A DNA stretch of 64,000 nt, from the NCBI RefSeq assembly GCF_000383915.1, contig NZ_KB912942.1, positions 1,000,506 to 1,064,505 on the forward strand, in the 5' to 3' direction. The position numbers were made by a program, and so were the translations under genes. Positions within the stretch are counted from its first letter, which is position 1. The number at the start of each line of letters is the position of its first letter. Source of the DNA: Amycolatopsis benzoatilytica AK 16/65 (GTDB lineage Bacteria > Actinomycetota > Actinomycetes > Mycobacteriales > Pseudonocardiaceae). Positions 1-64,000 of this stretch are shown one piece after another. The notes below the pieces were generated by a model. That model was not told the origin of the DNA. It ran no database searches and was given only the letters and a program-made list of their open reading frames with translations.

Positions 1-1122
1 GCCCGGATGAGGGTCGGCGTGGAAGACCCCGGCGAGCAGCACCTGATCCAGCAGGCCGCGCAGGAAGGTGCGGGCGAGCTTCTCTCCTGCGCCGGCCGGG
101 GCACTGGCGGCGGAAAGCGGTTTGCCGTCGAGCCGGCGCATCACCAGGACCCGCTCGGTGGACAGTGCTTTGTGGACAGTGGGCAGGGTGACGCCGTCGA
201 GCGGCCGCGCGGCGATGGCGGCGATGTTCCCGGCCTCGGTGCGGAAGTCGAGTTCGTCGTGCAGCGACTCGGCGAAACCCTCGGCGAGTTCCTCGACGCC
301 GAGCGACCGCGCCCAGCCGGTCCGGGCCGACAGCACCGAGGCGAGCCGGCGGACGATGTCGATGTCGCGTTCGACCTGCTCCCGGATGCCCGGTCGCTGC
401 ACCTTCACCACGACCGCTTCGCCGGACCGCAGCCGCGCGCCGTAAACCTGTGCGATCGACGCCGCGGCAAGGGGTTTGCCGTCGATGTGCGCGAAAGCGG
501 TGTCCACGTCGATCTCCTCGCGCAGCAGTGCGCGCACCTGGTCCTCGGGCGCGGGCGGCACCTGGTCATGCAACTTGCTGAGCTCGCGCAGGTAGACCGG
601 CGGCAGGAGATCGGCGCGGGTGGAAAGCAGCTGCCCGAGCTTCACGAACGTCACGCCGGCCTCTTCCAGCGCGAGCCGCAGCGAGCGCGCGAGCTTCGCC
701 GACCCGTCCGGCCCGGCGGTGCGCCGTCCAGTGAGGAACGACCCGAGCCCGTGCCGGATCGCGATGCGCATGATCCGCGAGTACCGCCGGCCGCGCGCGA
801 TCCGGGACCGCAGCGCGCTCAGCCGGGCGAACAAGCCAGGTCCACCGGACGGGACGGCGAGTTCCGCGACGAACAGGACCAGCAGCGTCACCGCGAGCGC
901 GGAACCGGCCAGCGGGATCAGGAGTCCGATCGCGACCCCGGGCCGGGCGAGCACGAGCGCCGGGAACGCCCGGATGATCGTCCCGGCGACCACCCAGCCG
1001 ACGAGCGCGGCACCGAGCGCCCGGACGATCCCCACCCGCACCCCGAGCACCTTCCGGGCCGCGGCGACCAGCGGCCACAGCACAACGACGTAGGCCACCA
1101 GGCCGAGCACTAGCGTTTGCAT
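1..1122 (-). CDS. ABC1/UbiB family atypical protein kinase (C-terminus outside window)
   Basis: The minus-strand frame is open from an ATG at 1122 to the left edge, 374 codons, so the gene is partial. The first ~85 residues hold two or three hydrophobic stretches (VLGLVAYVVVLWPLVAA and a later AIGLLIPLAGSALAVTLLVL), then a kinase-like domain follows with the ABC1 signature KLGQLLSTR, the nucleotide-binding AAASIAQVYGA...VVVKVQRPG segment and the catalytic-loop motif GVFHADPHPG at the very edge. UbiB/ADCK proteins are atypical kinases or ATPases linked to isoprenoid quinone or lipid homeostasis. N-terminal rather than C-terminal membrane segments are less common. The target in this organism cannot be told. 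The long + strand frame over this gene is a shadow. Confidence 0.88.
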   Translation of the reverse strand, partial: MQTLVLGLVAYVVVLWPLVAAARKVLGVRVGIVRALGAALVGWVVAGTIIRAFPALVLARPGVAIGLLIPLAGSALAVTLLVLFVAELAVPSGGPGLFARLSALRSRIARGRRYSRIMRIAIRHGLGSFLTGRRTAGPDGSAKLARSLRLALEEAGVTFVKLGQLLSTRADLLPPVYLRELSKLHDQVPPAPEDQVRALLREEIDVDTAFAHIDGKPLAAASIAQVYGARLRSGEAVVVKVQRPGIREQVERDIDIVRRLASVLSARTGWARSLGVEELAEGFAESLHDELDFRTEAGNIAAIAARPLDGVTLPTVHKALSTERVLVMRRLDGKPLSAASAPAGAGEKLARTFLRGLLDQVLLAGVFHADPHPG

Positions 1123-1468
1123 GCCTCGCAGCACACCAGTTCGGCGGTTCCGGGGGATCCAACCGCGGCGGGATCGACCTCCCTCTCCGGAGGGAGGTCA
1201 CGTCTGGGCGGTGCCGGAAAGGTTGCCCTCGCCGGATCGAGGGCCGTGAAGGGCCCCTGCCGGAATCCAAGTCCCTCAAGGGCCCCTTGACGGCCGAGGG
1301 GCGACGGCGACGATCGAAGCACGACCGGGGCAAACGCCCGGTTTCACGCGAATCCGGCCCGGACCGCGCCGGGGGTCCTACTTTCGGACGTGGCTACGCC
1401 TGGAGTGAACTTCTAACGTCGTCGACCGTACAAAGGGTTGCTTGCTTTCCTGACCTACGGAGGACACG
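1123..1468. other. Intergenic region between divergent kinase and snapalysin genes
   Basis: These 346 bases hold one diverged copy of the window's ~50-bp hairpin repeat (1244-1293) and the snapalysin ribosome-binding site (GGAGG at 1459-1463). I see no credible gene; small frames here cross the repeat and have no family resemblance. Confidence 0.6.
1244..1293. repeat. Palindromic intergenic repeat, copy 1 (GGGCCCC arm type)
   Basis: Left arm CCGTGAAGGGCCCCT, loop region GAATCCAAGT, right arm CCCTCAAGGGGCCCCTT-like ending TTGACGG. The left arm has CCGG in place of GAGG, so the inner stem is imperfect. It lies between two divergent genes, where a terminator would have no obvious job. Confidence 0.8.
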
Positions 1469-2005
1469 ATGCATGCACGAGGGTTCGCGCGGATCGCGGC
1501 GCTGGCGATGGCCGTCGCCGCACCGCTGGCTGCCGCGCCGGCTGCGCTCGCCGCGCCGGCCGCGACGACCACGGTGTACTACAGCTCGGCTGGTGCGCCC
1601 GATTACGTCTCGCAGATCGACCAGGGCGCGGCGAACTGGAACGCGGCGGTCACCGACGTGAAGCTGGTCAAGGACGAGGGCCGCGCCACCGTGACCATTC
1701 ACGAGGTGCACAGCGGCGGCTCGTACACGCAGACCGACGGCCATGGCAACGGCGACGTCTACCTCGACACGAGCCAGGTCGCCGAGGGCTACGACCCGAC
1801 CCGGATCGCGGCGCACGAACTCGGCCACAACCTCGGCCTGCCGGACCACTACTCCGGTCCGTGCACCGAACTGATGTCCGGCCACGGCCCGGGCACCTCG
1901 TGCACGAACGCCAAGCCGGACGCCCAGGAGGCGGCGAAGGTGCAGCAGTTGTGGGCCAACGGCTTCCGGCCGCACGGCACCCGGGTCACCGTGACTGTCT
2001 ACTGA
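1469..2005 (+). CDS. snpA: Snapalysin family secreted metalloprotease (M7)
   Basis: 178-aa secreted protease. An N-terminal signal peptide (MHARGFARIAALAMAVAAP, then an Ala-rich stretch ending near AAPAA) is followed by a compact M7 domain with the zinc motif HELGHNLGLPD (H116, E117, H120, D126), the HExxHxxGxxD arrangement typical of snapalysin, and a downstream Met-turn-like CTELMSGH. Length matches mature snapalysin plus signal, with no long propeptide. The ATG is preceded by GGAGG six bases upstream. In Streptomyces snpA usually sits beside a divergent LysR gene, snpR; none is here. A strong hairpin follows the stop. Confidence 0.93.
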   Translation: MHARGFARIAALAMAVAAPLAAAPAALAAPAATTTVYYSSAGAPDYVSQIDQGAANWNAAVTDVKLVKDEGRATVTIHEVHSGGSYTQTDGHGNGDVYLDTSQVAEGYDPTRIAAHELGHNLGLPDHYSGPCTELMSGHGPGTSCTNAKPDAQEAAKVQQLWANGFRPHGTRVTVTVY

Positions 2006-2034
2006 GGACCGACAGGCACCGCGCAGGGTGTCTG

Positions 2035-2070
2035 CCCTGGCGGCCGCGGCCCGCCCCGCGGCCGCCAGGG
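2035..2070 (+). terminator. GC-rich hairpin after snapalysin
   Basis: A perfect 15-bp inverted repeat, left arm 2035-2049 (CCCTGGCGGCCGCGG) and right arm 2056-2070, with a six-base loop, 30 bases after the snapalysin stop. There is no T-tract, as is common for actinomycete terminators. Confidence 0.7.
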
Positions 2071-2168
2071 CCGCCCGCGTGCCGGTTCCCTCCCCACCAG
2101 AGTGTCAGAAAACCGGCTCCCCCTCCGGCGGGAGGCGTCGCGCCCGCCCGGCCTGCCAAGATTGTCCG

Positions 2169-3368
2169 GTGCGCATCCTCCGGCCGCTGATCAGCGGGTA
2201 CACCTATCGCCGATGGGTGTACTTCATCCTCGGCGCGGCGTTGAGCGTCCCGTACCTGCTGTTCGCGATGGTCGCGGTCCCGTCGGTGGTGCCCTATTCC
2301 ACGACCGTGTCGGGGGCGGGCCTGATCGGCTTGATAGCGACTGTCGCGGTACTCGCGGCGACCGCGTTCCTGCCCGCGGTCCGGGTACTCGAAGCCGCCG
2401 CGGTGCGCGAACTGCTCGGCCAACCGGCACCAGGACGCGGCCGCTTGCGGTGCGCCGGGATGTTCTCGCTGCACGTCGTGACCGGAGCGGTGATCGGCAC
2501 CGTGACGCTGCTGCTGCCAGCCGGTTTCGGGTTCGCCCTCAACGCGGTCTTCACCGGTCGGTTTATCGACAGTCCGCAGTTTCGCTTGTCCGTGCCGCGC
2601 GGCTGGGAGTCGGCGTGGTTGCCCGCTTCGTTCCTGGCCGCCTTCATCGGGCTGGTCTACGTCGTCTGGGGCCTCGGCGGGGTGCTGCGCCGCACGGCGG
2701 CCCGGTTGCTCGGGCTGTCCGCGGCCGAACGCATCGCGCAGCTCGAACGGCGCACCGAGCAGCTGGCCGAACGCACCCGGCTGGCCCGCGAACTGCACGA
2801 TTCCGTCGGACACGCGCTTTCCGTCGTCACGCTGCAAGCCGGGGCCGCCCGGCGGACGCTGCACACTGATCCCGGGTTCACCGAGGAGGCGCTCACCGCG
2901 ATCGAAGAGTCCGCGCGCACCGCGCTGGAAGACCTCGACCACGTGCTCGGCCTGCTGCGCGAAGAAGCGTCCGGCCGAACGCCGCAGTCCGGGCTCGCGG
3001 ACCTGCCCGCGCTGATCACCGCGACCAAGCAGGCTGGTGCCGATTGCCGGGCCGAGATGCGGGGCGACCTCGCTGCGGTGCCCGCAGTGGTGTCGCGCGA
3101 GATTTACCGGATCCTGCAGGAATGCCTGACGAACGCGGTCCGGTACGCCGGACGGGTGCCGGTGACCGTTTCGCTGGAAGTGGCCGGTTCGCGGCTGCAC
3201 GCGTCGGTCGTGAACCCGCTCGGCTCGGCACAGCCGTCCCGCGTGCGCGGCGGACGCGGCTTACGGGGCATGGCGGAACGGGCGGAACTGGTGGGTGGCA
3301 AGCTGTCCGCCGGGCCGGTCGGCGAAAACTGGGAGGTCGTGGTGACGGTGCCGTGGGGGAACCGGTGA
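2169..3368 (+). CDS. Sensor histidine kinase (NarL-system, HisKA_3 type)
   Basis: About 399 aa from a GTG at 2169; the frame is open further upstream but that extension overlaps the terminator hairpin and is Ala/Pro/Arg-rich without family character. Four to five membrane segments occupy residues ~10-185 (for example WVYFILGAALSVPYLLFAM), then a coiled linker, a HisKA_3 dimerisation box LARELHDSVGHALS with phospho-acceptor His about residue 210, and a short HATPase domain ending GGRGLRGMAERAELVGGKL. The N box lies in REIYRILQECLTNAVRYA. It overlaps the next gene by four bases (GTGA) and is its evident partner. The signal sensed is unknown. Confidence 0.9.
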   Translation: MRILRPLISGYTYRRWVYFILGAALSVPYLLFAMVAVPSVVPYSTTVSGAGLIGLIATVAVLAATAFLPAVRVLEAAAVRELLGQPAPGRGRLRCAGMFSLHVVTGAVIGTVTLLLPAGFGFALNAVFTGRFIDSPQFRLSVPRGWESAWLPASFLAAFIGLVYVVWGLGGVLRRTAARLLGLSAAERIAQLERRTEQLAERTRLARELHDSVGHALSVVTLQAGAARRTLHTDPGFTEEALTAIEESARTALEDLDHVLGLLREEASGRTPQSGLADLPALITATKQAGADCRAEMRGDLAAVPAVVSREIYRILQECLTNAVRYAGRVPVTVSLEVAGSRLHASVVNPLGSAQPSRVRGGRGLRGMAERAELVGGKLSAGPVGENWEVVVTVPWGNR

Positions 3369-4015
3369 GCGTGCGGGTCCTGCTGGTGGACGACGAAAGG
3401 CTGATCCGGGCCGGGCTGCGCGCGATCGTGGACAGCGAACCGGACCTGACCGTGGTCGGTGAGGCCGCGGACGGCGCCGAGGTGCCCGGCCTGGTCTCGA
3501 CGCTGGCGCCGGACGTGGTGCTGATGGACGTGCGGATGCCCGCGGTGGACGGGATCCGCGCCACCGAGCACCTGTTGTCCACGATGGACGAGCCGCCGAA
3601 GGTGATCGTGGTGACCACCTTCGAGAACGACGACTACGTGTACGACGCCTTGCGGGCCGGGGCGAGCGGATTCCTGCTGAAGCGGGCGCGGCCGGAGGAG
3701 ATCGTCGCCGGGATCCGCACCGTGCTGGCCGGGGACTCGCTGCTGTTCCCGGCGGCGATCCGGGGGATGGCGCAGCGGCGCGCACCGGTGCCGGATGTGG
3801 TGGCACCGCTGGATTTCCTGACCGAGCGCGAGCGCGACGTGCTGCGGCTGATGGCGGCCGGACTGTCCAATGGGGAGATTGCCGCGGAGCTGTATCTGGG
3901 GCTGCAGACGGTAAAAACGCATGTGGGGAATGTGCTGTCAAAGCTCGGTGCCCGGGATCGGACGCAGGCGGTGATCCGGGCGTACGAATCGGGCTTCGTC
4001 AAGCCGACCGGCTGA
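3365..4015 (+). CDS. LuxR/NarL-family response regulator
   Basis: 216 aa from a GTG that overlaps the kinase stop, meaning translational coupling. The receiver domain starts VRVLLVDDERL, with the phospho-acceptor D55 in VLMDVRMP and the switch Thr in VIVVTTFEND. A C-terminal LuxR-type HTH runs LTERERDVLRLMAAGLSNGEI...VKTHVGNVLSKLGARDR. It is the DNA-binding partner of the upstream sensor kinase. Its 3' end overlaps the convergent EAL/GGDEF gene by 17 bases. Targets are not evident; no transporter or resistance gene lies directly beside it. Confidence 0.93.
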   Translation: MSVRVLLVDDERLIRAGLRAIVDSEPDLTVVGEAADGAEVPGLVSTLAPDVVLMDVRMPAVDGIRATEHLLSTMDEPPKVIVVTTFENDDYVYDALRAGASGFLLKRARPEEIVAGIRTVLAGDSLLFPAAIRGMAQRRAPVPDVVAPLDFLTERERDVLRLMAAGLSNGEIAAELYLGLQTVKTHVGNVLSKLGARDRTQAVIRAYESGFVKPTG

Positions 4016-5678
4016 TCGCGACGTCGCGGCCGATGCCGCGGAGCACCTCGACCCGGTCGCTGCCCGGACGGCTGAGCACCCAGCTGGACCCGGGCACCGC
4101 CTTGGCCCGCTTCTTCAGCGGCGCGAGCAGCCGGGAAGCGTCCCGATAGGACGGAACGGCGCCGCTGCCGCACACCAGTGTCGCCAGGGAAACGGTGACC
4201 GGCATGCCTTCGGCGGACCAGTGCGTGTCGAGCAGGGCCGCGGCGACGGTGCCGATCTCGTCCACGTCGCAGACGATCAGGAAATCGTCGCCGCCGACGT
4301 GGCTGACCCGCATCCGCGCCAGCTTGCGCGCGAGATCGGTGAGGGTTTCGCCGAGCTCGCGGATCAGGTCGTCGCCCGCGGCGAACCCGGCGTTGTCGTT
4401 GACCGACTTGAACGCGTCGACGTCCAGCCAGGCCGCCACGAACTGCTCGCCGGTGGCGATCCGGCGTTCGACGTCGCGGGCCACCGCCTCGCTGCCCGGC
4501 AGCCGGGTCAGCGGACTGAGCGTGACCGCTTCCTCGACCTTCGCCTCCGCGACGCCGCGCACCACCTCGGTCACCAGCACGACGCCGAGGCAGCGTCCGG
4601 AAGCGTCGACGACCACCACGTCGTCGCCGGTGCGGCCCCAGTCGGCGTCGGTGACCAGTTCCAGGAACTCCAGCGCGCTCGCGCCGGCCTCGATCAGGTG
4701 CGGCTTGTCCGCCAGCCGCGCGGCGGAACGCTTGGCGTGCAGGGCATGCCCGTACGGGCCGGTGATGGTCACGAGGAACCGCGTGCGGTCGACCGACCAC
4801 TGTGGACGGTTGGCCGCGTCCACGCCGACCACGCCGCTCGGCGCGTCCGCCGCGGCGAGCACCTCGCGCACGTCGTCACAGGTCGCGTCCACCGGGAGGG
4901 TGGTGGCCGGACGCAGGAAGTCGCCGACGCGCGGGGCCTGCGGCGGCGCCGGGGTGCGCCGGTCGTCCGGGACGACCGCCCCGGCGGCGGGCGCGGACCG
5001 GTGCGCGGCGGGCGGCGCGAGCAGGTTGCCCTGCGCGATCCGGACGCCGAGGCTTTGCGCCGCGTCGAGCTGCGGCCCGGTCTCGATGCCGGTGGCGACC
5101 AGCCGGATGTTCGTGCGCGACGTGTAGTGCAGCAGCGCCTCGACGACCGCGACCGAGGCTGCGTCGTCCGGCAGCCCGCGCAGCACGCTGCGGTCCAGCT
5201 TCACCAGGTCCACGGGGGACTGGGCGAGCAGGGCGAGCGGCAGGTCGCCGCGGCCGAGGCCGTCGAGCGCGAGCCGGAAGCCCAGCTCGTTCAGCGCGCG
5301 CATGCCGGCCATCAGCCGCTCGGTGGGCAGGTGCGTGAACGGAGGCCCGACCTCGAGCACCACGTCGCGGGTGCGCCGCCCGGCCGCGCTGAGCTCGGCG
5401 AGCAGTTCGTCGAACGCCTCCAGCGGCGAGGCGAGCGTGCGGGCGGAAAGGTTGAGGTGCAGCGGGAGCGCGCTGGGCCGCTCTGCCTCCTGGCGCACCG
5501 CGGCGGCGGCGAGCCCCAGGTCTACTTCGGTGAGCCGGCCGGCTCGGCGGGCTTCGGCGAGGAGTTCGTGCGCGGTGCCCCGGCCCGGCCGGGCCAGTGC
5601 TTCGTACGCGACGACTCCGCCGGTGTGCAGGCTATACATCGGCTGGAAGGCGAATCGGACCGCACGCAGCGTCGTCAC
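3999..5678 (-). CDS. EAL - linker - GGDEF domain protein
   Basis: 559 aa with an unusual order: N-terminal EAL domain (1-230), a middle segment resembling a CBS pair (~255-370, with VDATCDDVREVLAAADAPSGVVGVD), and a C-terminal GGDEF domain (~385-540). The EAL motif is present (YEALARP), as are LHLNLSART and the VKLDRS Lys, but the metal-binding DDFG is LDGLG and AEGVE is VATGIE, so phosphodiesterase activity is doubtful. The GGDEF site reads VGGDDF with the upstream metal Asp in WLDVDAFKSVND; no clear RxxD I-site. It is probably a cyclic-di-GMP sensor or a weak cyclase. No transmembrane segment is seen. Confidence 0.88.
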   Translation of the reverse strand: MTTLRAVRFAFQPMYSLHTGGVVAYEALARPGRGTAHELLAEARRAGRLTEVDLGLAAAAVRQEAERPSALPLHLNLSARTLASPLEAFDELLAELSAAGRRTRDVVLEVGPPFTHLPTERLMAGMRALNELGFRLALDGLGRGDLPLALLAQSPVDLVKLDRSVLRGLPDDAASVAVVEALLHYTSRTNIRLVATGIETGPQLDAAQSLGVRIAQGNLLAPPAAHRSAPAAGAVVPDDRRTPAPPQAPRVGDFLRPATTLPVDATCDDVREVLAAADAPSGVVGVDAANRPQWSVDRTRFLVTITGPYGHALHAKRSAARLADKPHLIEAGASALEFLELVTDADWGRTGDDVVVVDASGRCLGVVLVTEVVRGVAEAKVEEAVTLSPLTRLPGSEAVARDVERRIATGEQFVAAWLDVDAFKSVNDNAGFAAGDDLIRELGETLTDLARKLARMRVSHVGGDDFLIVCDVDEIGTVAAALLDTHWSAEGMPVTVSLATLVCGSGAVPSYRDASRLLAPLKKRAKAVPGSSWVLSRPGSDRVEVLRGIGRDVAISRSA

Positions 5679-5798
5679 GGCGTCGATGGTCGCATCGGAA
5701 CCGGGCCGGGGAAACCGTTGTCAGCTGATGTTCACCAGCGCGGAACCTTTGCCACCGGATCGGAGCAGCGGGCCGTTTCCGATTGACCCGATCGGGAG

Positions 5799-5812
5799 CG
5801 GGAAAATTCCCG
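5799..5812. promoter_or_regulatory. Perfect 14-bp palindrome CGGGAAAATTCCCG
   Basis: It lies eight bases beyond the lycopene cyclase stop and about 120 bases upstream of the EAL/GGDEF start (both genes on the minus strand), next to a second small palindrome CCCGATCGGG at 5787-5796. It could act as an operator for the downstream gene or as part of a cyclase terminator. Confidence 0.35.
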
Positions 5813-5819
5813 GCGGCAA

Positions 5820-6923
5820 TCAGCCGAGCAGCTTCCGGCGGATCCCGGAGGGCGCGGCGCGGAACAGGTTTGCCATGGCGGACGCGGTGCCGGCCAGGTC
5901 CGCCCGGCCCGAGGTGTAGGCACGTTGCGCGGGCACTGGGAGCGCGAAGAACAAGTCGAAGAATTGTGCCGACTGGGCAGGTGACATTCCACACAATGCG
6001 CGCAGTCCGTGTCGGCGCAAGGCGTGCACGGCACGCGCTTCGGGCGGCCACAATGCCTTCCGGGCGGCTCGTGCGGCGGCTTGCGGGCCCGCGTCGAACG
6101 CACCGGCGAGCGCGGCCGCGACGGGCGGCGCGAGCTGCAGCGCGGTGGCGAGGCTGTAGCCGGTGGCCGGGTGCACGAGCCCGCCCGCTGCCCCGAACGG
6201 CACCGCCTGGCCGCGTACTGGCAACGGCACGTCGAGCGTGATCCGGACCCGCTCGACCCGGCCCGCGGCGCGGATCCCGGCCGCCGCGAGCCGGGCGTGC
6301 AGCCGCTGGGCGAGTTCCGCGATCGGGACGCCGGGCCGGTGCGCGAGCGAGGTCTCCTCGACCAGGACGGTGCCGTCGCCGAGCGGGAGGAGGTAGCGAA
6401 AGCTCTGCGTTCCGTCGCGCCAGTCCATGAACACCGCGGTGCCGGCCGCACCCGGTTCGAGCCGTTCCGCCTGCTCGGCGGGCAGCACGAGGCCGTATGC
6501 GGTTTGCTCGGTCCGTCCTCGCGGCGCGCCGGAGGCGTTGACGTACACCGCCGCGGCCAGCCGGCGACCGTCGGCGAGGACGGCAGTGGACCCGCGTGGC
6601 CCGTGTTCGGCGCTGGCCACCTTCCCGGAAACGACCTGGACCTGCGGTTCGGCGAGCCATTCGCGCAGCCCGGTGTTGTCCAGCACCCAGTAGCCCCGGT
6701 CGAGGCGATGCTCGCGGGCGCCGAAAGCTTTGGTCGCCGCCGGGGCCGCCGCGATCGCCCGTTCCGGCAGGTGCGGTACCTCGTCTGCCCACAATCCGTA
6801 CGTGTTCTGCCACTTACGGTGCGGATCCGGGTCGACGACGGTCACGGACAGTCCTCGTCGCGCGCACGCGCCCGCGAGCGCGCGCCCGGCCGGGCCGCCA
6901 CCCGCCACCAGCACGTCGGTCAT
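5820..6923 (-). CDS. crtY: Lycopene cyclase (CrtY/CrtL family flavoprotein)
   Basis: 367 aa. The N-terminus is a dinucleotide-binding fold (DVLVAGGGPAGRALAGACA, then VTVVDPDP), followed by the family hallmarks NTYGLWADEV, a GYWVLDNTGLREWL segment, the FMDWR motif, LVEETSLAHRP and the GGLVHPATGYSLATALQLA motif. These enzymes cyclise lycopene ends to beta-ionone rings at the membrane using reduced FAD. No other carotenoid gene (crtE, crtB, crtI) is in the window, so the pathway must be encoded elsewhere. It is divergent from the HD-domain gene with only 38 bases between starts. Confidence 0.9.
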   Translation of the reverse strand: MTDVLVAGGGPAGRALAGACARRGLSVTVVDPDPHRKWQNTYGLWADEVPHLPERAIAAAPAATKAFGAREHRLDRGYWVLDNTGLREWLAEPQVQVVSGKVASAEHGPRGSTAVLADGRRLAAAVYVNASGAPRGRTEQTAYGLVLPAEQAERLEPGAAGTAVFMDWRDGTQSFRYLLPLGDGTVLVEETSLAHRPGVPIAELAQRLHARLAAAGIRAAGRVERVRITLDVPLPVRGQAVPFGAAGGLVHPATGYSLATALQLAPPVAAALAGAFDAGPQAAARAARKALWPPEARAVHALRRHGLRALCGMSPAQSAQFFDLFFALPVPAQRAYTSGRADLAGTASAMANLFRAAPSGIRRKLLG

Positions 6924-6961
6924 GCCGCGATCCTGCCGTACGGACGGATACCGTGTGACGC

Positions 6962-8524
6962 ATGGACGACACCGATCCGAGGGCGGCGCGCCGGGACCCG
7001 GCGAGCATCGTCGGCGGATTCACCGACCTCGCGGCCAGCCCGTTTCGCATCGACCGCGACCGGATCATCGCGTCGCCGTTCTTCGCGCGGCTCGGCGGGG
7101 TCACCCAGGTGGTCAGCGCCGGCGGGGCCGGGCTGCTGCACAACCGGCTGACGCACAGCCTCAAGGTCGCGCAGGTCGCGCGCGGGATCGCCGAACGGAT
7201 CACCGGGGCGAGCGAATCCGCCGAACTGGCCGCGAAACTCGGCGGCTGCGACCCGGACGCCTGCGAGGCGGCGGCGCTGGCGCACGACCTCGGTCATCCG
7301 CCGTTCGGGCATCTGGGCGAACAGACCCTGGACCGGATCGCCCGGCACCGGTTCGGCCTGGCGGACGGTTTCGAGGGCAACGCGCAGACGTTCCGGATCC
7401 TCACCACGACGGACGTGCGCGGCCCGTCGTCGATCGGGCTGGACCTGACCACGGCAGTCCGCGCCGCGGTGCTGAAGTACCCGTGGGCGCGCCTGCACTA
7501 TCCGGAGCCGCACCCCACGTCGATGCCGAACCCGCCGCGCGGCGCGGCGGAGCCGGGCGAAGCTCCGGGGACCGGGGCGAGCAAGTTTTGTGCCTATGTC
7601 ACGGAGTTGGACGACTTCGAGCAGTCCCGTGCGCCGTTCGCCGAGCTGATCGAGCCGTGGCAGCAGACCCTGGAAGCGTCCGTCATGGACACTGCCGACG
7701 ACATCGCGTACGCGATCCACGATCTGCAGGACTTCCACCGGATCGGCGTCCTGCAGCATGCGCCGGTCGCGGCCGAGCTGGGGGAGTGGCTGGCGCACGC
7801 GGTCGACCTGGCGGGCCTGGACGACGCCCAGCTCTCGGCGGAGATCCGCCGACCAGGTCGTTCGCTGGAACGGATGCGGCGGCGCATGCACGCGAAAGAC
7901 GCCTGGATCGTCGACGACGACGCGTTCGCCGCGGCGGTGGCGCGAGTGCGGCGCGAACTGGTCGAGGGCCTGCTCGCGGACGGTTTCGACGGCTCGACCG
8001 AAGCCGAACAGGCGACCGCGGCGTTCTCCGCGAACTGGACCGCACGCCTGGTGGACGGCGTGTTCGTGCTGCCGTCCCCGTCGACCCGGTCCGGGCATGT
8101 TTCGCTGCGGCCCGCGCAGTGGCATGAGGTGCAAGTCCTGAAATTCGTCCACCGCCGCTTCGTGCTGCTGCGGCCGGATCTCGCGCTGCACCAGCGGGGG
8201 CAGGCCAGCCTGGTGACGACGTTGGTCGACGCGCTGGACGCGTGGCTGCTCGACCGCGACGAAGCTTCCCGTCTGCCGAGGCGTCTGCACGACCTGGTGG
8301 AGCTGGCGCATTCCGAATACGCGGCGCTGGCTCGGACCGCGCCGGAGCTGCTGATCGGCGCGACTGGCGAGCGAGTCGAGGGCAAGGACGCGGTGCGCGG
8401 CCTGGCCAGGGGCCGGGCGGTGGTGGACTTCGTGGCTTCGCTGACCGACAAGCAGGCGGTCTCGCTGCTGGACGCGTTGTCGGGGCGGTCCAGCCAGCCG
8501 TGGTCGGATTCGTTCGTGTTGTGA
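6962..8524 (+). CDS. dgt: dGTPase-like HD-domain triphosphohydrolase
   Basis: 520 aa. The HD metal site is clear: NRLTHSLKVAQVAR supplies the first His, LAHDLGHPPFGHLGEQ the HD pair, and FEGNAQTFRIL plus MDTADDIAYAIHDLQD the rest, the pattern of deoxyguanosine-triphosphate triphosphohydrolases, which hydrolyse dNTPs to nucleosides and triphosphate. Length is normal for the long actinobacterial form. A TACCGT hexamer at 6949-6954 with no Shine-Dalgarno between it and the ATG would put transcription start at or near the start codon, but no convincing -35 is visible. Confidence 0.9.
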   Translation: MDDTDPRAARRDPASIVGGFTDLAASPFRIDRDRIIASPFFARLGGVTQVVSAGGAGLLHNRLTHSLKVAQVARGIAERITGASESAELAAKLGGCDPDACEAAALAHDLGHPPFGHLGEQTLDRIARHRFGLADGFEGNAQTFRILTTTDVRGPSSIGLDLTTAVRAAVLKYPWARLHYPEPHPTSMPNPPRGAAEPGEAPGTGASKFCAYVTELDDFEQSRAPFAELIEPWQQTLEASVMDTADDIAYAIHDLQDFHRIGVLQHAPVAAELGEWLAHAVDLAGLDDAQLSAEIRRPGRSLERMRRRMHAKDAWIVDDDAFAAAVARVRRELVEGLLADGFDGSTEAEQATAAFSANWTARLVDGVFVLPSPSTRSGHVSLRPAQWHEVQVLKFVHRRFVLLRPDLALHQRGQASLVTTLVDALDAWLLDRDEASRLPRRLHDLVELAHSEYAALARTAPELLIGATGERVEGKDAVRGLARGRAVVDFVASLTDKQAVSLLDALSGRSSQPWSDSFVL

Positions 8525-8566
8525 TATTCGGTTGCCTGGCCAGGGGCCGGGCCGCACGGTAGCCGG

Positions 8567-9064
8567 ATGTCACTGGAACTGACGGTCCGGGAAGCCGGAG
8601 AAGAGGACTGGCCGCGGATCTGGCCGATCGTCCACGATGTCATCACCGAACAGCAAACGTTTGCCTACGACCCGGAGATGACCTCGGCCGAGGCCGAGCG
8701 GTCCTGGCTGGTGCCCGCTCCGGGCCGGACCGTCGTCGCGGTCCGCGGGGACGAGGTGCTCGGCACGGCGAACATGTATGCCAACCGGCCGGGTCCGGGG
8801 AACCATGTCGCGTCGGGGAGCCTGATGGTGGCCCGGACGGCGCGAGGCGCCGGGGTGGGGCGGGCGCTGGTTTCCGATCTGATCGCGTGGGCGCGGCGGG
8901 CTGGCTTCGCGGCGATCCAGTTCAACGCGGTAGCGGAGACGAACGGCACCGCGATCCGGCTGTACGAGAGTCTGGGGTTCGTGACGCTCGGGGTGGCGCC
9001 GGGAGCGTTCCGGCATCCGGTGGCGGGGCGGGTGGGGCTGCGGATCATGTGGCTGGAACTGTGA
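8567..9064 (+). CDS. GNAT-family N-acetyltransferase
   Basis: 165 aa, a single GNAT domain. Acetyl-CoA binding motif A is recognisable as VARTARGAGVGRALVSDLIAWAR and motif B as ETNGTAIRLYESLGF. The early segment IWPIVHDVITEQQTFAYDPEMTSAEAE resembles phosphinothricin/amino-acid N-acetyltransferase relatives, but the substrate cannot be assigned. It follows the HD protein by 42 bases on the same strand. A small hairpin (CCGGGA-TGA-TCCCGG, 9078-9092) follows the stop. Confidence 0.85.
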   Translation: MSLELTVREAGEEDWPRIWPIVHDVITEQQTFAYDPEMTSAEAERSWLVPAPGRTVVAVRGDEVLGTANMYANRPGPGNHVASGSLMVARTARGAGVGRALVSDLIAWARRAGFAAIQFNAVAETNGTAIRLYESLGFVTLGVAPGAFRHPVAGRVGLRIMWLEL

Positions 9065-9182
9065 GCCGGCCGGTCGCCCGGGATGATCCCGGAGCCTGCC
9101 GTTCTCGTCACTGGCTGGCCGGGTAACGCCTGGGGCAGAGAAACTCGGCCAGCGACGGCATTGCCGGTGATCGAGCGAATGA

Positions 9183-9790
9183 GGCCAACGTCGAGTCCAA
9201 ACTGGACAGCAGGAGGGGCGGCCGGTCGAGATACCGCCGGAACGGCTCGAAGGCTGGTTCGCCCGCTTCGCCGACCGCAACGACGGGGTGCAGGCCACCG
9301 TCCGCACTGGCACTGAAGTCCGAGTGACAGCGGGAAACGGCGTCACGGCCACCGCGACCGTGCGGTTTGGGCCGCTCCCGGAACCCGGTGAGTACCCGGG
9401 CCTGGCCGTGGAACCGCTGATCGAGCACGCGCTTCGGCCCAGGACGATCGCCCTGCTGCTGGTCCGGCGCACCGCCGCGGGCGGCTGGTCGCAGCAGCGC
9501 TTCGCCCGCCGTCGCGCCGGGCAGGCCAGGGCCGCGCTGCACTCGGCCGCCGACGACGGGTGCGAAGTCCTGCTGCCTCGATTGTCCGAAGTGGACGGTG
9601 TGTGGTGCTCGGCGGCGACCGCCGGGCACTGGACGAACTCCGCGCCGGCCGGCGGCTGGCGAAGCTGTTCGACCGGGCGGAGCCGCGCCTGCTGGAGATC
9701 CGCGAGCCGCGGCACGAGGTGCTGGCCGAAGCGGCGCGGCGGGCGCGAGCGGTGGAAGTCGTGGTCCGGGAGCCGGCCAGCGGGCGTTGA
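9183..9790 (+). pseudogene. Decayed VLRF1-type (acVLRF1) peptidyl-tRNA hydrolase
   Basis: The translation from 9183 has the family's N-terminus (VEIPPERLEGWFARF) and its hallmark TAAGGWSQQRFARRR, but carries three lesions. There is no ATG/GTG/TTG in frame before the conserved start, only a stop at 9180. The ~25-residue segment that normally lies between LLVRR and TAAGGWSQQ is missing in frame. The frame shifts near 9598, where GGTGTGTGG has an extra GT: the C-terminal half (VLGGDRRALDELRAG to VVREPASGR) continues in another frame to a TGA at 9788. Intact relatives are Vms1-like ribosome-rescue factors. The family comparison is from memory. Confidence 0.7.
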
Positions 9791-9974
9791 GCTGGTCGTG
9801 AGTGAATCCCGACACTGCCGCGAAAACGGTTCGACTCCGACCCGTACACTGGTTCCGTGGTCACCAGGGCCTGGGTCTGGATCCAGAGAGAATAGCCAGC
9901 CGGTCCAGCGTCGTATGCGACGCTGCGGCCGCCTCCGCACGTCCTCTGTCCACCCCCGTAACCCGGGAGTTCTC

Positions 9975-11603
<1,629 letters not shown>

Positions 11604-11660
11604 CCGAGCGCGCCCGGCCGAGTGCCCTGCGTGCCCGCGAAACACTGGAATGGCCCAATG

Positions 11661-11678
11661 TGATCGCGGTTTCGATCA
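11661..11678. promoter_or_regulatory. Inverted repeat TGATCG-N6-CGATCA upstream of small HTH gene
   Basis: Arms 11661-11666 and 11673-11678; a third half-like CGATCATT follows at 11718-11725. It lies ~105 bases before the HTH start and is a candidate operator, possibly autoregulatory. Confidence 0.35.
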
Positions 11679-11781
11679 TTTTCCGGCTGTCGTCTGGCAT
11701 TCCGGCGCAGAGTGTTCGATCATTGCCCCGGCAGGGGCCGTGAATGGCCCGGAACAACAACTCGGCGGGAAGGCGATCGAC

Positions 11782-11991
11782 GTGGCTGATCTCAAGAAAG
11801 GCGCGCGGATCACCGGCAACACGCGTGACAAGCTGGCCGCTGATCTGAAGAAGAAATACGAGAAGGGGTCCAGCATCCGGGCGCTGGCAGAGTCCACCGG
11901 ACGGTCGTATGGCTTCGTCCACCGGGTTCTGTCCGAGTCCGGGGTCCAGCTGCGGGGGCGCGGCGGGGCCACGCGGGTCAAGAAGAAGTAG
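11782..11991 (+). CDS. Small helix-turn-helix protein
   Basis: 69 aa from a GTG at 11782; the frame extends upstream but the MADLKKGARITG start is the conserved one. Basic N-terminus (KLAADLKKKYEKG), then an HTH (SIRALAESTGRSYGFVHRVLSESG) and a basic tail ending RGRGGATRVKKK. Proteins of this size and sequence are widespread in actinobacteria and lack an assigned role; DNA binding is inferred from the HTH. Its last 14 bases overlap the convergent membrane-protein gene. Confidence 0.85.
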   Translation: MADLKKGARITGNTRDKLAADLKKKYEKGSSIRALAESTGRSYGFVHRVLSESGVQLRGRGGATRVKKK

Positions 11992-13300
11992 CGGAAACAG
12001 GGCCGTTGCGCGGGGGGCGCGCGGTCGGTCCGGCAGCCTGGAAGGTCAGTGCGGCGCCAAGGAGTACCAGCGGGTACACCAGATAGCCGTACCGGGTCGC
12101 CGGAGTAAGCAGGATCAACGCGCCGAGTCCGACGGCAGTCCGCACGAGTGCGGCGGCGCCAGTCGCGGGGGGCCGGCGCGCCAGCCAGACCAGCATCGCC
12201 ACGGCCGCGAGGCCTACCAGCACCAGGGAAATCGCGGTGCCGGCCGGACCGGTCTGCGCGATCAAATGCCCGGGCAGCGGGCTCGCCGCGGGGGAGCGCA
12301 CCGAGCCCATGCCCAACGGGAACCGGATCACGTGCTCGACGAACGCGCCCGGGTTGGCCAGGTACACCGGAAGATGCAGCACGACCGTAGTCGCGACCAG
12401 CGCGAGCGCGAACCGTCCCGCCACCGCCCACGGTTTTCCGTCGCGGGCGCGGCAGTAGACGAGGACCGCCAGCACCGCGGCCGCCGGAGCCACGATGAGT
12501 TTCGCGCTGATCACCAGTGCCAGCACCAGTCCCGCCCAGCCGGCTCGCCCGGTCGCGGCGAGTGCGAAAGCCAGCACCAGCAGACCCACGATCGCCAGGT
12601 CCGGCCCGGCGACCGCCCAGGTCAGCGCGGTGAGCGGGCAGGCGATCGCGAGTTGCGCGGCGAACACCGGAATCCGCGGCCGGTTCAGCAACCGCCAGGA
12701 CGCGTAGGCGCAGATCACCGCAGCCAGCGCGAACATCCAGCGCGCGTCGGTCAGTGCGTCGAGGACGGGAGTGCCGCCGAACAACGCTCGCGGCAACCCG
12801 AAGACCGTCATCACCGGGCCGTACGGCGTGTAGTCGTTCACTTCCGGCGCGCGGTGGAGAAGCGTGAGATCGACGTACGGGGTTCCGTGCTGGAGCAACA
12901 GGCCCGCGCTGCGCTCGATCACCCACACCTCGGGCTGTGCGGCCCAGGAGAACGGCGTGATGAGCCAGTCGGTTCCGGTCAGCCGGCGAACCACGAGCAT
13001 CAGCAACGGCGCGCACATCGCAATAAGGACGACCGATCCGATGCCGATCCAGCGCGAGCGGAATTTGCCGTCAGTTTGCTTTCCGCGCCGAGTGGAAATA
13101 AGCAGCCAGGCACTGTGCGCGGCCGCCAATCCGTAACCGGCTACCGCGAAATTGCCCCAGATCCGGTAGCCGTAGAACTCCGAACCGAGCGCGGTGGCGA
13201 GTGCGAAGACGAAACAGCCGAGATAGAACGCGAGGTCCCAGGCGAGTGCGCGCGTACGATGGGCGCCCTCGACCCGCGCAGGCGTCATCAGCAGTTGCAC
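11978..13300 (-). CDS. Polytopic membrane glycosyltransferase-like protein (GT87/DUF2029-like)
   Basis: 440 aa with about ten to twelve hydrophobic helices, starting AWDLAFYLGCFVFALATALG and including LAIVGLLVLAFALAATG. Extracytoplasmic loops include YTPYGPVMTVFGLPRALFGG and LLLQHGTPYVDL, the layout of polyprenyl-phosphate-mannose-dependent mannosyltransferases (GT-C fold), although I cannot point to a proven catalytic Asp. The start could be the GTG at 13300 or the ATG four codons in; GGAGG upstream favours the GTG. Likely role is adding sugars to lipids or wall polymers outside the membrane. Moderate confidence in family, high in membrane character. Confidence 0.75.
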   Translation of the reverse strand: MQLLMTPARVEGAHRTRALAWDLAFYLGCFVFALATALGSEFYGYRIWGNFAVAGYGLAAAHSAWLLISTRRGKQTDGKFRSRWIGIGSVVLIAMCAPLLMLVVRRLTGTDWLITPFSWAAQPEVWVIERSAGLLLQHGTPYVDLTLLHRAPEVNDYTPYGPVMTVFGLPRALFGGTPVLDALTDARWMFALAAVICAYASWRLLNRPRIPVFAAQLAIACPLTALTWAVAGPDLAIVGLLVLAFALAATGRAGWAGLVLALVISAKLIVAPAAAVLAVLVYCRARDGKPWAVAGRFALALVATTVVLHLPVYLANPGAFVEHVIRFPLGMGSVRSPAASPLPGHLIAQTGPAGTAISLVLVGLAAVAMLVWLARRPPATGAAALVRTAVGLGALILLTPATRYGYLVYPLVLLGAALTFQAAGPTARPPRNGPVSATSS

Positions 13301-13407
13301 CTGCGGTCCCTCCCCGGTTCGCCGACCCCGAACGGCCAGGCTACCGAGCGCGGCCGTGCTGCTTCCGACCGCCTGGGCCCCGTCGTGCCGGGGCCGCCCG
13401 GCGCGTC

Positions 13408-13459
13408 GGTGAAGGGCCCCTTGCCGGACTCGGATTCCGCCCGGAGGCCCTTCGCGGAC
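13408..13459. repeat. Palindromic intergenic repeat, copy 2 (degenerate)
   Basis: GGTGAAGGGCCCCTTGCCGG on the left and CCGGAGGCCCTTCGCGGA on the right, with loop ACTCGGATT. The most diverged copy in the window. It lies between the divergent membrane-protein and ABC-exporter genes (intergenic 13301-13576, in which I see no gene). Confidence 0.65.
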
Positions 13460-13576
13460 CTGGGCCGGTGCGGCGCCTGGACGGTCGGGAAGAATGCCAG
13501 CCGACCCGGTGTTGTGCAGGTCATCTCCGGAGAAAAGTTCAACTAATCTAGAGGTTCACGAGCTGGGGGACACTCC

Positions 13577-15442
13577 ATGGACAACACTTGGGCGCTGCTG
13601 GGCTCCGCGATGCGGGCCGCCGACGCGCCGAAGGCGCTGACCCGCGGCACGGTCCGCCGGGTCGCGCGCTTCGCCAAGCCGCATTGGGTGCGGCTGCTGC
13701 TCTTCCTGGTGCTCACCGTGATCTCCGCGGTGCTCGCGGTGACAACGCCGGTGCTGGCGGGCAAGGTGGTCGACGCGATCGTCGGCGGGCATCAGCTGAA
13801 CGTGGTGATCTGGCTGTCGGTGGTGATCGCCGGGCTGGCGATTCTGGACGCCGGTCTCGGCCTCGCCGAGCGGTGGCAGTCCGCGAGGATCGGCGAGGGG
13901 ATCATCCTTGACCTTCGGGTCGCGGTGTTCGAGCACGTGCAGAAGCTGCCGATCGCGTTCTTCACCCGCACCCGGACCGGCGCGCTGGTCAGCCGGCTCA
14001 ACAACGACGTGATCGGCGCGCAGCGCACCTTCACCGCTACTTTGTCCGGTTTGGTCACCAACGTGATCCAGCTGGTGCTTTCGCTGGTCGTCATGGTGTC
14101 GCTGTCCTGGCAGGTGACGCTGGTCGCGCTGGTCCTGCTGCCGATCTTCGTGCTGCCCGCGCGCCGGCTCGGCCGCCGGATGGCCGGGCTGCAGCGCGAG
14201 GCCGCTCAGCTCAACGCCGGCATGACCACGCAGATGACCGAACGGTTCTCCGCCCCAGGCGCGACGCTGGTCAAGCTGTTCGGCCGGCCGGGTCAGGAAG
14301 TGGCCGACTTCGGCCTGCGGGCCGGGCGGGTGCGCGACATCGGCGTGCGCACCGCGATGCTGACCCGCTGGTTCATGACCAGCCTCACGCTGGTGTCCGC
14401 GCTGGCGCAGGCTCTCGTCTACGGACTTGGCGGCTACCTGGCGCTCACCGGCAAGCTCGCGCCGGGCACCGTGGTGGCGCTGGCGCTGCTGCTGACCAGG
14501 CTGTACACGCCGCTGACCGCGCTCGCGAACGTGCGGGTGGACGTGATGACCGCGCTGGTGTCGTTCGAGCGGGTCTTCGAGGTGCTCGACCTGGAGCCGA
14601 TGATCAAGGAGCCGGCCGAGCCGAAGAAGCTGCCCGAGGGCGGGGTCTCCGTCGAGTTCTCCGACGTCCGGTTCGGCTACCCGGCGGCGGACCGGTTCTC
14701 GCTCGCGTCGCTGGAGGACGTGGCCACTTTGGACACCCGGGGCGGCGACGAGGTGCTGCACGGCGTCAGCTTCCGAGCCGAAGCGGGTCAGATGGTCGCG
14801 CTGGTCGGCTCGTCCGGGGCGGGCAAATCGACGATCGCTTCGCTGCTGCCGCGGCTCTACGACGTGGACAGCGGCGCGGTTCGGCTGTCCGGTGTCGAGG
14901 TCAAGGACCTGAGTTTCGCGTCGCTGCGGGAGACGGTCGGCGTGGTGACCCAGGACGGGCACCTGTTCCACGACACCATCCGCGCCAACCTCGGCTACGC
15001 CCGCCCGGGCGTGACCGACGAGGAGATCTGGGCCGCGCTCGAACAGGCCCGGCTGGCCGATCTGGTGCATTCGCTGCCGGACGGCCTGGACACTACGGTC
15101 GGCGAGCGCGGCTACCGGCTTTCCGGCGGCGAACGGCAGCGGCTGACCATCGCCCGGTTGCTGCTCGCACAGCCGAAGGTGGTGGTGCTGGACGAGGCGA
15201 CCGCGCACCTCGACTCGGAATCCGAGGCCGCCGTCGGCGAAGCGCTGACCGGAGCGCTGGAGGGCCGGACGTCGCTGGTGATCGCACACCGGTTGTCGAC
15301 GGTGCGCGCGGCGGACTTGATCTTGGTGGTGGAGCACGGCGAGATCGTCGAACGCGGCACGCATGACGAGCTGCTGGCGCGCGACGGACGGTACGCCGAG
15401 CTGTACCACACGCAGTTCGCCGAAGAGAGCGCCGCGGCCTGA
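13577..15442 (+). CDS. ABC exporter, fused membrane and ATPase domains
   Basis: 621-aa half-transporter. Six transmembrane helices fall in residues ~40-330 (for example LLLFLVLTVISAVLAVTTPVL), with the coupling-helix region LPIAFFTRTRTGALVSRLNND. The ATPase domain has Walker A GSSGAGKSTIASLLP, Q-loop VVTQDGHLFHDT, signature RLSGGERQRLTIARLL, Walker B VVVLDEATAHLD and the switch His in VIAHRLST. It most likely works as a homodimer because no partner half-transporter is adjacent. A serine/leucine-rich insertion (RFSLASLEDVATLDTRGGDE) sits just before the ATPase core. Substrate unknown. Confidence 0.93.
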   Translation: MDNTWALLGSAMRAADAPKALTRGTVRRVARFAKPHWVRLLLFLVLTVISAVLAVTTPVLAGKVVDAIVGGHQLNVVIWLSVVIAGLAILDAGLGLAERWQSARIGEGIILDLRVAVFEHVQKLPIAFFTRTRTGALVSRLNNDVIGAQRTFTATLSGLVTNVIQLVLSLVVMVSLSWQVTLVALVLLPIFVLPARRLGRRMAGLQREAAQLNAGMTTQMTERFSAPGATLVKLFGRPGQEVADFGLRAGRVRDIGVRTAMLTRWFMTSLTLVSALAQALVYGLGGYLALTGKLAPGTVVALALLLTRLYTPLTALANVRVDVMTALVSFERVFEVLDLEPMIKEPAEPKKLPEGGVSVEFSDVRFGYPAADRFSLASLEDVATLDTRGGDEVLHGVSFRAEAGQMVALVGSSGAGKSTIASLLPRLYDVDSGAVRLSGVEVKDLSFASLRETVGVVTQDGHLFHDTIRANLGYARPGVTDEEIWAALEQARLADLVHSLPDGLDTTVGERGYRLSGGERQRLTIARLLLAQPKVVVLDEATAHLDSESEAAVGEALTGALEGRTSLVIAHRLSTVRAADLILVVEHGEIVERGTHDELLARDGRYAELYHTQFAEESAAA

Positions 15443-15484
15443 AGTGCCCGCCCGGCGGCGGATCGTCCGGCAACGGCTGTCGTT

Positions 15485-15602
15485 CCGTGAAGGGCCCCTT
15501 GCGGGAATCCAAGTCCCTCAAGGGGCCCCTTCACGGAATGTAAGTCCCTCAAGGGGCCCCTCACGGACTGCATGTCCGGCAAGGGGCCCTTCACGGACTT
15601 CC
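15485..15602. repeat. Palindromic repeat copy 3 plus two extra right-arm units
   Basis: One full hairpin (15485-15537, GGGCCCC arm type) followed by two ~30-bp units that repeat only the right arm: TAAGTCCCTCAAGGGGCCCC then CATGTCCGGCAAGGGGCCC, each ending CACGGA. It fills the gap between the convergent ABC exporter and SIS genes. Confidence 0.85.
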
Positions 15603-15642
15603 GAACCGTCGGCGAAGGCGCACGAGGCGCGGTCGAGGAGGA

Positions 15643-16371
15643 TCAGCGCAGGGCGGGCACCCGCGGTTCGTACTTCGCCAGCAGCGCCGCGTTCGCCGCG
15701 TCGCCGCCCTCCACATTGGAGCTTCGCCACAGCGGAACGTCGAGTCCCTCGGCGGTGCCGCGGTCATAGACCTCGGTCAGGACCAGGTTCCACAGGAACG
15801 CATTGACCACAGTGGACAGCGGCGCGGTGCGCGGCGCGGCCGCCGGGTGGCTGGCGTCGCCCGGGATCACCAGCGAGTCCAGCACCACGGTGCCTTCCTC
15901 GACCAGGTTCGTCGCCGACCGCTTCGGCGCAGCGGCCACGCACGCGCGCGAAGTCACCGCGATGACCGCGGCGCCGCGGCGGCGGGCGCCGGCGGCCAGC
16001 TCGACCGGATACGGGTTCACGCCCGAAGTGGAGAACACGACCAGGACGTCGTCCGGTCCCGGCGCGCGTTCGGCCAGCACCTCCTCGGCCAGCCCGGAGC
16101 GGCGTTCGGTGCGCGTGCTGTGCTGCGCACCGTGCAGCGGCAGCAGTTCCGGGTGGTAGAGCGGGTACACGCAGGAGAGCCCGCCCGCGCGGTAGAACGT
16201 CTCGGCGACCGCGGCGAGCGAGTGCCCGGCGCCAGCGGTGAAGACCAGCGCGTCGGCCCGGATCACCCCCAGCAGCAGGTCGGCGGCGGCGGACACTTCC
16301 TTGGCGTTGGCCTCCGCGGCCGCTACGAGATGGTCCGAAGTGCTCTTCACGAGATTCGTGGCGCTCACCAC
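15643..16371 (-). CDS. SIS-domain sugar-phosphate-binding protein
   Basis: 242 aa, a single SIS fold. Residues include LVFTAGAGHSLAAVAETFYRAGG, the Ser-rich phosphate-sugar loop DDVLVVFSTSGVNPYPVELA and a C-terminal EGGDAANAALL. It resembles UPF0309-type proteins, short SIS proteins usually linked to amino-sugar metabolism; the enzymatic step is not known. The start is GTG-GTG at 16371/16368 with AGG upstream. Divergent from an alpha/beta hydrolase; CGTGGCCACG and CCACG-CTT-CGTGG overlap at 16411-16428 between them, a possible operator. Confidence 0.85.
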   Translation of the reverse strand: MVSATNLVKSTSDHLVAAAEANAKEVSAAADLLLGVIRADALVFTAGAGHSLAAVAETFYRAGGLSCVYPLYHPELLPLHGAQHSTRTERRSGLAEEVLAERAPGPDDVLVVFSTSGVNPYPVELAAGARRRGAAVIAVTSRACVAAAPKRSATNLVEEGTVVLDSLVIPGDASHPAAAPRTAPLSTVVNAFLWNLVLTEVYDRGTAEGLDVPLWRSSNVEGGDAANAALLAKYEPRVPALR

Positions 16372-16464
16372 ACCTGCCTTTCCTCGCGGGTCCGGTCGCC
16401 GAATCTATCGCGTGGCCACGCTTCGTGGTGGATTACCGTGGAGTTGACCGGAAAGAGGGTGCCG

Positions 16465-17172
16465 ATGAGCGGGAAGCGGCGAGCCGGGACCGCCGACCCG
16501 GCGGTGCGGAGGTGGCCGGCGCAGGGCGAGACCCGCGCGGTCGCGCTGGTGCTGCACGGCGGGGCCGAACGGAGCACCGCGGCCGTGCACCCGTGGCGGC
16601 TGGCCTACCAGCGGATGGTGCCGTTCGCTCGCGCGCTGCATCGGGCCGGTCATCCGCACGGCCTGGAGGTGCGGCTGCTGCGCAACCGGGTGTACGGCTG
16701 GAACGAGCGGCTGGAAAGCCCTCTCCAGGACAGTCGCTGGGCGCTGGCGCGCATCCGCGCCGAACATCCGGGCCTGCCGATCGTGCTGGCCGGGCATTCC
16801 ATGGGCGGCCGGGTCGGGCTGCGGGTCGCGGACGATCCGGCGGTGACCGGAGTCTGTGCGATGGCGCCGTGGACCCCGCCCGGCGAGCCGGTGGAGCCGG
16901 TGGCCGGCAAGGCGGTGCTGATCGTGCACGGGGACCGCGACCGGATGGTGTCGGCGGCCGAGTCCTATGCCTTCGCCGTGCGCGCTCGAGAGGTCACCGA
17001 CCGCGTCGCGCGGTTCGAGATCGCCGGCGAAGGGCATTCGATGATCCGCCGGCCCGCGGTGTGGACCAGGCTGCTGTGCTCGTTCGCGCTGGACCAGCTC
17101 GGCGTGCCGGACGAGGCGCTGCGCGAAGCCTGGGCCCGGTCGGCGGACGAAGCGTTGCGCATCCCAGGCTGA
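16465..17172 (+). CDS. Alpha/beta hydrolase
   Basis: 235 aa from an ATG at 16465 (GAAAGAGG is six bases upstream; a GTG two codons earlier is possible). Features: early beta strand VALVLHGGAE with the oxyanion HGG, nucleophile elbow LAGHSMGGR, acid in VLIVHGDRDRMV and catalytic His in IAGEGHSMI. Size and the short lid suggest a cytoplasmic esterase or thioesterase. The substrate is unknown. It is followed at 90 bases by the methyltransferase. Confidence 0.88.
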   Translation: MSGKRRAGTADPAVRRWPAQGETRAVALVLHGGAERSTAAVHPWRLAYQRMVPFARALHRAGHPHGLEVRLLRNRVYGWNERLESPLQDSRWALARIRAEHPGLPIVLAGHSMGGRVGLRVADDPAVTGVCAMAPWTPPGEPVEPVAGKAVLIVHGDRDRMVSAAESYAFAVRAREVTDRVARFEIAGEGHSMIRRPAVWTRLLCSFALDQLGVPDEALREAWARSADEALRIPG

Positions 17173-17262
17173 CCTGCACGGAGAGCGGAATCCCGAGCGC
17201 TTCCCCGGCGCCTGAGGAATACGATGGGAAAGGGCCGGTAAGGCCCGTCCGGAGGGAGTGTC

Positions 17263-18336
17263 TTGTCCACGTCAAGAGTCGATCCGACGGTGGTCTCGCA
17301 GCCGGTGCCCGACGAAGCCCGGTGGCCTGGTCTCGCGACGCCTCCGCATTCGCCGCTGCGGGCGCGCGCGGCCGAAGCTTTGTTCCGGCACGCGGTGAAA
17401 ACGCTCGCCGTGCGCGTGACTTTCCCGGACGGGACGGTCCTGGGCGCCGGCGGCCCGAGCGCGCCCGAGATGCGCGTCCATCGGCCGGCCGCGGAGGCGA
17501 ACACCATCGAGGGTTCCCGGTCGAACATCCACCGGCACTACGACCTGTCGAACGACCTGTTCAGCGCCTTCCTCGACGAGTCGATGATGTACTCGTCCGC
17601 ACTGTTCGGCCCTGGCGACACGCTCACCCAGGCGCAGCACCGCAAACTGGACAGTGTCCTGGACTACGCCGGAGTGCGCGAGGGCAGCGAAGTGCTGGAG
17701 ATCGGCACCGGCTGGGGCGAGCTGTCCATCCGGGCCGCCTCCCGAGGCGCGAAGGTCACGTCGCTGACCATCTCGCAAGAGCAGAAGGTGCTGGCAGACG
17801 CGAGGATCGCCGAGGCTGGGCTGTCCGATCGCATCGAAGTGCGGCTGTGCGACTACCGCGAAGCCACCGGCGAGTACGACTCGGTGGTCAGCGTCGAGAT
17901 GATCGAGGCGGTCGGCGCTTCGTACTGGCCGACCTTCTTCTCCACCATCGGCAAGCGGCTGCGCCCTGGCGGGCAGTTCGGCCTGCAGGCGATCACCATG
18001 GACCACGACCGGATGCTGGCGGCCGCCAAGTCCTACACCTGGATCCACAAGTACATCTTCCCCGGCGGCATCATCCCCTCGGTGCACGCGATCGAGGAGG
18101 GAATGCGGGAGAACACGCGGCTGAAGCTGGCCGGGATGCGCGAGTTCGGCCACGACTACGCGCGCACCCTCAAGCTGTGGCGCGACCGGTTCCATCAGCG
18201 CTGGGACGACATCCGCGGGTTCGGCTTCGACGACGTGTTCCACCGGATGTGGGAGTTCTACCTCGCCTACTCCGAGGCCGGGTTCCGCTCCGGGTACCTC
18301 AAGGTGCACCAGTTCGGGTTCGCCGATCCCCGCTGA
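17263..18336 (+). CDS. Cyclopropane-fatty-acid-synthase-like SAM methyltransferase, shortened N-domain
   Basis: 357 aa from a TTG at 17263 with GGAGGG seven bases upstream. The C-terminal catalytic domain is complete: HYDLSNDLFSAFLD, SAM motif VLEIGTGWGELSIRAA, SLTISQEQ, and VEMIEAVGASYWPTFF. In relatives the N-terminal lipid-binding domain reads RVHRP(D/E)AFF..., then ~80 more residues, before a (A/R)NTIEGSR-like junction. Here MRVHRPAAEANTIEGSRSN joins directly, so most of that domain is missing in frame. The reading frame is intact, so this could be a functional variant or an early decay product. Family comparison from memory. Confidence 0.82.
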   Translation: MSTSRVDPTVVSQPVPDEARWPGLATPPHSPLRARAAEALFRHAVKTLAVRVTFPDGTVLGAGGPSAPEMRVHRPAAEANTIEGSRSNIHRHYDLSNDLFSAFLDESMMYSSALFGPGDTLTQAQHRKLDSVLDYAGVREGSEVLEIGTGWGELSIRAASRGAKVTSLTISQEQKVLADARIAEAGLSDRIEVRLCDYREATGEYDSVVSVEMIEAVGASYWPTFFSTIGKRLRPGGQFGLQAITMDHDRMLAAAKSYTWIHKYIFPGGIIPSVHAIEEGMRENTRLKLAGMREFGHDYARTLKLWRDRFHQRWDDIRGFGFDDVFHRMWEFYLAYSEAGFRSGYLKVHQFGFADPR

Positions 18337-18449
18337 GCCCTGTCCGGCCGATCCGGGACAACCCGCGTAGGGTCCCGCACGTCCACAGCAGGAGGGCCGT
18401 GCACCACGGTGCGGCCCCGAGCACCACCGGATCGGGGAGATCGAGGCCC

Positions 18450-19640
18450 ATGACGTACGGAGGCGACGACGGCAGGCGGCGGATGCCGCCCCGGCCACCG
18501 CAGCCCCCCGCACGCCCGCGGCAGCAGCAGCGGGCGCAGATGATGCCGCTGCCGGGAAGAGGCTCCAGCCCCTACGACGGCCGCACCCGGCCGATGCGCG
18601 GCGAAGCGCCGGTACCGCCGCCGCCGGTTCCGCCGAGCTGCGACCTGCCGGAGGAGGACTATCAGCCGCCGCGGCCGCGCCGGAGACGCCGCTGGAGCTT
18701 CGGCAAGATCCTGCTGACGCTGCTGATCGTGTTCGTGCTGTTCCTCGGCGCGGTCTGGGCGTACCTGGAATTTTCGATCAACCGGGTGGACGCGATCGGC
18801 GACTACTCCGGCCGCCCGGCCGCGGCGTCCGGCACGAACTGGCTCGTCGTCGGGTCGGACAGCCGCCAGGGCATGACGGCGGCCGACGAGGAGCGACTGG
18901 CCACCGGCGACACGGGCGACGCGGGCGGGGCGCGCACCGACACCATCATGATCGCGCACATCCCGGACAACTCGACGAAGCCGACGCTGCTGAGCCTGCC
19001 GCGCGACTCGCAGGTCAAGATCCCCGGCCACGGCACCAGCAAGATCAACGCCGCGTTCTCGCTCGGCGGGCCGAAACTGCTGGCCCAGACGGTCGAACAG
19101 GCCACCGGGCTGCATATCGACCACTACGCGGAGATCGGCTTCGGCGGCTTCGCGAACGTCGTCGACGCGATCGGCGGCGTCGACATGTGCATCGACAAGG
19201 ACATGAACGACCCGAAGACCGGCATCGACATCAAGGCGGGCTGCCAGAAGCTCGACGGCCGCCTGGCGCTCGGGTTCGTCCGGATGCGCTACAGCGACGC
19301 GACGCCGCGCTCGGACCTCGACCGGGTGGCGAACCAGCGCAAGTTCATCGGGGCGCTGGTCAGCCAGATCGCCAGCCCCGGGACGCTGCTGAACCCGTTC
19401 GACTTCTTCCCGCTGCTGGGCTCCGCGCCGGCCGCGCTGACCATGGACACCGGCGACCACGTGCACAACCTGGCCGGCCTGGCCATCGCGATGCGCGGGA
19501 TCTCCTCGGACGGCGTGCTGACCGGAACGGTGCCGGTCACCGACGGGTCGGCCCAGCACTGGGACAAGAACAAGTCCGCGCAGCTGTTCGACGCGCTGAA
19601 GAACGACACCGAGGTGCCGCCGGACATCCTGGTGAAGTAA
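18450..19640 (+). CDS. LytR-CpsA-Psr (LCP) family cell-wall polymer ligase
   Basis: 396 aa. A cytoplasmic Pro/Arg-rich tail (1-80) leads into one membrane anchor (about residues 86-105, ILLTLLIVFVLFLGAVW) and an extracytoplasmic LCP domain: NWLVVGSDSRQGM, ARTDTIMIAHI, LSLPRDSQVKIPG, KINAAFSLGG, GVDMCIDKDM, and RMRYSDATPRSDLDRVANQ. These Arg/Asp residues bind the polyprenyl pyrophosphate-linked substrate. LCP enzymes transfer secondary polymers (arabinogalactan in this lineage) to peptidoglycan. ATG chosen because the frame upstream is non-family sequence. A strong terminator hairpin follows. Confidence 0.93.
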   Translation: MTYGGDDGRRRMPPRPPQPPARPRQQQRAQMMPLPGRGSSPYDGRTRPMRGEAPVPPPPVPPSCDLPEEDYQPPRPRRRRRWSFGKILLTLLIVFVLFLGAVWAYLEFSINRVDAIGDYSGRPAAASGTNWLVVGSDSRQGMTAADEERLATGDTGDAGGARTDTIMIAHIPDNSTKPTLLSLPRDSQVKIPGHGTSKINAAFSLGGPKLLAQTVEQATGLHIDHYAEIGFGGFANVVDAIGGVDMCIDKDMNDPKTGIDIKAGCQKLDGRLALGFVRMRYSDATPRSDLDRVANQRKFIGALVSQIASPGTLLNPFDFFPLLGSAPAALTMDTGDHVHNLAGLAIAMRGISSDGVLTGTVPVTDGSAQHWDKNKSAQLFDALKNDTEVPPDILVK

Positions 19641-19658
19641 CCCCGGTTCGATCCTCCA

Positions 19659-19698
19659 GCGGCGGCGGGCGGCGCGAAAATCGCGCGCCCGCCGCCGC
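19659..19698 (+). terminator. Hairpin terminator after LCP gene
   Basis: Left arm GCGGCGGCGGGCGGCGCG, four-base AAAA-type loop, right arm CGCGCGCCCGCCGCCGC, then TTTC, 18 bases after the stop codon. Confidence 0.8.
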
Positions 19699-19718
19699 TT
19701 TCGATGTCACGATGAGGC

Positions 19719-20246
19719 ATGGACACTCTCACCGACGGCGTGGTCACTCTCGTTCGCTGGCGTCCGGAACACCGGGACGCGCTCGTGGACACGGTCGTCG
19801 GATCCCTGGACCACCTCGCCGCGTGGATGCCGTGGGCGGTCGACGGCTATGACCAGGCCAAGGGCGACGAGTTCTTGGCGCACGTCGCGGAGCAATGGGA
19901 AAGCGGCGGCGAGTACAACTACGCGATCTTCACTCCGGACGGCGAACTGGCCGGCAGCTGCGGTTCGATGCGCCGGGATGCCGACGGCCGGGAAATCGGC
20001 TACTGGCTGGCGAAAAACCAGACCGGCAACGGGTATGTCACGCGCGCGGCGAGGTTGCTGGTCGAGGCGGCGTGGCAGCTGGGCGCGCCGTACGTGCTGA
20101 TCAAGCACGACCGGCTGAATGTCCGAAGCGGCGCCGTTCCGGAGCGGCTGGGGTTCGCACGGGCCGGGGAGGCGCCGGGGGCGCAACCGGCACCGGCGGC
20201 GTGCGGCGGCGTCGATTACGTATGGCGGCTCGATCGGCCGGAGTGA
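19719..20246 (+). CDS. GNAT acetyltransferase, RimJ/RimL-like
   Basis: 175 aa. Opens TDGVVTLVRWRPEHRDALVDTV as in ribosomal-protein Ser/Ala acetyltransferases, with IGYWLAKNQTGNGYVTRAARLLVEAAW for the acetyl-CoA loop and a C-terminal LNVRSGAVPERLGF segment where most relatives read N.aSiaVaEklGF. Probable N-acetyltransferase of unknown substrate. Stands alone between the LCP gene and a repeat cluster. Confidence 0.85.
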   Translation: MDTLTDGVVTLVRWRPEHRDALVDTVVGSLDHLAAWMPWAVDGYDQAKGDEFLAHVAEQWESGGEYNYAIFTPDGELAGSCGSMRRDADGREIGYWLAKNQTGNGYVTRAARLLVEAAWQLGAPYVLIKHDRLNVRSGAVPERLGFARAGEAPGAQPAPAACGGVDYVWRLDRPE

Positions 20247-20324
20247 GGCCGCGAGGTTGACCTGTCGCGAATGCCGCGAGTCCTTCAAGACGTCTCTTGT
20301 GGACTAGCCGCTCCGGTGATGGTC

Positions 20325-20406
20325 CGTGAAGGGAACATTGAGGGACTCAGAGTCCCTCAATGTTCCCTTCACGACACCAGGCGTCCGTCAAGGCTTCCTT
20401 CACGGA
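20325..20406. repeat. Palindromic repeat copy 4 (GGAACAT arm type) plus a right-arm half copy
   Basis: 20325-20373 is a perfect inverted repeat: CGTGAAGGGAACATTGAGGGACT, central AG..., and the mirror arm. Both arms carry GGAACAT/ATGTTCC in place of GGGCCCC. A right-arm half unit (GTCCGTCAAGGCTTCCTTCACGGA-like) follows to 20406. Lies between convergent acetyltransferase and bcp genes. Confidence 0.85.
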
Positions 20407-20425
20407 CCGCTTAAGCCAACCCACG

Positions 20426-20878
20426 TCAGCCGCGCTCGCGCAGCACCTTCAGCGCGACATCGGCGTGTGCCGTGAAGTTCAGCTCGCTCTTGACCACTTC
20501 CAGCACTCGCCGGTCCGGCCCGATCACGAACGTCTGCCGTTTCGTGTGCAGCGGAACGAACCGGCGCCACACACCGAACTGCTTCGCCACCACGCCGTCC
20601 ACATCGGACAGCAGCGGGTAGTCGAAGCTGTGCTTCGCGGAGAATTCGCGCTGCTTGCTCACCGCGTCCGGGCTGATCCCGACGCGCTGCGCGCCGACCG
20701 CAGCGAATTCCGCGGCCAGGTCCCGGAAGTGGCAGCTTTCCGCGGTGCAGCCGCTGGTCATCGCGGCCGGGTAGAAGAACAGCACGACCGGGCCGTCGGC
20801 CAGGAAATCGGACAGTCTGCGCTCGACGCCCTGATCGTCGGCGAGCGAGAAGTCGGGGGCGAGGTCGCCGATCTGCAT
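20426..20878 (-). CDS. bcp: Thiol peroxidase, Bcp/PrxQ-type peroxiredoxin
   Basis: 150 aa. Thioredoxin fold peroxidase with peroxidatic Cys in MTSGCTAESCHFRD (T-x-x-C environment) and a second Cys five residues later, the atypical 2-Cys arrangement of PrxQ. Other family marks: APDFSLADDQG, VVLFFYPAA, DVDGVVAKQFGVW and KRQTFVIGPD. It reduces hydroperoxides using thioredoxin-like donors in the cytoplasm. MTSGC replaces the commoner TPGC. It lies 49 bases downstream of the GGDEF/EAL gene on the same strand. Confidence 0.92.
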   Translation of the reverse strand: MQIGDLAPDFSLADDQGVERRLSDFLADGPVVLFFYPAAMTSGCTAESCHFRDLAAEFAAVGAQRVGISPDAVSKQREFSAKHSFDYPLLSDVDGVVAKQFGVWRRFVPLHTKRQTFVIGPDRRVLEVVKSELNFTAHADVALKVLRERG

Positions 20879-20927
20879 CGCGGGGTCCTTCCGGGTGGGC
20901 GGACCCCCATCATGCCTGGCGGACCGG

Positions 20928-22790
20928 TCAGCTCGCGTGCCGGGCGATCATCTCGTCGACTTCGTCGCCGCTGGCGGACTCGGCGACGAACGAACCGCGC
21001 CCGGCGAGGACTCCCTGCTGGCGCAGGCGTTCCGCGTGGCGGGCGTCGCGCACGCCTTCCGCGCCGATGCGCAGCTGCAGCTCCTTCGCCCGCGTGACGA
21101 GCTGCGACAGATGCCGCACGTCGGTTTCGGCCGGTTCCTCGGCGGCGAGCGCGTCCACCACCGCACCGCTGAGGATGACGTGCTTGACCGGCAGCCGGTA
21201 CCGCGGGATCAGCTCCAGATCGGACGAACCGGAGATGGTCAGCACGAGCTGTGCGCCGAGGTCGGCGAGCACGCTGAACGAATCGCGCACGTCGCCGTCG
21301 TCGTTGAAGATCGCCGAGCGGTCGGTGCACAGCCGCAGTGCACGGGCGGGCAGGCCGTGCAGGCCGTGCAGGTCGAGCTGGTCTTTGACGAGCCGCACCA
21401 GGTCCTCGTCGGCGGCCAGCCGTTCGGGCAGCCGGATGCAGACGTCCGGCGCGGCGCCGCCGTACTGCTCGCGCCAGCGCGCGGTCGCGCCGAGCGATTC
21501 CTGCAGCAGCCACTTGCCGAGCGGAATGGTCATCCCGGTCGTCTGGGCAAGCGGGTAGAACTCCTCCGGTCCGAGTTCGCCGCGCTCCGGGTGGTGCCAG
21601 AGCAGCCCGGCGTTCACCGCGGCGATCTCTTCCTGCTTCGAGAGCTTGACGGTCGGCTGGTAGACCAGCGAGAACTCGCCGTTCTCCAGCGCGCCGGCGA
21701 TCACCGCACCGAGCTGGTAGCGGTCTCGGTTGCGGGCGTCCCGCCGCGGGTCGTACAGCATCCACTGCGCCTTGCCGACCTCTTTGGCGCGGTGCAGCGC
21801 CAGTTCGGCCGCCCGCAGCAGTTCGCCGGGGCTGCTCTCGTTCGCCGGGCGGACGACGATCCCGATGCTGGCGCTGACGCCGATGCCGTGTTCGCCCACG
21901 TAGACCGGTTCGCTGAGGTCTTCGAGCACCCGGTCGGCCAGCGTCACCGTCTTCTGCGTGTTGAGGTCCGGCCCGCGCAGCAGCACCGCGAACCCGTCGC
22001 CGGACAGCCGGGCGACGTAGCCGTCGTGCTGACCGGCGAACACCGCCTGCAGCTTGCCCGAGATCGCCTTCAGCACCAGGTCGGCCATGCCGGTGCCAAG
22101 CCCGTCGTTGATCACCTTGAAGCCGTCGATGTCCAGGTACAGCAAGGCGATCTGCTCGGACCCGCCCGCGCCGAGCACGGCTTCGAGCCGGGCGGTGAAC
22201 GCGGCGCTGTTGGGCAGGCCGGTGAGCGGGTCGTGCAGGTTCTGGTGCAGCAGCCGTTCGCCGAGCAGGTGCAGGTCGTCGGCGTCGGCCGCCATCAGCA
22301 CCGGGTAGTAGACGTCCGGCTGGTCGCCGGGCAGCGAGGCGAGCGTGACGTTCGTGGCCAGGCCGCCGTCTCGGCTGTGGCCGAGCTGCAGGCCGCGGAT
22401 GATCCGGCGGGCGTCCGCGGTGAGCGGCAGTCCGTCGAGGGCGTCGCGCAGCCGCTGTGCCTCCTGCGGACCGGCGGCCAGCGCGTCGATGTGCTTGCCG
22501 CGCAACGCGTCGGTGGACGTGCCGAGCAGTTTCGCCAGTGCGGCGTTCGCCTCGACGACGAAGCCGGAAACGTCGGCCAGCGCGATGCCGATCGGCGCGG
22601 CGGCGAAGAGCGCGGTGAACCGCCGCACCGCCCCGGCGTCCGCGGGGCGCGCGGTGACCTCGCTGGCGAAGGCGAGCAGGAGCCGCTCCACCTGGGCGGG
22701 CGGGAGCGTTACTCCGTTGGTGTCAGTCAGCGCCGTCGCGTACTTGCGCGCGACGTCGACCAACCCTGGCGCGGCACCAGGCTCCGGCAC
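20928..22790 (-). CDS. PAS - GGDEF - EAL protein with both catalytic motifs degenerate
   Basis: 620 aa, GTG start at 22790 with GAGGTGGA upstream. A PAS-like domain (~55-165, PIGIALADVSGFVVEANAALAKLLG), GGDEF domain (~190-355, HDPLTGLPNSAAF and LYLDIDGFKVIND) and EAL domain (~365-615). The GGDEF signature is SGDGF and the EAL motif is NAGLLW instead of EALLRW; the EAL metal residues in later motifs are also replaced (VLTISGSSD, RIGAEGVRD). So neither cyclase nor phosphodiesterase activity is expected and a cyclic-di-GMP-binding or protein-interaction role is more likely. No membrane segment seen. Confidence 0.88.
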   Translation of the reverse strand: MPEPGAAPGLVDVARKYATALTDTNGVTLPPAQVERLLLAFASEVTARPADAGAVRRFTALFAAAPIGIALADVSGFVVEANAALAKLLGTSTDALRGKHIDALAAGPQEAQRLRDALDGLPLTADARRIIRGLQLGHSRDGGLATNVTLASLPGDQPDVYYPVLMAADADDLHLLGERLLHQNLHDPLTGLPNSAAFTARLEAVLGAGGSEQIALLYLDIDGFKVINDGLGTGMADLVLKAISGKLQAVFAGQHDGYVARLSGDGFAVLLRGPDLNTQKTVTLADRVLEDLSEPVYVGEHGIGVSASIGIVVRPANESSPGELLRAAELALHRAKEVGKAQWMLYDPRRDARNRDRYQLGAVIAGALENGEFSLVYQPTVKLSKQEEIAAVNAGLLWHHPERGELGPEEFYPLAQTTGMTIPLGKWLLQESLGATARWREQYGGAAPDVCIRLPERLAADEDLVRLVKDQLDLHGLHGLPARALRLCTDRSAIFNDDGDVRDSFSVLADLGAQLVLTISGSSDLELIPRYRLPVKHVILSGAVVDALAAEEPAETDVRHLSQLVTRAKELQLRIGAEGVRDARHAERLRQQGVLAGRGSFVAESASGDEVDEMIARHAS

Positions 22791-23033
22791 ACTCCACCTC
22801 TTCTTATGCGAACTAAGACCAGCTCAGGCCCGGTGCCAGGATCCGAGGACCCACACTAGGTACGAGTTGGCCGCAAGTCATGCCACGGCATCACGGACGA
22901 AACAGGGTGTCTACCGGCTGAACGAGTGATGGGTACTACACAACTGGTGACATCAAGTCACCTTGAGTACACGAAGGTGGCCTGTCCGATTCTGCGTCTC
23001 CAGTTGCGGAACACCCGTCCCGCGCGGCGGCCG
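22791..23033. other. Intergenic region with 17-bp inverted repeat
   Basis: 243 bases between the P450 gene end and the GGDEF/EAL start, both on the minus strand. Contains GGTGAC-ATCAA-GTCACC at 22946-22962, ~155 bases upstream of the GGDEF/EAL start. I see no gene here. Confidence 0.4.
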
Positions 23034-24584
23034 TCAACGATAGGACAGCCGGGCCGGGAGGCCGTCGGCGGGCACCGGAAGCGAGACATAATCCCACTTC
23101 GCGACGTAGTCGTCGGGAACTGACCAGCGGTGCGCCAGCAGCATCTCGTGCAGGAGCGCTTTTACTTCCAGGCCGCCGAACTGGAGCCCGATGCACTTGT
23201 GCGCGCCGCCGCCGAAGGGCATCCAGGCGAACCGGTGCGACTTGTCCTCGTGGCGGTCCGGGCCGAACCGCTCGGGGTCGAAGCGCAGCGGGTCGGTCCA
23301 GTGTTCGGGGGAGAAGTGGTTGAGCGTCGGCCAGAGCGCGACCAGCGTGTCGGCGGGCAGGTAGTGGCCGAGGACTTCAGTGTCCTTTGTGGTCTTGCGA
23401 GCCATCGACGGCACCGGCGCGCGCAGCCGGAGCGACTCTTTCATGACCAGGTCGAGCGTTTCGAGGCTTTCCAGCGCGTCGAGGTCCGGGAGATCGCCGC
23501 CGAGCGCCAGCGACTCGGCGCGGGCGCGGTCCTGCCATTCCGGGTATTTCGCGAGGTAGTAAGCCATCGCGCTGGCGGTGATGGTGGTCGTGTCGTGCGC
23601 GGCCATCATGAGGAAGATCATGTGGTTGACGATGTCGACGTCGCTGAACCGGTCGCCGTCCTCGGATTCCGCGTGGCAGAGCGCGGAGAACAGGTCGTCG
23701 CCGTCGCTGTCGCGCTTCGCCGCCAGGTTCTCGCCGAAATAGCGCTCCAGGGTCCGCCTGCCGCGCAAACCCGCGGCCCAGCGACCGCCGGGCACCGGAT
23801 ACCGGAGCACCGCGGTACCGGCGCGCACCGCGCTCACGAAGGCGTGGTTGATCCGCTCGGCGTCGGCCGCGGAACGCATGCCCATGAACACCTGCGTCGC
23901 GACGTCCAGCGTCAGCTGCTTGAACGCCCAGTACAGCTGCGGCTGCCCGGACGGCAGATTCGCCACGCCCTCGCGCAGCGCCGGGCCCATCTGCCCGACG
24001 TACCCGCGCAGCCGGTCGCGGGTGAACGCCTGCTGCATGATCCGGCGGTGCAGGTGGTGCTCGCCGAAGTCGAGCAGCATCAGGCCGCGTTCGAAGAACC
24101 GCTCGATGAAGAACTTCCAGCCCTCCTGGGAGAAGGCTTTGTCCTTGTTGACGAGCGCGACCTGGGTGGCTTCCGGCCCGGCCAGGGTGACCACCCTCTG
24201 GCCGAAAACGCCCATCCAGGAGACCGGCCCGTAGCGCGCGTACCGGCGGATGCTGAACTCGGGGCCGAACCGCATTCCGTCGAGGGTGTGCCCGATCAGC
24301 GGCGGACCGTCGTCGCCCTGGATCGGCTGGAGGCCGCTGCCGGGCGGGGGAGCGGCCAGGTCGCGGGCCGGCCAGGTCGCGCCGAGCCAGCGCTCGTCCA
24401 CCGCGCGCGGGAGCGGGACGGCGGTGATCGGGGGGAGCTGGCGGCGGAGGCTTTCGGCGGCGCGGGTGACGGTGTCGCTGCCGGCTTGGGCGATCCGGCC
24501 GATCGCGGTGCCACGGCTGGGCGCAGTCCCACGGCTGGGCGCGGTGCCGCCGCTGGGCACGGACGCCCCGGCTAGGTCGGTCAT
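23034..24584 (-). CDS. Cytochrome P450
   Basis: 516 aa from an ATG at 24584, which has GGAGGT eight bases upstream; the frame is open 22 codons further but without a ribosome site. I-helix oxygen-binding motif MAAHDTTTITAS, K-helix ExxR in KESLRLRAPV, and heme loop FGGGAHKCIGLQFGG with the axial Cys. The Thr-rich I-helix and the MPFGGGAHKCIG loop resemble CYP51/CYP183-like or class-E group IV relatives. The N-terminus carries a direct GTAPSRG repeat before the conserved core. No ferredoxin or reductase is adjacent, so the electron partners are elsewhere. Substrate unknown. Confidence 0.92.
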   Translation of the reverse strand: MTDLAGASVPSGGTAPSRGTAPSRGTAIGRIAQAGSDTVTRAAESLRRQLPPITAVPLPRAVDERWLGATWPARDLAAPPPGSGLQPIQGDDGPPLIGHTLDGMRFGPEFSIRRYARYGPVSWMGVFGQRVVTLAGPEATQVALVNKDKAFSQEGWKFFIERFFERGLMLLDFGEHHLHRRIMQQAFTRDRLRGYVGQMGPALREGVANLPSGQPQLYWAFKQLTLDVATQVFMGMRSAADAERINHAFVSAVRAGTAVLRYPVPGGRWAAGLRGRRTLERYFGENLAAKRDSDGDDLFSALCHAESEDGDRFSDVDIVNHMIFLMMAAHDTTTITASAMAYYLAKYPEWQDRARAESLALGGDLPDLDALESLETLDLVMKESLRLRAPVPSMARKTTKDTEVLGHYLPADTLVALWPTLNHFSPEHWTDPLRFDPERFGPDRHEDKSHRFAWMPFGGGAHKCIGLQFGGLEVKALLHEMLLAHRWSVPDDYVAKWDYVSLPVPADGLPARLSYR

Positions 24585-24762
24585 GGCGGCCACCTCCCGG
24601 TCCGGGTGTCGGTCGCCCTCCACGGTCCGCTCTTGTTGACGCCGCGACAATACCCTCGGCCGCGCCGATCGGGTGATCCTCGGCCGGAATGCGGCAAAGC
24701 CGCCCCTGAGGAGTCCCTCGGGGGCGGCCTCGCCGCAGCGGTGCGGAACCAGCGGTGCGGGA

Positions 24763-25836
24763 TCAGTCCCAGTCGAGCGCGCCGCCGGACTGGTACTCGA
24801 TGACGCGGGTTTCGAAGAAGTTCTTCTCCTTCTTCAGGTCCATCGCCTCCGACATCCACGGGAACGGGTTCTCGTTCTCGCCGAAGATCGGCGCCAGGCC
24901 GATCTGCTGCGCGCGCCGGTCGGTGATGAAGTGCATGTACTGCTCGCACAGGTCGGCCGACAGCCCGAGCATGCCGCGCGGCATGGTGTCGCGCGCGTAC
25001 TTGACCTCGAGCTCGCACGCGTCCTGCAGCATCCCGCGCACCTCCGCCTGGAACTCTTCGGTCCACAGGTGCGGGTTCTCGATCTTGATCTGGTTGATGC
25101 AGTCGATGCCGAAGTTCAGGTGGATCGACTCGTCGCGCAGGATGTACTGGTACTGCTCGGCGATGCCGACCATCTTGTTCCGCCTGCCGAGCGACAGGAT
25201 CTGCGCGAAGCCGGTGTAGAACCACATGCCCTCGAAGATCACGTAGAACGCCACCAGGTCGCGCAGGAACGCCTGGTCGGCTTCCGGGGTGCCGGTTTCG
25301 AATTCCGGGTTCTCCAGGTTCTGCGTGTACTTCAGCGCCCACGCGTCCTTGTCCGAAATGGACGGAACCTCGCGGTACATGTTGAACAGCTCGCCCTCGA
25401 CCAGGCCGAGGCTTTCGCAGATGTACTGGAAGGTGTGCGTGTGCACGGCCTCCTCGAACGCCTGGCGCAGCAGGTACTGGCGGCACTCCGGGTTGGTGAT
25501 CTGCCGGTACACCGCGAGCACGATGTTGTTGGCCACCAAGGACTCCGCCGTGGCGAAGAAGCCGAGGTTGCGCTTGAGCATCTGCCGCTCGTCCTCGGTC
25601 AGGCCGTCCGGCGATTTCCACAGCGCGATGTCGGCCTGCATCGCGACCTCGGTCGGCATCCAGTGGTTGTTGCACGCCGCGAGGTACTTGTCCCAGGCCC
25701 ACCGGTACTTCATCGGCAGCAGCTGGTTGACGTCGGCGCGCGCGTTGATCATGCGCTTGTCGTCGACGTTGATCCGGGCCGCGCCGACCTCGATCGCGCC
25801 GAGACCGGTCGCGTCCGTCGTTTCCACGTTCGTCAT
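24763..25836 (-). CDS. nrdB: Ribonucleotide reductase beta subunit, class Ic-like
   Basis: 357 aa from an ATG at 25836 (AAGGTGA upstream); a longer frame reads through the hairpin repeat and is rejected. Ligand pattern: E98 (FFATAESL), E129 and H132 (EEAVHTHTF), E202 (IFEGMW), E236 and H239 (RDESIHL). The first ligand is Glu where E. coli NrdB has Asp84, and the residue four after H132 is F136 where the radical Tyr122 would be. These are the hallmarks of class Ic R2 proteins (Chlamydia type, Mn/Fe cofactor). Supplies deoxynucleotides with NrdA, encoded directly upstream. Confidence 0.93.
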
Positions 25837-25859
25837 TCGAGTCACCTTGGCTTCGGGGG

Positions 25860-25910
25860 CCGTGAAGGACTCCTTGAGGGAATCTAAGTCCCTCAAGGAG
25901 TCCTTCACGG
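25860..25910. repeat. Palindromic repeat copy 5 (GGACTCC arm type) between nrdA and nrdB
   Basis: CCGTGAAGGACTCCTTGAGGG, loop AATCTAAGT, then the matching right arm with GGAGTCC. Perfect stem of about 20 bp. It occupies nearly all of the 85-base gap between nrdA and nrdB and would sit in their shared transcript. Confidence 0.9.
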
Positions 25911-25921
25911 CACGTCAGGGA

Positions 25922-28855
25922 TTACTGGCAGGCTTCGCAGTCGGGGTCGTCGATCCGGCAGGCGGCGCCCTCGGTCGCGACGAAGTCGACGTCGGTCTTC
26001 GGCATCTCCTTCGGCTCCGCCGGCACGGCCGCGGCAGGCGACGGCGCGGGGGAGGCGGCCGGGGCCGGAGTGGCCGCCGGAGCGGGGGCAGCCGGAGCCG
26101 GGGCGGCCGAGACGGCGTTCAGCTTGCCGTCGGTGCCGCGCAGGGTGCTCTTCTCCACGTGCGTCGCGGACTGCGCCCGCAGGTAGTACGTGGTCTTGAG
26201 GCCCTTGTGCCAGGCGTAGCGGTACAGCTCGTCGAGCTTGCGGCCGCTCGGCGCCGCGATGTACAGGTTCAGCGACTGCGCCTGGTCGATCCACTTCTGC
26301 CGGACCGAACCGGCGTCCACGATCCACTTCGACTCGATCTCGAACGCGGTCGCGTACAGCGCCTTCAGATCGTCCGGCACCCGGTCGATCTGGCCGAGGC
26401 TGCCGTCGAAGTACTTCAGGTCGCTGACCATGACCTCGTCCCACAGGCCGCGCGCCTTGAGGCTCTTGACCAGGTGCGGGTTGACCACCGTGAAGTCGCC
26501 GGACATGTTCGACTTGACGTACAGGTTCTGGAACAGCGGCTCGATCGACTGGCCGACGCCGGAGATGTTGGAGATCGTCGCGGTCGGCGCGATCGCCATC
26601 ACGTTGGAGTTGCGCATGCCGACCGTCTTGACCCGCTCGCGCAGCGGCGCCCAGTCCAGCGTGGTGGAGGTGTCGACGTCGAGCGCGTCTCCCTGGCGGG
26701 CGTCGATCAGCAGCTGCATCGAGTCGATCGGCAGGATGCCCTTGCTCCACAAGGAACCCTCGAACGACTGGTACTGGCCGCGCTCCTGGGCGAGATCGGT
26801 GGAAGCCGAGATCGCGTAGTAGGAGAGGTGCTCCATCGAGACGTCAGCGAACTTGACCGCTTCGGCCGAGGCGAACGGCACGCCGATCTCGAACAGCGCG
26901 TCCTGGAAGCCCATGATGCCCAGGCCGACCGGACGGTGGCGCAGGTTGGAGCGGCGCGCCTCCGGGATCGTGTAGAAGTTGATGTCGATCACGTTGTCGA
27001 GCATCCGGACCGCGGTGCGCACGGTCTTCTCGAGCCGCTTCGTGTCCAGGCCCTCGGGGGTGACGTGCTTGAGCAGGTTCACCGAGCCGAGGTTGCAGAC
27101 CGCGACCTCTTCGGTGTTCGTGTTCAGCGTGATCTCGGTGCACAGGTTGGACGAGTGCACGACGCCGACGTGCTGCTGCGGCGAGCGCAGGTTGCACGGG
27201 TCCTTGAAGGTGATCCACGGGTGCCCGGTCTCGAACAGCATGGTCAGCATGCGCCGCCACAGCTCGACCGCGCGGACCTTGCGGAACACCTTGATCTCGC
27301 CGCGCGCGGCGGCCGCCTCGTACTCACGGTAGCGCTGCGCGAACGCGTTGCCGTAGAGGTCGTGCAGGTCCGGTGTCTCGTTCGGCGAGAACAGCGTCCA
27401 CTCGGCGTTCGCCTCGACGCGGCGCAGGAACTCGTCCGGCACCCAGTTCGCGGTGTTCATGTCGTGCGTGCGCCGGCGGTCGTCGCCGGTGTTCTTGCGC
27501 AGGTCGAGGAATTCCTCGATGTCGACGTGCCAGGTCTCCAGGTACGCGCAGGCCGCGCCCTTGCGCTTGCCGCCCTGGTTGACCGCGACCGCGGTGTCGT
27601 TGGCGATCTTCAGGAACGGCACGACGCCCTGGGACTGGCCGTTGGTGCCCTTGATGTGCGCGCCGAGGCCGCGGACCGGCGTCCAGTCGTTGCCGAGGCC
27701 GCCCGAGTACTTCGCCAGCAGCGCGTTGTTCTTGTACGCCTGGAAAATCGAGTCCAGGTCGTCGTCCACCGTGGTGAGGAAGCAGGACGACAGCTGGGCG
27801 CGGTTGGTCCCGCTGTTGAACAGCGTCGGAGTGGACGCCATGAAGTGGAACGTCGAGAGCAGTTCGTAGAACTCGATGGCGCGGGCTTCGCGGTTGTCCT
27901 CGCGGATCGCCAGGCCCATCGCGACGCGCATGAAGAACGCCTGCGGCAGCTCGAACCGGACGCCGTTGTGGTGCTGGAAGTACCGGTCGTACAGGGTCTG
28001 CAGGCCGAGGAAGCCGAAGTCGAGGTCGCGCTCCGGGCGGATCGCGGCAGTGATCTTGTCCAGGTCGAACGAGGTCAGCTCGGCATCGACCAGTTCGAGC
28101 TCGACCGCACGGCGCAGGTAGGCGCGGAAGTACGGGGAGTACTCGGCGGCCATTTCGTCCTGGCTGGCCTGGCGCGGCGCGCCGGCGAGGTAGCTCAGCG
28201 CCTCGCCGCGCAGCTTGTCCAGCAGCAGCCGCGCGGACACGTACGAGTAGTTCGGTTCCTGCTCGACCAGCACGCGCGCGGCCATGATCTGCGCGAGCGC
28301 CAGCTCGTCGGCGCTGATGCCGTCGTAGAGGTTGCGCTTGGCTTCGGCCAGTACCGGCTCGGCGGCGACGTCTTCGAGCCCGGCGACGGCCTCGCCGACG
28401 ACGTGCGCGACGCGGGCCCAGTCGAGCGGACGCAGGGAGCCGTCGGCGCCCTTGACGTTCAGCGAAACCTCGGACGCGGACGGCGCGGCGGCTTCGCGGG
28501 CCTTCGAGCGCTCTTCGCGGTAAAGCACGTAGGCGCGGGCGACCTTGTGGTGCTCGCCGCGCATCAGAGCCAGCTCGACCTGGTCCTGGATCTGCTCGAT
28601 GTGCAGCGCGGTCTCCGGGCTGGAGTGGCGCAGCAGCGCCGCCTCGACCTGTCCGGTCAGTTCGGCGACGACGTGGTGGACGCGGGAGGACGCGGCGGCG
28701 TCGCCGCCCTCGACCGCGAGGAAGGCCTTGGTCAGCGCCACCGAGATCTTGCCGGCGTCGAACGGCGAAACGTTGCCGTCCCGCCGGATGACGCGGACCG
28801 CACTCGGGGCCCCCTCTGCCGCCGACGGCGGCCGCTGACCGGTTTCCACTGACAT
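25922..28855 (-). CDS. nrdA: Ribonucleotide reductase alpha subunit
   Basis: 977 aa from an ATG at 28855 with GGAG seven bases upstream. N-terminal ATP-cone (VRVIRRDGNVSPFDAGKISVAL) and a second cone-like segment (PLDWARVAHVVGEAVAGLED), then the catalytic barrel with LSSCFLTTVDDDL, SNLCTEITLN (active-site Asn, Cys, Glu) and an Ala/Pro-rich linker leading to a C-terminal CRIDDPDCEACQ tail with the redox Cys residues. Reduces NDPs in the cytoplasm with NrdB. Two ATP-cones are in keeping with class Ic partners. Probable NrdR sites lie ~140-190 bases upstream. Confidence 0.95.
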   Translation of the reverse strand: MSVETGQRPPSAAEGAPSAVRVIRRDGNVSPFDAGKISVALTKAFLAVEGGDAAASSRVHHVVAELTGQVEAALLRHSSPETALHIEQIQDQVELALMRGEHHKVARAYVLYREERSKAREAAAPSASEVSLNVKGADGSLRPLDWARVAHVVGEAVAGLEDVAAEPVLAEAKRNLYDGISADELALAQIMAARVLVEQEPNYSYVSARLLLDKLRGEALSYLAGAPRQASQDEMAAEYSPYFRAYLRRAVELELVDAELTSFDLDKITAAIRPERDLDFGFLGLQTLYDRYFQHHNGVRFELPQAFFMRVAMGLAIREDNREARAIEFYELLSTFHFMASTPTLFNSGTNRAQLSSCFLTTVDDDLDSIFQAYKNNALLAKYSGGLGNDWTPVRGLGAHIKGTNGQSQGVVPFLKIANDTAVAVNQGGKRKGAACAYLETWHVDIEEFLDLRKNTGDDRRRTHDMNTANWVPDEFLRRVEANAEWTLFSPNETPDLHDLYGNAFAQRYREYEAAAARGEIKVFRKVRAVELWRRMLTMLFETGHPWITFKDPCNLRSPQQHVGVVHSSNLCTEITLNTNTEEVAVCNLGSVNLLKHVTPEGLDTKRLEKTVRTAVRMLDNVIDINFYTIPEARRSNLRHRPVGLGIMGFQDALFEIGVPFASAEAVKFADVSMEHLSYYAISASTDLAQERGQYQSFEGSLWSKGILPIDSMQLLIDARQGDALDVDTSTTLDWAPLRERVKTVGMRNSNVMAIAPTATISNISGVGQSIEPLFQNLYVKSNMSGDFTVVNPHLVKSLKARGLWDEVMVSDLKYFDGSLGQIDRVPDDLKALYATAFEIESKWIVDAGSVRQKWIDQAQSLNLYIAAPSGRKLDELYRYAWHKGLKTTYYLRAQSATHVEKSTLRGTDGKLNAVSAAPAPAAPAPAATPAPAASPAPSPAAAVPAEPKEMPKTDVDFVATEGAACRIDDPDCEACQ

Positions 28856-28995
28856 GCGTTCACTCCAGTGTCTTCGAAAATGGGCGCGTTCGAGCCGCAC
28901 ACGACCGGTCAAGGCCGTGCGCTGCAGGTACTTCGAACCAGCCCGGCCGCCCTCTTCAAGCGGTCTCCCCGTCGCTGGGGGCTGCCGGTTCCCAG

Positions 28996-29043
28996 AGACT
29001 ACATGTTGGGGTTCAGGTCCGCACGGGACCCAAGGTATGGCGT
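28996..29043 (-). promoter_or_regulatory. Tandem NrdR-box-like sites upstream of nrdA
   Basis: Box 1 (28996-29011) has core CTACATGTTG, matching the NrdR core CwAnATnTwG at every fixed position on the minus strand. Box 2 (about 29028-29043) has the weaker core CAAGGTATGG. The two cores are 32 bp apart centre to centre, the three-turn spacing usual for NrdR pairs. Confidence 0.6.
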
Positions 29044-29071
29044 GTCAGTCTCACCCTGGCGGGTTATTCGA

Positions 29072-29683
29072 TCACCGACCGCAAGATCCGAAACGGAGCT
29101 TCGTGGCGGTCAGTGCCGCGCTGGCCACGGGCCGTTTCCCGGCCAGGTAGCCCAGCGGCCCGGCCGGGTTGACCGACCAGTCGGCAGCCGCCGCGCGGGG
29201 CTTGGAACGCCACTCGACCGGGCTACGCAGCAGGCTGCCGTTGCGGTCCTGAGCGATCTCGAAGCGTACCGGGAGGGTGATCGGCAGCCCGATGCGCGGG
29301 GTGAAGGCGGCGGTGGCGATCCAGTCGTCGGAGGTCGCCGCGGTGAAGGTGCGGCCGCCGGTGAAGGTGAAGGCCGCGAGCTCCTTCGGAATGCCCCACA
29401 GTTCGCGCCCGCCCGCGCGGGAGATCTCGCTGTCCACCCAGATGTCGGTGATCGACGCGGCGAGCCCGCGGCCGCGGACGGCGACGCAGGAGAGGAGTTC
29501 GTGATAGCTCAGCTGGCCGGACGGCAGGTAGTCGATCCAGGCGGTGAAAACGGCGGCCTGGTTGCCGAGGAGGAGCGGTTCGGCGCCGGCGGGCAACGCG
29601 GGCAGTTCGCCGGCGGGAACCCGCCACATCGAGATGCACGCGTCGGCGGCGAGGTGCCACGGTTCGGGTGGGTATTCGGTCAT
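29072..29683 (-). CDS. Acetoacetate decarboxylase family protein
   Basis: 203 aa. Resembles the acetoacetate-decarboxylase fold in GRGLAASITDIWVDSEISRAGGRELWGIPKELAAF, the stretch that surrounds the active-site pocket in this family, with the Schiff-base Lys expected near GIPKELA. The N-terminus is short (EPWHLAADACISMWRVP). Overlaps the enoyl-CoA hydratase gene by four bases (ATGA), so the two are co-translated. The precise reaction is unclear; many actinobacterial members are uncharacterised decarboxylases or cyclase-like enzymes. Confidence 0.82.
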   Translation of the reverse strand: MTEYPPEPWHLAADACISMWRVPAGELPALPAGAEPLLLGNQAAVFTAWIDYLPSGQLSYHELLSCVAVRGRGLAASITDIWVDSEISRAGGRELWGIPKELAAFTFTGGRTFTAATSDDWIATAAFTPRIGLPITLPVRFEIAQDRNGSLLRSPVEWRSKPRAAAADWSVNPAGPLGYLAGKRPVASAALTATKLRFGSCGR

Positions 29684-30513
29684 TCGTTGGTCCAGGGCAG
29701 GTATGGCGGCAGATCACGGTCTACCCGCAGGGGGAACTCGGGCGGGCGTTTCTGGAAGAAGGACGCGATGCCTTCGACCGCGTCGGGGTTCGAGCCCAGT
29801 TCGGAGATGAGCTTCGAGTCCACCTGGTGGACGTCGAAGGGCGACGGGGCCGAGGCCATCCGGTAGAGCAGCTGCCGGGTGACCGCTACCGCGACCGGGG
29901 AGGTGGCCTCGGCGATCTCCTTCGCCTTGGCTTGTGCTTGCGCGAGGGTCTCGTCGGGCTCGTGGACCTGGTGGACGAGCCCGGTCTGGAGTGCTTCGTC
30001 GGGTCCGAAGAGCCGTCCGCTGACCATCCAGTCGACCGCCGCGCCCATCCCGACGAGCCGGGGGAGGAACCACGCGGACGCGCCTTCGGGGTAGATCCCG
30101 CGGCGGGTGAAGACGAAGCCGAATTTCGAGTCGGTCGAGGCGAACCGGTAGTCGCAGGACAGCGTGATGGTGATGCCCGCCCCGACGGACGCCCCGCGCA
30201 ACGCGGCAAGCACCGGTTTGTTCATGGTGAAGATCCGCTTCGACACCCGGCCCGCGGGTTCCTGCCAGTCCTCCGGCGGATGGTCGCCGAAGTCGAACCC
30301 GCCGGAGGAGAGGTCGGCCCCGACTGAGAAGTCCTTGCCGGTGGTCCCGAGCACGACCGCGCGGACGCCCTCGTCCCGGTCTGCCCGGTCGAGCGCGTGA
30401 GCGAGCTCGTCGGCCATCCGGATGGTGTAGCCGTTGCGCGCCTGCGGGCGGTCGAGCAGGACGGTCGCGACCTTGCCGGCGACCTCGTAGGTGATCTCCG
30501 CATAGGAGTCCAT
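29680..30513 (-). CDS. Enoyl-CoA hydratase/isomerase (crotonase) family protein
   Basis: 277 aa. Crotonase fold with VATVLLDRPQARNGYTIRMADEL, the oxyanion segment DFSVGADLSSGG, the helix ALRGASVGAGITITLSCDYRFAS and RRGIYPEGASAWFLPRLVG, where the conserved Glu follows Pro. Both crotonase oxyanion loops are recognisable. Probably acts on acyl-CoA catabolic intermediates; the ATGA overlap links it to the decarboxylase-like protein. A -35/-10 pair places transcription start at the initiator ATG, suggesting a leaderless message. Confidence 0.88.
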   Translation of the reverse strand: MDSYAEITYEVAGKVATVLLDRPQARNGYTIRMADELAHALDRADRDEGVRAVVLGTTGKDFSVGADLSSGGFDFGDHPPEDWQEPAGRVSKRIFTMNKPVLAALRGASVGAGITITLSCDYRFASTDSKFGFVFTRRGIYPEGASAWFLPRLVGMGAAVDWMVSGRLFGPDEALQTGLVHQVHEPDETLAQAQAKAKEIAEATSPVAVAVTRQLLYRMASAPSPFDVHQVDSKLISELGSNPDAVEGIASFFQKRPPEFPLRVDRDLPPYLPWTNE

Positions 30514-30519
30514 GGGAGG

Positions 30520-30549
30520 ACGGTAGGGCGCTTGTTTTCACCCTGTCAA
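30520..30549 (-). promoter_or_regulatory. Sigma-A-type promoter of the crotonase gene
   Basis: On the minus strand, TTGACA (30549-30544) is followed after 18 bases by TACCGT (30525-30520). The start codon at 30513 lies seven bases beyond the -10, and no Shine-Dalgarno intervenes. Confidence 0.55.
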
Positions 30550-30577
30550 TAGCGTGCCGTCCACGCTTCCGGCGCGC

Positions 30578-30656
30578 CCCAATGTGGCATTGGGGGCATC
30601 TGACGCACCGAATGCCACATTGGGTGCATCCGACGCACCCAATGTGGCATTGGGGG
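30578..30656. repeat. Three near-palindromic units, 30-bp period, alternating orientation
   Basis: Units CCCAATGTGGCATTGGGGG (30578), CCGAATGCCACATTGGGTG (30608) and CCCAATGTGGCATTGGGGG (30638), spaced by CATCTGACGCA-like or CATCCGACGCA linkers. The middle unit is the reverse complement of the flanking ones. They sit exactly where the N-terminal part of the adjacent glyoxalase-fold gene should be. Confidence 0.8.
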
Positions 30657-30661
30657 CGGGC

Positions 30662-30925
30662 ATGCTCAGGGGGCTGCTGCCTCCAGATCGAACGGGGCCG
30701 GGAGTGGCGTTCCAGCGGAGTTCGGTGCCGGTGCAGGAGGTGCCGCGGCTGCACCTGGACCTGTACGCCGGGGACGCCGCGGACCAGGCGGCCGAGGTCG
30801 AGCGGCTGGTCGGGCTGGGGGCGCAACGAGTGGACTGGCCGCACCACCCGGAGGACCCGGACTTCGTGGTGCTGGCCGATCCGGACGGCAACCGGTTCTG
30901 CGTGATCGACACCTCGCGCGGCTGA
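30662..30925 (+). pseudogene. Truncated VOC (glyoxalase-fold) protein remnant
   Basis: The C-terminal half of a VOC protein is clear: PRLHLDLYAGDAADQAAEVERL, then LGAQRVDWPHHPEDPDFVVL and ADPDGNRFCVIDTSRG. The first ~35-40 residues that complete the first beta-alpha-beta-beta-beta unit are absent; upstream there is only repeat DNA read in frame. An ATG at 30662 exists but its ribosome site is poor. Likely a remnant trimmed by the repeat array. Confidence 0.65.
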
Positions 30926-30935
30926 TCTGCTGCCT

Positions 30936-30984
30936 GTGAAGGACTCCTTGAGGGACTCAGATTCCCCCAGGGGGCCCTTCGCGG
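30936..30984. repeat. Palindromic repeat copy 6, hybrid arms
   Basis: Left arm is GGACTCC type (GTGAAGGACTCCTTGAGGGA) while the right arm is GGGCCCC type (CCCCCAGGGGGCCCTTCGCGGA), so the middle of the stem does not pair well. It looks like a junction between two repeat subtypes. Confidence 0.75.
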
Positions 30985-31034
30985 ACGTCGCACCGGGGCC
31001 GGGAGACCGGCCGGGTGGAGGCGAGAGGAAAAAC

Positions 31035-31052
31035 AATCATGCGCGCTTGATT
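31035..31052. promoter_or_regulatory. 18-bp near-perfect palindrome AATCATGCGCGCTTGATT
   Basis: Arms AATCA/TGATT with a self-complementary GCGCGC centre and one mismatched pair. It lies 67 bases before the first gene of the Atu/Liu-type operon and is a fit place for the operon's TetR protein to bind; no similar site was seen next to the tetR gene itself. Confidence 0.45.
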
Positions 31053-31118
31053 TTTCCCGGCGCAGGGTCCACGCTGAACCCGCACGAGGTGGTGCGGCGG
31101 ACGCAGGGAGGCGCAGGA

Positions 31119-31910
31119 ATGGCTGATCTCGCCGGGATTCTCCGGGATCTCGCGGCCGAATCGAAGGCGGTCGACGACCTGGTCGCCGGGCTGCCCGCCG
31201 AGGGGTGGGCCCGGCCGACTCCGGCCGAGGGGTGGACGATCGCGCATCAGGTCGCGCATCTCGCCTGGACCGACGGCAAGGCGCTGATCTCCGCCAGCCG
31301 TCCGGAAGACTGGCCGGCCGAGGTGGAGAACCTGTTGAGCGTCGGCGAAAGCTACGTGGACGCGGGTGCCGACGAGGGAGCTGCCCTGCCGCCGGCCGAG
31401 CTGCTGGCGCGATGGCGGACCGGGCGCGAAGCGCTCGCCGAGGCGCTCAGCAAGGTTCCGGAAGGGCAGAAGCTGCCCTGGTACGGCCCGCCGATGAGCG
31501 CCGCGTCGATGGCGACCGCACGGATCATGGAGACCTGGGCGCACGGGCAGGACATCGCCGACGCGCTCGGCGTCACCCGCGAGCCCACCGAACGGCTGTG
31601 GCACATCGCCCGGTTCGGCACCCGGACCCGCGACTTCGCGTACAAGCTCAACTCGCTGGCCCCGCCGGCCGAGGAATTCCGCGTCGAGCTGACCGCGCCG
31701 GACGGCAGCACCTGGGCGTTCGGGCCGGAGGACGCGGCGCAGCGGCTCACCGGCAGCGCGCTCGACTTCTGCCTGGTCGCGACCCAGCGGCGGCATCCGG
31801 CGGACACCGACCTGGTCGCCACCGGCGCGGAGGTCGAGGAGTGGCTGGGGATCGCGCAGGCGTTCGCCGGTCCGCCGGGAGCCGGTCGCAAACCCGGGCA
31901 GTTCGCGTGA
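31119..31910 (+). CDS. TIGR03084 family (mycothiol maleylpyruvate isomerase-like) protein
   Basis: 263 aa from an ATG at 31119 with GGGAGG nearby; upstream codons in frame are repeat-derived. DinB-like four-helix N-domain with the metal-site His pair in GWTIAHQVAHLAWTD and a second in MATARIMETWAHGQDIAD, then the C-terminal wing (AQRLTGSALDFCLVATQRRH). Related enzymes use mycothiol; for TIGR03084 itself the reaction is unknown, but it recurs beside AtuA and acyl-CoA carboxylase genes as it does here. Start of a six-gene operon with 4-bp overlaps. Confidence 0.85.
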   Translation: MADLAGILRDLAAESKAVDDLVAGLPAEGWARPTPAEGWTIAHQVAHLAWTDGKALISASRPEDWPAEVENLLSVGESYVDAGADEGAALPPAELLARWRTGREALAEALSKVPEGQKLPWYGPPMSAASMATARIMETWAHGQDIADALGVTREPTERLWHIARFGTRTRDFAYKLNSLAPPAEEFRVELTAPDGSTWAFGPEDAAQRLTGSALDFCLVATQRRHPADTDLVATGAEVEEWLGIAQAFAGPPGAGRKPGQFA

Positions 31911-33604
31911 GCGGCGCGCCGCTGCGCGTCGGGAACGCGTCCGGCTTCTACGGCGACCGGTTCTCCGCCGTGCGGGAAATGCTGACCGGCGGCCCGCTGG
32001 ACGTGCTCACCGGCGACTATCTCGCCGAGCTGACCATGCTCATCCTCGGCCGCGACCGGATGAAGGACCCGGCGCGCGGCTACGCCAAGACGTTCCTCCG
32101 CCAGATGGAGGAGAATCTGGGGCTGGCGAAGGAAAAGGGCGTCCGGATCGTCGCGAACGCGGGCGGGCTCAACCCGGCAGGGCTCGCCGGCGCGTTGCGC
32201 GAGCTCGTCGAAAAGCTCGGTCTCGACGTCCGGGTCGCGCACGTCGAGGGCGACGATCTGATCGCGCGCGCCGACGAATTCGGCTTCGACAGCCCGTTGA
32301 CCGCCAACGCTTATCTCGGTGCCTGGGGCATCGCCGAGTGCCTGAACGCGGGCGCGGACGTCGTGGTCACCGGCCGGGTGACCGACGCGTCGGTGATCGT
32401 CGGACCAGCGGCGGCGCATTTCGGCTGGGCGCGGGACGACTACGACGCGCTGGCCGGAGCGGTCGCGGCCGGCCACGTGATCGAGTGCGGCGCGCAGGCG
32501 ACCGGCGGGAACTACGCGTTCTTCCGCGAGCAGCCGATCGGCGTGCCCGGGTTCCCGATCGCGGAGATCCACGCGGACGGGTCCAGCGTGATCACGAAAC
32601 ATCCGGGGACCGGCGGAGTGGTCAGCACCGGGACCGTCACCGCGCAGCTGCTCTACGAGATCACCGGCGCCCGGTATGCGAATCCCGACGTGACGGCCCG
32701 GTTCGACACCTTGTCCCTGTCCGATGCCGGGCCGGACCGGGTGCGGATCAGCGGGGTGCGCGGGGAAGCGCCCCCGTCGACGCTGAAGGTCTGCCTCAAC
32801 CGGCTGGGCGGGTTCCGCAACGAGACGACGTTCGTCCTCACCGGACTGGACATCGAAGAGAAAGCCGCGCTGGTCAAGCAGCAGCTGGAAGGTGCGCTGG
32901 CGAAGCGGCCGCCGGCGGAGATCCGGTGGACGCTCGCGCGCACCGACCACCGGGACGCGGACACCGAGGAGCGCGCCAGCGCTTTGCTGCATGTGGCGGT
33001 GAAGGACAACGACCCGAAGATCGCCGGACGCGCGTTCAGCGGGGCGGCGATCGAGCTGGCCCTGGCGAGCTACCCGGGGTTCCATGTGACCGCTCCGCCG
33101 TCGGACGCGGCGCCGTTCGGGGTCTACTCGGCGGCCTATGTGGACGCGGGCGCGGTGCCGCACGTCGCAGTACTGCCGGACGGGACCAAAGCGGACATCG
33201 CCCCGTCTGCGGACACCCTGGCTTTGTCCGAAGTGGACGAGCCGGAACTGCCGGAACCGTTGTCCGCCGGGAAAGTGCGCCGGGCACCGCTCGGGCTGGT
33301 CGCCGGCGCACGGAGCGGGGACAAGGGCGGCAACGCGAATCTCGGCGTATGGGTGCGTTCCGAAGAGGCGTGGCGGTGGCTGGTCCACCGGCTGACCGTA
33401 GCGGAGTTCCGCCGGCTGCTGCCGGAAACCGAGAGGATGCCGGTCACCCGGCACCTGCTGCCGAACCTGTGGGCGATGAACTTCGTGGTCGAGGGAATTC
33501 TCGGCGACGGCGTCGCTTCGCAGGCCCGGTTCGATCCCCAGGCGAAAGCGCTCGGCGAATGGCTGCGGGCGCGCGAACTCGACATCCCGGAGGCGCTGCT
33601 GTGA
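31907..33604 (+). CDS. atuA: Acyclic terpene utilisation AtuA-family protein
   Basis: 565 aa, GTG overlapping the previous stop (GTGA). Opens LRVGNASGFYGDRFSAVREML, followed by LDVLTGDYLAELTMLILGRDR and VRIVANAGGLNPAGLA, the hallmark of the AtuA/DUF1446 family. A C-terminal ~110-residue extension (LGLVAGARSGDKGGNANLGVWV) is the domain that AtuA fusions carry. In Pseudomonas AtuA is needed for citronellol/geraniol catabolism, but the reaction is unassigned. The neighbours support branched acyl-CoA or acyclic terpene catabolism. Confidence 0.88.
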   Translation: MSGAPLRVGNASGFYGDRFSAVREMLTGGPLDVLTGDYLAELTMLILGRDRMKDPARGYAKTFLRQMEENLGLAKEKGVRIVANAGGLNPAGLAGALRELVEKLGLDVRVAHVEGDDLIARADEFGFDSPLTANAYLGAWGIAECLNAGADVVVTGRVTDASVIVGPAAAHFGWARDDYDALAGAVAAGHVIECGAQATGGNYAFFREQPIGVPGFPIAEIHADGSSVITKHPGTGGVVSTGTVTAQLLYEITGARYANPDVTARFDTLSLSDAGPDRVRISGVRGEAPPSTLKVCLNRLGGFRNETTFVLTGLDIEEKAALVKQQLEGALAKRPPAEIRWTLARTDHRDADTEERASALLHVAVKDNDPKIAGRAFSGAAIELALASYPGFHVTAPPSDAAPFGVYSAAYVDAGAVPHVAVLPDGTKADIAPSADTLALSEVDEPELPEPLSAGKVRRAPLGLVAGARSGDKGGNANLGVWVRSEEAWRWLVHRLTVAEFRRLLPETERMPVTRHLLPNLWAMNFVVEGILGDGVASQARFDPQAKALGEWLRARELDIPEALL

Positions 33605-34752
33605 CCGTGGATCCGTTCCGCACGCCGGAACGCGCCGAACTGCGCGCGACGGTGCGCCGGTTCGTCGAAAAGGACGTGCTGCCGCACCTGGACGAGTGGG
33701 AGCGGGCTGGCGAGCTGCCGCGCGACCTGCATCGCAAGGCCGGCCGGCTGGGGCTGCTCGGGGTCGCGTTCCCGGAGTCCGCAGGCGGCGGCGACGGCAA
33801 CTACCTCGACGCACTCGTAGTGGCCGAGGAGATGCATTACGCGGGCGGCTCCGGCGGGTTGTTCGCGTCGCTGTTCACCTGCGGGATCGCGGTGCCGCAC
33901 CTCGTCGAGGCGGGCGACCCGGCGCAGATCGAACGCTGGGTGCGGCCCACGCTCGCGGGCGAGAAGATCGGTTCCCTTGCGGTCACCGAGCCGGACGGCG
34001 GATCGGACGTCGCGGGCATCCGCACGACCGCGGTGCGCGAGGGCGACGAATATGTGGTCAATGGCGCGAAAACGTTCATCACCTCGGGCTGCCGCGCGGA
34101 CTTCGTCACCACGGTGGTGCGCACCGGCGAGGCGGGTGCGCACGGGCTGTCGCTGATCGTGGTGGAGCGTGGAACTCCCGGCTTCACCGTGTCGCGCAAG
34201 CTGGAGAAGATGGGCTGGGCTGCTTCGGACACCGCTGAACTGTCGTACGCGGACGTCCGGGTTCCGGTCGAGAACCTGGTGGGAGCGGAGAACAGCGGAT
34301 TCGCGCAAGTGGCTACGCAGTTCGTCACCGAGCGGCTTTCCCTGGCAGTGCAGGCGTACGCGCACGCGCAGCGGGCATTGGACCTGACGCTGGACTGGTG
34401 CCGGATGCGCGAGACGTTCGGCCGTCCGCTGATCTCCCGGCAGCTGGTGCAGCACAAGCTCACCGATATGGCCTGTCGGATCGACGTCGCCCGGACCTAC
34501 GCCCGGCAGACGGCGATCCGGCACGTCTCCGGCGAAGAAGTGATCGCCGAGGCGTGCTTCGCGAAGAACACCGCGGTGGCGGCCGCCGAATGGGTCGTGA
34601 ACGAGGCCGTGCAGCTGCACGGCGGGCTCGGTTACATGCGCGAGTCCGAAGTGGAACGGCACTACCGCGACGTCCGCATCCTCGGCATCGGCGGCGGCAC
34701 CACCGAAATCCTCACCGGACTGGCCGCGAAGCGATTGGGATACACCGCATGA
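33601..34752 (+). CDS. Acyl-CoA dehydrogenase (first of two)
   Basis: 383 aa from a GTG overlapping the atuA stop. FAD-dependent acyl-CoA dehydrogenase: GSLAVTEPDGGSDVAGIRT substrate/FAD motif, FITSGCRADF, RLSLAVQAYAHAQRALDLTLDW, and QLHGGLGYMRESEVERHYRDVRI with the IGGGTTEIL ending. The catalytic Glu in this class lies in GGGTTEI. Probable step: alpha-beta dehydrogenation of a branched acyl-CoA such as isovaleryl- or citronellyl-CoA. Next gene begins inside its stop (ATGA). Confidence 0.9.
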   Translation: MTVDPFRTPERAELRATVRRFVEKDVLPHLDEWERAGELPRDLHRKAGRLGLLGVAFPESAGGGDGNYLDALVVAEEMHYAGGSGGLFASLFTCGIAVPHLVEAGDPAQIERWVRPTLAGEKIGSLAVTEPDGGSDVAGIRTTAVREGDEYVVNGAKTFITSGCRADFVTTVVRTGEAGAHGLSLIVVERGTPGFTVSRKLEKMGWAASDTAELSYADVRVPVENLVGAENSGFAQVATQFVTERLSLAVQAYAHAQRALDLTLDWCRMRETFGRPLISRQLVQHKLTDMACRIDVARTYARQTAIRHVSGEEVIAEACFAKNTAVAAAEWVVNEAVQLHGGLGYMRESEVERHYRDVRILGIGGGTTEILTGLAAKRLGYTA

Positions 34753-36350
34753 CCACCATAAGGTCCACAGTGGACACTCGGGCCGGCGAGTTCGCCGCGA
34801 ACCGGGAGGCGATGCTCGAGAAGCTCGCCGAGATCGACGCCGAACAGGCCAAGGCGGTCGCGGGCGGCGGGGAGAAGTACGTCGAGCGGCACCGCAAGCG
34901 CGGCAAGCTGCTGGCGCGCGAACGGATCGAACTGCTGCTGGACGCGGATTCGCCGTTCCTGGAACTGTCGCCGCTGGCCGCGTGGGGCTCGGACTACAAG
35001 GTCGGCGCGAGCGTGATCACCGGGATCGGAGTCGTGGAAGGCGTCGAATGCCTGATCTCGGCCAGCGACCCGACCGTCAAGGGCGGCGCGAGCAACCCGT
35101 GGACCACCAAGAAGTCCTTCCGGGCGGCCGACATCGCGGCGCAGAACCGGCTGCCGGTGATCAACCTGGTCGAATCCGGCGGTGCGGATCTGCCCACCCA
35201 GAAGGAGATCTTCATTCCGGGCGGGCGGATCTTTCGTGACCTCACGAGGTCTTCGGCGGCGAAGGTGCCGACCGTCGCGCTGGTCTTCGGAAACTCGACC
35301 GCCGGCGGCGCGTACCTGCCCGGCATGTCCGACTACGTGGTGATGGTCAAGGAACGCGCCAAGGTGTTCCTCGGCGGACCGCCGCTGGTCAAAATGGCGA
35401 CCGGCGAGGAGTCCGACGACGAATCGCTCGGCGGCGCGGAGATGCACGCCCGCACGTCCGGGCTCGCCGACTACCTCGCCGTCGACGAGCAGGACGCGAT
35501 CCGGCTCGGCCGCAGCATCATCAAGCGGCTGAACTGGACCAAGCAGGGCCCGGCGGCCAAACCGGACTACGCCGAGCCGCTGTTCGACGCCGAAGACCTG
35601 CTCGGCATCGTCCCGGCCGACTTGAAGATCCCGTTCGACCCGCGCGAGGTGATCGCCCGGGTGGTGGACGGGTCGGACTTCGACGAGTTTAAGCCGCTCT
35701 ACGGGACCAGCCTGGTCACCGGCTGGGCGAGCATCCACGGCTACCCGGTCGGGATCCTGGCCAACGCCCAGGGCGTGCTGTTCGGCGAGGAATCGCAGAA
35801 GGCCGCCCAGTTCATCCAGCTGGCCAACCAGATCGACACGCCGCTGGTCTTCCTGCACAACACGACCGGCTACATGGTCGGCAAGGAATACGAGCAAAGC
35901 GGCATCATCAAGCACGGCGCGCTGATGATCAACGCCGTGTCGAACTCGAAGGTGCCGCACCTGTCCGTCCTGATGGGAGCGTCCTACGGTGCCGGGCACT
36001 ACGGGATGTGCGGCCGGGCCTACGATCCGCGGTTCCTGTTCGCCTGGCCGAGCGCGAAGTCCGCGGTGATGGGACCGGCCCAGCTGGCCGGCGTGCTGTC
36101 CATTGTGGCCCGTGCCGCCGCGGCGAGCCGAGGCCAGGAGTACAGCGAGGAGAACGACGCCGCGATGCGCGCCATGGTGGAAAACCAGATCGAGGCGGAA
36201 TCGATGCCGATGTTCCTCTCCGGCATGCTTTACGACGACGGCATCATCGACCCGCGCGACACTCGCACGGTGCTCGGGATGAGCCTGTCGGCGATCCACA
36301 ACGGACCAGTGAAGGGCGTCGAAGGCGGCTTCGGCGTCTTCCGGATGTGA
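34749..36350 (+). CDS. Acyl-CoA carboxylase beta (carboxyltransferase) subunit
   Basis: 533 aa, ATGA overlap with the dehydrogenase. Carboxyltransferase with [44 protein letters not shown], and the second-domain [18 protein letters not shown] and [19 protein letters not shown] motifs. This is the 3-methylcrotonyl-CoA/geranyl-CoA carboxylase type, not propionyl-CoA. With the adjacent alpha subunit it carboxylates a 3-methyl-branched enoyl-CoA. Start chosen from the overlap and absence of an earlier family sequence. Confidence 0.9.
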
Positions 36351-36355
36351 GGGCC

Positions 36356-38308
36356 ATGATCCAGAATCTGCTGGTCGCCAATCGCGGCGAGATCGCGCGC
36401 CGGGTGTTCCGCAGCTGCCGGGACGCCGGAATCGGCACGGTAGCGGTGTTTTCCGACGCGGACGCCGACGCGCCGCACGTGCGGGAGTCCGACGTCGCCG
36501 TCCGGCTGCCCGGCAACGCGCCGGGCGAGACGTATCTGCGGGGCGAGCTGATCGTCAAAGCCGCCGCGGACGCCGGCGCGGACGCGGTCCATCCCGGCTA
36601 CGGCTTCCTGTCCGAAAATGCCGGGTTCGCCCGCGCGGTTCTCGACGCCGGGCTGACCTGGGTCGGCCCGCCGCCCGCCGCGATCGAGACCATGGGCTCC
36701 AAAGTGGAGTCGAAGCGGCTGATGGCGGCCGCCGGGGTGCCGGTGCTGTCCGAATTGGACCCGGCCGGGGTGACCGAGGCCGACCTGCCGTTGCTGGTCA
36801 AGGCTTCGGCCGGCGGTGGCGGGCGCGGCATGCGCGTGGTTCGCGAGCTGGGCGAGCTGGCTGAAGCCGTGCAGAGCGCTCGCGCGGAAGCGGGATCGGC
36901 GTTCGGCGATCCGACGGTGTTCTGCGAGCGGTATCTCGAAACCGGGCGGCACATCGAGGTCCAGGTGCTCGCCGACGCGCACGGCACGGTCTGGGCGGTG
37001 GGCGAGCGGGAGTGCTCCATCCAGCGCCGGCACCAGAAGGTGGTCGAAGAAGCGCCATCGCCCTTTGTGGACGATGCGATGCGCGCCGAACTGTTCGACG
37101 CGGCGCGCAAGGCCGCCCAGGCGATCGACTACGTCGGCGCGGGCACCGTCGAGTTCCTCGCCGGGCCGGACGGCCGGTTCTATTTCCTGGAGATGAACAC
37201 GCGGCTGCAGGTCGAGCATCCGGTGACCGAGAACGTCACCGGGCTGGACCTGGTGGCGCTGCAGCTGTCGGTGGTTCAGGGCGCGCGGCTGCCGGCGGAA
37301 CCGCCGGCCGCGAACGGGCATTCGATCGAGGTGCGGCTGTACGCCGAGGATCCGTCGGCGGGCTGGCAGCCGCAGAGCGGGACGCTGCACACCTTCGACG
37401 TGCCCGGAGTGGACCGCGAGTTCACGCACGGGTCCGGGCTCCGGCTCGACTCCGGGGTGGAGTCCGGTTCGGTCATCGGCGTCCACTACGACCCGATGCT
37501 GGCGAAGGTCATCTCCTGGGCCCCGACCCGGGACGAGGCCGCCCGCCGGCTCGCGGCCGCGCTGGCCGGGGCGAAGATCCACGGGGTGGTGACCAACCGC
37601 GACCTGCTGGTGCGGATTCTCCGGCACGAGGCTTTCCTGGCCGGGGAGACCGACACCGCGTTCTTCGACCGGCACGGACTGTCCGCGTTGGCGGCCCCGC
37701 TGGCCACTGTGGACACCGAACGGTGGTCCGCGCTCGCGGCCGCACTGGCCGACGCCGCCGAGAATCGCTCGGCCGCCACCGCACTGGGACGAATTCCGAG
37801 CGGATGGCGGAACGTGCGGTCCGCTGGGCAGCGCAAGGTGTATGTCCGGGGCGAGCACCGCCACGAGGTCGTCTACTCCTTGACTCGCGGTGTACTGCAT
37901 GCCGAGGGCTACGACGACGTCGTGCTGGTCTCCGCTGCCCCTGGCGAGGTGGTCTTGGACGTCTCCGGCGTGCGCCGGAGCTTCGCCATCGTCCGATCCG
38001 GCCCAGTGTCCTATGTGGATTCTTCGGCGGGGGCCGTGACGCTGACGGCGGAACCGCGCTTCGCCGACCCCGATTCGGCGCTCGCCGCGGGCTCGCTGGT
38101 CGCGCCGATGCCCGGCACCGTCGTTCGCCTCGCGGTGACCGCCGGGGACAGCGTGCGGGCGGGAGATCCGTTGCTGTGGCTGGAGGCGATGAAGATGGAA
38201 CACCGGATTTCGGCCCCGGCGGACGGCGTGGTCGCCGAACTGCCGGTCGAGGTCGGGCAACAGGTCGAGGTAGGCGCGGTGCTGGCTGTGGTGGGAGAGA
38301 CCGAATGA
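36356..38308 (+). CDS. Acyl-CoA carboxylase alpha subunit (biotin carboxylase + BCCP)
   Basis: 650 aa. Biotin carboxylase N-terminus (NLLVANRGEIARRVFRSC), ATP-grasp loop KASAGGGGRGMRVV, EMNTRLQVEHPVTE, a linker domain (~450-560), and the biotinyl lipoyl-like domain with EAMKMEH (acceptor K613). Six bases separate it from the beta-subunit gene. It makes carboxybiotin from bicarbonate and ATP for the beta subunit. The closest roles are methylcrotonyl-CoA (leucine) or geranyl-CoA (terpene) carboxylase; AtuA next door favours, but does not prove, the latter. Confidence 0.92.
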   Translation: MIQNLLVANRGEIARRVFRSCRDAGIGTVAVFSDADADAPHVRESDVAVRLPGNAPGETYLRGELIVKAAADAGADAVHPGYGFLSENAGFARAVLDAGLTWVGPPPAAIETMGSKVESKRLMAAAGVPVLSELDPAGVTEADLPLLVKASAGGGGRGMRVVRELGELAEAVQSARAEAGSAFGDPTVFCERYLETGRHIEVQVLADAHGTVWAVGERECSIQRRHQKVVEEAPSPFVDDAMRAELFDAARKAAQAIDYVGAGTVEFLAGPDGRFYFLEMNTRLQVEHPVTENVTGLDLVALQLSVVQGARLPAEPPAANGHSIEVRLYAEDPSAGWQPQSGTLHTFDVPGVDREFTHGSGLRLDSGVESGSVIGVHYDPMLAKVISWAPTRDEAARRLAAALAGAKIHGVVTNRDLLVRILRHEAFLAGETDTAFFDRHGLSALAAPLATVDTERWSALAAALADAAENRSAATALGRIPSGWRNVRSAGQRKVYVRGEHRHEVVYSLTRGVLHAEGYDDVVLVSAAPGEVVLDVSGVRRSFAIVRSGPVSYVDSSAGAVTLTAEPRFADPDSALAAGSLVAPMPGTVVRLAVTAGDSVRAGDPLLWLEAMKMEHRISAPADGVVAELPVEVGQQVEVGAVLAVVGETE

Positions 38309-39471
38309 ACGCGATGAACTTCGTCGAGCCCGAGGAGCGGGTCGCGCTGCGGAAAGCCGCGGCGGAGCTGGCGGGCAAGTACGGGCACGACTACTACGCG
38401 AAGAAAGCCCGGGCGGGCGAGAAGACCGAAGAGCTGTGGCACGAGGCCGGCCAGCTCGGCTACCTGGGCGTGAACCTGCCGGAGGAGTACGGCGGCGGCG
38501 GTGCGGGCATCGCCGATCTCGCGGCGGTGCTGGAAGAGTTCGCGGCCGCCGGTTCGCCGCTGCTGCTGATGGTGGTGTCGCCGGCGATCGTCGGGACGGT
38601 GCTGTCGCGGTTCGGCACACCGGACCAGAAGAAGCAGTGGCTGCCCGGGATGGCGGACGGCAGCAAGAAGATCGTCTTCGCGATCACCGAACCGGACGCC
38701 GGCTCGAACTCGCACCGGATCACCACGACCGCCCGCCGCGACGGCGACGATTGGGTCCTGTCCGGCCGCAAGGTGTACATCTCGGGCGTCGACGAGGCGG
38801 ACGCGGTGCTCGTCGTGGGCCGCACCGAGGACGCGAAGACCGGACGGCTGAAGCCGGCCCTGTACGTGGTGCCGACCGACGCGCCCGGGTTCGAGTACCG
38901 CAAGATCGACATGGACATCGTCGCTCCGGAGAACCAGTTCTCGCTGTTCCTGGACGACGTGCGGCTGCCCGCGGAAGCCCTGGTCGGCGAAGAGGACGCG
39001 GCCATCGCACAGCTGTTCGCCGGCCTGAACCCGGAACGGATCATGGGCGCGGCGTTCTCGCTGGGCACCGCGCGGTACGCCCTCGACAAGGCCGTCGGCT
39101 ACGCCAACACCCGGCAGGTGTGGGGCGCGCCGATCGGCTCGCACCAGGGGCTCGCGCACCCGCTCGCACAGGTGAAGATCGAGCTTGAGCTGGCGAAACT
39201 GATGACGCAGAAGGCTGCGTCGCTGTACGACGCCGGGGACGATTTCGCGTCCGGCGAGTCGGCGAACATGGCGAAGTACGCCGCTGCGGAGGCCGCTATC
39301 CACGCGGTCGACCAGGCGGTGCAGACGCACGGCGGGAACGGGCTGGCGACCGAGTACGGTCTCGGAACGCTCGTGACGGCGGTGCGACTGGGCCGGATCG
39401 CGCCGGTGAGCCGCGAGATGGTGCTGAATTTCGTGGGGCAGCACAGCCTTGGGCTGCCGAAGTCGTACTGA
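38305..39471 (+). CDS. Acyl-CoA dehydrogenase (second of two)
   Basis: 388 aa, ATGA overlap with the alpha-subunit gene. Features: LPEEYGGGGAGIADLAAVLEEFA, the FAD/substrate loop VFAITEPDAGSNSHRITTTAR, SGRKVYISGVDEADAVLVV, and GGNGLATEYGLGTLVTAVRLGRIAPVSREMVLNF. The last segment carries an SREM sequence where the GGTxEI of the first dehydrogenase lies, so the catalytic base is likely placed differently and the two paralogues should have different substrates. It ends the operon before the regulator gene. Confidence 0.9.
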   Translation: MNAMNFVEPEERVALRKAAAELAGKYGHDYYAKKARAGEKTEELWHEAGQLGYLGVNLPEEYGGGGAGIADLAAVLEEFAAAGSPLLLMVVSPAIVGTVLSRFGTPDQKKQWLPGMADGSKKIVFAITEPDAGSNSHRITTTARRDGDDWVLSGRKVYISGVDEADAVLVVGRTEDAKTGRLKPALYVVPTDAPGFEYRKIDMDIVAPENQFSLFLDDVRLPAEALVGEEDAAIAQLFAGLNPERIMGAAFSLGTARYALDKAVGYANTRQVWGAPIGSHQGLAHPLAQVKIELELAKLMTQKAASLYDAGDDFASGESANMAKYAAAEAAIHAVDQAVQTHGGNGLATEYGLGTLVTAVRLGRIAPVSREMVLNFVGQHSLGLPKSY

Positions 39472-39495
39472 GTCCAGTGGGGAACGCTGAGTGTC

Positions 39496-39666
39496 ATGAC
39501 GAGGGCGGAGGTCCGGGCGGAGCGGCCTGGCCAGAATGAGGACGGGCCGTCGGACGGTCGGCGCAAGGCCCGGTCGCGGACCGTGCTGACCGCTGGCTCG
39601 GCCCTGGCGGCGCTTCCCCGAAACCCTGCCGCCGCGCACCCCGCACCCCGGGCGGGAGCTGCCTGA
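39496..39666 (+). other. Possible 56-codon small ORF before tetR
   Basis: ATG at 39496 runs to a TGA (39664-39666) that overlaps the tetR start as TGATG. The product would be Arg/Ala-rich, no family recognised, and codon usage alone does not decide. It could be translated only as a coupling leader. Low confidence. Confidence 0.2.
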
Positions 39667-40271
39667 TGCTGCGCGAACCGCAACAAGAACGAAGCCGCAC
39701 CACCCGGCGGCGGTTGATCGAAGCCGCGATGGACTGCATCGGCGAGCGCGGGTGGCATGGCGTCACCGTCGCCGTGATCGCGGAGCGGGCCGGGGTGTCG
39801 CGCGGGGCCGCTCAGCACCACTTCCCGACCCGGGAGTCACTGGTCGCCGCGGCGGTCGAGTTGCTCGGCGAGGCGCAGCTGGACGAGTTGCGCAGCCGGG
39901 CAGAGGGGTCGCCGGGCGGCGCGTCCCGGATCGAGTGGGTCGTCGAGATGCTGCTGACGCTCTACACCGGCCCGATGTTCCGTGCCGCGTTGCAGCTGTG
40001 GGCCGTCGCGTCGACCGACGACCAGTTGAGGGGCGTGCTCGTCCCGCTGGAAGCGCGGGTCGGCCGCGAGGCACACCGGGTGGCGGTCGAACTGCTCGGC
40101 GTGGACGAGGCCCAGCCGGGGGTCCGTGAGCTGGTCCAGGCGACCCTCGACCTCGGCCGGGGGCTCGGGCTGGCCAACCTCCTCACTGACGACACCCGCC
40201 GCCGCGAGCAGATCGTGCGCGAGTGGGCTCGGACGCTCGAGTCTCGCCTGGCGGGAACCGAACAGGTCTAG
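39666..40271 (+). CDS. TetR/AcrR-family regulator
   Basis: 201 aa. HTH in the first 60 residues (RRRLIEAAMDCIGERGWHGVTVAVIAERAGVSRGAAQHHFPTRESL), then an all-helical ligand domain. Follows the acyl-CoA dehydrogenase on the same strand by 194 bases and most likely senses the acyl-CoA or terpenoid intermediate and represses the upstream operon. The 18-bp palindrome at 31035-31052 is a candidate operator. Start codon overlaps a small upstream frame. Confidence 0.85.
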   Translation: MLREPQQERSRTTRRRLIEAAMDCIGERGWHGVTVAVIAERAGVSRGAAQHHFPTRESLVAAAVELLGEAQLDELRSRAEGSPGGASRIEWVVEMLLTLYTGPMFRAALQLWAVASTDDQLRGVLVPLEARVGREAHRVAVELLGVDEAQPGVRELVQATLDLGRGLGLANLLTDDTRRREQIVREWARTLESRLAGTEQV

Positions 40272-40374
40272 ACACCATCTCATTCCCAAACCGCTACAGT
40301 GTGGTTGTTAACACATTCGGCCCAATGGGCGATGACGTTGAGTAAGTAGCGTTACGAGGAAGAAGGCGATCCTG

Positions 40375-40644
40375 GTGTCCGGTTCAGAAGGCGCGTCGGT
40401 CGAGTTGACGCATCGCGCGATGGCGATGCTCAAGGCAGTCGCCCAGCAGCGTGCGGAAATGTCCACGAGCTGTGAGCCTGACCTGTTCGTCGATGGTTTC
40501 GCCTGCTGCGACCAGATGACCGCGCACGCGCTCGCCCACGGCGGCTACGTCCGCCCGGGGCTCGGCACGACGTCCGCCGGACGCGTTCCGGCCGAGCTCA
40601 CCGAGGCCGGGGTGGCCGCCCTGTCGATCACGGCCGCTGCCTGA
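40375..40644 (+). CDS. Small CCD-motif protein, copy A
   Basis: 89 aa from a GTG. No named family recognised. It shares with the 82-aa protein at 58237 the core EP-x-L-(F/Y)-VDG-x-x-CCD (here EPDLFVDGFACCD) and the C-terminal PAELTEAGVAALS pattern, where the other has PAVLTAAGRAALA. The two are clearly paralogues (visible in the sequence). The adjacent Cys pair and Asp next to a VDG loop suggest metal or thiol chemistry, which is an inference. Stands alone between tetR and the chitinase-like gene. Confidence 0.75.
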   Translation: MSGSEGASVELTHRAMAMLKAVAQQRAEMSTSCEPDLFVDGFACCDQMTAHALAHGGYVRPGLGTTSAGRVPAELTEAGVAALSITAAA

Positions 40645-40744
40645 TCTTCACTCTTCTGGCCGCACCTGTGTCCACGTTGTGTGACGGGTGTGGAAACGGG
40701 GGCCTCCCCCGCGGAGAAGGCCCCCGTGCTGTTGTCCGGCGCGG

Positions 40745-41716
40745 TCAGCCGGTGTACCCGGCGACGACCTTCGTGAACGCGTAGTTCTCCTGGTCGATCC
40801 CGCTGCAGCCGCCGCAGTCCCGGTTGGTCGCCCAGAACGTGAGCCGGCCGAGGTGGTGGCTCGCGGCATAGTCGCGGATCGCGGTGAAGTCCGCGACCGA
40901 GACAGTCTCCCCGGCGCGGTCGGTTTTGCCGTTCATCGAGGACAGCCCGCTGCGGTGGTAGGCCGTCGCGTCGTCCCAGCCGAACGTCGACTTGAGCTGC
41001 GCGGCGAGGCCGTCCACCGCGGACTTCGTCATGGCCGCCATGTCGCCGCCGTCGGAGAAATCGAACGGCATCACCGACCAGACGTCGACGTCCGCGCCCA
41101 GTGCTTTCGCCTGGGTGATCAGCCGCTTGCCCCAGTCGTTCGGGCCCTGCGGCGTGGTGCCCATCGTGATCACCACCCGCAGGCCCGGGTTCTTCTGCTT
41201 GGCGATCTTGACCGCGTTCAGGATCCGGTCCTGCACGGTCGCGTTCTCGAACTCGTCGGTGTTCTCGATGTCCAGGTCGATCGCCTTGAGCTGGTAGGCG
41301 TCGATCACCTTCTGGTACGCGCCGGCCAGCTCCTCTGGCGTCGAACACGCCGGGCCGAGCTTGTTGCCCTGCCAGCCGCCGAACGACGGGATCACGTCGC
41401 CGCCGCCCGCGCGGATCTTCTGGATCATCGCGGCGTCCGTCCCGTCGAGCGGGCGGTTGCCGTCCCAGGCGGGCGTGCAGCCGCCGCCGGAAAGCATGAA
41501 CGCGAGCGTGAACGACTTGACGCCGGTCGCGCTCATCGCGGCGGCCGGATCGGTCTGCCCGCCCCACTGGTACAGATACGGCGAGGCGACGACCGGATCC
41601 TCCGCCGCCGACGCGGTTCCGGCCAAGCCGCTCAGCGCGGCTCCCGCGGCGAGCGCCAGCACGCCGATCCGGCCCGCGAACTTTCGGCGGGAAACACTGC
41701 GGCGCAAGGGATTCAT
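40745..41716 (-). CDS. GH18 chitinase-like secreted protein
   Basis: 323 aa from an ATG at 41716 with GGAGG upstream. Twin-Arg-like N-terminus ([21 protein letters not shown]...TASA) marks export. Catalytic domain of GH18: [23 protein letters not shown] and the active-site [12 protein letters not shown]; the DxE catalytic pair is intact while the first Asp of DxxDxDxE is Lys. Also [14 protein letters not shown]. It should hydrolyse chitin or related GlcNAc polymers outside the cell. A DasR-type site 80 bases upstream supports control by GlcNAc availability. Confidence 0.88.
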
Positions 41717-41796
41717 GGATCCTCCAACAGGGGGACGCGCACCCGGCGGCACGCGGTGCGCCCCGCAGGCACTCGGTGGAGTGTGTGCGCAGTCAC

Positions 41797-41812
41797 AATG
41801 GACTAGACCATT
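41797..41812. promoter_or_regulatory. DasR-responsive element (dre)-like site
   Basis: AATGGACTAGACCATT, one mismatch from the dre consensus ANTGGTCTAGACCANT, 80 bases upstream of the chitinase-like ATG. In streptomycetes DasR represses chitin-utilisation genes at such sites until GlcNAc phosphates appear. Confidence 0.7.
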
Positions 41813-41968
41813 GAGAAGTGTCAAGGAATGACGGAGGACAGAAAAACACTCACTGCGGGAGCCGAGGTCACCGGACGATCCGGCGTCCCGGTGAGTGGGA
41901 CTCGGTGCCGCGGGCTGGCTTCTTAAAGCGTGTCTCAGGTGGCGCGCGCCGAACGGTCCGCTGGGCTG

Positions 41969-42021
41969 TCCGTGAAGGGCCCCTTGAGGGAATCCAAATC
42001 CCTGAAGGGGCCCTTCACGGA
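41969..42021. repeat. Palindromic repeat copy 7 (GGGCCCC arm type)
   Basis: TCCGTGAAGGGCCCCTTGAG, loop AATCCAAAT, right arm CCCTGAAGGGGCCCTTCACGGA. Stem nearly perfect (one CCCT-GAAG variant). Confidence 0.85.
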
Positions 42022-42054
42022 CAGGCTGGCACACTGGCCGCCCAGGCATCACTG

Positions 42055-42081
42055 GCCGTTCGCCGGGGGCGGGCGAACGGC
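42055..42081 (-). terminator. Hairpin downstream of deaminase gene
   Basis: Perfect 10-bp arms GCCGTTCGCC (42055-42064) and GGCGAACGGC (42072-42081), loop of seven. No T-tract. It lies ~90 bases past the deaminase stop. Confidence 0.4.
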
Positions 42082-42172
42082 TCGCTCCCCGCCGCGACCT
42101 CTGCGCCGCCGGGCGGTGCGCGCCGAAGGAGATTCTCGCGCGGACGCGGTCAGCGTCCGGCCGAGCGCGTCC

Positions 42173-42631
42173 TCACCGCTCTCCTGCAGAACGGGGGACG
42201 CCGATGTCCTCGAACCACAGCGCCGGCTCCCGCTCGATGAACTCGGTCATCAGCGCGACGCACGCCGGGTCGTCCAGCAAGTCGACGCGGACTCCGTGCT
42301 CGGCCAGCCACTCGTGCCCGCCGGTGAAGGTGCGGGACTCGCCGATCACCACGTGCGGGATGCCGAACTGGCGGACCAGCCCGCTGCAGTACCAGCACGG
42401 CGACAGCGTGGTGACCATGATCGTGTCGCGGTAGTGCGGGCGGCGGCCGGCGGCGCGGAACGCGGCGGTTTCGGCGTGCAGCGACGGGTCCCCGTCCTGG
42501 ACGCGGCGGTTGTGGCCGCGGCCGAGAAGGGTGCCGTCGCGGTCGAACAGGGCAGCGCCGATCGGCACGCCGCCCTCGGCCTTTCCGGCTTCGGCCTCTT
42601 CGCGGGCGATCGCGAGCAGCTCGTCGAACAT
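42173..42631 (-). CDS. Cytosine-deaminase-like nucleoside/nucleobase deaminase
   Basis: 152 aa from an ATG at 42631; a TTG twelve codons earlier is possible. Zinc deaminase fold: HAETAAFRAAG supplies the His and catalytic Glu, SPCWYCSG the two Cys ligands. The pattern and FGIPHVVIGE...FIEREPALWFEDIGV match yeast-type cytosine deaminase relatives. Converts cytosine or an analogue to uracil or its analogue; salvage role in the cytoplasm. Divergent from a WYL regulator. Confidence 0.85.
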   Translation of the reverse strand: MFDELLAIAREEAEAGKAEGGVPIGAALFDRDGTLLGRGHNRRVQDGDPSLHAETAAFRAAGRRPHYRDTIMVTTLSPCWYCSGLVRQFGIPHVVIGESRTFTGGHEWLAEHGVRVDLLDDPACVALMTEFIEREPALWFEDIGVPRSAGER

Positions 42632-42712
42632 GCGGCCACTCTCGCCGGTTTCGGCGGGGAGCGGCAAGTCCTGGCCGATTGAGGACTAAAACTGTCCGCG
42701 AACTCTGGCAGA

Positions 42713-43681
42713 GTGACCGGCATGTACGGAACCTCGGAACGGCTGCTGCGCCTGTTGTCCCTGCTGCAGGCGCGCCGCGACTGGCCGGGTCCGGATCTCG
42801 CGGGCCGGCTGGGCGTGGACGTCCGGACGATCCGCCGCGATGTCGAACGCTTGCGGCAGCTCGGTTATCCGGTGCACGCCACTCCGGGTGCGGCAGGCGG
42901 CTACCGGCTGGGTTCCGGTGCCGCCCTGCCGCCGCTGCTGCTGGAAGACGACGAGGCGGTCGCGGTAGCGGTCGGCCTGCGCACGGCGGCGAACGGCACG
43001 GTGTCCGGCATCGAGGAAACCTCCGTGCGCGCGTTGGCGAAGCTGGAGCAGGTGCTGCCCGCGCGGCTGCGGCACCGGGTGCGGGCGATGGATTCGGCGC
43101 TGGTCCGGATGCCCGGACGCGGCCCGGTGGTCGACGCCGAAGTGCTGACCGTGGTCGCCGCCGCCTGCCGGGACCACGAGCGCCTGCGGTTCACCTACGG
43201 CACGCACGCCGGCGAGGTCGCCGAACGAGACGTCGAGCCGCTGCGGCTCGTGCACACCGGCTGGCGCTGGTATCTGGTGGCCTGGGACCTCGGCCGCGCC
43301 GACTGGCGCACCTTCCGGCTGGACCGGATCGACGGCCCGCCGCTGCCGGGTTTCCGTTTCACGCCAAGGGAACCGCCGGCCGAAGACCTGGCGGCCTACG
43401 TGTCCAGCCGGATCGCTACCGCGCCGTACCCGCATATCGTGACGCTGCGGGTGTTCGTCTCGGCCGAGGTGCTGGCCGCGCGGGTTTCGCCCACCTCGGC
43501 GGTGGTGGAGCCGATCGACGCGCACTCCTGCCGGGTGCGGACCGGGGCGAAGCAGTTCGACTATCTGCCGTTCTACTTGGCGCACTGGGACTTCGACTTC
43601 GAGGTGGAGGACGCGCCGCCGGAGCTGGCGGAGAAGCTGGGGCGGATCGCGGACCGGTTCGCGCGGGCGGCCGGGCGCTGA
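42713..43681 (+). CDS. WYL-domain transcriptional regulator
   Basis: 322 aa from a GTG (ATG three codons later also possible). N-terminal winged HTH of DeoR type (SERLLRLLSLLQARRDWPGPDLAGRLGVDVRTIRRDVERLRQLGY), middle WYL domain (RDVEPLRLVHTGWRWYLVAWDL; Trp-Tyr-Leu) and a WCX domain. WYL proteins sense nucleic-acid-like or phage-stress ligands in some systems, but many are ordinary repressors. Divergent from the deaminase with ~80 bases between the starts. Confidence 0.88.
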   Translation: MTGMYGTSERLLRLLSLLQARRDWPGPDLAGRLGVDVRTIRRDVERLRQLGYPVHATPGAAGGYRLGSGAALPPLLLEDDEAVAVAVGLRTAANGTVSGIEETSVRALAKLEQVLPARLRHRVRAMDSALVRMPGRGPVVDAEVLTVVAAACRDHERLRFTYGTHAGEVAERDVEPLRLVHTGWRWYLVAWDLGRADWRTFRLDRIDGPPLPGFRFTPREPPAEDLAAYVSSRIATAPYPHIVTLRVFVSAEVLAARVSPTSAVVEPIDAHSCRVRTGAKQFDYLPFYLAHWDFDFEVEDAPPELAEKLGRIADRFARAAGR

Positions 43682-43685
43682 CCCG

Positions 43686-44264
43686 CTACGCCGAGAGGCC
43701 GTCCGAGGCGACCGCCAGCAGCTCCGCCGCCGCGACGGAAAGCGCCTCCGGAAAGCCCTTCGGGTCCGGATGCGGCGCGGCCATCCACCGTTCGGTCGCC
43801 AGTCGCAGCACGGACAACCCGAGGTCGGTTGCCATCCGGGCGGTGTCGGGGTCGACGCCGCGGCGCAGCAGCGCTTCGGTGAGCGACTGGGAGATCGAAA
43901 CCAGCTTGATCAGTTCGCGTTCGTGCAGCGGGGGATTGGCCGCGATGACCGCGGCGCGGCGGACCAGGAACTCACGCGGCCGAAACACCCGCGGCGCGGT
44001 CGCGAAAGCGGCGAGCAGGGTCGGCAACGCGCCCGCGTCCGGCGCAGCGGCTTCGATGCCGGAGACGAACTCCGCCTCCAGTTCCTGGCTGCCGCCGAAC
44101 AGCACCTCGCGTTTGTCCGAGAACCACCGGTAGAACGAGCGCTCGGTGAGGTTCGCGCGCTGCGCGATCTGCGCCACCGTCGTCCGGTCGTAGCCCTGCT
44201 CCTCGAACAGTTCCAAGGCGGCCTGCTCGAGCCGGCCCCGGGTGTTGCCCTCCCACCGTGCCAT
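43686..44264 (-). CDS. TetR-family regulator of the oxidoreductase gene
   Basis: 192 aa from an ATG at 44264 (the frame is open far upstream across the neighbouring gene and was rejected). HTH: RLEQAALELFEEQGYDRTTVAQIAQRANLTERSFYRWFSDKREVL. C-terminal helices unassigned. It lies head-to-head with the NADP oxidoreductase gene; the 88-base gap carries two perfect palindromes, which are very probably its operators. Four bases separate its stop from that of the WYL gene. Confidence 0.88.
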   Translation of the reverse strand: MARWEGNTRGRLEQAALELFEEQGYDRTTVAQIAQRANLTERSFYRWFSDKREVLFGGSQELEAEFVSGIEAAAPDAGALPTLLAAFATAPRVFRPREFLVRRAAVIAANPPLHERELIKLVSISQSLTEALLRRGVDPDTARMATDLGLSVLRLATERWMAAPHPDPKGFPEALSVAAAELLAVASDGLSA

Positions 44265-44279
44265 GGCTCCGAGTATAGC

Positions 44280-44338
44280 GACAGCAGATGCTGTCATCAC
44301 TCTGGTAGCGTCAGTGACGACAGCTTCTGTCGTCACTG
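44280..44338. promoter_or_regulatory. Two palindromic operators between tetR and oxidoreductase
   Basis: Site 1 (44280-44295): GACAGCA-GA-TGCTGTC, perfect 7-bp arms. Site 2 (44312-44338): 12-bp perfect arms CAGTGACGACAG and CTGTCGTCACTG around CTT. Both centre on ACAGC-N-GCTGT-like cores. Site 2 ends 14 bases before the oxidoreductase ATG, overlapping its leader. Confidence 0.8.
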
Positions 44339-44352
44339 AAAGAGGAGAGCGG

Positions 44353-45267
44353 ATGCGCACCCTTCGATTTTCCGAACACGGTCCCGCGGCCGACGTCCTG
44401 CGGATCGACGACGCGCCGGCACCGGCCCCCGGCTCCGGCCAGATCCGCATCGCGGTCCGGTCCTGCGGGCTGAACCCGGCGGACTGGGCGTTGTGCGAGG
44501 GTTTGTTCCCCGGCGACCTGCCGCGCGGAATCGGGCTGGAGGTGGCCGGCACGGTCGACGCGGTCGGCGAAGGCGTCACCGGCACCAGCGTCGGGGAGCT
44601 GGTTTTCGGCCCCGCGCCGTTCACCGGCTCGTCCGCCGGCGCGTCCGAGCAGGCGGTGCTGGACCAGTGGTTCCCGGTGCCGGACGGGCTTTCTCCGGAC
44701 CACGCCGCCGCGTTGCCGATGGCGGTCGGGACTGCGTACTCGGCGACGGACGCGCTGGGCGAGATCCACGGGAAGACGGTGCTCGTCCACGGCGCGGGCA
44801 CGACTACCGGATTCGCCGCCGCGCAGATCGCGATCATGCGAGGCGCGCGGGTGATCGTCACCGCGGGCGAGACACACGCGGACGCACTGCGCGAGGCGGG
44901 CGCGAAGGTCACCAGCTACCGCGCCGGAATCGCGGACCGGGTAAGGGAACTGGCCGGTGGTCCGGTCGATCTCGTGCTGGACACCGCCCCGTTCAGCGAG
45001 GCTTTGCCCGAACTCGTGCGCGCGGTCGACGAACCCGCGCACGTCGTGACCCTCGGCCTCAGTTCGCCCGAACCCGGGGTGCGCACCCTCGTCGGCGAGG
45101 GCGTGCGGCCTAGTTACCGCATGCTCGGCGAGTTCGCGGAACTCGCCGCCGCCGGACGGTTTTCCGTCCCGGTGTCCCGGGTGTTCCCGATGGAAGCGTG
45201 GCGGGCCGCGCTGGAGCTGAGCCAGTCGCGGCAGGCACGCGGCAAGCTGGTGCTGCGGATCAGCTGA
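44353..45267 (+). CDS. NADP-dependent quinone-oxidoreductase-like MDR protein
   Basis: 304 aa from an ATG with AGGAGAG upstream. Medium-chain reductase without zinc ligands: LRFSEHGPAADVLRIDDAPAPAPG, GLEVAGTVDAVGEGV, nucleotide fold VLVHGAGTTTGFAAAQIAIMRGARVIVTAGE and C-terminal LELSQSRQARGKLVLRI. Quinone or enone reduction likely. The AGTTTG variant of the AxGxxG dinucleotide motif is typical of NADPH-using forms. Ends 8 bases inside the convergent TetR gene. Confidence 0.88.
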   Translation: MRTLRFSEHGPAADVLRIDDAPAPAPGSGQIRIAVRSCGLNPADWALCEGLFPGDLPRGIGLEVAGTVDAVGEGVTGTSVGELVFGPAPFTGSSAGASEQAVLDQWFPVPDGLSPDHAAALPMAVGTAYSATDALGEIHGKTVLVHGAGTTTGFAAAQIAIMRGARVIVTAGETHADALREAGAKVTSYRAGIADRVRELAGGPVDLVLDTAPFSEALPELVRAVDEPAHVVTLGLSSPEPGVRTLVGEGVRPSYRMLGEFAELAAAGRFSVPVSRVFPMEAWRAALELSQSRQARGKLVLRIS

Positions 45268-45868
45268 CCGCGCCGAGCATCCGCAAGACCAGTTCGCCGT
45301 ACTCTTTGCCCAGCTCAGCGGGCGTCTGCCGACTCCGCTCGCTGTACCAGCGGGCCACGTCGACGCCCAGCGACAGCACCGCGCGGGCGGCGATCCCGAT
45401 GTCGGACACCGAGAACGCGCCGGACTCCACGCCCTCCGCGATCACCTCGCGCACCCGCTTCTCGATCTGCCGCCGCAGTTCGGCGACGACCTGGTATTCC
45501 TTCTCCGGCAAGGCGTTCAGCTCGTACTGCACCACTCGGGCGACGGTGTGGCGCCGCGCGTGCCAGGAGACGAAATCCTCGACGAGCATCCGCATCCGCG
45601 CCGCCGGGTCGGTCTCGCGGGCGAGGACGTCCTCGACCAGGCCGAGCGTCTGTTCGTGGCCGTTGCGGCTGATCGCGAAAAGCAGCGCGGCCTTGGAAGG
45701 GAAGTGCACGTACAGCGCGGCCGGGCTCATCCCGGCCGCGCTGGCGATGTCGCGCGTGGTGGTGGCGTGGTAGCCGCGCTCGGCGAACGACTCCACCCCG
45801 GCCAGCATGAGGCGGCGCGCGGTTTCGGGCTGCACGTCGGGCCACAGGTCGGCCGAGAGCGTGGTCAT
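45260..45868 (-). CDS. TetR-family regulator
   Basis: 202 aa. HTH RRLMLAGVESFAERGYHATTTRDIASAAGMSPAALYVHFPSKAALL; C-terminal domain with WHARRHTVARVVQYELNALPEKEYQVVAELRRQIEKRV, the form common in acyl-CoA-responsive TetR regulators. Its upstream gap to the amidohydrolase (45869-45982) contains TAAGCGCTCGCTCA at about 45928-45941, arms TAAGCG/CGCTCA, a typical operator shape. Targets unknown. Confidence 0.85.
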   Translation of the reverse strand: MTTLSADLWPDVQPETARRLMLAGVESFAERGYHATTTRDIASAAGMSPAALYVHFPSKAALLFAISRNGHEQTLGLVEDVLARETDPAARMRMLVEDFVSWHARRHTVARVVQYELNALPEKEYQVVAELRRQIEKRVREVIAEGVESGAFSVSDIGIAARAVLSLGVDVARWYSERSRQTPAELGKEYGELVLRMLGAVS

Positions 45869-45982
45869 CCGGCGATCCTCCTCCAGTCCGCGCCGGCCGG
45901 TGGTCCGGTCCGTCGTCCGGACCAGTGTAAGCGCTCGCTCAGCGCTGGACCGGACGACCGGCGGCCCGCCGAAGCGGGTCGT

Positions 45983-47191
45983 TCACCGCAGGACGCCGGA
46001 CTGGACGACGTGCCGGACGCGGGCCGGGTCGGCGAGCACGGCGAGGTCGGCGACCGGATCGCCGTCGACGACGACCAGGTCGGCGTGGGCGCCGACGCGC
46101 AGCGTGCCGATTTCGCCCGCCATGCCGAGCAGTTCGGCGGCGACGCTCGTCGCCGAACGGATCACGTCCAGCGGGGCCTGGACCTGACCGCGGATCCGGA
46201 ATTCCTCGTTCTGATGCCGGTGCATGCCGCCGAGAAGATCGGTGCCGTAGGCGATCTTCACGCCGCCGCGGTGCGCGGTTTCCAGCGCCGCCAGCCCGGC
46301 GGTCAGCACCTCGTCCACCTTGCGCCAGCTGCTTTCCGGCAGCCCGAACTCGCGGCCTTCGGTTTTCAACGCCCAGTAGGTGACCAGGGTCGGCACCAGA
46401 AACGCGTCGCGCTCCAGAAACTCCGGCACATTCGACTCGTCGATCAGGTTGCCGTGCTCGATCGAGCGGATCCCGGCGTGCAGTGCGCGGCTGACCGCGC
46501 GTGCGGTGTAGGCGTGCGCGGCGACGTAGCGGTTGGCGGCGTCGGCTTCCTCGACGATGGCGCGCAGTTCCTCGGCGGAGTACTGGGTCGAGTCGATCCG
46601 GTCGGTCGGCGACGCGACGCCGCCGCCGGCCATCACCTTGAGGTGGTGCGCGCCTTTGCGGAGTTCGTCGCGGGCGGCGGCGCGCACCGCGTCGACGCCG
46701 TCGGCGATCCGGCCCAGCCCCGCGCAGCACTGGTGCGCGTCTCGCACTTGAGTGCCGCGCGGACGGGAGTCGCCGTGCCCGCCGGTCTGGCTCAGCGCCT
46801 TGCCGCAGAAGGCCAGTCGCGGGCCGCGGATGAGTCCTTCGGCCTGCGCGTCGGCCAATCCGAAGTCGGCGCCGGAGGCGTCGCGGACGGTGGTGAATCC
46901 GCGGTCGAGCATCTGCCCCATGATCCGTGCCGCGTGCGCGGTGGCGTAGGACGGCGACCAGGACGGCAACGCGCCCAGGTCGGCGGTGGCCGCGGTGACA
47001 TGCACATGCGCGTCGATCAGTCCGGGCAGGACGGTGGCTCCGGCCAGCTCGACGATCCGCGTGTCGGCGGGCGCGGAGAGCGCGGGGCCGACCTCGGCGA
47101 TGCGGCCGTCGGCGCAGAGCAGGTCGCCTTCGGTGCAGTCGCCGGTTTCGACGTCGAGCAGCTTCCCGGAACGCAGCAGCAGAGCGGTCAC
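45983..47191 (-). CDS. Metal-dependent amidohydrolase
   Basis: 402 aa from a GTG at 47191 with GGAGG upstream. The amidohydrolase metal set is complete: VLPGLIDAHVHV (HxH), HHLKVMAGGGV (bridging Lys region), AAHAYTARA and SIEHGNLIDE (His ligands) and AYGTDLLGG (Asp). It resembles imidazolonepropionase-like or prolidase-type hydrolases of small amides or lactams. Overlaps the GAF gene by four bases and is co-transcribed with the GAF and MFS genes, suggesting it processes what the transporter brings in. Confidence 0.9.
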   Translation of the reverse strand: MTALLLRSGKLLDVETGDCTEGDLLCADGRIAEVGPALSAPADTRIVELAGATVLPGLIDAHVHVTAATADLGALPSWSPSYATAHAARIMGQMLDRGFTTVRDASGADFGLADAQAEGLIRGPRLAFCGKALSQTGGHGDSRPRGTQVRDAHQCCAGLGRIADGVDAVRAAARDELRKGAHHLKVMAGGGVASPTDRIDSTQYSAEELRAIVEEADAANRYVAAHAYTARAVSRALHAGIRSIEHGNLIDESNVPEFLERDAFLVPTLVTYWALKTEGREFGLPESSWRKVDEVLTAGLAALETAHRGGVKIAYGTDLLGGMHRHQNEEFRIRGQVQAPLDVIRSATSVAAELLGMAGEIGTLRVGAHADLVVVDGDPVADLAVLADPARVRHVVQSGVLR

Positions 47192-47652
47192 GGTTTCGGT
47201 TCCTCCTGGGTGTTGTCGAGGCGCTGGACCAGTTCGGCCAGCGCGGGAACAGCCGCCGTCGCGAGCTTCGCGGCCCGCTGGACGTCGGCGGGCCGGTAAG
47301 CCTGCTCGGCGTCGAGCACCGCGAGTGCGCCCAGAACGGTGCCGTCCTCGGCGACGACTGGCACGTTGATCACCGAACCGCAGCCGAGTTCGGCGATGAG
47401 CGAGTGGTCGGCGAAGACCTCGCGGACCGAAGCGGGGTCGGGCCCGAAGAAGGGTTCTTGCCCTCGGATGCAGCGATCCAGCCACTCCGCGGAGACGTCG
47501 GCGGACGATTTCTCCCCGCCGACCGGGTACTGCTCGGGCAGGTTGCTGTGCGCCCGGTGCAGCACCTGCCGGCCGGGCAGCCAGGCGAGGACGGTGAAGA
47601 GCCGGAACCCGATTTCGCGCCGGACCTGTTGCTCCACAGTGGACAGTTTCAT
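47188..47652 (-). CDS. GAF-domain protein
   Basis: 154 aa from an ATG at 47652. One GAF-like domain: FADHSLIAELGCGSVINVPVVAEDGTVLGALAVLDAEQAYRPADV. The N-terminus (MKLSTVEQQVRREIGFRLFTVLAWLPG) opens the same domain. No output domain. Sits between MFS and amidohydrolase genes with 4-bp overlaps at both ends, so it probably binds the pathway's small molecule. Role not known. Confidence 0.85.
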   Translation of the reverse strand: MKLSTVEQQVRREIGFRLFTVLAWLPGRQVLHRAHSNLPEQYPVGGEKSSADVSAEWLDRCIRGQEPFFGPDPASVREVFADHSLIAELGCGSVINVPVVAEDGTVLGALAVLDAEQAYRPADVQRAAKLATAAVPALAELVQRLDNTQEEPKP

Positions 47653-49028
47653 TCGGCGACCGTCTTGCTGGCGACGGTTTCCGTAAGGTCTTCCAGCGAG
47701 CGGCCGGCCGTGGACAGGCCGAAGACCAGCGTGGCGACCACGCCGACGGCGAGCACTGCGGTCGTCATGCCGAACACGCCGGCGAAGCCGAGCGACGCGG
47801 CGAAGACGCCGATAACCGACGGCGCGATGATGCTGCCGACCCGGCCGAACGCGCTGGACAGACCGGTCCCGGACGCGCGGATCCAGGTCGGGAACACCTC
47901 CGGGGTGTAGGAGTAGACCGCCGCGTAGGTGCCGTTGAGGAAGAAGGAGAGGACCGCGGCCGCGGTCGTGATCGTGGCCGGGTCCGTCATCTGCGACATC
48001 CAGAAGGCACTGCCCGCGGCCCCGGCGAGGTAGAGCGCGATGGTGTTCTTGCGGTCGAGGATCTCGCCCAGCCATGCCGCCGAGAAGTACCCCGGCACCT
48101 GCGCGACGTAGATGATGAGCGAGAACTCGAAACTCTTCGTGACGGTGATGCCGCGCTGCACCAGCAGGGTCGGGATCCAGGTGAAGAAACCGTAGTAGGA
48201 GAAGGTGATCACGAACCAGATCAGCCAGGTGATCGCGGTGCGCCGGGCCATCCGTCCGCTCCACAGGAACCGCAGCGCGGAGAACAAGCCGATCTTGCGC
48301 GCCGCCGCCGGAGTGTCCACTGTGGTCTCCGGGATCGGTGGCAAGGGGGCACGGGTCGCTGCTTGCACCTTGCGCTCGAGGTCGAGCACGACCTGTTCGG
48401 CTTCCGCGGTCCGGCCGTTGGCGAGCAGGTACCGCGGGGATTCCGGCAATGCCCGCCGCCACCACAGCAGCATCACGATCGGCACGGCGGTGACCACCTG
48501 CGCCCAGCGCCAGCCGTCGGGCAGCGGCTGCACCACGAAGTTGCCGAGCAGCGCCGCGCCGACGAAGCCGAAGGAGAAGAACCCGGCCAGCGCGCCGACG
48601 AACCACCCGCGTCGGGCCGCTGGAACGAACTCGGAAAGGTAGGGCGCGATGATCGCGCTCTCCGCGCCCGCGCCGAAACCGGCCAGCACCCGGGCGGCGA
48701 GGAAGACCTCGTACCCCGGGGCCGCTGCCGCGACGATGGAGAACACGGCGTAGACGGCCAGCGCCCACATCATCACCTGGCGCCGGCCGATCCGGTCTCC
48801 GAGCAGGCCGGCGCAGGTGGCGCCGAAGAGGAAGCCGAACGGGGCCGCCGAACCGATCAGGCCGAGCTGGGCGTTGGTCAGGCCCCATTCGTGGTGCACG
48901 CTCGGCAGCAGGAAGGCCACCACGGCGGAGTCCAGTCCGTCGAAGGTGTAGCCGAGGCCGCCGATCAACAGCAAGAAGTAGTGCGGCCGGCTCAGCGGAA
49001 GCCGGTCCAGTCGGGCTAGCAGGGACAC
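47649..49028 (-). CDS. Major facilitator superfamily transporter
   Basis: 459 aa from a GTG at 49028, with GGAGG six bases upstream; an earlier frame extension spans the AT-rich promoter and was rejected. Twelve transmembrane helices, first loop motif LLGDRIGRRQVMMWALAVYA and sixth-helix GRVGSIIAPSVIGV are the AAHS/sugar-porter style. A central cytoplasmic segment lies near residues 195-250. Likely an importer for an aromatic acid or organic anion. First gene of the MFS-GAF-amidohydrolase operon, divergent from RpiR. Confidence 0.9.
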   Translation of the reverse strand: MSLLARLDRLPLSRPHYFLLLIGGLGYTFDGLDSAVVAFLLPSVHHEWGLTNAQLGLIGSAAPFGFLFGATCAGLLGDRIGRRQVMMWALAVYAVFSIVAAAAPGYEVFLAARVLAGFGAGAESAIIAPYLSEFVPAARRGWFVGALAGFFSFGFVGAALLGNFVVQPLPDGWRWAQVVTAVPIVMLLWWRRALPESPRYLLANGRTAEAEQVVLDLERKVQAATRAPLPPIPETTVDTPAAARKIGLFSALRFLWSGRMARRTAITWLIWFVITFSYYGFFTWIPTLLVQRGITVTKSFEFSLIIYVAQVPGYFSAAWLGEILDRKNTIALYLAGAAGSAFWMSQMTDPATITTAAAVLSFFLNGTYAAVYSYTPEVFPTWIRASGTGLSSAFGRVGSIIAPSVIGVFAASLGFAGVFGMTTAVLAVGVVATLVFGLSTAGRSLEDLTETVASKTVAE

Positions 49029-49201
49029 GAGGTGCCTCCAGGGGGAGTCGTAGCACCGAACGAAGTGGTAGGCAAGATATACTGCATTTTGTCGATTCTG
49101 CAATGTCTGTTGCATGTTGATCAGCCGTGACACGATGTGGACGCGCGGTGGCGCAGGCACCCGCGCAGGTCAGCGCCGCGACGGCCGACGAGAGGAACGC
49201 G
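49029..49201. promoter_or_regulatory. AT-rich divergent promoter region (MFS operon / RpiR)
   Basis: 173 bases with TATACT at 49077-49082 on the + strand, and TGCATTTTGTCGATTCTGCA nearby (inverted TGCA arms), then further TGCAA/TGCAT halves. This is the only AT-rich stretch of the region, likely holding both promoters and the RpiR operator. Confidence 0.45.
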
Positions 49202-50086
49202 ATGTCCACGACCAGTGCGGCCGGGGACCCCGACGGGTTCGAATCGTGGCTCCGGGGCCGGGTGCCCGAAAGGGGACTGCGGACCAAAGGCGCTTCCGTG
49301 CTCGAAGTACTGCTGACGCAGCCCCGGCGGGCCTCCTACAGTTCGGCTGCCGAGGCTGCCGACCTGGCCGGCGTCAACGTCGCGACGGTCAGCCGGACCG
49401 CGCAGGCCCTCGGCTTCCGCGGCTGGTCCGACCTGCAGCACGAACTGCGGGCGCGCTACCTGTCTTCGCTCAGTGCCCCGGACGTCGCCGCCGCGCAGCG
49501 CACCGACGGCGACCTGGGCACCGCGTCGCTGGGCCGGGACCTGGAATCGCTGGCCCTGCTGGCCCGCCGGCTGGACGAAACCCAGATCCGGGTGATCGCC
49601 GACGCGATCGCGCACACCCGGCGAACGCTGGTCGTCGCCAACGGCAGCTATGTCGCGGTCGGTTCTGCGTTGGGGCACAACGTGCGGCTCGCCGGCTACG
49701 ACGCCACCGTGGTGCGCGACGACGCCGACCTGGCCAACCACCTGTCGCGGATCGAACCCGGCGACGTGCTGGTCGCGATCAGCTTCTGGCGGCTGTATCA
49801 GAGCACGGTGACCGCCGCCGAGGAGGCGCACAGCCGCGGCGCCCGGGTGTTCGTGCTTACCGACGCGGCCAGCCCGGCGCTTGCCGCGGCCGCCGAGCAG
49901 GTCGTGCTCATCCCGGCCGAAGGAGTCGCGTTTTTCCCTTCCCTGGTACCGGGATTGGCGGTCGCGCAGGCCATCGTCGCGCATCTGTCCGCCCTCGACC
50001 CCGAGCGGACCCGCGCGTCGATCGAGGCAGCCGAGGCGCAATGGTCCCGCTTCGGGCTGATGCATCGTCAGCCGCGGCGCGGCTGA
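49202..50086 (+). CDS. MurR/RpiR-family regulator
   Basis: 294 aa from an ATG at 49202 with GAGAGG upstream. N-terminal HTH_6 (RTKGASVLEVLLTQPRRASYSSAAEAADLAGVNVATVSRTAQALGF) and C-terminal SIS domain (TLVVANGSYVAVGSALGHN, VLVAISFWRLYQSTVTAAEEAHSRG), the normal RpiR layout. The ligand is usually a sugar phosphate, though here the divergent amidohydrolase operon suggests another catabolite. The lipoprotein gene follows on the other strand eight bases away. Confidence 0.9.
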   Translation: MSTTSAAGDPDGFESWLRGRVPERGLRTKGASVLEVLLTQPRRASYSSAAEAADLAGVNVATVSRTAQALGFRGWSDLQHELRARYLSSLSAPDVAAAQRTDGDLGTASLGRDLESLALLARRLDETQIRVIADAIAHTRRTLVVANGSYVAVGSALGHNVRLAGYDATVVRDDADLANHLSRIEPGDVLVAISFWRLYQSTVTAAEEAHSRGARVFVLTDAASPALAAAAEQVVLIPAEGVAFFPSLVPGLAVAQAIVAHLSALDPERTRASIEAAEAQWSRFGLMHRQPRRG

Positions 50087-50093
50087 GCGCCGG

Positions 50094-50684
50094 TCACTGC
50101 GCGGACGCGCTCGCCAGCCCGCCGATCAGTTTCGTCAGATCCTCCATCGACGCGTCGGACCGTCCGAGCCGGACGACGAGCGTCGGGTATTCCGCCTTCG
50201 CTGGCTTGCTCAACGTGACGATCGCGATCGGCTCGTTCCACCGCTTGCAGCTGTTGGTGCACTCGTAATACTCCTGCGAGAACACCGCGGCCGGGCCGAG
50301 CTTGGTCTGCTGCTGGACGAGCCCGATCGGATGCGCGACGTCTTCGACGGTCCGGTAGATGCCGTGCCGGCCGTTGCCGATCTGCCTGTTCGCGTTGGGC
50401 GGGATGGTGCAGTTGCTCGCGACCGCCTCGATCGAGGTTTCGTTGCGCAGCGAGTAGCGCACTTGCGGACAGGGCGAGGTGTCGCCGGTGGCGCGCACCG
50501 TCTCGATGCCGACCCCCGGCTGGTCGATCTGCAGGCTGAACGCGAGTCGTCCGTCGACCACTGTCACCGAGGACAGCTCAGTGTCGGGATCGGCCGCGTT
50601 CGCGCAGCCGGTCAAGATTGTCGCGGACACGGCAGAGATCCCGACCGCGACGGCGAGTGTGCGGAGTCGGGGAGGAGTGGTCAT
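50094..50684 (-). CDS. Putative lipoprotein of unknown function
   Basis: 196 aa from an ATG at 50684. Lipobox ILTGCANA after a hydrophobic signal (LAVAVGISAVSATILTGC), so it is probably tethered to the membrane. Mature part has four Cys (PCPQVRY, NCTIPP, ECTNSCKRW) that could pair. No named family recognised. It lies five bases downstream of a TetR gene on the same strand and may be its target or an unrelated neighbour. Confidence 0.75.
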   Translation of the reverse strand: MTTPPRLRTLAVAVGISAVSATILTGCANAADPDTELSSVTVVDGRLAFSLQIDQPGVGIETVRATGDTSPCPQVRYSLRNETSIEAVASNCTIPPNANRQIGNGRHGIYRTVEDVAHPIGLVQQQTKLGPAAVFSQEYYECTNSCKRWNEPIAIVTLSKPAKAEYPTLVVRLGRSDASMEDLTKLIGGLASASAQ

Positions 50685-50689
50685 GCGCC

Positions 50690-51295
50690 TCAGACGGTGG
50701 TTCGCGCAGGGACGTTCCCGCGGTGAGGTTCTTCGCCCGGCCAGTTCGCCAGCGCGAAGTCCAGCACGTCCAGCGACCGGTGCCAGGACGCCTCGACGTC
50801 GCCGGAAAGGTCGAACGCGCCGGCTGCTTCCAGGCTGACGAACCCGTGCAACGTGCTGGAAAGCATTCGCACCGCGTGGTTCTCCTCCGGCTCCGCCAAT
50901 CCGTACGCGCGCAGCAGTGCCCTGGACATCCGGGAGTGCCGGACGGCCGCGCTGTTCGCGGCGGTTTCGTAGTCCAGCCGGAGCCGTGCGGCGGTGTAGC
51001 GCCCGGGATGCGCGCGGGCGTAGTCGCGGTAGGCGCCCGCGTATGCGACGAGCGCGTCTTTGCCCGAGCGCCCGGCGATCGCGTCGGCGACCTGGTCGGC
51101 CATCTCTTCCAGCGCGAGCAGGGCAGTCTTGACTCGCAGTTCGTCGATATTGCGCACGTGCGCGTACAAGCTCGGGACGGTCACGCCGAAGTGCCGCGCG
51201 ACCGCGGACACGGTCAGGTTGTCGAACCCGATCTCGTCCGCCATGTCCGCCGCCGCTGCGACCAGCCGCTCGACGGTCAGCCCAGCCCGTGCCAT
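50690..51295 (-). CDS. TetR-family regulator (WHG-type C-terminus)
   Basis: 201 aa from an ATG at 51295 preceded by GGAGCGG (a TTG four codons earlier is also in frame). HTH: LVAAAADMADEIGFDNLTVSAVARHFGVTVPSLYAHVRNIDEL. C-terminal half SSTLHGFVSLEAAGAFDLSGDVEASWHRSLDVL is the TetR_C_33/WHG layout. Divergent from the FBP protein gene; the 68-base gap has TTGCC-N11-GGCAA and the 12-bp palindrome GGCAAGCTTGCC, likely operators. Confidence 0.85.
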   Translation of the reverse strand: MARAGLTVERLVAAAADMADEIGFDNLTVSAVARHFGVTVPSLYAHVRNIDELRVKTALLALEEMADQVADAIAGRSGKDALVAYAGAYRDYARAHPGRYTAARLRLDYETAANSAAVRHSRMSRALLRAYGLAEPEENHAVRMLSSTLHGFVSLEAAGAFDLSGDVEASWHRSLDVLDFALANWPGEEPHRGNVPARTTV

Positions 51296-51327
51296 CGCCC
51301 GCTCCAAACCTAATACATTTAAGAATT

Positions 51328-51354
51328 TGCCATCTACCTATAGGCAAGCTTGCC
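51328..51354. promoter_or_regulatory. Candidate TetR operator: TTGCC-N-GGCAAGCTTGCC
   Basis: GGCAAGCTTGCC (51343-51354) is a perfect 12-bp palindrome, ten bases before the FBP ATG. TTGCC at 51328-51332 makes a second inverted pair with the same GGCAA, around CTATAG. Confidence 0.5.
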
Positions 51355-51363
51355 GTGCGAAGC

Positions 51364-51858
51364 ATGGAACCGATCGCCGAACACGTCCTCCGCGCGTCGT
51401 TCATCAACGCCTCGAAGGGCGAGGCCGCACGGATGAACCTGCCCCGCGACTTCGCCGAGACCGCCTGGTCTGACCTGGACTTTCTCGGCTGGCACGACCC
51501 TGGCGCGCGGGAACGGGCCTGGCTGGTCGCCGAGCGCGACGGGCAGGTCGTCGGGCTCTCGCTGCGAGTAGCGCCGCCGGGCTCCCGCGGGTTCACCGCG
51601 CGCAGCATGTGCTCGATGTGCCTGACCACGCGCACTGGTGGCGGCGTGACGCTGATGACCGCGCGCAAGACCGGCGCGGCCGGTCGCCGGGGCAACTCGG
51701 TGGGTCAGTATGTGTGCGCGGACTTGGCCTGCTCGCTGTACGTTCGTGGCCGGAAGCAGTCTGCGGGCGCGCAGTTCGACGAGGCGATGACCGTCGAAGA
51801 CAAGATCGCGCGGCTGCGGCTCAACCTCGAAGCGTTCCTGGACAAGGTCGCCGCCTGA
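51364..51858 (+). CDS. FBP-domain (FusB-like, EF-G-binding) protein
   Basis: 164 aa from an ATG at 51364. N-terminal helical half (EHVLRASFINASKGEAARMNLP) and a C-terminal four-Cys zinc finger, CSMC near residue 80 and CADLAC about 37 residues later, the organisation of FusB/FusC and related FBP proteins that bind elongation factor G and free it from stalled ribosomes. Actinobacterial members are mostly uncharacterised and do not all confer fusidic acid resistance. Ends one base before the convergent TetR gene. Confidence 0.85.
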   Translation: MEPIAEHVLRASFINASKGEAARMNLPRDFAETAWSDLDFLGWHDPGARERAWLVAERDGQVVGLSLRVAPPGSRGFTARSMCSMCLTTRTGGGVTLMTARKTGAAGRRGNSVGQYVCADLACSLYVRGRKQSAGAQFDEAMTVEDKIARLRLNLEAFLDKVAA

Positions 51859-52455
51859 TCAGCGGACGGCGGCTTTCAGTGCCGCTTCGATCGTGGTGGT
51901 CAGCACGTCGAGGTAGGCGTCGTCGCTGAGGTCGGCGGTAATCAGGATCCGGAATCCCAGCGGCGCGATCAGCAGGTCCGAGGCCAGTTCGAAGTCCAGC
52001 CCGGCGGGCAGCTCGCCGCGATCGATCGCCGACTGCAGCATCGCGCGCGCTACTGCCCGGCGCGGCCCGGCGACGTCGTGGCGCAGCACTTCGCCGAACG
52101 CGTCGGTCCGCCGGGATTCGGCAAGCAGGCCCGGACCGATCCGGTTGACCGTCGGGCCGGACAGCTGACCGCGCAGCGTGGCGAGATACTCGCGCAGGTC
52201 GGAGCGCAGGGAACCGGTGTCCGGGACGACCGGCAGGGTTCGTTCGACCGACTGCCGAACCAGTTCGGTGATCATCTCCAGCTTTGACGGCCAGCGCCGG
52301 TACAGCGCGGCCTTGCCGACCCCGGCGCGCCGGGCGATCGCTTCCATCGACAGCCCCGCGTAGCCCGACTCCGCGAGTTCGGCGAAGACCGCGTCGGAGA
52401 TCGCGTCCGTCACCCTCGACTGCAGCGTCTTGCCTGTTCCCCGCGTGGTTCCCAT
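51859..52455 (-). CDS. TetR-family regulator of the alpha/beta hydrolase
   Basis: 198 aa. HTH: RVTDAISDAVFAELAESGYAGLSMEAIARRAGVGKAALYRRWPSKLEM, with a TetR_C_16-like C-terminus (LRSDLREYLATLRGQLSG). Divergent from the alpha/beta hydrolase; the 105-base gap holds two GGAACG-N4-CGTTCC sites, so it probably represses itself and the hydrolase. Confidence 0.88.
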   Translation of the reverse strand: MGTTRGTGKTLQSRVTDAISDAVFAELAESGYAGLSMEAIARRAGVGKAALYRRWPSKLEMITELVRQSVERTLPVVPDTGSLRSDLREYLATLRGQLSGPTVNRIGPGLLAESRRTDAFGEVLRHDVAGPRRAVARAMLQSAIDRGELPAGLDFELASDLLIAPLGFRILITADLSDDAYLDVLTTTIEAALKAAVR

Positions 52456-52475
52456 CGCCGCATTCTAGCCCCAAC

Positions 52476-52537
52476 GGAACGGTTGCGTTCCGTTTGGTTC
52501 TGGTGCTAGCTTGCGACGAATGGAACGGAACCGTTCC
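52476..52537. promoter_or_regulatory. Two GGAACG-N4-CGTTCC operators
   Basis: Site 1 at 52476-52491 (GGAACGGTTGCGTTCC) and site 2 at 52522-52537 (GGAACGGAACCGTTCC), centres 46 bp apart. Site 2 extends to a 17-bp perfect palindrome AACGGAACCGTTCCGTT (52524-52540). They flank the two promoters. Confidence 0.85.
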
Positions 52538-52560
52538 GTTTCACTAGGAAGGGGACTGTC

Positions 52561-53709
52561 GTGAAGTTCCTCTACGAGGACGAGTCCTTCTCGTTCGAAG
52601 CCCTGCGCGCCGCCGGATACGCCAGCTACTCCGGCGCCGAGCTCGGCGAAGTCCTCGTCACCTGTCGCCGGATCCCGGAAGGCGACGAGGAAGCGTGGTC
52701 CGCGGAATGGGCGGCGACCGCGGCACGGGTCGAGCAGGTCGGGCGGGACGCGCTCGCCGCCGGGCACCGGATAAGCGCGCGCGAGGCGCTGCTGCGCGCG
52801 TCGAACTACTACCGGACCGCGGATTTCTACCGGCGGGAGGACCCCGCGAACGACGCCGAGTCCGCTCGCCTGGCCAAGTCGTCGCAGCAGACCTTCGCCG
52901 ACGCCGCCGCGCTGCTCGACCACCCCGCCCGCGCGGTCCGGATCCCGTATCGCGACACGACTCTGCCGGGCTACCTGTTCCTGGTCGACGACTCCGGCGA
53001 GCCCCGCCCGACGGTGCTCTACCACGGCGGCTACGACTCAACCCTCGAAGAGGACTACCTCGCACTGGCCGCCGGCGCTCTCCGGCGCGGTTACCACGTT
53101 CTCGCCTTCGACGGCCCTGGTCAGGGATCGACCGTGCGCGATCAGGGCCTGCACTTCCGTCCGGATTGGGAAGCCGTCGTGACTCCGGTGGTCGATTTCG
53201 CGCTCACTCTGCCCGAAGCCGACGTCACCCGGCTGGCCCTGATCGGCACCAGTCTGGGCGGCTACCTCGCCGCGCGGGCCGCCGCGTTCGAACACCGAAT
53301 CGCCGCCTGCGTGCTGCACGACGGGGTCTACGACGTCCACGAGACTTTCCAGGCGATCGCCGGCGGGGTCCTGGGCCCGCTGACGGCGCAGAGCCCGGGC
53401 GTGCGCTGGGCGGTCCGCAACGGCTTGTGGACGTTCGGCGTCGCCGACGCCGCGGCCTTGGTGCAGGCGGCCGAGGCGTACACGATGGCAGGCATCGCCG
53501 ACCGGATCACCTGCCCGACGTTGGTGCTGGACGCGGAAAACGACCAGTTCTTCGCCGGTCAGCCGCAACGCGTCTACGACGCGCTGACCTGCGAGAAGGA
53601 ACTGATCCTGTTCCGCGAAGCCGAAGGCGGCGGCGAACACTGCCACGAGGGCGCGATCGCGCAGTTCCACCAGTGCACCTTCGACTGGCTGGACACGGTG
53701 CTCAGCTGA
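52561..53709 (+). CDS. Alpha/beta hydrolase, FrsA/DPP-type
   Basis: 382 aa from a GTG. An N-terminal helical cap domain (1-125; FLYEDESFSFEALRAAGYASYSGAELGEVL) precedes the fold: YHGGYDSTLEEDY (oxyanion), nucleophile in LIGTSLGGYLAARA, acid in LDAENDQFF and His in EHCHEGAIA. Related proteins include dihydropseudooxynicotine hydrolase and tannase-like C-C hydrolases. Substrate unknown. Controlled by the divergent TetR. Its end overlaps the convergent VOC gene by eight bases. Confidence 0.88.
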   Translation: MKFLYEDESFSFEALRAAGYASYSGAELGEVLVTCRRIPEGDEEAWSAEWAATAARVEQVGRDALAAGHRISAREALLRASNYYRTADFYRREDPANDAESARLAKSSQQTFADAAALLDHPARAVRIPYRDTTLPGYLFLVDDSGEPRPTVLYHGGYDSTLEEDYLALAAGALRRGYHVLAFDGPGQGSTVRDQGLHFRPDWEAVVTPVVDFALTLPEADVTRLALIGTSLGGYLAARAAAFEHRIAACVLHDGVYDVHETFQAIAGGVLGPLTAQSPGVRWAVRNGLWTFGVADAAALVQAAEAYTMAGIADRITCPTLVLDAENDQFFAGQPQRVYDALTCEKELILFREAEGGGEHCHEGAIAQFHQCTFDWLDTVLS

Positions 53710-54142
53710 GCTCTTCGGCAAGCCCGACGACGATGCCCTCGGGCCCGCGCAGGTAGCAGAGCCGGAAGACGTTCTCGTAGTTTTCGACCGTGCCCACGAG
53801 CTCGGCCCCGTGCGCGCGCAGCCGGTCGAGGGTGTCGTCGAGATCGTCGACGGCGAACATCATCCGCCGCAGTCCCACCGTGTTCGCCGGTGCCTTCGCC
53901 GGCTGCGGGACAATCGCTTTCGGCTGCTGGAACTGAGCGAGCTCGACCCGCCCCGGCCCGTCCGGCACCCGCAGCATCGCGACCGTCTGCCGGACGTCTT
54001 CCAAACCGATGACCCGTTCCGCGCCCCGCCAGTCGAGCGGACCCCGGTTCTCCAGCTCCATGCCGAGCTCGACGAAGAACGCGATCACCGCGTCGAGATC
54101 CTCGACGACGAGCAGGACGTTGTCCATTCGCCGGAGCGCCAT
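53702..54142 (-). CDS. VOC-family (glyoxalase-fold) protein
   Basis: 146 aa, a complete two-module VOC fold: RRMDNVLLVVEDLDAVIAFFVELGMELENRGPL and a second module VGLRRMMFAVDDLDDTLDRLRAHGAELVG with LCYLRGPEGIVVGLAEEL. Glu/His metal-ligand positions are partly present, as in bleomycin-binding or glyoxalase relatives. Function not assigned. Unlike the truncated VOC remnant near 30.7 kb it has both modules. Confidence 0.85.
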   Translation of the reverse strand: MALRRMDNVLLVVEDLDAVIAFFVELGMELENRGPLDWRGAERVIGLEDVRQTVAMLRVPDGPGRVELAQFQQPKAIVPQPAKAPANTVGLRRMMFAVDDLDDTLDRLRAHGAELVGTVENYENVFRLCYLRGPEGIVVGLAEELS

Positions 54143-54192
54143 GGTCGGCCGCCTTCCTGTTCGGGAGCGTCCACAGTAGCCCGTCGTGGTCC

Positions 54193-54215
54193 CTTAGCAG
54201 TGCTATTCTTAGGCG
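54193..54215. promoter_or_regulatory. CTTAG half-sites upstream of marR
   Basis: Two CTTAG halves 18 bases apart (54193 and 54211), and direct GCTATT(T/C)CTT repeats follow. The same CTTAG half recurs at the MarR-type sites before the cupin gene, so this may be an autoregulatory region. Confidence 0.45.
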
Positions 54216-54237
54216 AAAGCTATTTCTTCAGGGGGCT

Positions 54238-54762
54238 GTGGCCATGGCGAAACGAACCGCGCCGGACGAAGTGGACGAGATGCTCGCGCAGTGGCGCGCC
54301 GAGGTGCCGGAAGTGGACACGTCGCCGCTGGCGGTGTTCGGCCGCCTGCACCGCTCGTTCGACCGGTACCAGCGGCAACTGTCCCGCGTGTTCGCCCGGC
54401 ACGGGATCACCGTCGCCGACTTCGGGATCCTGGCCGCCCTCCGCCGAGGCGGCGCCCCGTACCGGCGCACCGCCGGGGATCTGGCCGACACCAACCTGCT
54501 CACCACCGGCGGCATCACGCAACGAGTGGACAAACTGGTGCAGGCGGGCCTGGTCCGGCGAGAACGGGACGAGGACGACCGGCGGGTCGTGTTCATCGGG
54601 CTGACGGACGAGGGACTGGCCGCGACGGACAAGGTGGTGGAGGAGCACTTCCCCAACGAGAACCGGATGCTGGCCGGGTTGAGCCCGGGGGAGCGGGCGC
54701 AATTGGCGAAGCTGCTGGCCAAGCTGGAACAGTCGCTGGACGACGCCGAATCGGCTGAGTGA
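54238..54762 (+). CDS. MarR-family regulator
   Basis: 174 aa (GTG at 54238, or the ATG two codons later). Winged HTH: VFARHGITVADFGILAALRRGGAPYRRTAGDLADTNLLTTGGITQRVDKLVQAGLVRRERDEDDRRVVFIGLT. Helices flanking it form the dimer. Separated from the convergent aldehyde dehydrogenase by a repeat-filled gap and most likely controls the divergent dioxygenase cluster, since CTTAG-N2-CTAAG sites lie in that promoter region and CTTAG halves lie in its own. Confidence 0.88.
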   Translation: MAMAKRTAPDEVDEMLAQWRAEVPEVDTSPLAVFGRLHRSFDRYQRQLSRVFARHGITVADFGILAALRRGGAPYRRTAGDLADTNLLTTGGITQRVDKLVQAGLVRRERDEDDRRVVFIGLTDEGLAATDKVVEEHFPNENRMLAGLSPGERAQLAKLLAKLEQSLDDAESAE

Positions 54763-55037
54763 CTGCCGCTCGCTGCTGCCGCCCCGCACCCGCCGCTGCC
54801 GCCCCGCACCCGCTGCTGCCGCCGCTCGTCACCCGCATCTGCGCGCTGCTCGCCGCTGCCGCCCCGCACCCGCCGCTGCCGCCTGCTCGCCTGACGGCTG
54901 TGAAGGGCCCTTTGAGGGAATCCAAGTCCCTCGGGGGGCCCTTCACGGACTTCGCTGGCGCGGGAGCAACCCAACGATCTCCCCAGCGATCACCCCAGCG
55001 ATCACCCCAGCGATCACCCCAACGATCACCCCAACGA
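54763..55037. repeat. Low-complexity repeats flanking palindromic repeat copy 8
   Basis: 54763-54890: copies of a ~20-bp GC-rich unit GCTGCCGCCCCGCACCCGCC. 54900-54949: copy 8 of the hairpin repeat. 54967-55038: six units of a 12-bp repeat (CACCCCAGCGAT and the AACGAT variants) running into the aldehyde dehydrogenase stop codon. No gene in this gap. Confidence 0.85.
54900..54949. repeat. Palindromic repeat copy 8 (GGGCCCT arm type)
   Basis: GTGAAGGGCCCTTTGAGGGA, loop ATCCAAG, right arm CCCTCGGGGGGCCCTTCACGGA. The inner right arm has CGGG in place of CAAG. Confidence 0.85.
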
Positions 55038-56522
55038 TCATCGCAACGCCCACCCGATCGGCTCCTCGGCCAACCCCAGATACACGCTCTTCTGCCGTTG
55101 GTAGCTGCGAATCGCCAGCCGCCCCTTGTCTGAGCCCAGTCCGCTTTCCTTGACCCCGCTGAACGGCGTGGAAATGCTGAACTGCTTGTACGTGTTGACC
55201 CAAACCGTCCCGGCCTCGACTCGCTGAGCGAGCCGCAACGCCCGCCGGTAGTCCTCCGTCCACACCCCGCATGCCAGCCCGAACGCCGTAGCGTTGGCCT
55301 GCGCCACCAAGTCTTCCTCGTCGTCGTACGGCAGCAGCACTCCGACCGGCCCGAAGATCTCCTCCTGGCAGGTCTTCGCGTCCACCGCGAGCCCGGCGAG
55401 CAGCGTGGGCAAGTAATAGGCCCCCTGAGCCAGCCGCGGAGAATCCGGGATCCGGCCTCCGCACAGAACTCGCGCTCCTTCGTCCCGGGCCCGGTCGACC
55501 ATTCCCGCCACCCGGTCCCGGTGTGCGAAAGTGGCCAGCGGTCCCACCTGAGTCGAGGGGTCCGTCCCCGGTCCCAGCCGGAGTGCCCCCGCGCCTTCGG
55601 TCAGCAGCCGGGACCACGCGGAATACTCGGCCCGAGGCAGGAAGATCCGCGAACCGGCAATGCAGCTCTGTCCGGTCGAGGAGAAGATCCCGTACAGAAT
55701 CCCGGCAACGGCCGACTCGGCGTCGGCGTCGGGGCACACGATCGTCGGCGACTTCCCGCCGAGTTCCATCGTCACCGGAATGATCCGCTCCGCCGCGATC
55801 CGCCCGAGCACCCGCCCGGTCGCGGTCCCGCCGGTGAACGCCAGCTTGCCCACTCTCGGATGCCGGGCGATCGCGTCCCCGACCACCGATCCGGGCCCGG
55901 GCAGTACGGACAACAACCCGGCGGGCACTCCGGCGGCATGGACCAACCGGGCCAGGGCAAGAGAAACCAGCGGCGTGGCTTCCGCCGGCTTCAGCAGCAC
56001 CGCGTTCCCGGCGGCCAGCGCCGGCGCGATCTTCTGGGCATCGCTGGCGATCGGCGAGTTCCACGGCGTGATCGCCCCGATGACTCCGATCGGCTCGTGC
56101 ACGCTCATGGTCAAGTGTGGCCCGCGACGCGGCGGCAGTTCGCCTTCGAGGGTCTCCAAAGCCGCTGCGTAGTAACGGAATGTCCCCGCCGCGCTGGCGA
56201 CCAGCGCCGAAGTTTCGGCTAGCGCCTTCCCGGTGTTCCGAGTCTGCAGCAGCGCGAGTTCCGAGGCGTGCTCCTCGATCGCGTCGGCGACGCGGCAGAG
56301 CAGCCGGGCTCGCTGATGCGGCAGCAGGTCCCGCCACGCCGGATCGGCGGCGGCTGCGGCACCGGCCGCCGCGGCCGCGTCCACCTGTGCGGAATCGGCG
56401 GCATGGATCGAAGCGACAACGGAACCGTCGGCCGGATCCACGCACCGCGACGCGGACCCGCGGCCGCGCTGCCAAACGCCGCCGACCGGGATCTCGTCGG
56501 GCGGAACCGGGAAGGGCTGCAT
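55038..56522 (-). CDS. Aldehyde dehydrogenase (NAD(P)+)
   Basis: 494 aa from an ATG at 56522. Complete ALDH: VIGAITPWNSPIASDAQKIAPALAAGNAVLLKPAE, FTGGTATGR, VTMELGGKSP (catalytic Glu) and GQSC with nucleophile C287, then EEIFGPVGVLLPYDDEEDL. In the same operator region as the cupin gene, oppositely oriented. It should oxidise an aldehyde or semialdehyde, such as those released in meta-cleavage pathways, to the acid. Its stop codon abuts the 12-bp tandem repeats, so the C-terminus is exposed to repeat slippage. Confidence 0.92.
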   Translation of the reverse strand: MQPFPVPPDEIPVGGVWQRGRGSASRCVDPADGSVVASIHAADSAQVDAAAAAGAAAAADPAWRDLLPHQRARLLCRVADAIEEHASELALLQTRNTGKALAETSALVASAAGTFRYYAAALETLEGELPPRRGPHLTMSVHEPIGVIGAITPWNSPIASDAQKIAPALAAGNAVLLKPAEATPLVSLALARLVHAAGVPAGLLSVLPGPGSVVGDAIARHPRVGKLAFTGGTATGRVLGRIAAERIIPVTMELGGKSPTIVCPDADAESAVAGILYGIFSSTGQSCIAGSRIFLPRAEYSAWSRLLTEGAGALRLGPGTDPSTQVGPLATFAHRDRVAGMVDRARDEGARVLCGGRIPDSPRLAQGAYYLPTLLAGLAVDAKTCQEEIFGPVGVLLPYDDEEDLVAQANATAFGLACGVWTEDYRRALRLAQRVEAGTVWVNTYKQFSISTPFSGVKESGLGSDKGRLAIRSYQRQKSVYLGLAEEPIGWALR

Positions 56523-56560
56523 GGCGAACGTCCTCTCACTACCAGGGGATGCCAGAAAAC

Positions 56561-56727
56561 CTTAGCTCTAAGATTTCGTCAAGATCCCGACCGCTACGAG
56601 GCGTTCCGGCTGGATGTCCGGCTGAATCGATCCGCCCGGCGTCCGGAAAGAATTTTAGGACTAAGGGGTTGCCCGGATCACACCCCGCGGGGTACAACCC
56701 TTAACGGTAAGTCTCTTAGAGCTAAGA
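56561..56727. promoter_or_regulatory. Three CTTAG-N2-CTAAG sites between ALDH and cupin genes
   Basis: Site A 56561-56572 (CTTAGCTCTAAG), site B 56654-56665 (TTTAGGACTAAG, one mismatch), site C 56714-56727 (TCTTAGAGCTAAGA, perfect arms). They flank both promoters in the 227-base divergent gap and share the CTTAG half with the marR leader. Confidence 0.75.
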
Positions 56728-56749
56728 CATCACCTCGGAGGAGTCCTCG

Positions 56750-57268
56750 ATGACCACCACCGCACAGCAGCACCAGCACCTCGAGGAGCTGATCGACTCG
56801 TGCATCGCGTCCCGCGAGACGCGGTACGAGGACTGGGACACCCTGGGCTTCCAGGCGGCCGCGAAGGGCGACGAGTTCCGCCGGGCGCAGATCCGCTACA
56901 TCGGTTCCGGCGCGACCGGCAACCACGACGGCGACTCGCGCCAGCTTCCCTCGGAGCACTTCACGTTCTCCAACATGCGGCTGCCGGTCGGCGCGGTCGG
57001 CCCGGAGCACACCCACCACGACGTGGAAGAGGCGTTCTTCGTCCTCGAAGGCACGCTCGAGGTGACCGTGCACGACGTCGAGGACGGCACCAAGACCGCG
57101 ACCCGCGTGCTCGGCTACCGCGACCTCATCCGGGTGCCCGCCGGTGTGCCGCGCAGCCTGCGCAACGTCGGCGAAGGCGACGCCCTGTTCTGCGTCATCA
57201 TCGGAGCTCAGAAGCCGCAGCTGCCCACCTACCCGCCGACCTCGCCGATGCACGGCGTCACTCGCTGA
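56750..57268 (+). CDS. Cupin-domain protein
   Basis: 172 aa from an ATG with GGAGGAG upstream. One cupin barrel: GPEHTHHDVEEAFFVLEGTLEVTV (HxH and Glu metal ligands) and VPAGVPRSLRNVGEGDALFCVIIG with a DLIRVPAG...SLRN second motif. Acts as a metal-binding isomerase, dioxygenase or lyase. First gene of the cluster on the + strand, with the reductase 20 bases behind. The substrate is unknown. Confidence 0.85.
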   Translation: MTTTAQQHQHLEELIDSCIASRETRYEDWDTLGFQAAAKGDEFRRAQIRYIGSGATGNHDGDSRQLPSEHFTFSNMRLPVGAVGPEHTHHDVEEAFFVLEGTLEVTVHDVEDGTKTATRVLGYRDLIRVPAGVPRSLRNVGEGDALFCVIIGAQKPQLPTYPPTSPMHGVTR

Positions 57269-57288
57269 TCGACCGACAGGTGACCACG

Positions 57289-58227
57289 ATGCCGACGATG
57301 CTGCGGGTGCACCGGACGACCTGGCTCGCGGACCGCGTGACCCAGGTCGAGCTGCGCGACCCGGACGGGTCGCCGCTGCCCGGCTGGGAGCCGGGGGCGC
57401 ACCTCTCCTTGCACCTGCCCAACGGGCAGGTGCGCGAGTACTCCCTCTGCGGCGACCCGGCCGACAAGCACACCTGGACGGTCGCGGTGCTGCGGGAAGA
57501 ATCGTCGCGCGGAGGCAGCGCGTGGGTGCACGAGCGGCTCACCGCGGGGACCGTCCTGCGGGTCGAGGGTCCGCGCAACACCTTCGAGCTGCACGACGCG
57601 CCGGAGCACCTGCTCGTCGCCGGCGGCATCGGCGTCACCCCGATCTTGGCGATGGCCCGGGAACTCGCCGGCCGCGACCGGCCCTGGTCCATGCTCTACT
57701 GTGGACGGTCACGGGCCGGGATGGCTTTCCTGGAGGAGCTTTCCGGACTCGCCGGGGATCGGCTCGAAGTGCACGCCGACGACGAGCACGGCGGTCCGCC
57801 CGACCTCGCGGCGAAACTGGCAGGGCTCGCCTCGGGCACGGTCGTGCACTGCTGCGGCCCCGAGCCGCTGATCCGCGCCGTCGAGGCGGCGCTGCCGGGC
57901 AACACCACCCTGCGGGTCGAGCGCTTCCGGGCGCCCGAGACACCGCCGGCCGCGCCGGGGACCGGATTCGACGTGGTGTGCGCCGGTTCCGGAACCCGGG
58001 TCGCGGTGGCCGCCGAAGAATCCATTGTGGACGCGCTGGGACGGGTGGGCATCGCGGTGCCGACCTCGTGCCGCGAGGGCGTCTGCGGAACCTGTGAAAC
58101 GAAGGTGCTCTCCGGCGAACCGGACCACCGCGATTTCGTGCTCGACGACGACGAGAAGGCGGCCACCGGCACCATGATGCTCTGCGTGTCCCGGTGCCGG
58201 TCCGCCGAACTCGTCCTGGACCTCTAG
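57289..58227 (+). CDS. Phthalate-dioxygenase-reductase-type ferredoxin reductase
   Basis: 312 aa from an ATG at 57289, with AGGTGA five bases upstream (a GTG three codons earlier is possible). FMN/NAD module: GAHLSLHLPNGQVREYSLCG, AGGIGVTPILAMARELAG and CGPEPLIRAV; C-terminal plant-type 2Fe-2S: CREGVCGTCETKV then CVSRC. This order, flavin domain first, is the PDR/VanB class, which passes electrons from NADH to Rieske oxygenases. It is the natural partner of the Rieske gene 530 bases downstream. Confidence 0.92.
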   Translation: MPTMLRVHRTTWLADRVTQVELRDPDGSPLPGWEPGAHLSLHLPNGQVREYSLCGDPADKHTWTVAVLREESSRGGSAWVHERLTAGTVLRVEGPRNTFELHDAPEHLLVAGGIGVTPILAMARELAGRDRPWSMLYCGRSRAGMAFLEELSGLAGDRLEVHADDEHGGPPDLAAKLAGLASGTVVHCCGPEPLIRAVEAALPGNTTLRVERFRAPETPPAAPGTGFDVVCAGSGTRVAVAAEESIVDALGRVGIAVPTSCREGVCGTCETKVLSGEPDHRDFVLDDDEKAATGTMMLCVSRCRSAELVLDL

Positions 58228-58236
58228 GAGCCGGCC

Positions 58237-58485
58237 ATGGCCGGACACACCCACCGGCAGCTCGCCGTACTGCGCGCCGCAGCCGAAGGGCACGTCGAGA
58301 TGACGTGCAGCCGCGAACCGCACCTCTACGTGGACGGCCTGTCCTGCTGCGACCCGACGCTCGGGCACCAGCTGGCCGGCCTGCTCGCTCCGGCACCCGC
58401 CGCACCGCGCGGGCCCGGGCTGCGGGTGCCCGCGGTGCTGACCGCCGCCGGGCGGGCCGCGCTCGCACCGTCCGCGGCTGCCTGA
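58237..58485 (+). CDS. Small CCD-motif protein, copy B
   Basis: 82 aa from an ATG with AGGAG upstream. Core CSREPHLYVDGLSCCDPTLGHQL and PAVLTAAGRAALAP; paralogous to the 89-aa protein at 40375 by the shared EP-x-L-x-VDG-x-x-CCD block and by position of the C-terminal segment. Lies between reductase and oxygenase genes, so a role in electron transfer, cofactor assembly or ring-hydroxylation is plausible but not shown. No family name recognised. Confidence 0.75.
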   Translation: MAGHTHRQLAVLRAAAEGHVEMTCSREPHLYVDGLSCCDPTLGHQLAGLLAPAPAAPRGPGLRVPAVLTAAGRAALAPSAAA

Positions 58486-58538
58486 CCTGGTCCGCCGCCC
58501 ACCCGAACTGATCCGCCCCGAAACCGAAGGGAACGCCG

Positions 58539-58763
58539 ATGCCGCTGCAGCTGCGGCCGGTGCAGAGCCGCACCGCCCCGCCCACGAGCTACGAGAACGC
58601 GCTGGCCGACGAGCTGGAAGCCGCCTACGGCCGGGGCGTGCACGACCTGGCCGGCGTGGTTTCCGCACTCAACACCGGCGGCCTGCGCCCGGCGAACGGC
58701 GCCGACTGGACCGAATCCACCTTTGCCGCCGAACTGGCTCGGCTGGCCGGAGAGGAGGCGTGA
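58539..58763 (+). CDS. Recombinase-like helix-turn-helix small protein
   Basis: 74 aa. LADELEAAYGRGVHDLAGVVSALNTGGLRPANGADWTESTFAAELARL resembles the recombinase-like HTH domain in small proteins often found beside ring-hydroxylating oxygenase genes. Stop overlaps the oxygenase start (TGATG), so expression is coupled. The HTH may bind DNA or act as an oxygenase accessory protein; that is unproven. Confidence 0.7.
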   Translation: MPLQLRPVQSRTAPPTSYENALADELEAAYGRGVHDLAGVVSALNTGGLRPANGADWTESTFAAELARLAGEEA

Positions 58764-59821
58764 TGGCGACCAGGACCGCTGACGAACTGCTGGCGCTGGG
58801 CCTGCGCGACCGCTGGTACCCGCTGTGTCCCTCGACCGAAGTGAAGCGCGGCCAGCTGACCCGCATCGACCGGGCCGGCGAGCAGCTGCTGCTGTGGCGC
58901 GACTCGGCCGGCGTGGTGCACGTCCAGGAAGACCGCTGCCCGCACCGCGGCGCACGCCTTTCGCTCGGCGTGCACATGGGCGACCGGGTCGCCTGCAACT
59001 ACCACGGCGTACAGGTCGACGGCGAAGGCGTCGTCGTGTCCGTGCCCGGCAGCCCCGGATGTGCCCTGGAAGGCCGCCGCGCGCTGCGGACTTTCCCGGC
59101 CGAGGAGCACGCCGGTGCGGTGTTCGCCTGGTTCGGCCTGGACGAGGAAGCCGAGCCGGCGCCGCTGCGGGTGCCGGACCCGATCGCGGGCGGCGAGTGG
59201 GACAACTTCCTCTGCTACGTCGAATGGGACGCTCCGTACGGCTACTCCCTGGACAATCTGCTCGACCCGATGCACGGCGCGTTCCTGCACCGCAACAGCC
59301 ACACCATGTTCGGCGGCAAGCGGGAAGCGGTGTTCCAGATCCGCGCCGTCGACGACGGGTTCGTCTTCGAGAAGACCGACCAGCGCGGCGTGAACTTCGA
59401 CTGGGTCCAGCTCACCGACGCCGGCGCGCAGTGGGTCACGCTCGACATCCCGTATCCGGACACCGCCGGTCCGGGCGGCGCGTTCACCATCGTCGCCGCG
59501 CTGTGCGCGATCAACGAAACGCAGCATGCCGCGTTCTTCTGGCGCTGCCGCAAGGTTTCCGGCTGGGAACGTGACAGCTGGCGGGTGCTCTACCGCAACC
59601 GGCTCGAAGCCCGGCACTGGGCGGTGCTGGAGCAGGACCGCGAGATGGCCGAGGCGATGCCGCTCGACGCGTGGGACCGCGAAAACCTGTACCAGCACGA
59701 CGTCGCGCTGGTCCGGATGCGCCGCCTGCTGCGTTCCGAAGCCCGCCGTCAGGCCGCCGCGCTCGCCGCTCCGGCCGCCGCGCCGGCACCGGCCTCGCCG
59801 GTGCCCGCCCCGACCCGCTGA
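58763..59821 (+). CDS. Rieske non-heme iron oxygenase, large subunit
   Basis: 352 aa from an ATG at 58763 (GAGGAGG upstream). Rieske centre CPHRGA (C59, H61) and CNYHG (C78, H81), then the catalytic domain with DNLLDPMHGAFLHRNS carrying the Asp and the two His of the mononuclear iron site. Vanillate-demethylase/phthalate-oxygenase-like in layout: no separate small subunit, and an NADH reductase with its own 2Fe-2S lies upstream. The Ala/Pro tail after residue ~325 is not conserved. Should hydroxylate or demethylate an aromatic ring. Confidence 0.92.
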   Translation: MATRTADELLALGLRDRWYPLCPSTEVKRGQLTRIDRAGEQLLLWRDSAGVVHVQEDRCPHRGARLSLGVHMGDRVACNYHGVQVDGEGVVVSVPGSPGCALEGRRALRTFPAEEHAGAVFAWFGLDEEAEPAPLRVPDPIAGGEWDNFLCYVEWDAPYGYSLDNLLDPMHGAFLHRNSHTMFGGKREAVFQIRAVDDGFVFEKTDQRGVNFDWVQLTDAGAQWVTLDIPYPDTAGPGGAFTIVAALCAINETQHAAFFWRCRKVSGWERDSWRVLYRNRLEARHWAVLEQDREMAEAMPLDAWDRENLYQHDVALVRMRRLLRSEARRQAAALAAPAAAPAPASPVPAPTR

Positions 59822-59844
59822 CCCGTCCCGTCTCAGGAGGCCCC

Positions 59845-60771
59845 ATGTCCGCCGAACCCATCGCACGGCTCCGCGCCCTGCGCGCGGTGACGCTGCGCTC
59901 GACGCAATGCGCCGATTCTGGCGAGTTCTACCGCGAAGTCTGGGGGCTGCAGCAGGTCGAAGCCGACCGTGGCGCGGTGTGGCTGCGCGGTTCCAGCGAC
60001 GAGCACCACGTGCTCCAGCTCGAACAAGCCGACCAGAACGCGCTGGGCAAGATCGCGTTCGCGGTCGGCAGCCCGCGCGAGGTCGACGCGGCCGCCGCCC
60101 GGCTGGCCGCGCACGGCGTCGGTCTGGTCACCGAACCGGGCAAGCTCGATCAGGTCGGCGGTGGGTACGGCCTGCGTTTCGCCGATCCGGAGGGCCGCTT
60201 GGTCGAGCTGTCCGCCGACGTGGAGGCGGTCGTCCCAGGCGATCCGTACGGCCGCGCCGCTGTGCCGCGGAAGCTCGCCCATGTCGTGCTCAACACGGTG
60301 GACATCGACACCGCCTGCGAGTTCTACACGCGGGTGCTGGGAATGCGGATCTCCGACTGGTCCGAACACCAGATGGCGTTCCTGCGCTGCAACGCCGACC
60401 ACCACGTGATCGCGTTCAACCAGGCCGAATTCGCCTCGGTGAACCACATCGCCTACGAGATGAACTCGATCGACCACTTCATGCGCGGCATCGGCCGGCT
60501 GAAGCACAACGGCGTGACGCCGCTGTGGGGGCCGGGCCGGCACGGTCCGGGCAGCAACACCTTCAGCTACTTCGCCGACCCGGCCGGGCTGGTGTGCGAG
60601 TACACCTCCGAGGTCGCGCAGGTCGAGGAAGACGCCTGGCTGTGCCGGGTGTGGCGGCGCACGCCGGAGCTGTCCGACCTGTGGGGCACCGCCGGTCCGC
60701 CGTCGAAGGACGTCCGCTCGCACATGCGCGGTGTGCCGGACCCGGGCTACACGGCGTGGTGGCAGTCGTGA
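59845..60771 (+). CDS. Extradiol-type VOC ring-cleavage dioxygenase
   Basis: 308 aa from an ATG with AGGAGG upstream. Two VOC modules; the second holds the iron ligands KLAHVVLN (H146), VNHIAYE (H201) and VCEYTSE (E252), as in 2,3-dihydroxybiphenyl 1,2-dioxygenase-type enzymes. It should cleave a catecholic product of the Rieske oxygenase meta to the hydroxyls. The N-terminal module lacks the ligands, which is normal for type I enzymes. Overlaps the next gene by four bases (GTGA). Confidence 0.9.
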   Translation: MSAEPIARLRALRAVTLRSTQCADSGEFYREVWGLQQVEADRGAVWLRGSSDEHHVLQLEQADQNALGKIAFAVGSPREVDAAAARLAAHGVGLVTEPGKLDQVGGGYGLRFADPEGRLVELSADVEAVVPGDPYGRAAVPRKLAHVVLNTVDIDTACEFYTRVLGMRISDWSEHQMAFLRCNADHHVIAFNQAEFASVNHIAYEMNSIDHFMRGIGRLKHNGVTPLWGPGRHGPGSNTFSYFADPAGLVCEYTSEVAQVEEDAWLCRVWRRTPELSDLWGTAGPPSKDVRSHMRGVPDPGYTAWWQS

Positions 60772-61547
60772 AGGTAGGAGTGCTGGGCGCGGGCTCGATC
60801 GGCGGGGTGGTCGCCGAGGCGCTGCGCGACGGAAAAGTACCGGGTGCGGAACTGTCCGGAGTAGTGGATCCGGCGCAGTCTCCGGCCGGACTGCCGATGT
60901 GCGCGCTGTCGGAGCTGCTGTCCACTTCGGACCTGGTGGTCGAGGCGGCGGGCCAGCGGGCGCTGGCCGAGGCTGGGCCGCAGGTGCTGTCCGCGGGCTG
61001 TGACCTGCTGGTGGTCTCGGTCGGCGCGCTGGCCGCGGAAGGGTTGCTGGAGAAGCTGCTTGCCTCGGGGCCGGGCGCGGTCCATTTGTCGACTGGTGCG
61101 ATCGGCGGGCTGGACCTGCTGCGTTCGGCGGCGCTGCTCGGGTCCTTCGACCGCGTGGTCATCGAGACCACGAAGAAGGCGGCCTCGCTGGTCCAGCCGT
61201 GGATGTCGGACGCGGAAGCCGAGGCGCTGCGCCAGGCGACGGCACCGGTCGAGCTGCGGCGCGGACCGGCGCGCGAGATCACCGCGGCGTTCCCGAAGTC
61301 GGCGAACGTGGCCGCATCGGTGGCATTGGCAGTGCGGGACTGGGACGTGGTGGAGGCGGCAGTGCTCGCCGATCCGGCCGCGCCGCTGACTTCGCACGTG
61401 ATCACCGCTTCCGGCCCGGCGGGCGAGTACCGGTTCGAGATCCGCAACCGTCCGTCGCCGCAGACGCCGACGTCGAGCCAGGTCGTCCCGTTCGCAGTGC
61501 TGTCCGCGCTGGAAGCGCTGGCCGCGCCGAGGGCGGTGTTCCGATGA
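60768..61547 (+). CDS. Aspartate-dehydrogenase-like protein (NadX family)
   Basis: 259 aa from a GTG overlapping the previous stop. Rossmann N-terminus VKVGVLGAGSIGGVVAEAL and the domain features DLVVEAAGQRALAEAG, LSTGAIGGLDLLRSAA, ITAAFPKSANVAASVALA of DUF108/aspartate dehydrogenase. True aspartate dehydrogenases make oxaloacetate or iminoaspartate for NAD synthesis; in a ring-cleavage cluster this may act on an amino- or oxo-acid intermediate instead. Overlaps the hydrolase gene (ATGA). Confidence 0.85.
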   Translation: MKVGVLGAGSIGGVVAEALRDGKVPGAELSGVVDPAQSPAGLPMCALSELLSTSDLVVEAAGQRALAEAGPQVLSAGCDLLVVSVGALAAEGLLEKLLASGPGAVHLSTGAIGGLDLLRSAALLGSFDRVVIETTKKAASLVQPWMSDAEAEALRQATAPVELRRGPAREITAAFPKSANVAASVALAVRDWDVVEAAVLADPAAPLTSHVITASGPAGEYRFEIRNRPSPQTPTSSQVVPFAVLSALEALAAPRAVFR

Positions 61548-62338
61548 CGACCACTGTGGACGGAGTCCGGATCAGGACCGCCGGAGACGGCAGCCCGGTC
61601 TTGCTGCTGCACGGCATCGGCGGCTCAAGCGAATCGTTCGACGCGCAGCTGGCCGGTCTCGCGCTGAAGCACCGGGTACTGGTTTGGGACGCGCCGGGCT
61701 ACGGCGGTTCCGAAGATCCGGCGAAGCCGCTTGGCATGGCCGGATACGCGGCGCTCGTCGGCCGTGTGCTGACCGCGTTGACCGCCAGCCCGGCGCATCT
61801 GGTCGGCGTCTCGTGGGGCGGGGTGATCGCCACTCGGGTCGCGCTGGAATATCCGGAGGCCGTGCGGTCGCTGGTGCTGGCCGATTCGACCCGCGGGTCC
61901 GGCGTCGACTCGGAGCGCGCCGCGCTGATGCGTGCCCGGCCGAGCGAGCTGAACCGGCTGGGCGCGGCGGAATTCGCGCGGCGTCGCGCACCGCGGCTGG
62001 TAGCCCGGGACTCGGATCCCGAGGTGGCGCGACGCGTCGAGAAGATCATGGCGGGAGTCCGGTTGGCCGGGTACGCCTCGGCAGCGGAATCGATGGCCGA
62101 AACCGACCACGGCCCGCGGCTGTCCCGGATTTCCGTGCCCACGCTGGTGCTCGTCGGCGAACAGGACCAGGTCACCGGAGTCGCCGAGGCGCGACGGCTG
62201 GCCGCGTCCATTCCGGGTGCGCGGCTCGCGGTGCTGCCCGGCGGGCACGCCGCGAACCAGGAGCATCCGCGCCGATTCTCCGCCGAAGTACTGAGCTTTC
62301 TGTCCGAAGTGGACGCAGCGGTGGAGGTGTCGCGATGA
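61544..62338 (+). CDS. Alpha/beta hydrolase, C-C bond hydrolase type
   Basis: 264 aa, ATGA overlap. Oxyanion LLLHGIGGSSESF, nucleophile elbow LVGVSWGGVIATR, acid in LVLVGEQDQVTG and His in VLPGGHAANQEHP. The VSWGGV elbow and the neighbouring extradiol dioxygenase support a MhpC/BphD-like role, cleaving the ring-fission product, though other carboxylester roles are possible. Overlaps the SDR gene by four bases. Confidence 0.88.
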   Translation: MTTTVDGVRIRTAGDGSPVLLLHGIGGSSESFDAQLAGLALKHRVLVWDAPGYGGSEDPAKPLGMAGYAALVGRVLTALTASPAHLVGVSWGGVIATRVALEYPEAVRSLVLADSTRGSGVDSERAALMRARPSELNRLGAAEFARRRAPRLVARDSDPEVARRVEKIMAGVRLAGYASAAESMAETDHGPRLSRISVPTLVLVGEQDQVTGVAEARRLAASIPGARLAVLPGGHAANQEHPRRFSAEVLSFLSEVDAAVEVSR

Positions 62339-63075
62339 AGGACCGGCTTTACGTCGTCACCGGTGCCGGCCGCGGGCTCGGCTGGGCGATCGCCCGCGAG
62401 ATCGGCCGCCAGGGCGGCCGGGTCGTCGTCGCCGAACGGTCGCCGGACCGCGCGGCCGACGGGGTGGCGCGGCTGCGCGCGGAAGGCGTCGAGACGCATC
62501 GCGTCGACACCGACGTCGCGGACCCGGATTCCGTTGCCGCACTGGCAGACGCGGTCGCCCGGATCGGGCCGCTGCACGGCCTGGTGAACAACGCGGCGAT
62601 GGCGGACGGCGTCGGTGGCAAGCACTTCGCGGAGCTGGACATCGAAGCGTGGGACACGCTGATGACAGTCAACGCGCGTGGCCCATGGCTGGTTTCCCGC
62701 GCGCTGTATCCGCAGCTCGCGCAGACTGGTGGCCGCATCGTGAACCTCGCCTCCGATGCCGCGCTGTACGGCTCGCCTCGGCTGGTCCAGTACGTCGCCT
62801 CCAAGGGCGCGGTGATCGCGATGACCCGCGCGATGGCGCGCGACGGCGGTCCGGACGGCGTGACCGTCAACGCGGTCGCACCGGGTCTGACGGAGGTCGA
62901 AGCGACTTCCGGGATCCCGCAGGAACGGCACGACCTGTACGCGCTGAACCGGGCCCTGACCCGGCCGCAGCAGCCTGAGGACGTGGTCGGTTCGGTGGCG
63001 TTCCTGCTGTCCGACGCGGCCGCCTACATCACCGGCCAGACCCTCGTGGTCGACGGCGGATTCGTCTGCAGCTGA
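62335..63075 (+). CDS. Short-chain dehydrogenase/reductase
   Basis: 246 aa. NAD(P) site VTGAGRGLGWAIA, NNAAM, catalytic triad Ser in VNLASDAALYG, YVASK with Tyr and Lys, and C-terminal GQTLVVDGGFVCS. A canonical SDR, probably oxidising or reducing an alcohol or keto group in the pathway. Overlaps the hydrolase gene (ATGA) and is followed 11 bases later by a second SDR. Confidence 0.9.
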   Translation: MKDRLYVVTGAGRGLGWAIAREIGRQGGRVVVAERSPDRAADGVARLRAEGVETHRVDTDVADPDSVAALADAVARIGPLHGLVNNAAMADGVGGKHFAELDIEAWDTLMTVNARGPWLVSRALYPQLAQTGGRIVNLASDAALYGSPRLVQYVASKGAVIAMTRAMARDGGPDGVTVNAVAPGLTEVEATSGIPQERHDLYALNRALTRPQQPEDVVGSVAFLLSDAAAYITGQTLVVDGGFVCS

Positions 63076-63086
63076 AGGGAATACCC

Positions 63087-63875
63087 GTGGACTTGGGATT
63101 GAAGGGCCGCGCGGTGCTGGTCACCGGGGCCAGCTCCGGGGTCGGCCTGGCGACCGCCGCCGCGCTGCTCGCCGAGGGCGCGCACGTCGCCGCTTGCGCT
63201 CGCGACGGCGTCCGGCTGGAGAAGGCGCTCGCCGATCTGCCGCGCGCCGAGGGCTCCCGGCTGTACACCGCGTCCTGCGACGTGCTGGACGAGACGCAGG
63301 TGGCCGCGTTCGTCGCCGATGCCGCCCGCGAACTCGGCGGCCTGGCCGGAGTGGTGAACAACGCGGGCCGGTCGTTGATGGCGCGGCTCGCGGATACCAC
63401 CGACGACCAGTGGCGCGACGAACTGCACCTGAAGATTTTCGCCGTCCTGCACGTGGTTCGCGCCGCCTTGCCTTGGCTGCGCGCGGCGGAGAACCCGGCG
63501 GTGGTGAACGTGAACGCGATCCTCGCCCGGCAGCCGGAACCCCGGCTCGCCGCGACCTCGGCGGCGCGCGCGGCGTTGCTCAACCTGTCCACCACGCTCG
63601 CGACCGAACTGGCCGAGGACGGCGTCCGCGTCAACTCCGTCTGCCTCGGCCTGATCGACACCGGACAGTGGCGGCGGCGCTACGAGGCTTCCGGCGGCGG
63701 ACTGTCCTATCCGGACTGGTCCGCGGAACTCGCCGCCGACCGCGGCATCCCGCTCGGCCGGCTCGGCACCGCCGACGAGGTCGCTTTCCCCATCGTCACG
63801 CTGCTTTCGCCGCGTGCCTCCTACGTGACCGGCGCGACGATCGACGTCGGCGGCGGCATCGCCCGTTATGTCTAG
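63087..63875 (+). CDS. SDR-family protein lacking the catalytic triad
   Basis: 262 aa from a GTG with GAAGGGA upstream. Rossmann VTGASSGVGLATA, NNAGRS and C-terminal GATIDVGGGIARYV are kept, but the active-site Tyr-x-x-x-Lys is Thr-Ser-Ala-Ala-Arg (LAATSAARAAL) and the Ser is Ala in VNVNAIL. It may not be an oxidoreductase, or it uses another mechanism, as in known SDR-fold decarboxylases/binding proteins. It is one of two adjacent SDRs; the other is canonical. Confidence 0.85.
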   Translation: MDLGLKGRAVLVTGASSGVGLATAAALLAEGAHVAACARDGVRLEKALADLPRAEGSRLYTASCDVLDETQVAAFVADAARELGGLAGVVNNAGRSLMARLADTTDDQWRDELHLKIFAVLHVVRAALPWLRAAENPAVVNVNAILARQPEPRLAATSAARAALLNLSTTLATELAEDGVRVNSVCLGLIDTGQWRRRYEASGGGLSYPDWSAELAADRGIPLGRLGTADEVAFPIVTLLSPRASYVTGATIDVGGGIARYV

Positions 63876-63888
63876 AAGGGACGGACCC

Positions 63889-64000
63889 ATGAATCACGGC
63901 CACGGTGGCGAACTTCTGGTGCGCCTGCTGTCCGAAGCCGGTGTGGACACCGCCTTCGGGGTGGTGAGCGTGCACAATCTGCCGCTGGTGGAAGCGGTTT
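63889..64000 (+). CDS. Thiamine-diphosphate enzyme, N-terminus only
   Basis: The frame is open to the right edge (37 codons plus one base). GGELLVRLLSEAGVDTAFGVVSVHNLPLVEAV is the opening of the PYR domain of acetolactate-synthase-like TPP enzymes. A ThDP lyase or decarboxylase fits a 2-oxo-acid end product of meta-cleavage. Only the first ~37 residues are visible. Confidence 0.75.
   Translation, partial: MNHGHGGELLVRLLSEAGVDTAFGVVSVHNLPLVEAV

Follow-up and report, generated by a model that had tools for sequence, protein, structure and literature searches.

REP-like intergenic hairpins of Amycolatopsis: high copy number, turnover between species and use as landing sites by an IS110 element

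The window analysed here, a stretch of 64,000 nucleotides from the genome of Amycolatopsis benzoatilytica AK 16/65, carries hairpins of about 50 bp in the gaps between genes at eight loci, which raises the question whether such palindromes are RNA elements of gene ends, mobile repeats or derivatives of insertion sequences (IS). The hairpins described in the initial annotation are present at all eight loci, and all three arm subtypes that it distinguished (GGGCCCC, GGACTCC and GGAACAT) are seen in the window. The strict pattern CGTGAAGG-N20..45-CCTTCACG matches exactly at four of the eight loci, with no matches in 100 dinucleotide shuffles; imperfect copies stand at 1243, 13406, 30934 and 54898. 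A profile search gives 11 matches because one locus (15484-15598) is a three-unit array and another (20322-20407) combines one strong and one weak copy. The mixed gene contexts reported previously were also recovered, namely, three convergent (15484, 20322 and 54898), four co-directional (1243, 25859, 30934 and 41968, including the nrdA-nrdB gap) and one divergent (13406), using gene calls from a custom script supplemented with an ORF at 7-1113 that the script missed. No Rfam family matches the window at gathering scores. The features are as follows, with the hairpins given without strand.

1243..1293, imperfect hairpin repeat of the GGGCCCC subtype, in a co-directional gap
13406..13459, degenerate hairpin repeat with a GGGCCCC-like left arm, between divergent genes
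15484..15598, array of three units of the GGGCCCC subtype that overlap, with spacings of 34 and 42 bp from centre to centre, in a convergent gap
20322..20373, perfect hairpin of the GGAACAT subtype, which has 61 copies in the genome and 0 in 59 other Amycolatopsis, in a convergent gap
20381..20407, weak half-copy adjoining the 20322 hairpin, 15.3 bits
24763..25836, minus strand, nrdB (PF00268), next to the 25859 hairpin on its downstream side
25859..25911, perfect hairpin of the GGACTCC subtype, between nrdA and nrdB
25922..28855, minus strand, nrdA (PF02867), next to the 25859 hairpin on its upstream side
30934..30986, imperfect hairpin, left arm GGACTCC and right arm GGGGGCC, between co-directional genes
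41968..42022, hairpin, GGGCCCC subtype, between co-directional genes
54898..54950, imperfect hairpin with GGGCCC-type arms, between convergent genes

The genome-wide search for excess copies that had been proposed as a check detected 297 exact palindromes of the strict pattern, compared with none for the reversed pattern. In a contiguous stretch of 864 kb, 109 copies score at least 12 bits, of which 107 are intergenic, and reversed DNA yields none even at 8 bits or more. The window hairpins belong to one family, denoted A, with the foot CCGTGAAGG; the genus also has other palindrome families. Across 60 Amycolatopsis genomes, the family A counts range from 0 to 599, with just 0-3 copies in several genomes, and among 143 genomes of the same taxonomic family outside the genus, the top counts are 43, 21, 12, 11 and 9, the others having 0-4. 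The GGAACATT subtype, with 61 copies in this genome and none in the 59 other Amycolatopsis genomes, is a lineage-specific expansion among the relatives compared. One 49-nt hairpin copy has no match in plasmids and phages at E 0.01; nine IMG/VR contigs match a degenerate half-pattern, but none of these forms a hairpin in the next 40 bases, so they were set aside as chance. Among the matches listed in a search of the open-access literature (titles or abstract starts), no description of this hairpin family was found.

Short intergenic palindromes that occur in many copies, with several families per genome, and lie preferentially past gene ends, in convergent or co-directional gaps, are known as REPs (PMC3733652); in the cited parts of the literature, these come mainly from Proteobacteria and are explained through RAYTs. 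The Amycolatopsis hairpins resemble REPs and REPINs both in being numerous short intergenic palindromes and in their location relative to genes, but their foot is paired, without the unpaired GTAG or CGTC tag, and they occur without a RAYT gene. Indeed, the RAYT domain (PF01797) is absent in all 36 Amycolatopsis genomes searched, including that of A. benzoatilytica, whereas the same search was positive in 5 of the 14 control genomes, so that RAYT was rejected as the hairpin mobiliser in the genomes searched. The REPs tagged with CGTC, for which the cited portion of PMC3733652 indicates apparent lack of a dedicated transposase, are likewise high-copy palindromes without an assigned mobiliser; however, according to the same source, these have stems of 8-9 bp, a terminal CGTC and an unpaired tail, and are found mostly in alpha-Proteobacteria, whereas the stems of the hairpins are about 20 bp long, with neither tag nor tail. 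A mobiliser concealed between two hairpins was considered as well and rejected, the eight genes tested, out of 21 non-IS genes enclosed by hairpins closer than 2.5 kb to each other, being all ordinary; neither search found a mobilising enzyme.

Mobility, previously put forward as an inference, is supported by the lineage-specific subtype and by the comparison of orthologous intergenic regions that had been called for, in which hairpins are gained, lost and switched. Orthologous sites contain differing subtypes across three species, or are empty, and one gap can hold unrelated hairpin families in different species. Among 45 genomes, including that of A. benzoatilytica, the nrdA-nrdB gap has no hairpin in 25 and a CGTGAG-type hairpin in 17, with eight presence/absence changes on the tree, seven of these forced by well-supported branches; A. 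benzoatilytica and A. circi have the nrdB-side flank in common but different hairpins. None of the pairs of filled and empty sites is clean at base level, and the 18 GGAACA-type copies examined have neither a motif in common outside the feet nor a consistent target-site duplication (the best flank matches are 2-4 bp, with one of 6 bp, at varying offsets). Some of the copies of the young subtype could be conversions of pre-existing hairpins.

The explanation that we favor, with a probability of roughly 0.57, is that the hairpins are REP-like, non-autonomous mobile palindromes without RAYT that are tolerated at gene 3' ends. Their copying or conversion would take place in trans and depend on machinery other than the RAYT/Y1 transposase sought in these genomes; this machinery probably recognises either the hairpin in its folded state or the palindromic duplex, read from the foot, and the subtypes would expand lineage by lineage. 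The surviving copies would be found chiefly past the ends of genes, because this is where an insertion harms least, such that purifying selection would shape their location, and the hairpins would then become landing pads for insertion sequences, including IS110 with matching bridge-RNA guides. The occurrence of high-copy, recently amplified palindromes in a genus without a detected RAYT suggests another spreading route, which could be sought in the many species of Amycolatopsis.

The hairpins are enriched in convergent gaps and depleted in divergent gaps: in the 864 kb stretch, 49 are in convergent, 50 in co-directional and 8 in divergent gaps, compared with the expectation of 20.8, 56.7 and 29.5, respectively, and the bias of the contexts to gene 3' ends is highly significant (p = 1e-12). 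Half of the convergent gaps (34/68) hold a hairpin, a count that leaves out three occupied gaps shorter than 60 bp, the gap test itself having included 37 occupied ones. Hairpins between tandem genes lie a median of 70 bp past the stop and 200 bp ahead of the next start. This placement, together with the matched arm changes between species and the presence of unrelated hairpin families in the same gap, would also fit RNA hairpins selected as terminators or 3'-exonuclease blocks, with the sequence free to vary as long as the stem pairs. We consider such a function unlikely, although it has to be taken seriously, because it leaves the sequence-specific subtype burst unexplained and because sequence signatures of intrinsic termination are missing. 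Unlike intrinsic terminators, the hairpins have no U-rich tract: in the 39 tandem copies, T accounts for 69 of 429 positions downstream compared with 61 of 429 upstream, and the excess of G-U over A-C mismatches in the transcript direction is not significant (34 versus 24, p = 0.24; 86 of the 109 copies, with stem scores of at least 9, entered these analyses). Furthermore, 25 of the 45 genomes do without the nrdA-nrdB hairpin, and the sharing of hairpin presence between species is not significant given the small numbers (82 and 114 of the 265 gaps mapped), so that shared presence was dropped as proof of function. The view of the initial annotation that these are not simple terminators thus stands on the missing T-tract, the lack of a significant G-U excess and site turnover, but the argument originally offered for it, the variety of gene contexts, is a poor one because the contexts strongly favour gene 3' ends.

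The further claim that both arms change together holds for a part of the stem. Among the 64 copies that are exactly 49 nt long and have perfect feet, the covariation is carried by columns 10, 11 and 13, and mostly represents a single subtype contrast inherited by many copies; the invariance of the feet in this set comes from the search pattern, which fixed them. No covariation is seen in the inner columns 16-18 or in the apex, so that matching does not extend over the whole stem, which weakens the mobile palindrome explanation slightly; columns 16-18 remain mismatched in 13-21 of 58 copies. Between species, in five chosen hairpins of the close pair G019/G076, five of the eight changed pairs are two-sided and paired in both species, against 0.39 expected, and three are one-sided; a sixth site of the same length, tallied separately, has switched a block of inner pairs (one one-sided and six two-sided changes, five of the latter paired in both species). 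Under the mobile palindrome explanation, the changes would stay matched because the hairpin or palindromic duplex is what the machinery recognises. In template switching within a palindrome, one arm serves as the template for the other; what looks like compensatory change could then be a single event, with the arms symmetrised by mutation rather than selection. Pairing in both species of all five two-sided changes alongside three one-sided ones, the block switch and the similar numbers of G-U and A-C mismatches agree with this possibility, but it leaves the subtype burst, site turnover and the appearance of new copies unexplained, and sits poorly with the persistent mismatches in columns 16-18. 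As a full alternative, it is therefore improbable, but it is compatible with the mobile palindrome explanation and may account for the matched changes only.

Three IS genes from three different families are each flanked by half-hairpins, and the hairpins share with MITEs the character of small, non-autonomous palindromes with conserved ends, albeit without a consistent target-site duplication in the 18 copies and with no parent IS seen so far. Derivation from an IS that lost its interior and kept its terminal repeats as the two arms would explain the palindromic structure, the conserved feet and the flanking halves, but is very improbable because the flanked IS are not related in family and few in number (full-length copies: 3, 1 and 1), and because the DDE_Tnp_1_4 element brings terminal repeats of its own, placed within the hairpin halves, and IS110 enters at a single point, which indicates that these IS were inserted into existing hairpins. 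Binding sites for a nucleoid or regulatory protein, to which the CGTGA foot would present itself as an inverted repeat, might be suspected from the similarity of the feet of families A (CGTGAAGG) and B (CGTGAGTG), but are hardly credible given the depletion between divergent genes, the Amycolatopsis genomes nearly or fully devoid of family A and the foot invariance that stems from the choice of rows.

The hairpins are landing sites for IS110, an RNA-guided mobile element: all three identical copies of the IS, encoding a recombinase with the PF01548 and PF02371 domains, split hairpins of differing subtypes at one position. In the 240-nt leader, the guide-like segments AGATTCC and TTGAGGG match both sides of the target (joint shuffle 0.0008). 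Two distant matches in the genome (one at 37% and a broken one) are not flanked by hairpin halves. REPs are described as IS110 targets in the cited portion of PMC11208160, and the domain pair, the entry into a palindromic repeat at one point and a leader loop matching both target sides are all as in IS110/IS621 with bridge RNA, as presented there. The difference from this system is that the target in Amycolatopsis is another repeat class and that two IS110s of the genus have matches to two different palindrome families. It is conceivable, albeit tentatively, that several mobile palindrome families spread in Amycolatopsis outside the RAYT system and swap at orthologous sites, tracked by IS110s whose bridge-RNA guides diverged to fit the family abundant in the host. 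The hairpins also present a natural system in which to follow the adaptation of bridge-RNA guides to a changing target. The placement of IS110 within the hairpins was in itself an unexpected observation.

The hairpin was confirmed at all eight loci where the initial annotation had placed it, with 11 matches in a profile search, and its copies are in excess genome-wide, the strict pattern occurring 297 times and its reversed control not once. In 864 kb comprising the window (C1:1000506-1064505 on the 8.70 Mb chromosome) and the contiguous stretches L031-L070, this family (family A) has 109 copies at 12 bits or more, and reversed DNA yields none at 8 bits or more. The NrdB protein of the window has its nearest relatives in Amycolatopsis (97-99% identity), and across 60 genomes of this genus, the counts range from 0 to 599 for family A and from 0 to 495 for family B (CGTGAGTG), another palindrome family. 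Outside the genus, among 143 genomes of the same taxonomic family, the top counts are 43, 21, 12, 11 and 9, with 0-4 in the others. The GGAACATT subtype is represented by 61 copies in A. benzoatilytica and none in the 59 other Amycolatopsis genomes.

Relative to our own gene calls (773 genes, 87% coding, at least one ORF, at window positions 7-1113, being missed), 107 of the 109 copies are intergenic, and their distribution is far from uniform: 49 convergent, 50 co-directional and 8 divergent copies, compared with 20.8, 56.7 and 29.5 expected from the usable intergenic length (chi-square p 1e-12, the copies in arrays not being independent). Of the gaps of at least 60 bp, hairpins occupy 34 of the 68 between convergent genes, 37 of the 209 between co-directional genes and 8 of the 122 between divergent genes; in the co-directional gaps, the median hairpin lies 70 bp past the stop and 200 bp ahead of the next start. 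Such placement is compatible with a role at gene 3' ends or with survival where insertion is least harmful. The hairpins do not look like classical terminators; T is not notably enriched downstream (69 of 429 bases vs 61 of 429 upstream, 39 co-directional copies with good stems). Read in the transcript direction, stem mismatches comprise 34 G-U and 24 A-C (p 0.24), counts that speak neither for nor against selection on RNA pairing.

The suggestion that both arms change together holds for only part of the stem. In 64 copies of 49 nt (58 distinct) selected for perfect 8-bp feet, 93.1% of the cells are paired (shuffled mean 88.0) and 52 show two-sided change (shuffled mean 18.7), neither value being reached in 500 shuffles; the number of pairs with two-sided change, 8, was matched by 31 of 500. 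The covariation is located at columns 10/40, 11/39 and 13/37, where 48-49 of 54 are paired and shuffling gives means of 29-31; pairing does not exceed the shuffled means at columns 16-18 or, in the apex, at columns 22/28 and 24/26. Many copies have thus inherited what is mainly one contrast, GGAAC vs GGCCC arms: matching extends over the outer arm, and half-types are mixed in the inner stem and the apex. Cleaner evidence of matched change than this within-genome set comes from two close species, G019 and G076, between which 25 of 31 hairpin sites are mappable. Five family hairpins of equal length were chosen from among them; of their 109 pairs, 8 have diverged, 3 through a one-sided change and 5 through changes on both sides, against 0.39 two-sided changes expected under independent mutation. 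All five two-sided changes are paired in both species. A sixth site of equal length is a block switch (one one-sided and six two-sided changes, five of the latter paired in both species), and elsewhere among the mapped sites are a half-decayed copy and sites without a counterpart.

Orthologous intergenic regions include empty and switched sites and sites with an unrelated family. A search of 400 kb each of the relatives G012 and G026 placed 28 and 32 of the 109 copies: the gap at own-stretch position 95136 carries a different subtype in each of three species, site 20347 has an unrelated family in G026, and site 25885 is empty there. Gap-by-gap sharing of hairpin presence is not significant (82 and 114 of 265 gaps mapped). 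The nrdA-nrdB gap was compared in our genome and 44 of 80 loci, with Nocardiopsis-type outgroups and two short loci excluded: 25 lack a hairpin, 17 have a CGTGAG-type one, two have family A and one has another. Presence requires eight changes on the flanking-gene tree, seven of them forced by well-supported branches. Our genome and A. circi have a common nrdB-side flank and different hairpins; part of the incongruence could come from whole-region exchange between species. An unrelated palindrome family (CCCAATGTGGCATTGGG...) has a copy or array at window 30578-30658 and occurs elsewhere in the 864 kb, and in G026 forms arrays at sites occupied by family A in our genome. The hairpin-unit array at L041:9386-9522 (own stretch 273386-273522) contains N letters, so that the sequence there is uncertain.

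The hairpins are landing pads for IS elements, three IS genes lying within split hairpins in the 864 kb:

IS110 in a split hairpin, domains PF01548 and PF02371
DDE_Tnp_1_4 element in a split hairpin, 5-bp TCAGA duplication judged by eye
L059:17309-18387, IS481-type element in a split hairpin, flanking halves from two different subtypes

The flanks of the IS481-type element suggest recombination between hairpin-borne copies, although the genome retains a single full-length copy. These genes were detected through hairpin splitting; the remainder of the genome serves as an independent test, and there the IS110 has two further identical copies, both inside hairpins of other subtypes and entered at the identical point, after CAGATTCC. 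Two distant IS110 matches in the genome (one at 37% identity, the other broken) have no flanking hairpin halves. In the 240-nt leader of the IS110, AGATTCC and TTGAGGG occupy the two sides of a predicted internal loop (joint chance 0.0008 in shuffles), which is the arrangement of the left and right target guides in IS621 (PMC11208160). In a survey of 29 IS110-like loci of relatives (L278-L306, one best match per genome), those of G007 and G076 (L287/L288, 37-38% identity) split another palindrome family, after GCGAAAGCCACT. The G076 leader contains GAAAGCCACT, a matching 10-nt stretch (5 of 20000 shuffles), and its right guide matches over ~5 bases only; around the other 27 loci, many of them distant or partial, the stretch from 700 bases ahead of the match to 500 past it showed no similar inverted flanks.

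We infer that the hairpin would be the substrate of a mobiliser. The RAYT domain PF01797 is absent in 36 of 36 Amycolatopsis genomes, 18 copies show no consistent target-site duplication, and where hairpins are less than 2.5 kb apart, 21 non-IS genes lie between them, of which the eight checked are all ordinary. The hairpins resemble REPs (PMC3733652, PMC2817692) in where they lie, in copy number and as targets of IS110, but they have neither RAYT nor the unpaired GTAG or CGTC tag and are therefore REP-like rather than members of the REPs. Two other palindromes stand apart: an inverted repeat at window 52473-52540 (AACGGAACGGTTGCGTTCCGTT and AATGGAACGGAACCGTTCCGTT arms), which precedes the gene called at 52561, may be an operator, and the hairpin TGTTTGCGTTAAGTGAC... 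at L032:1531-1577 (own stretch 85530-85577), in a divergent gap and with counterparts in G012 and G026, is possibly a regulator site instead of a repeat.
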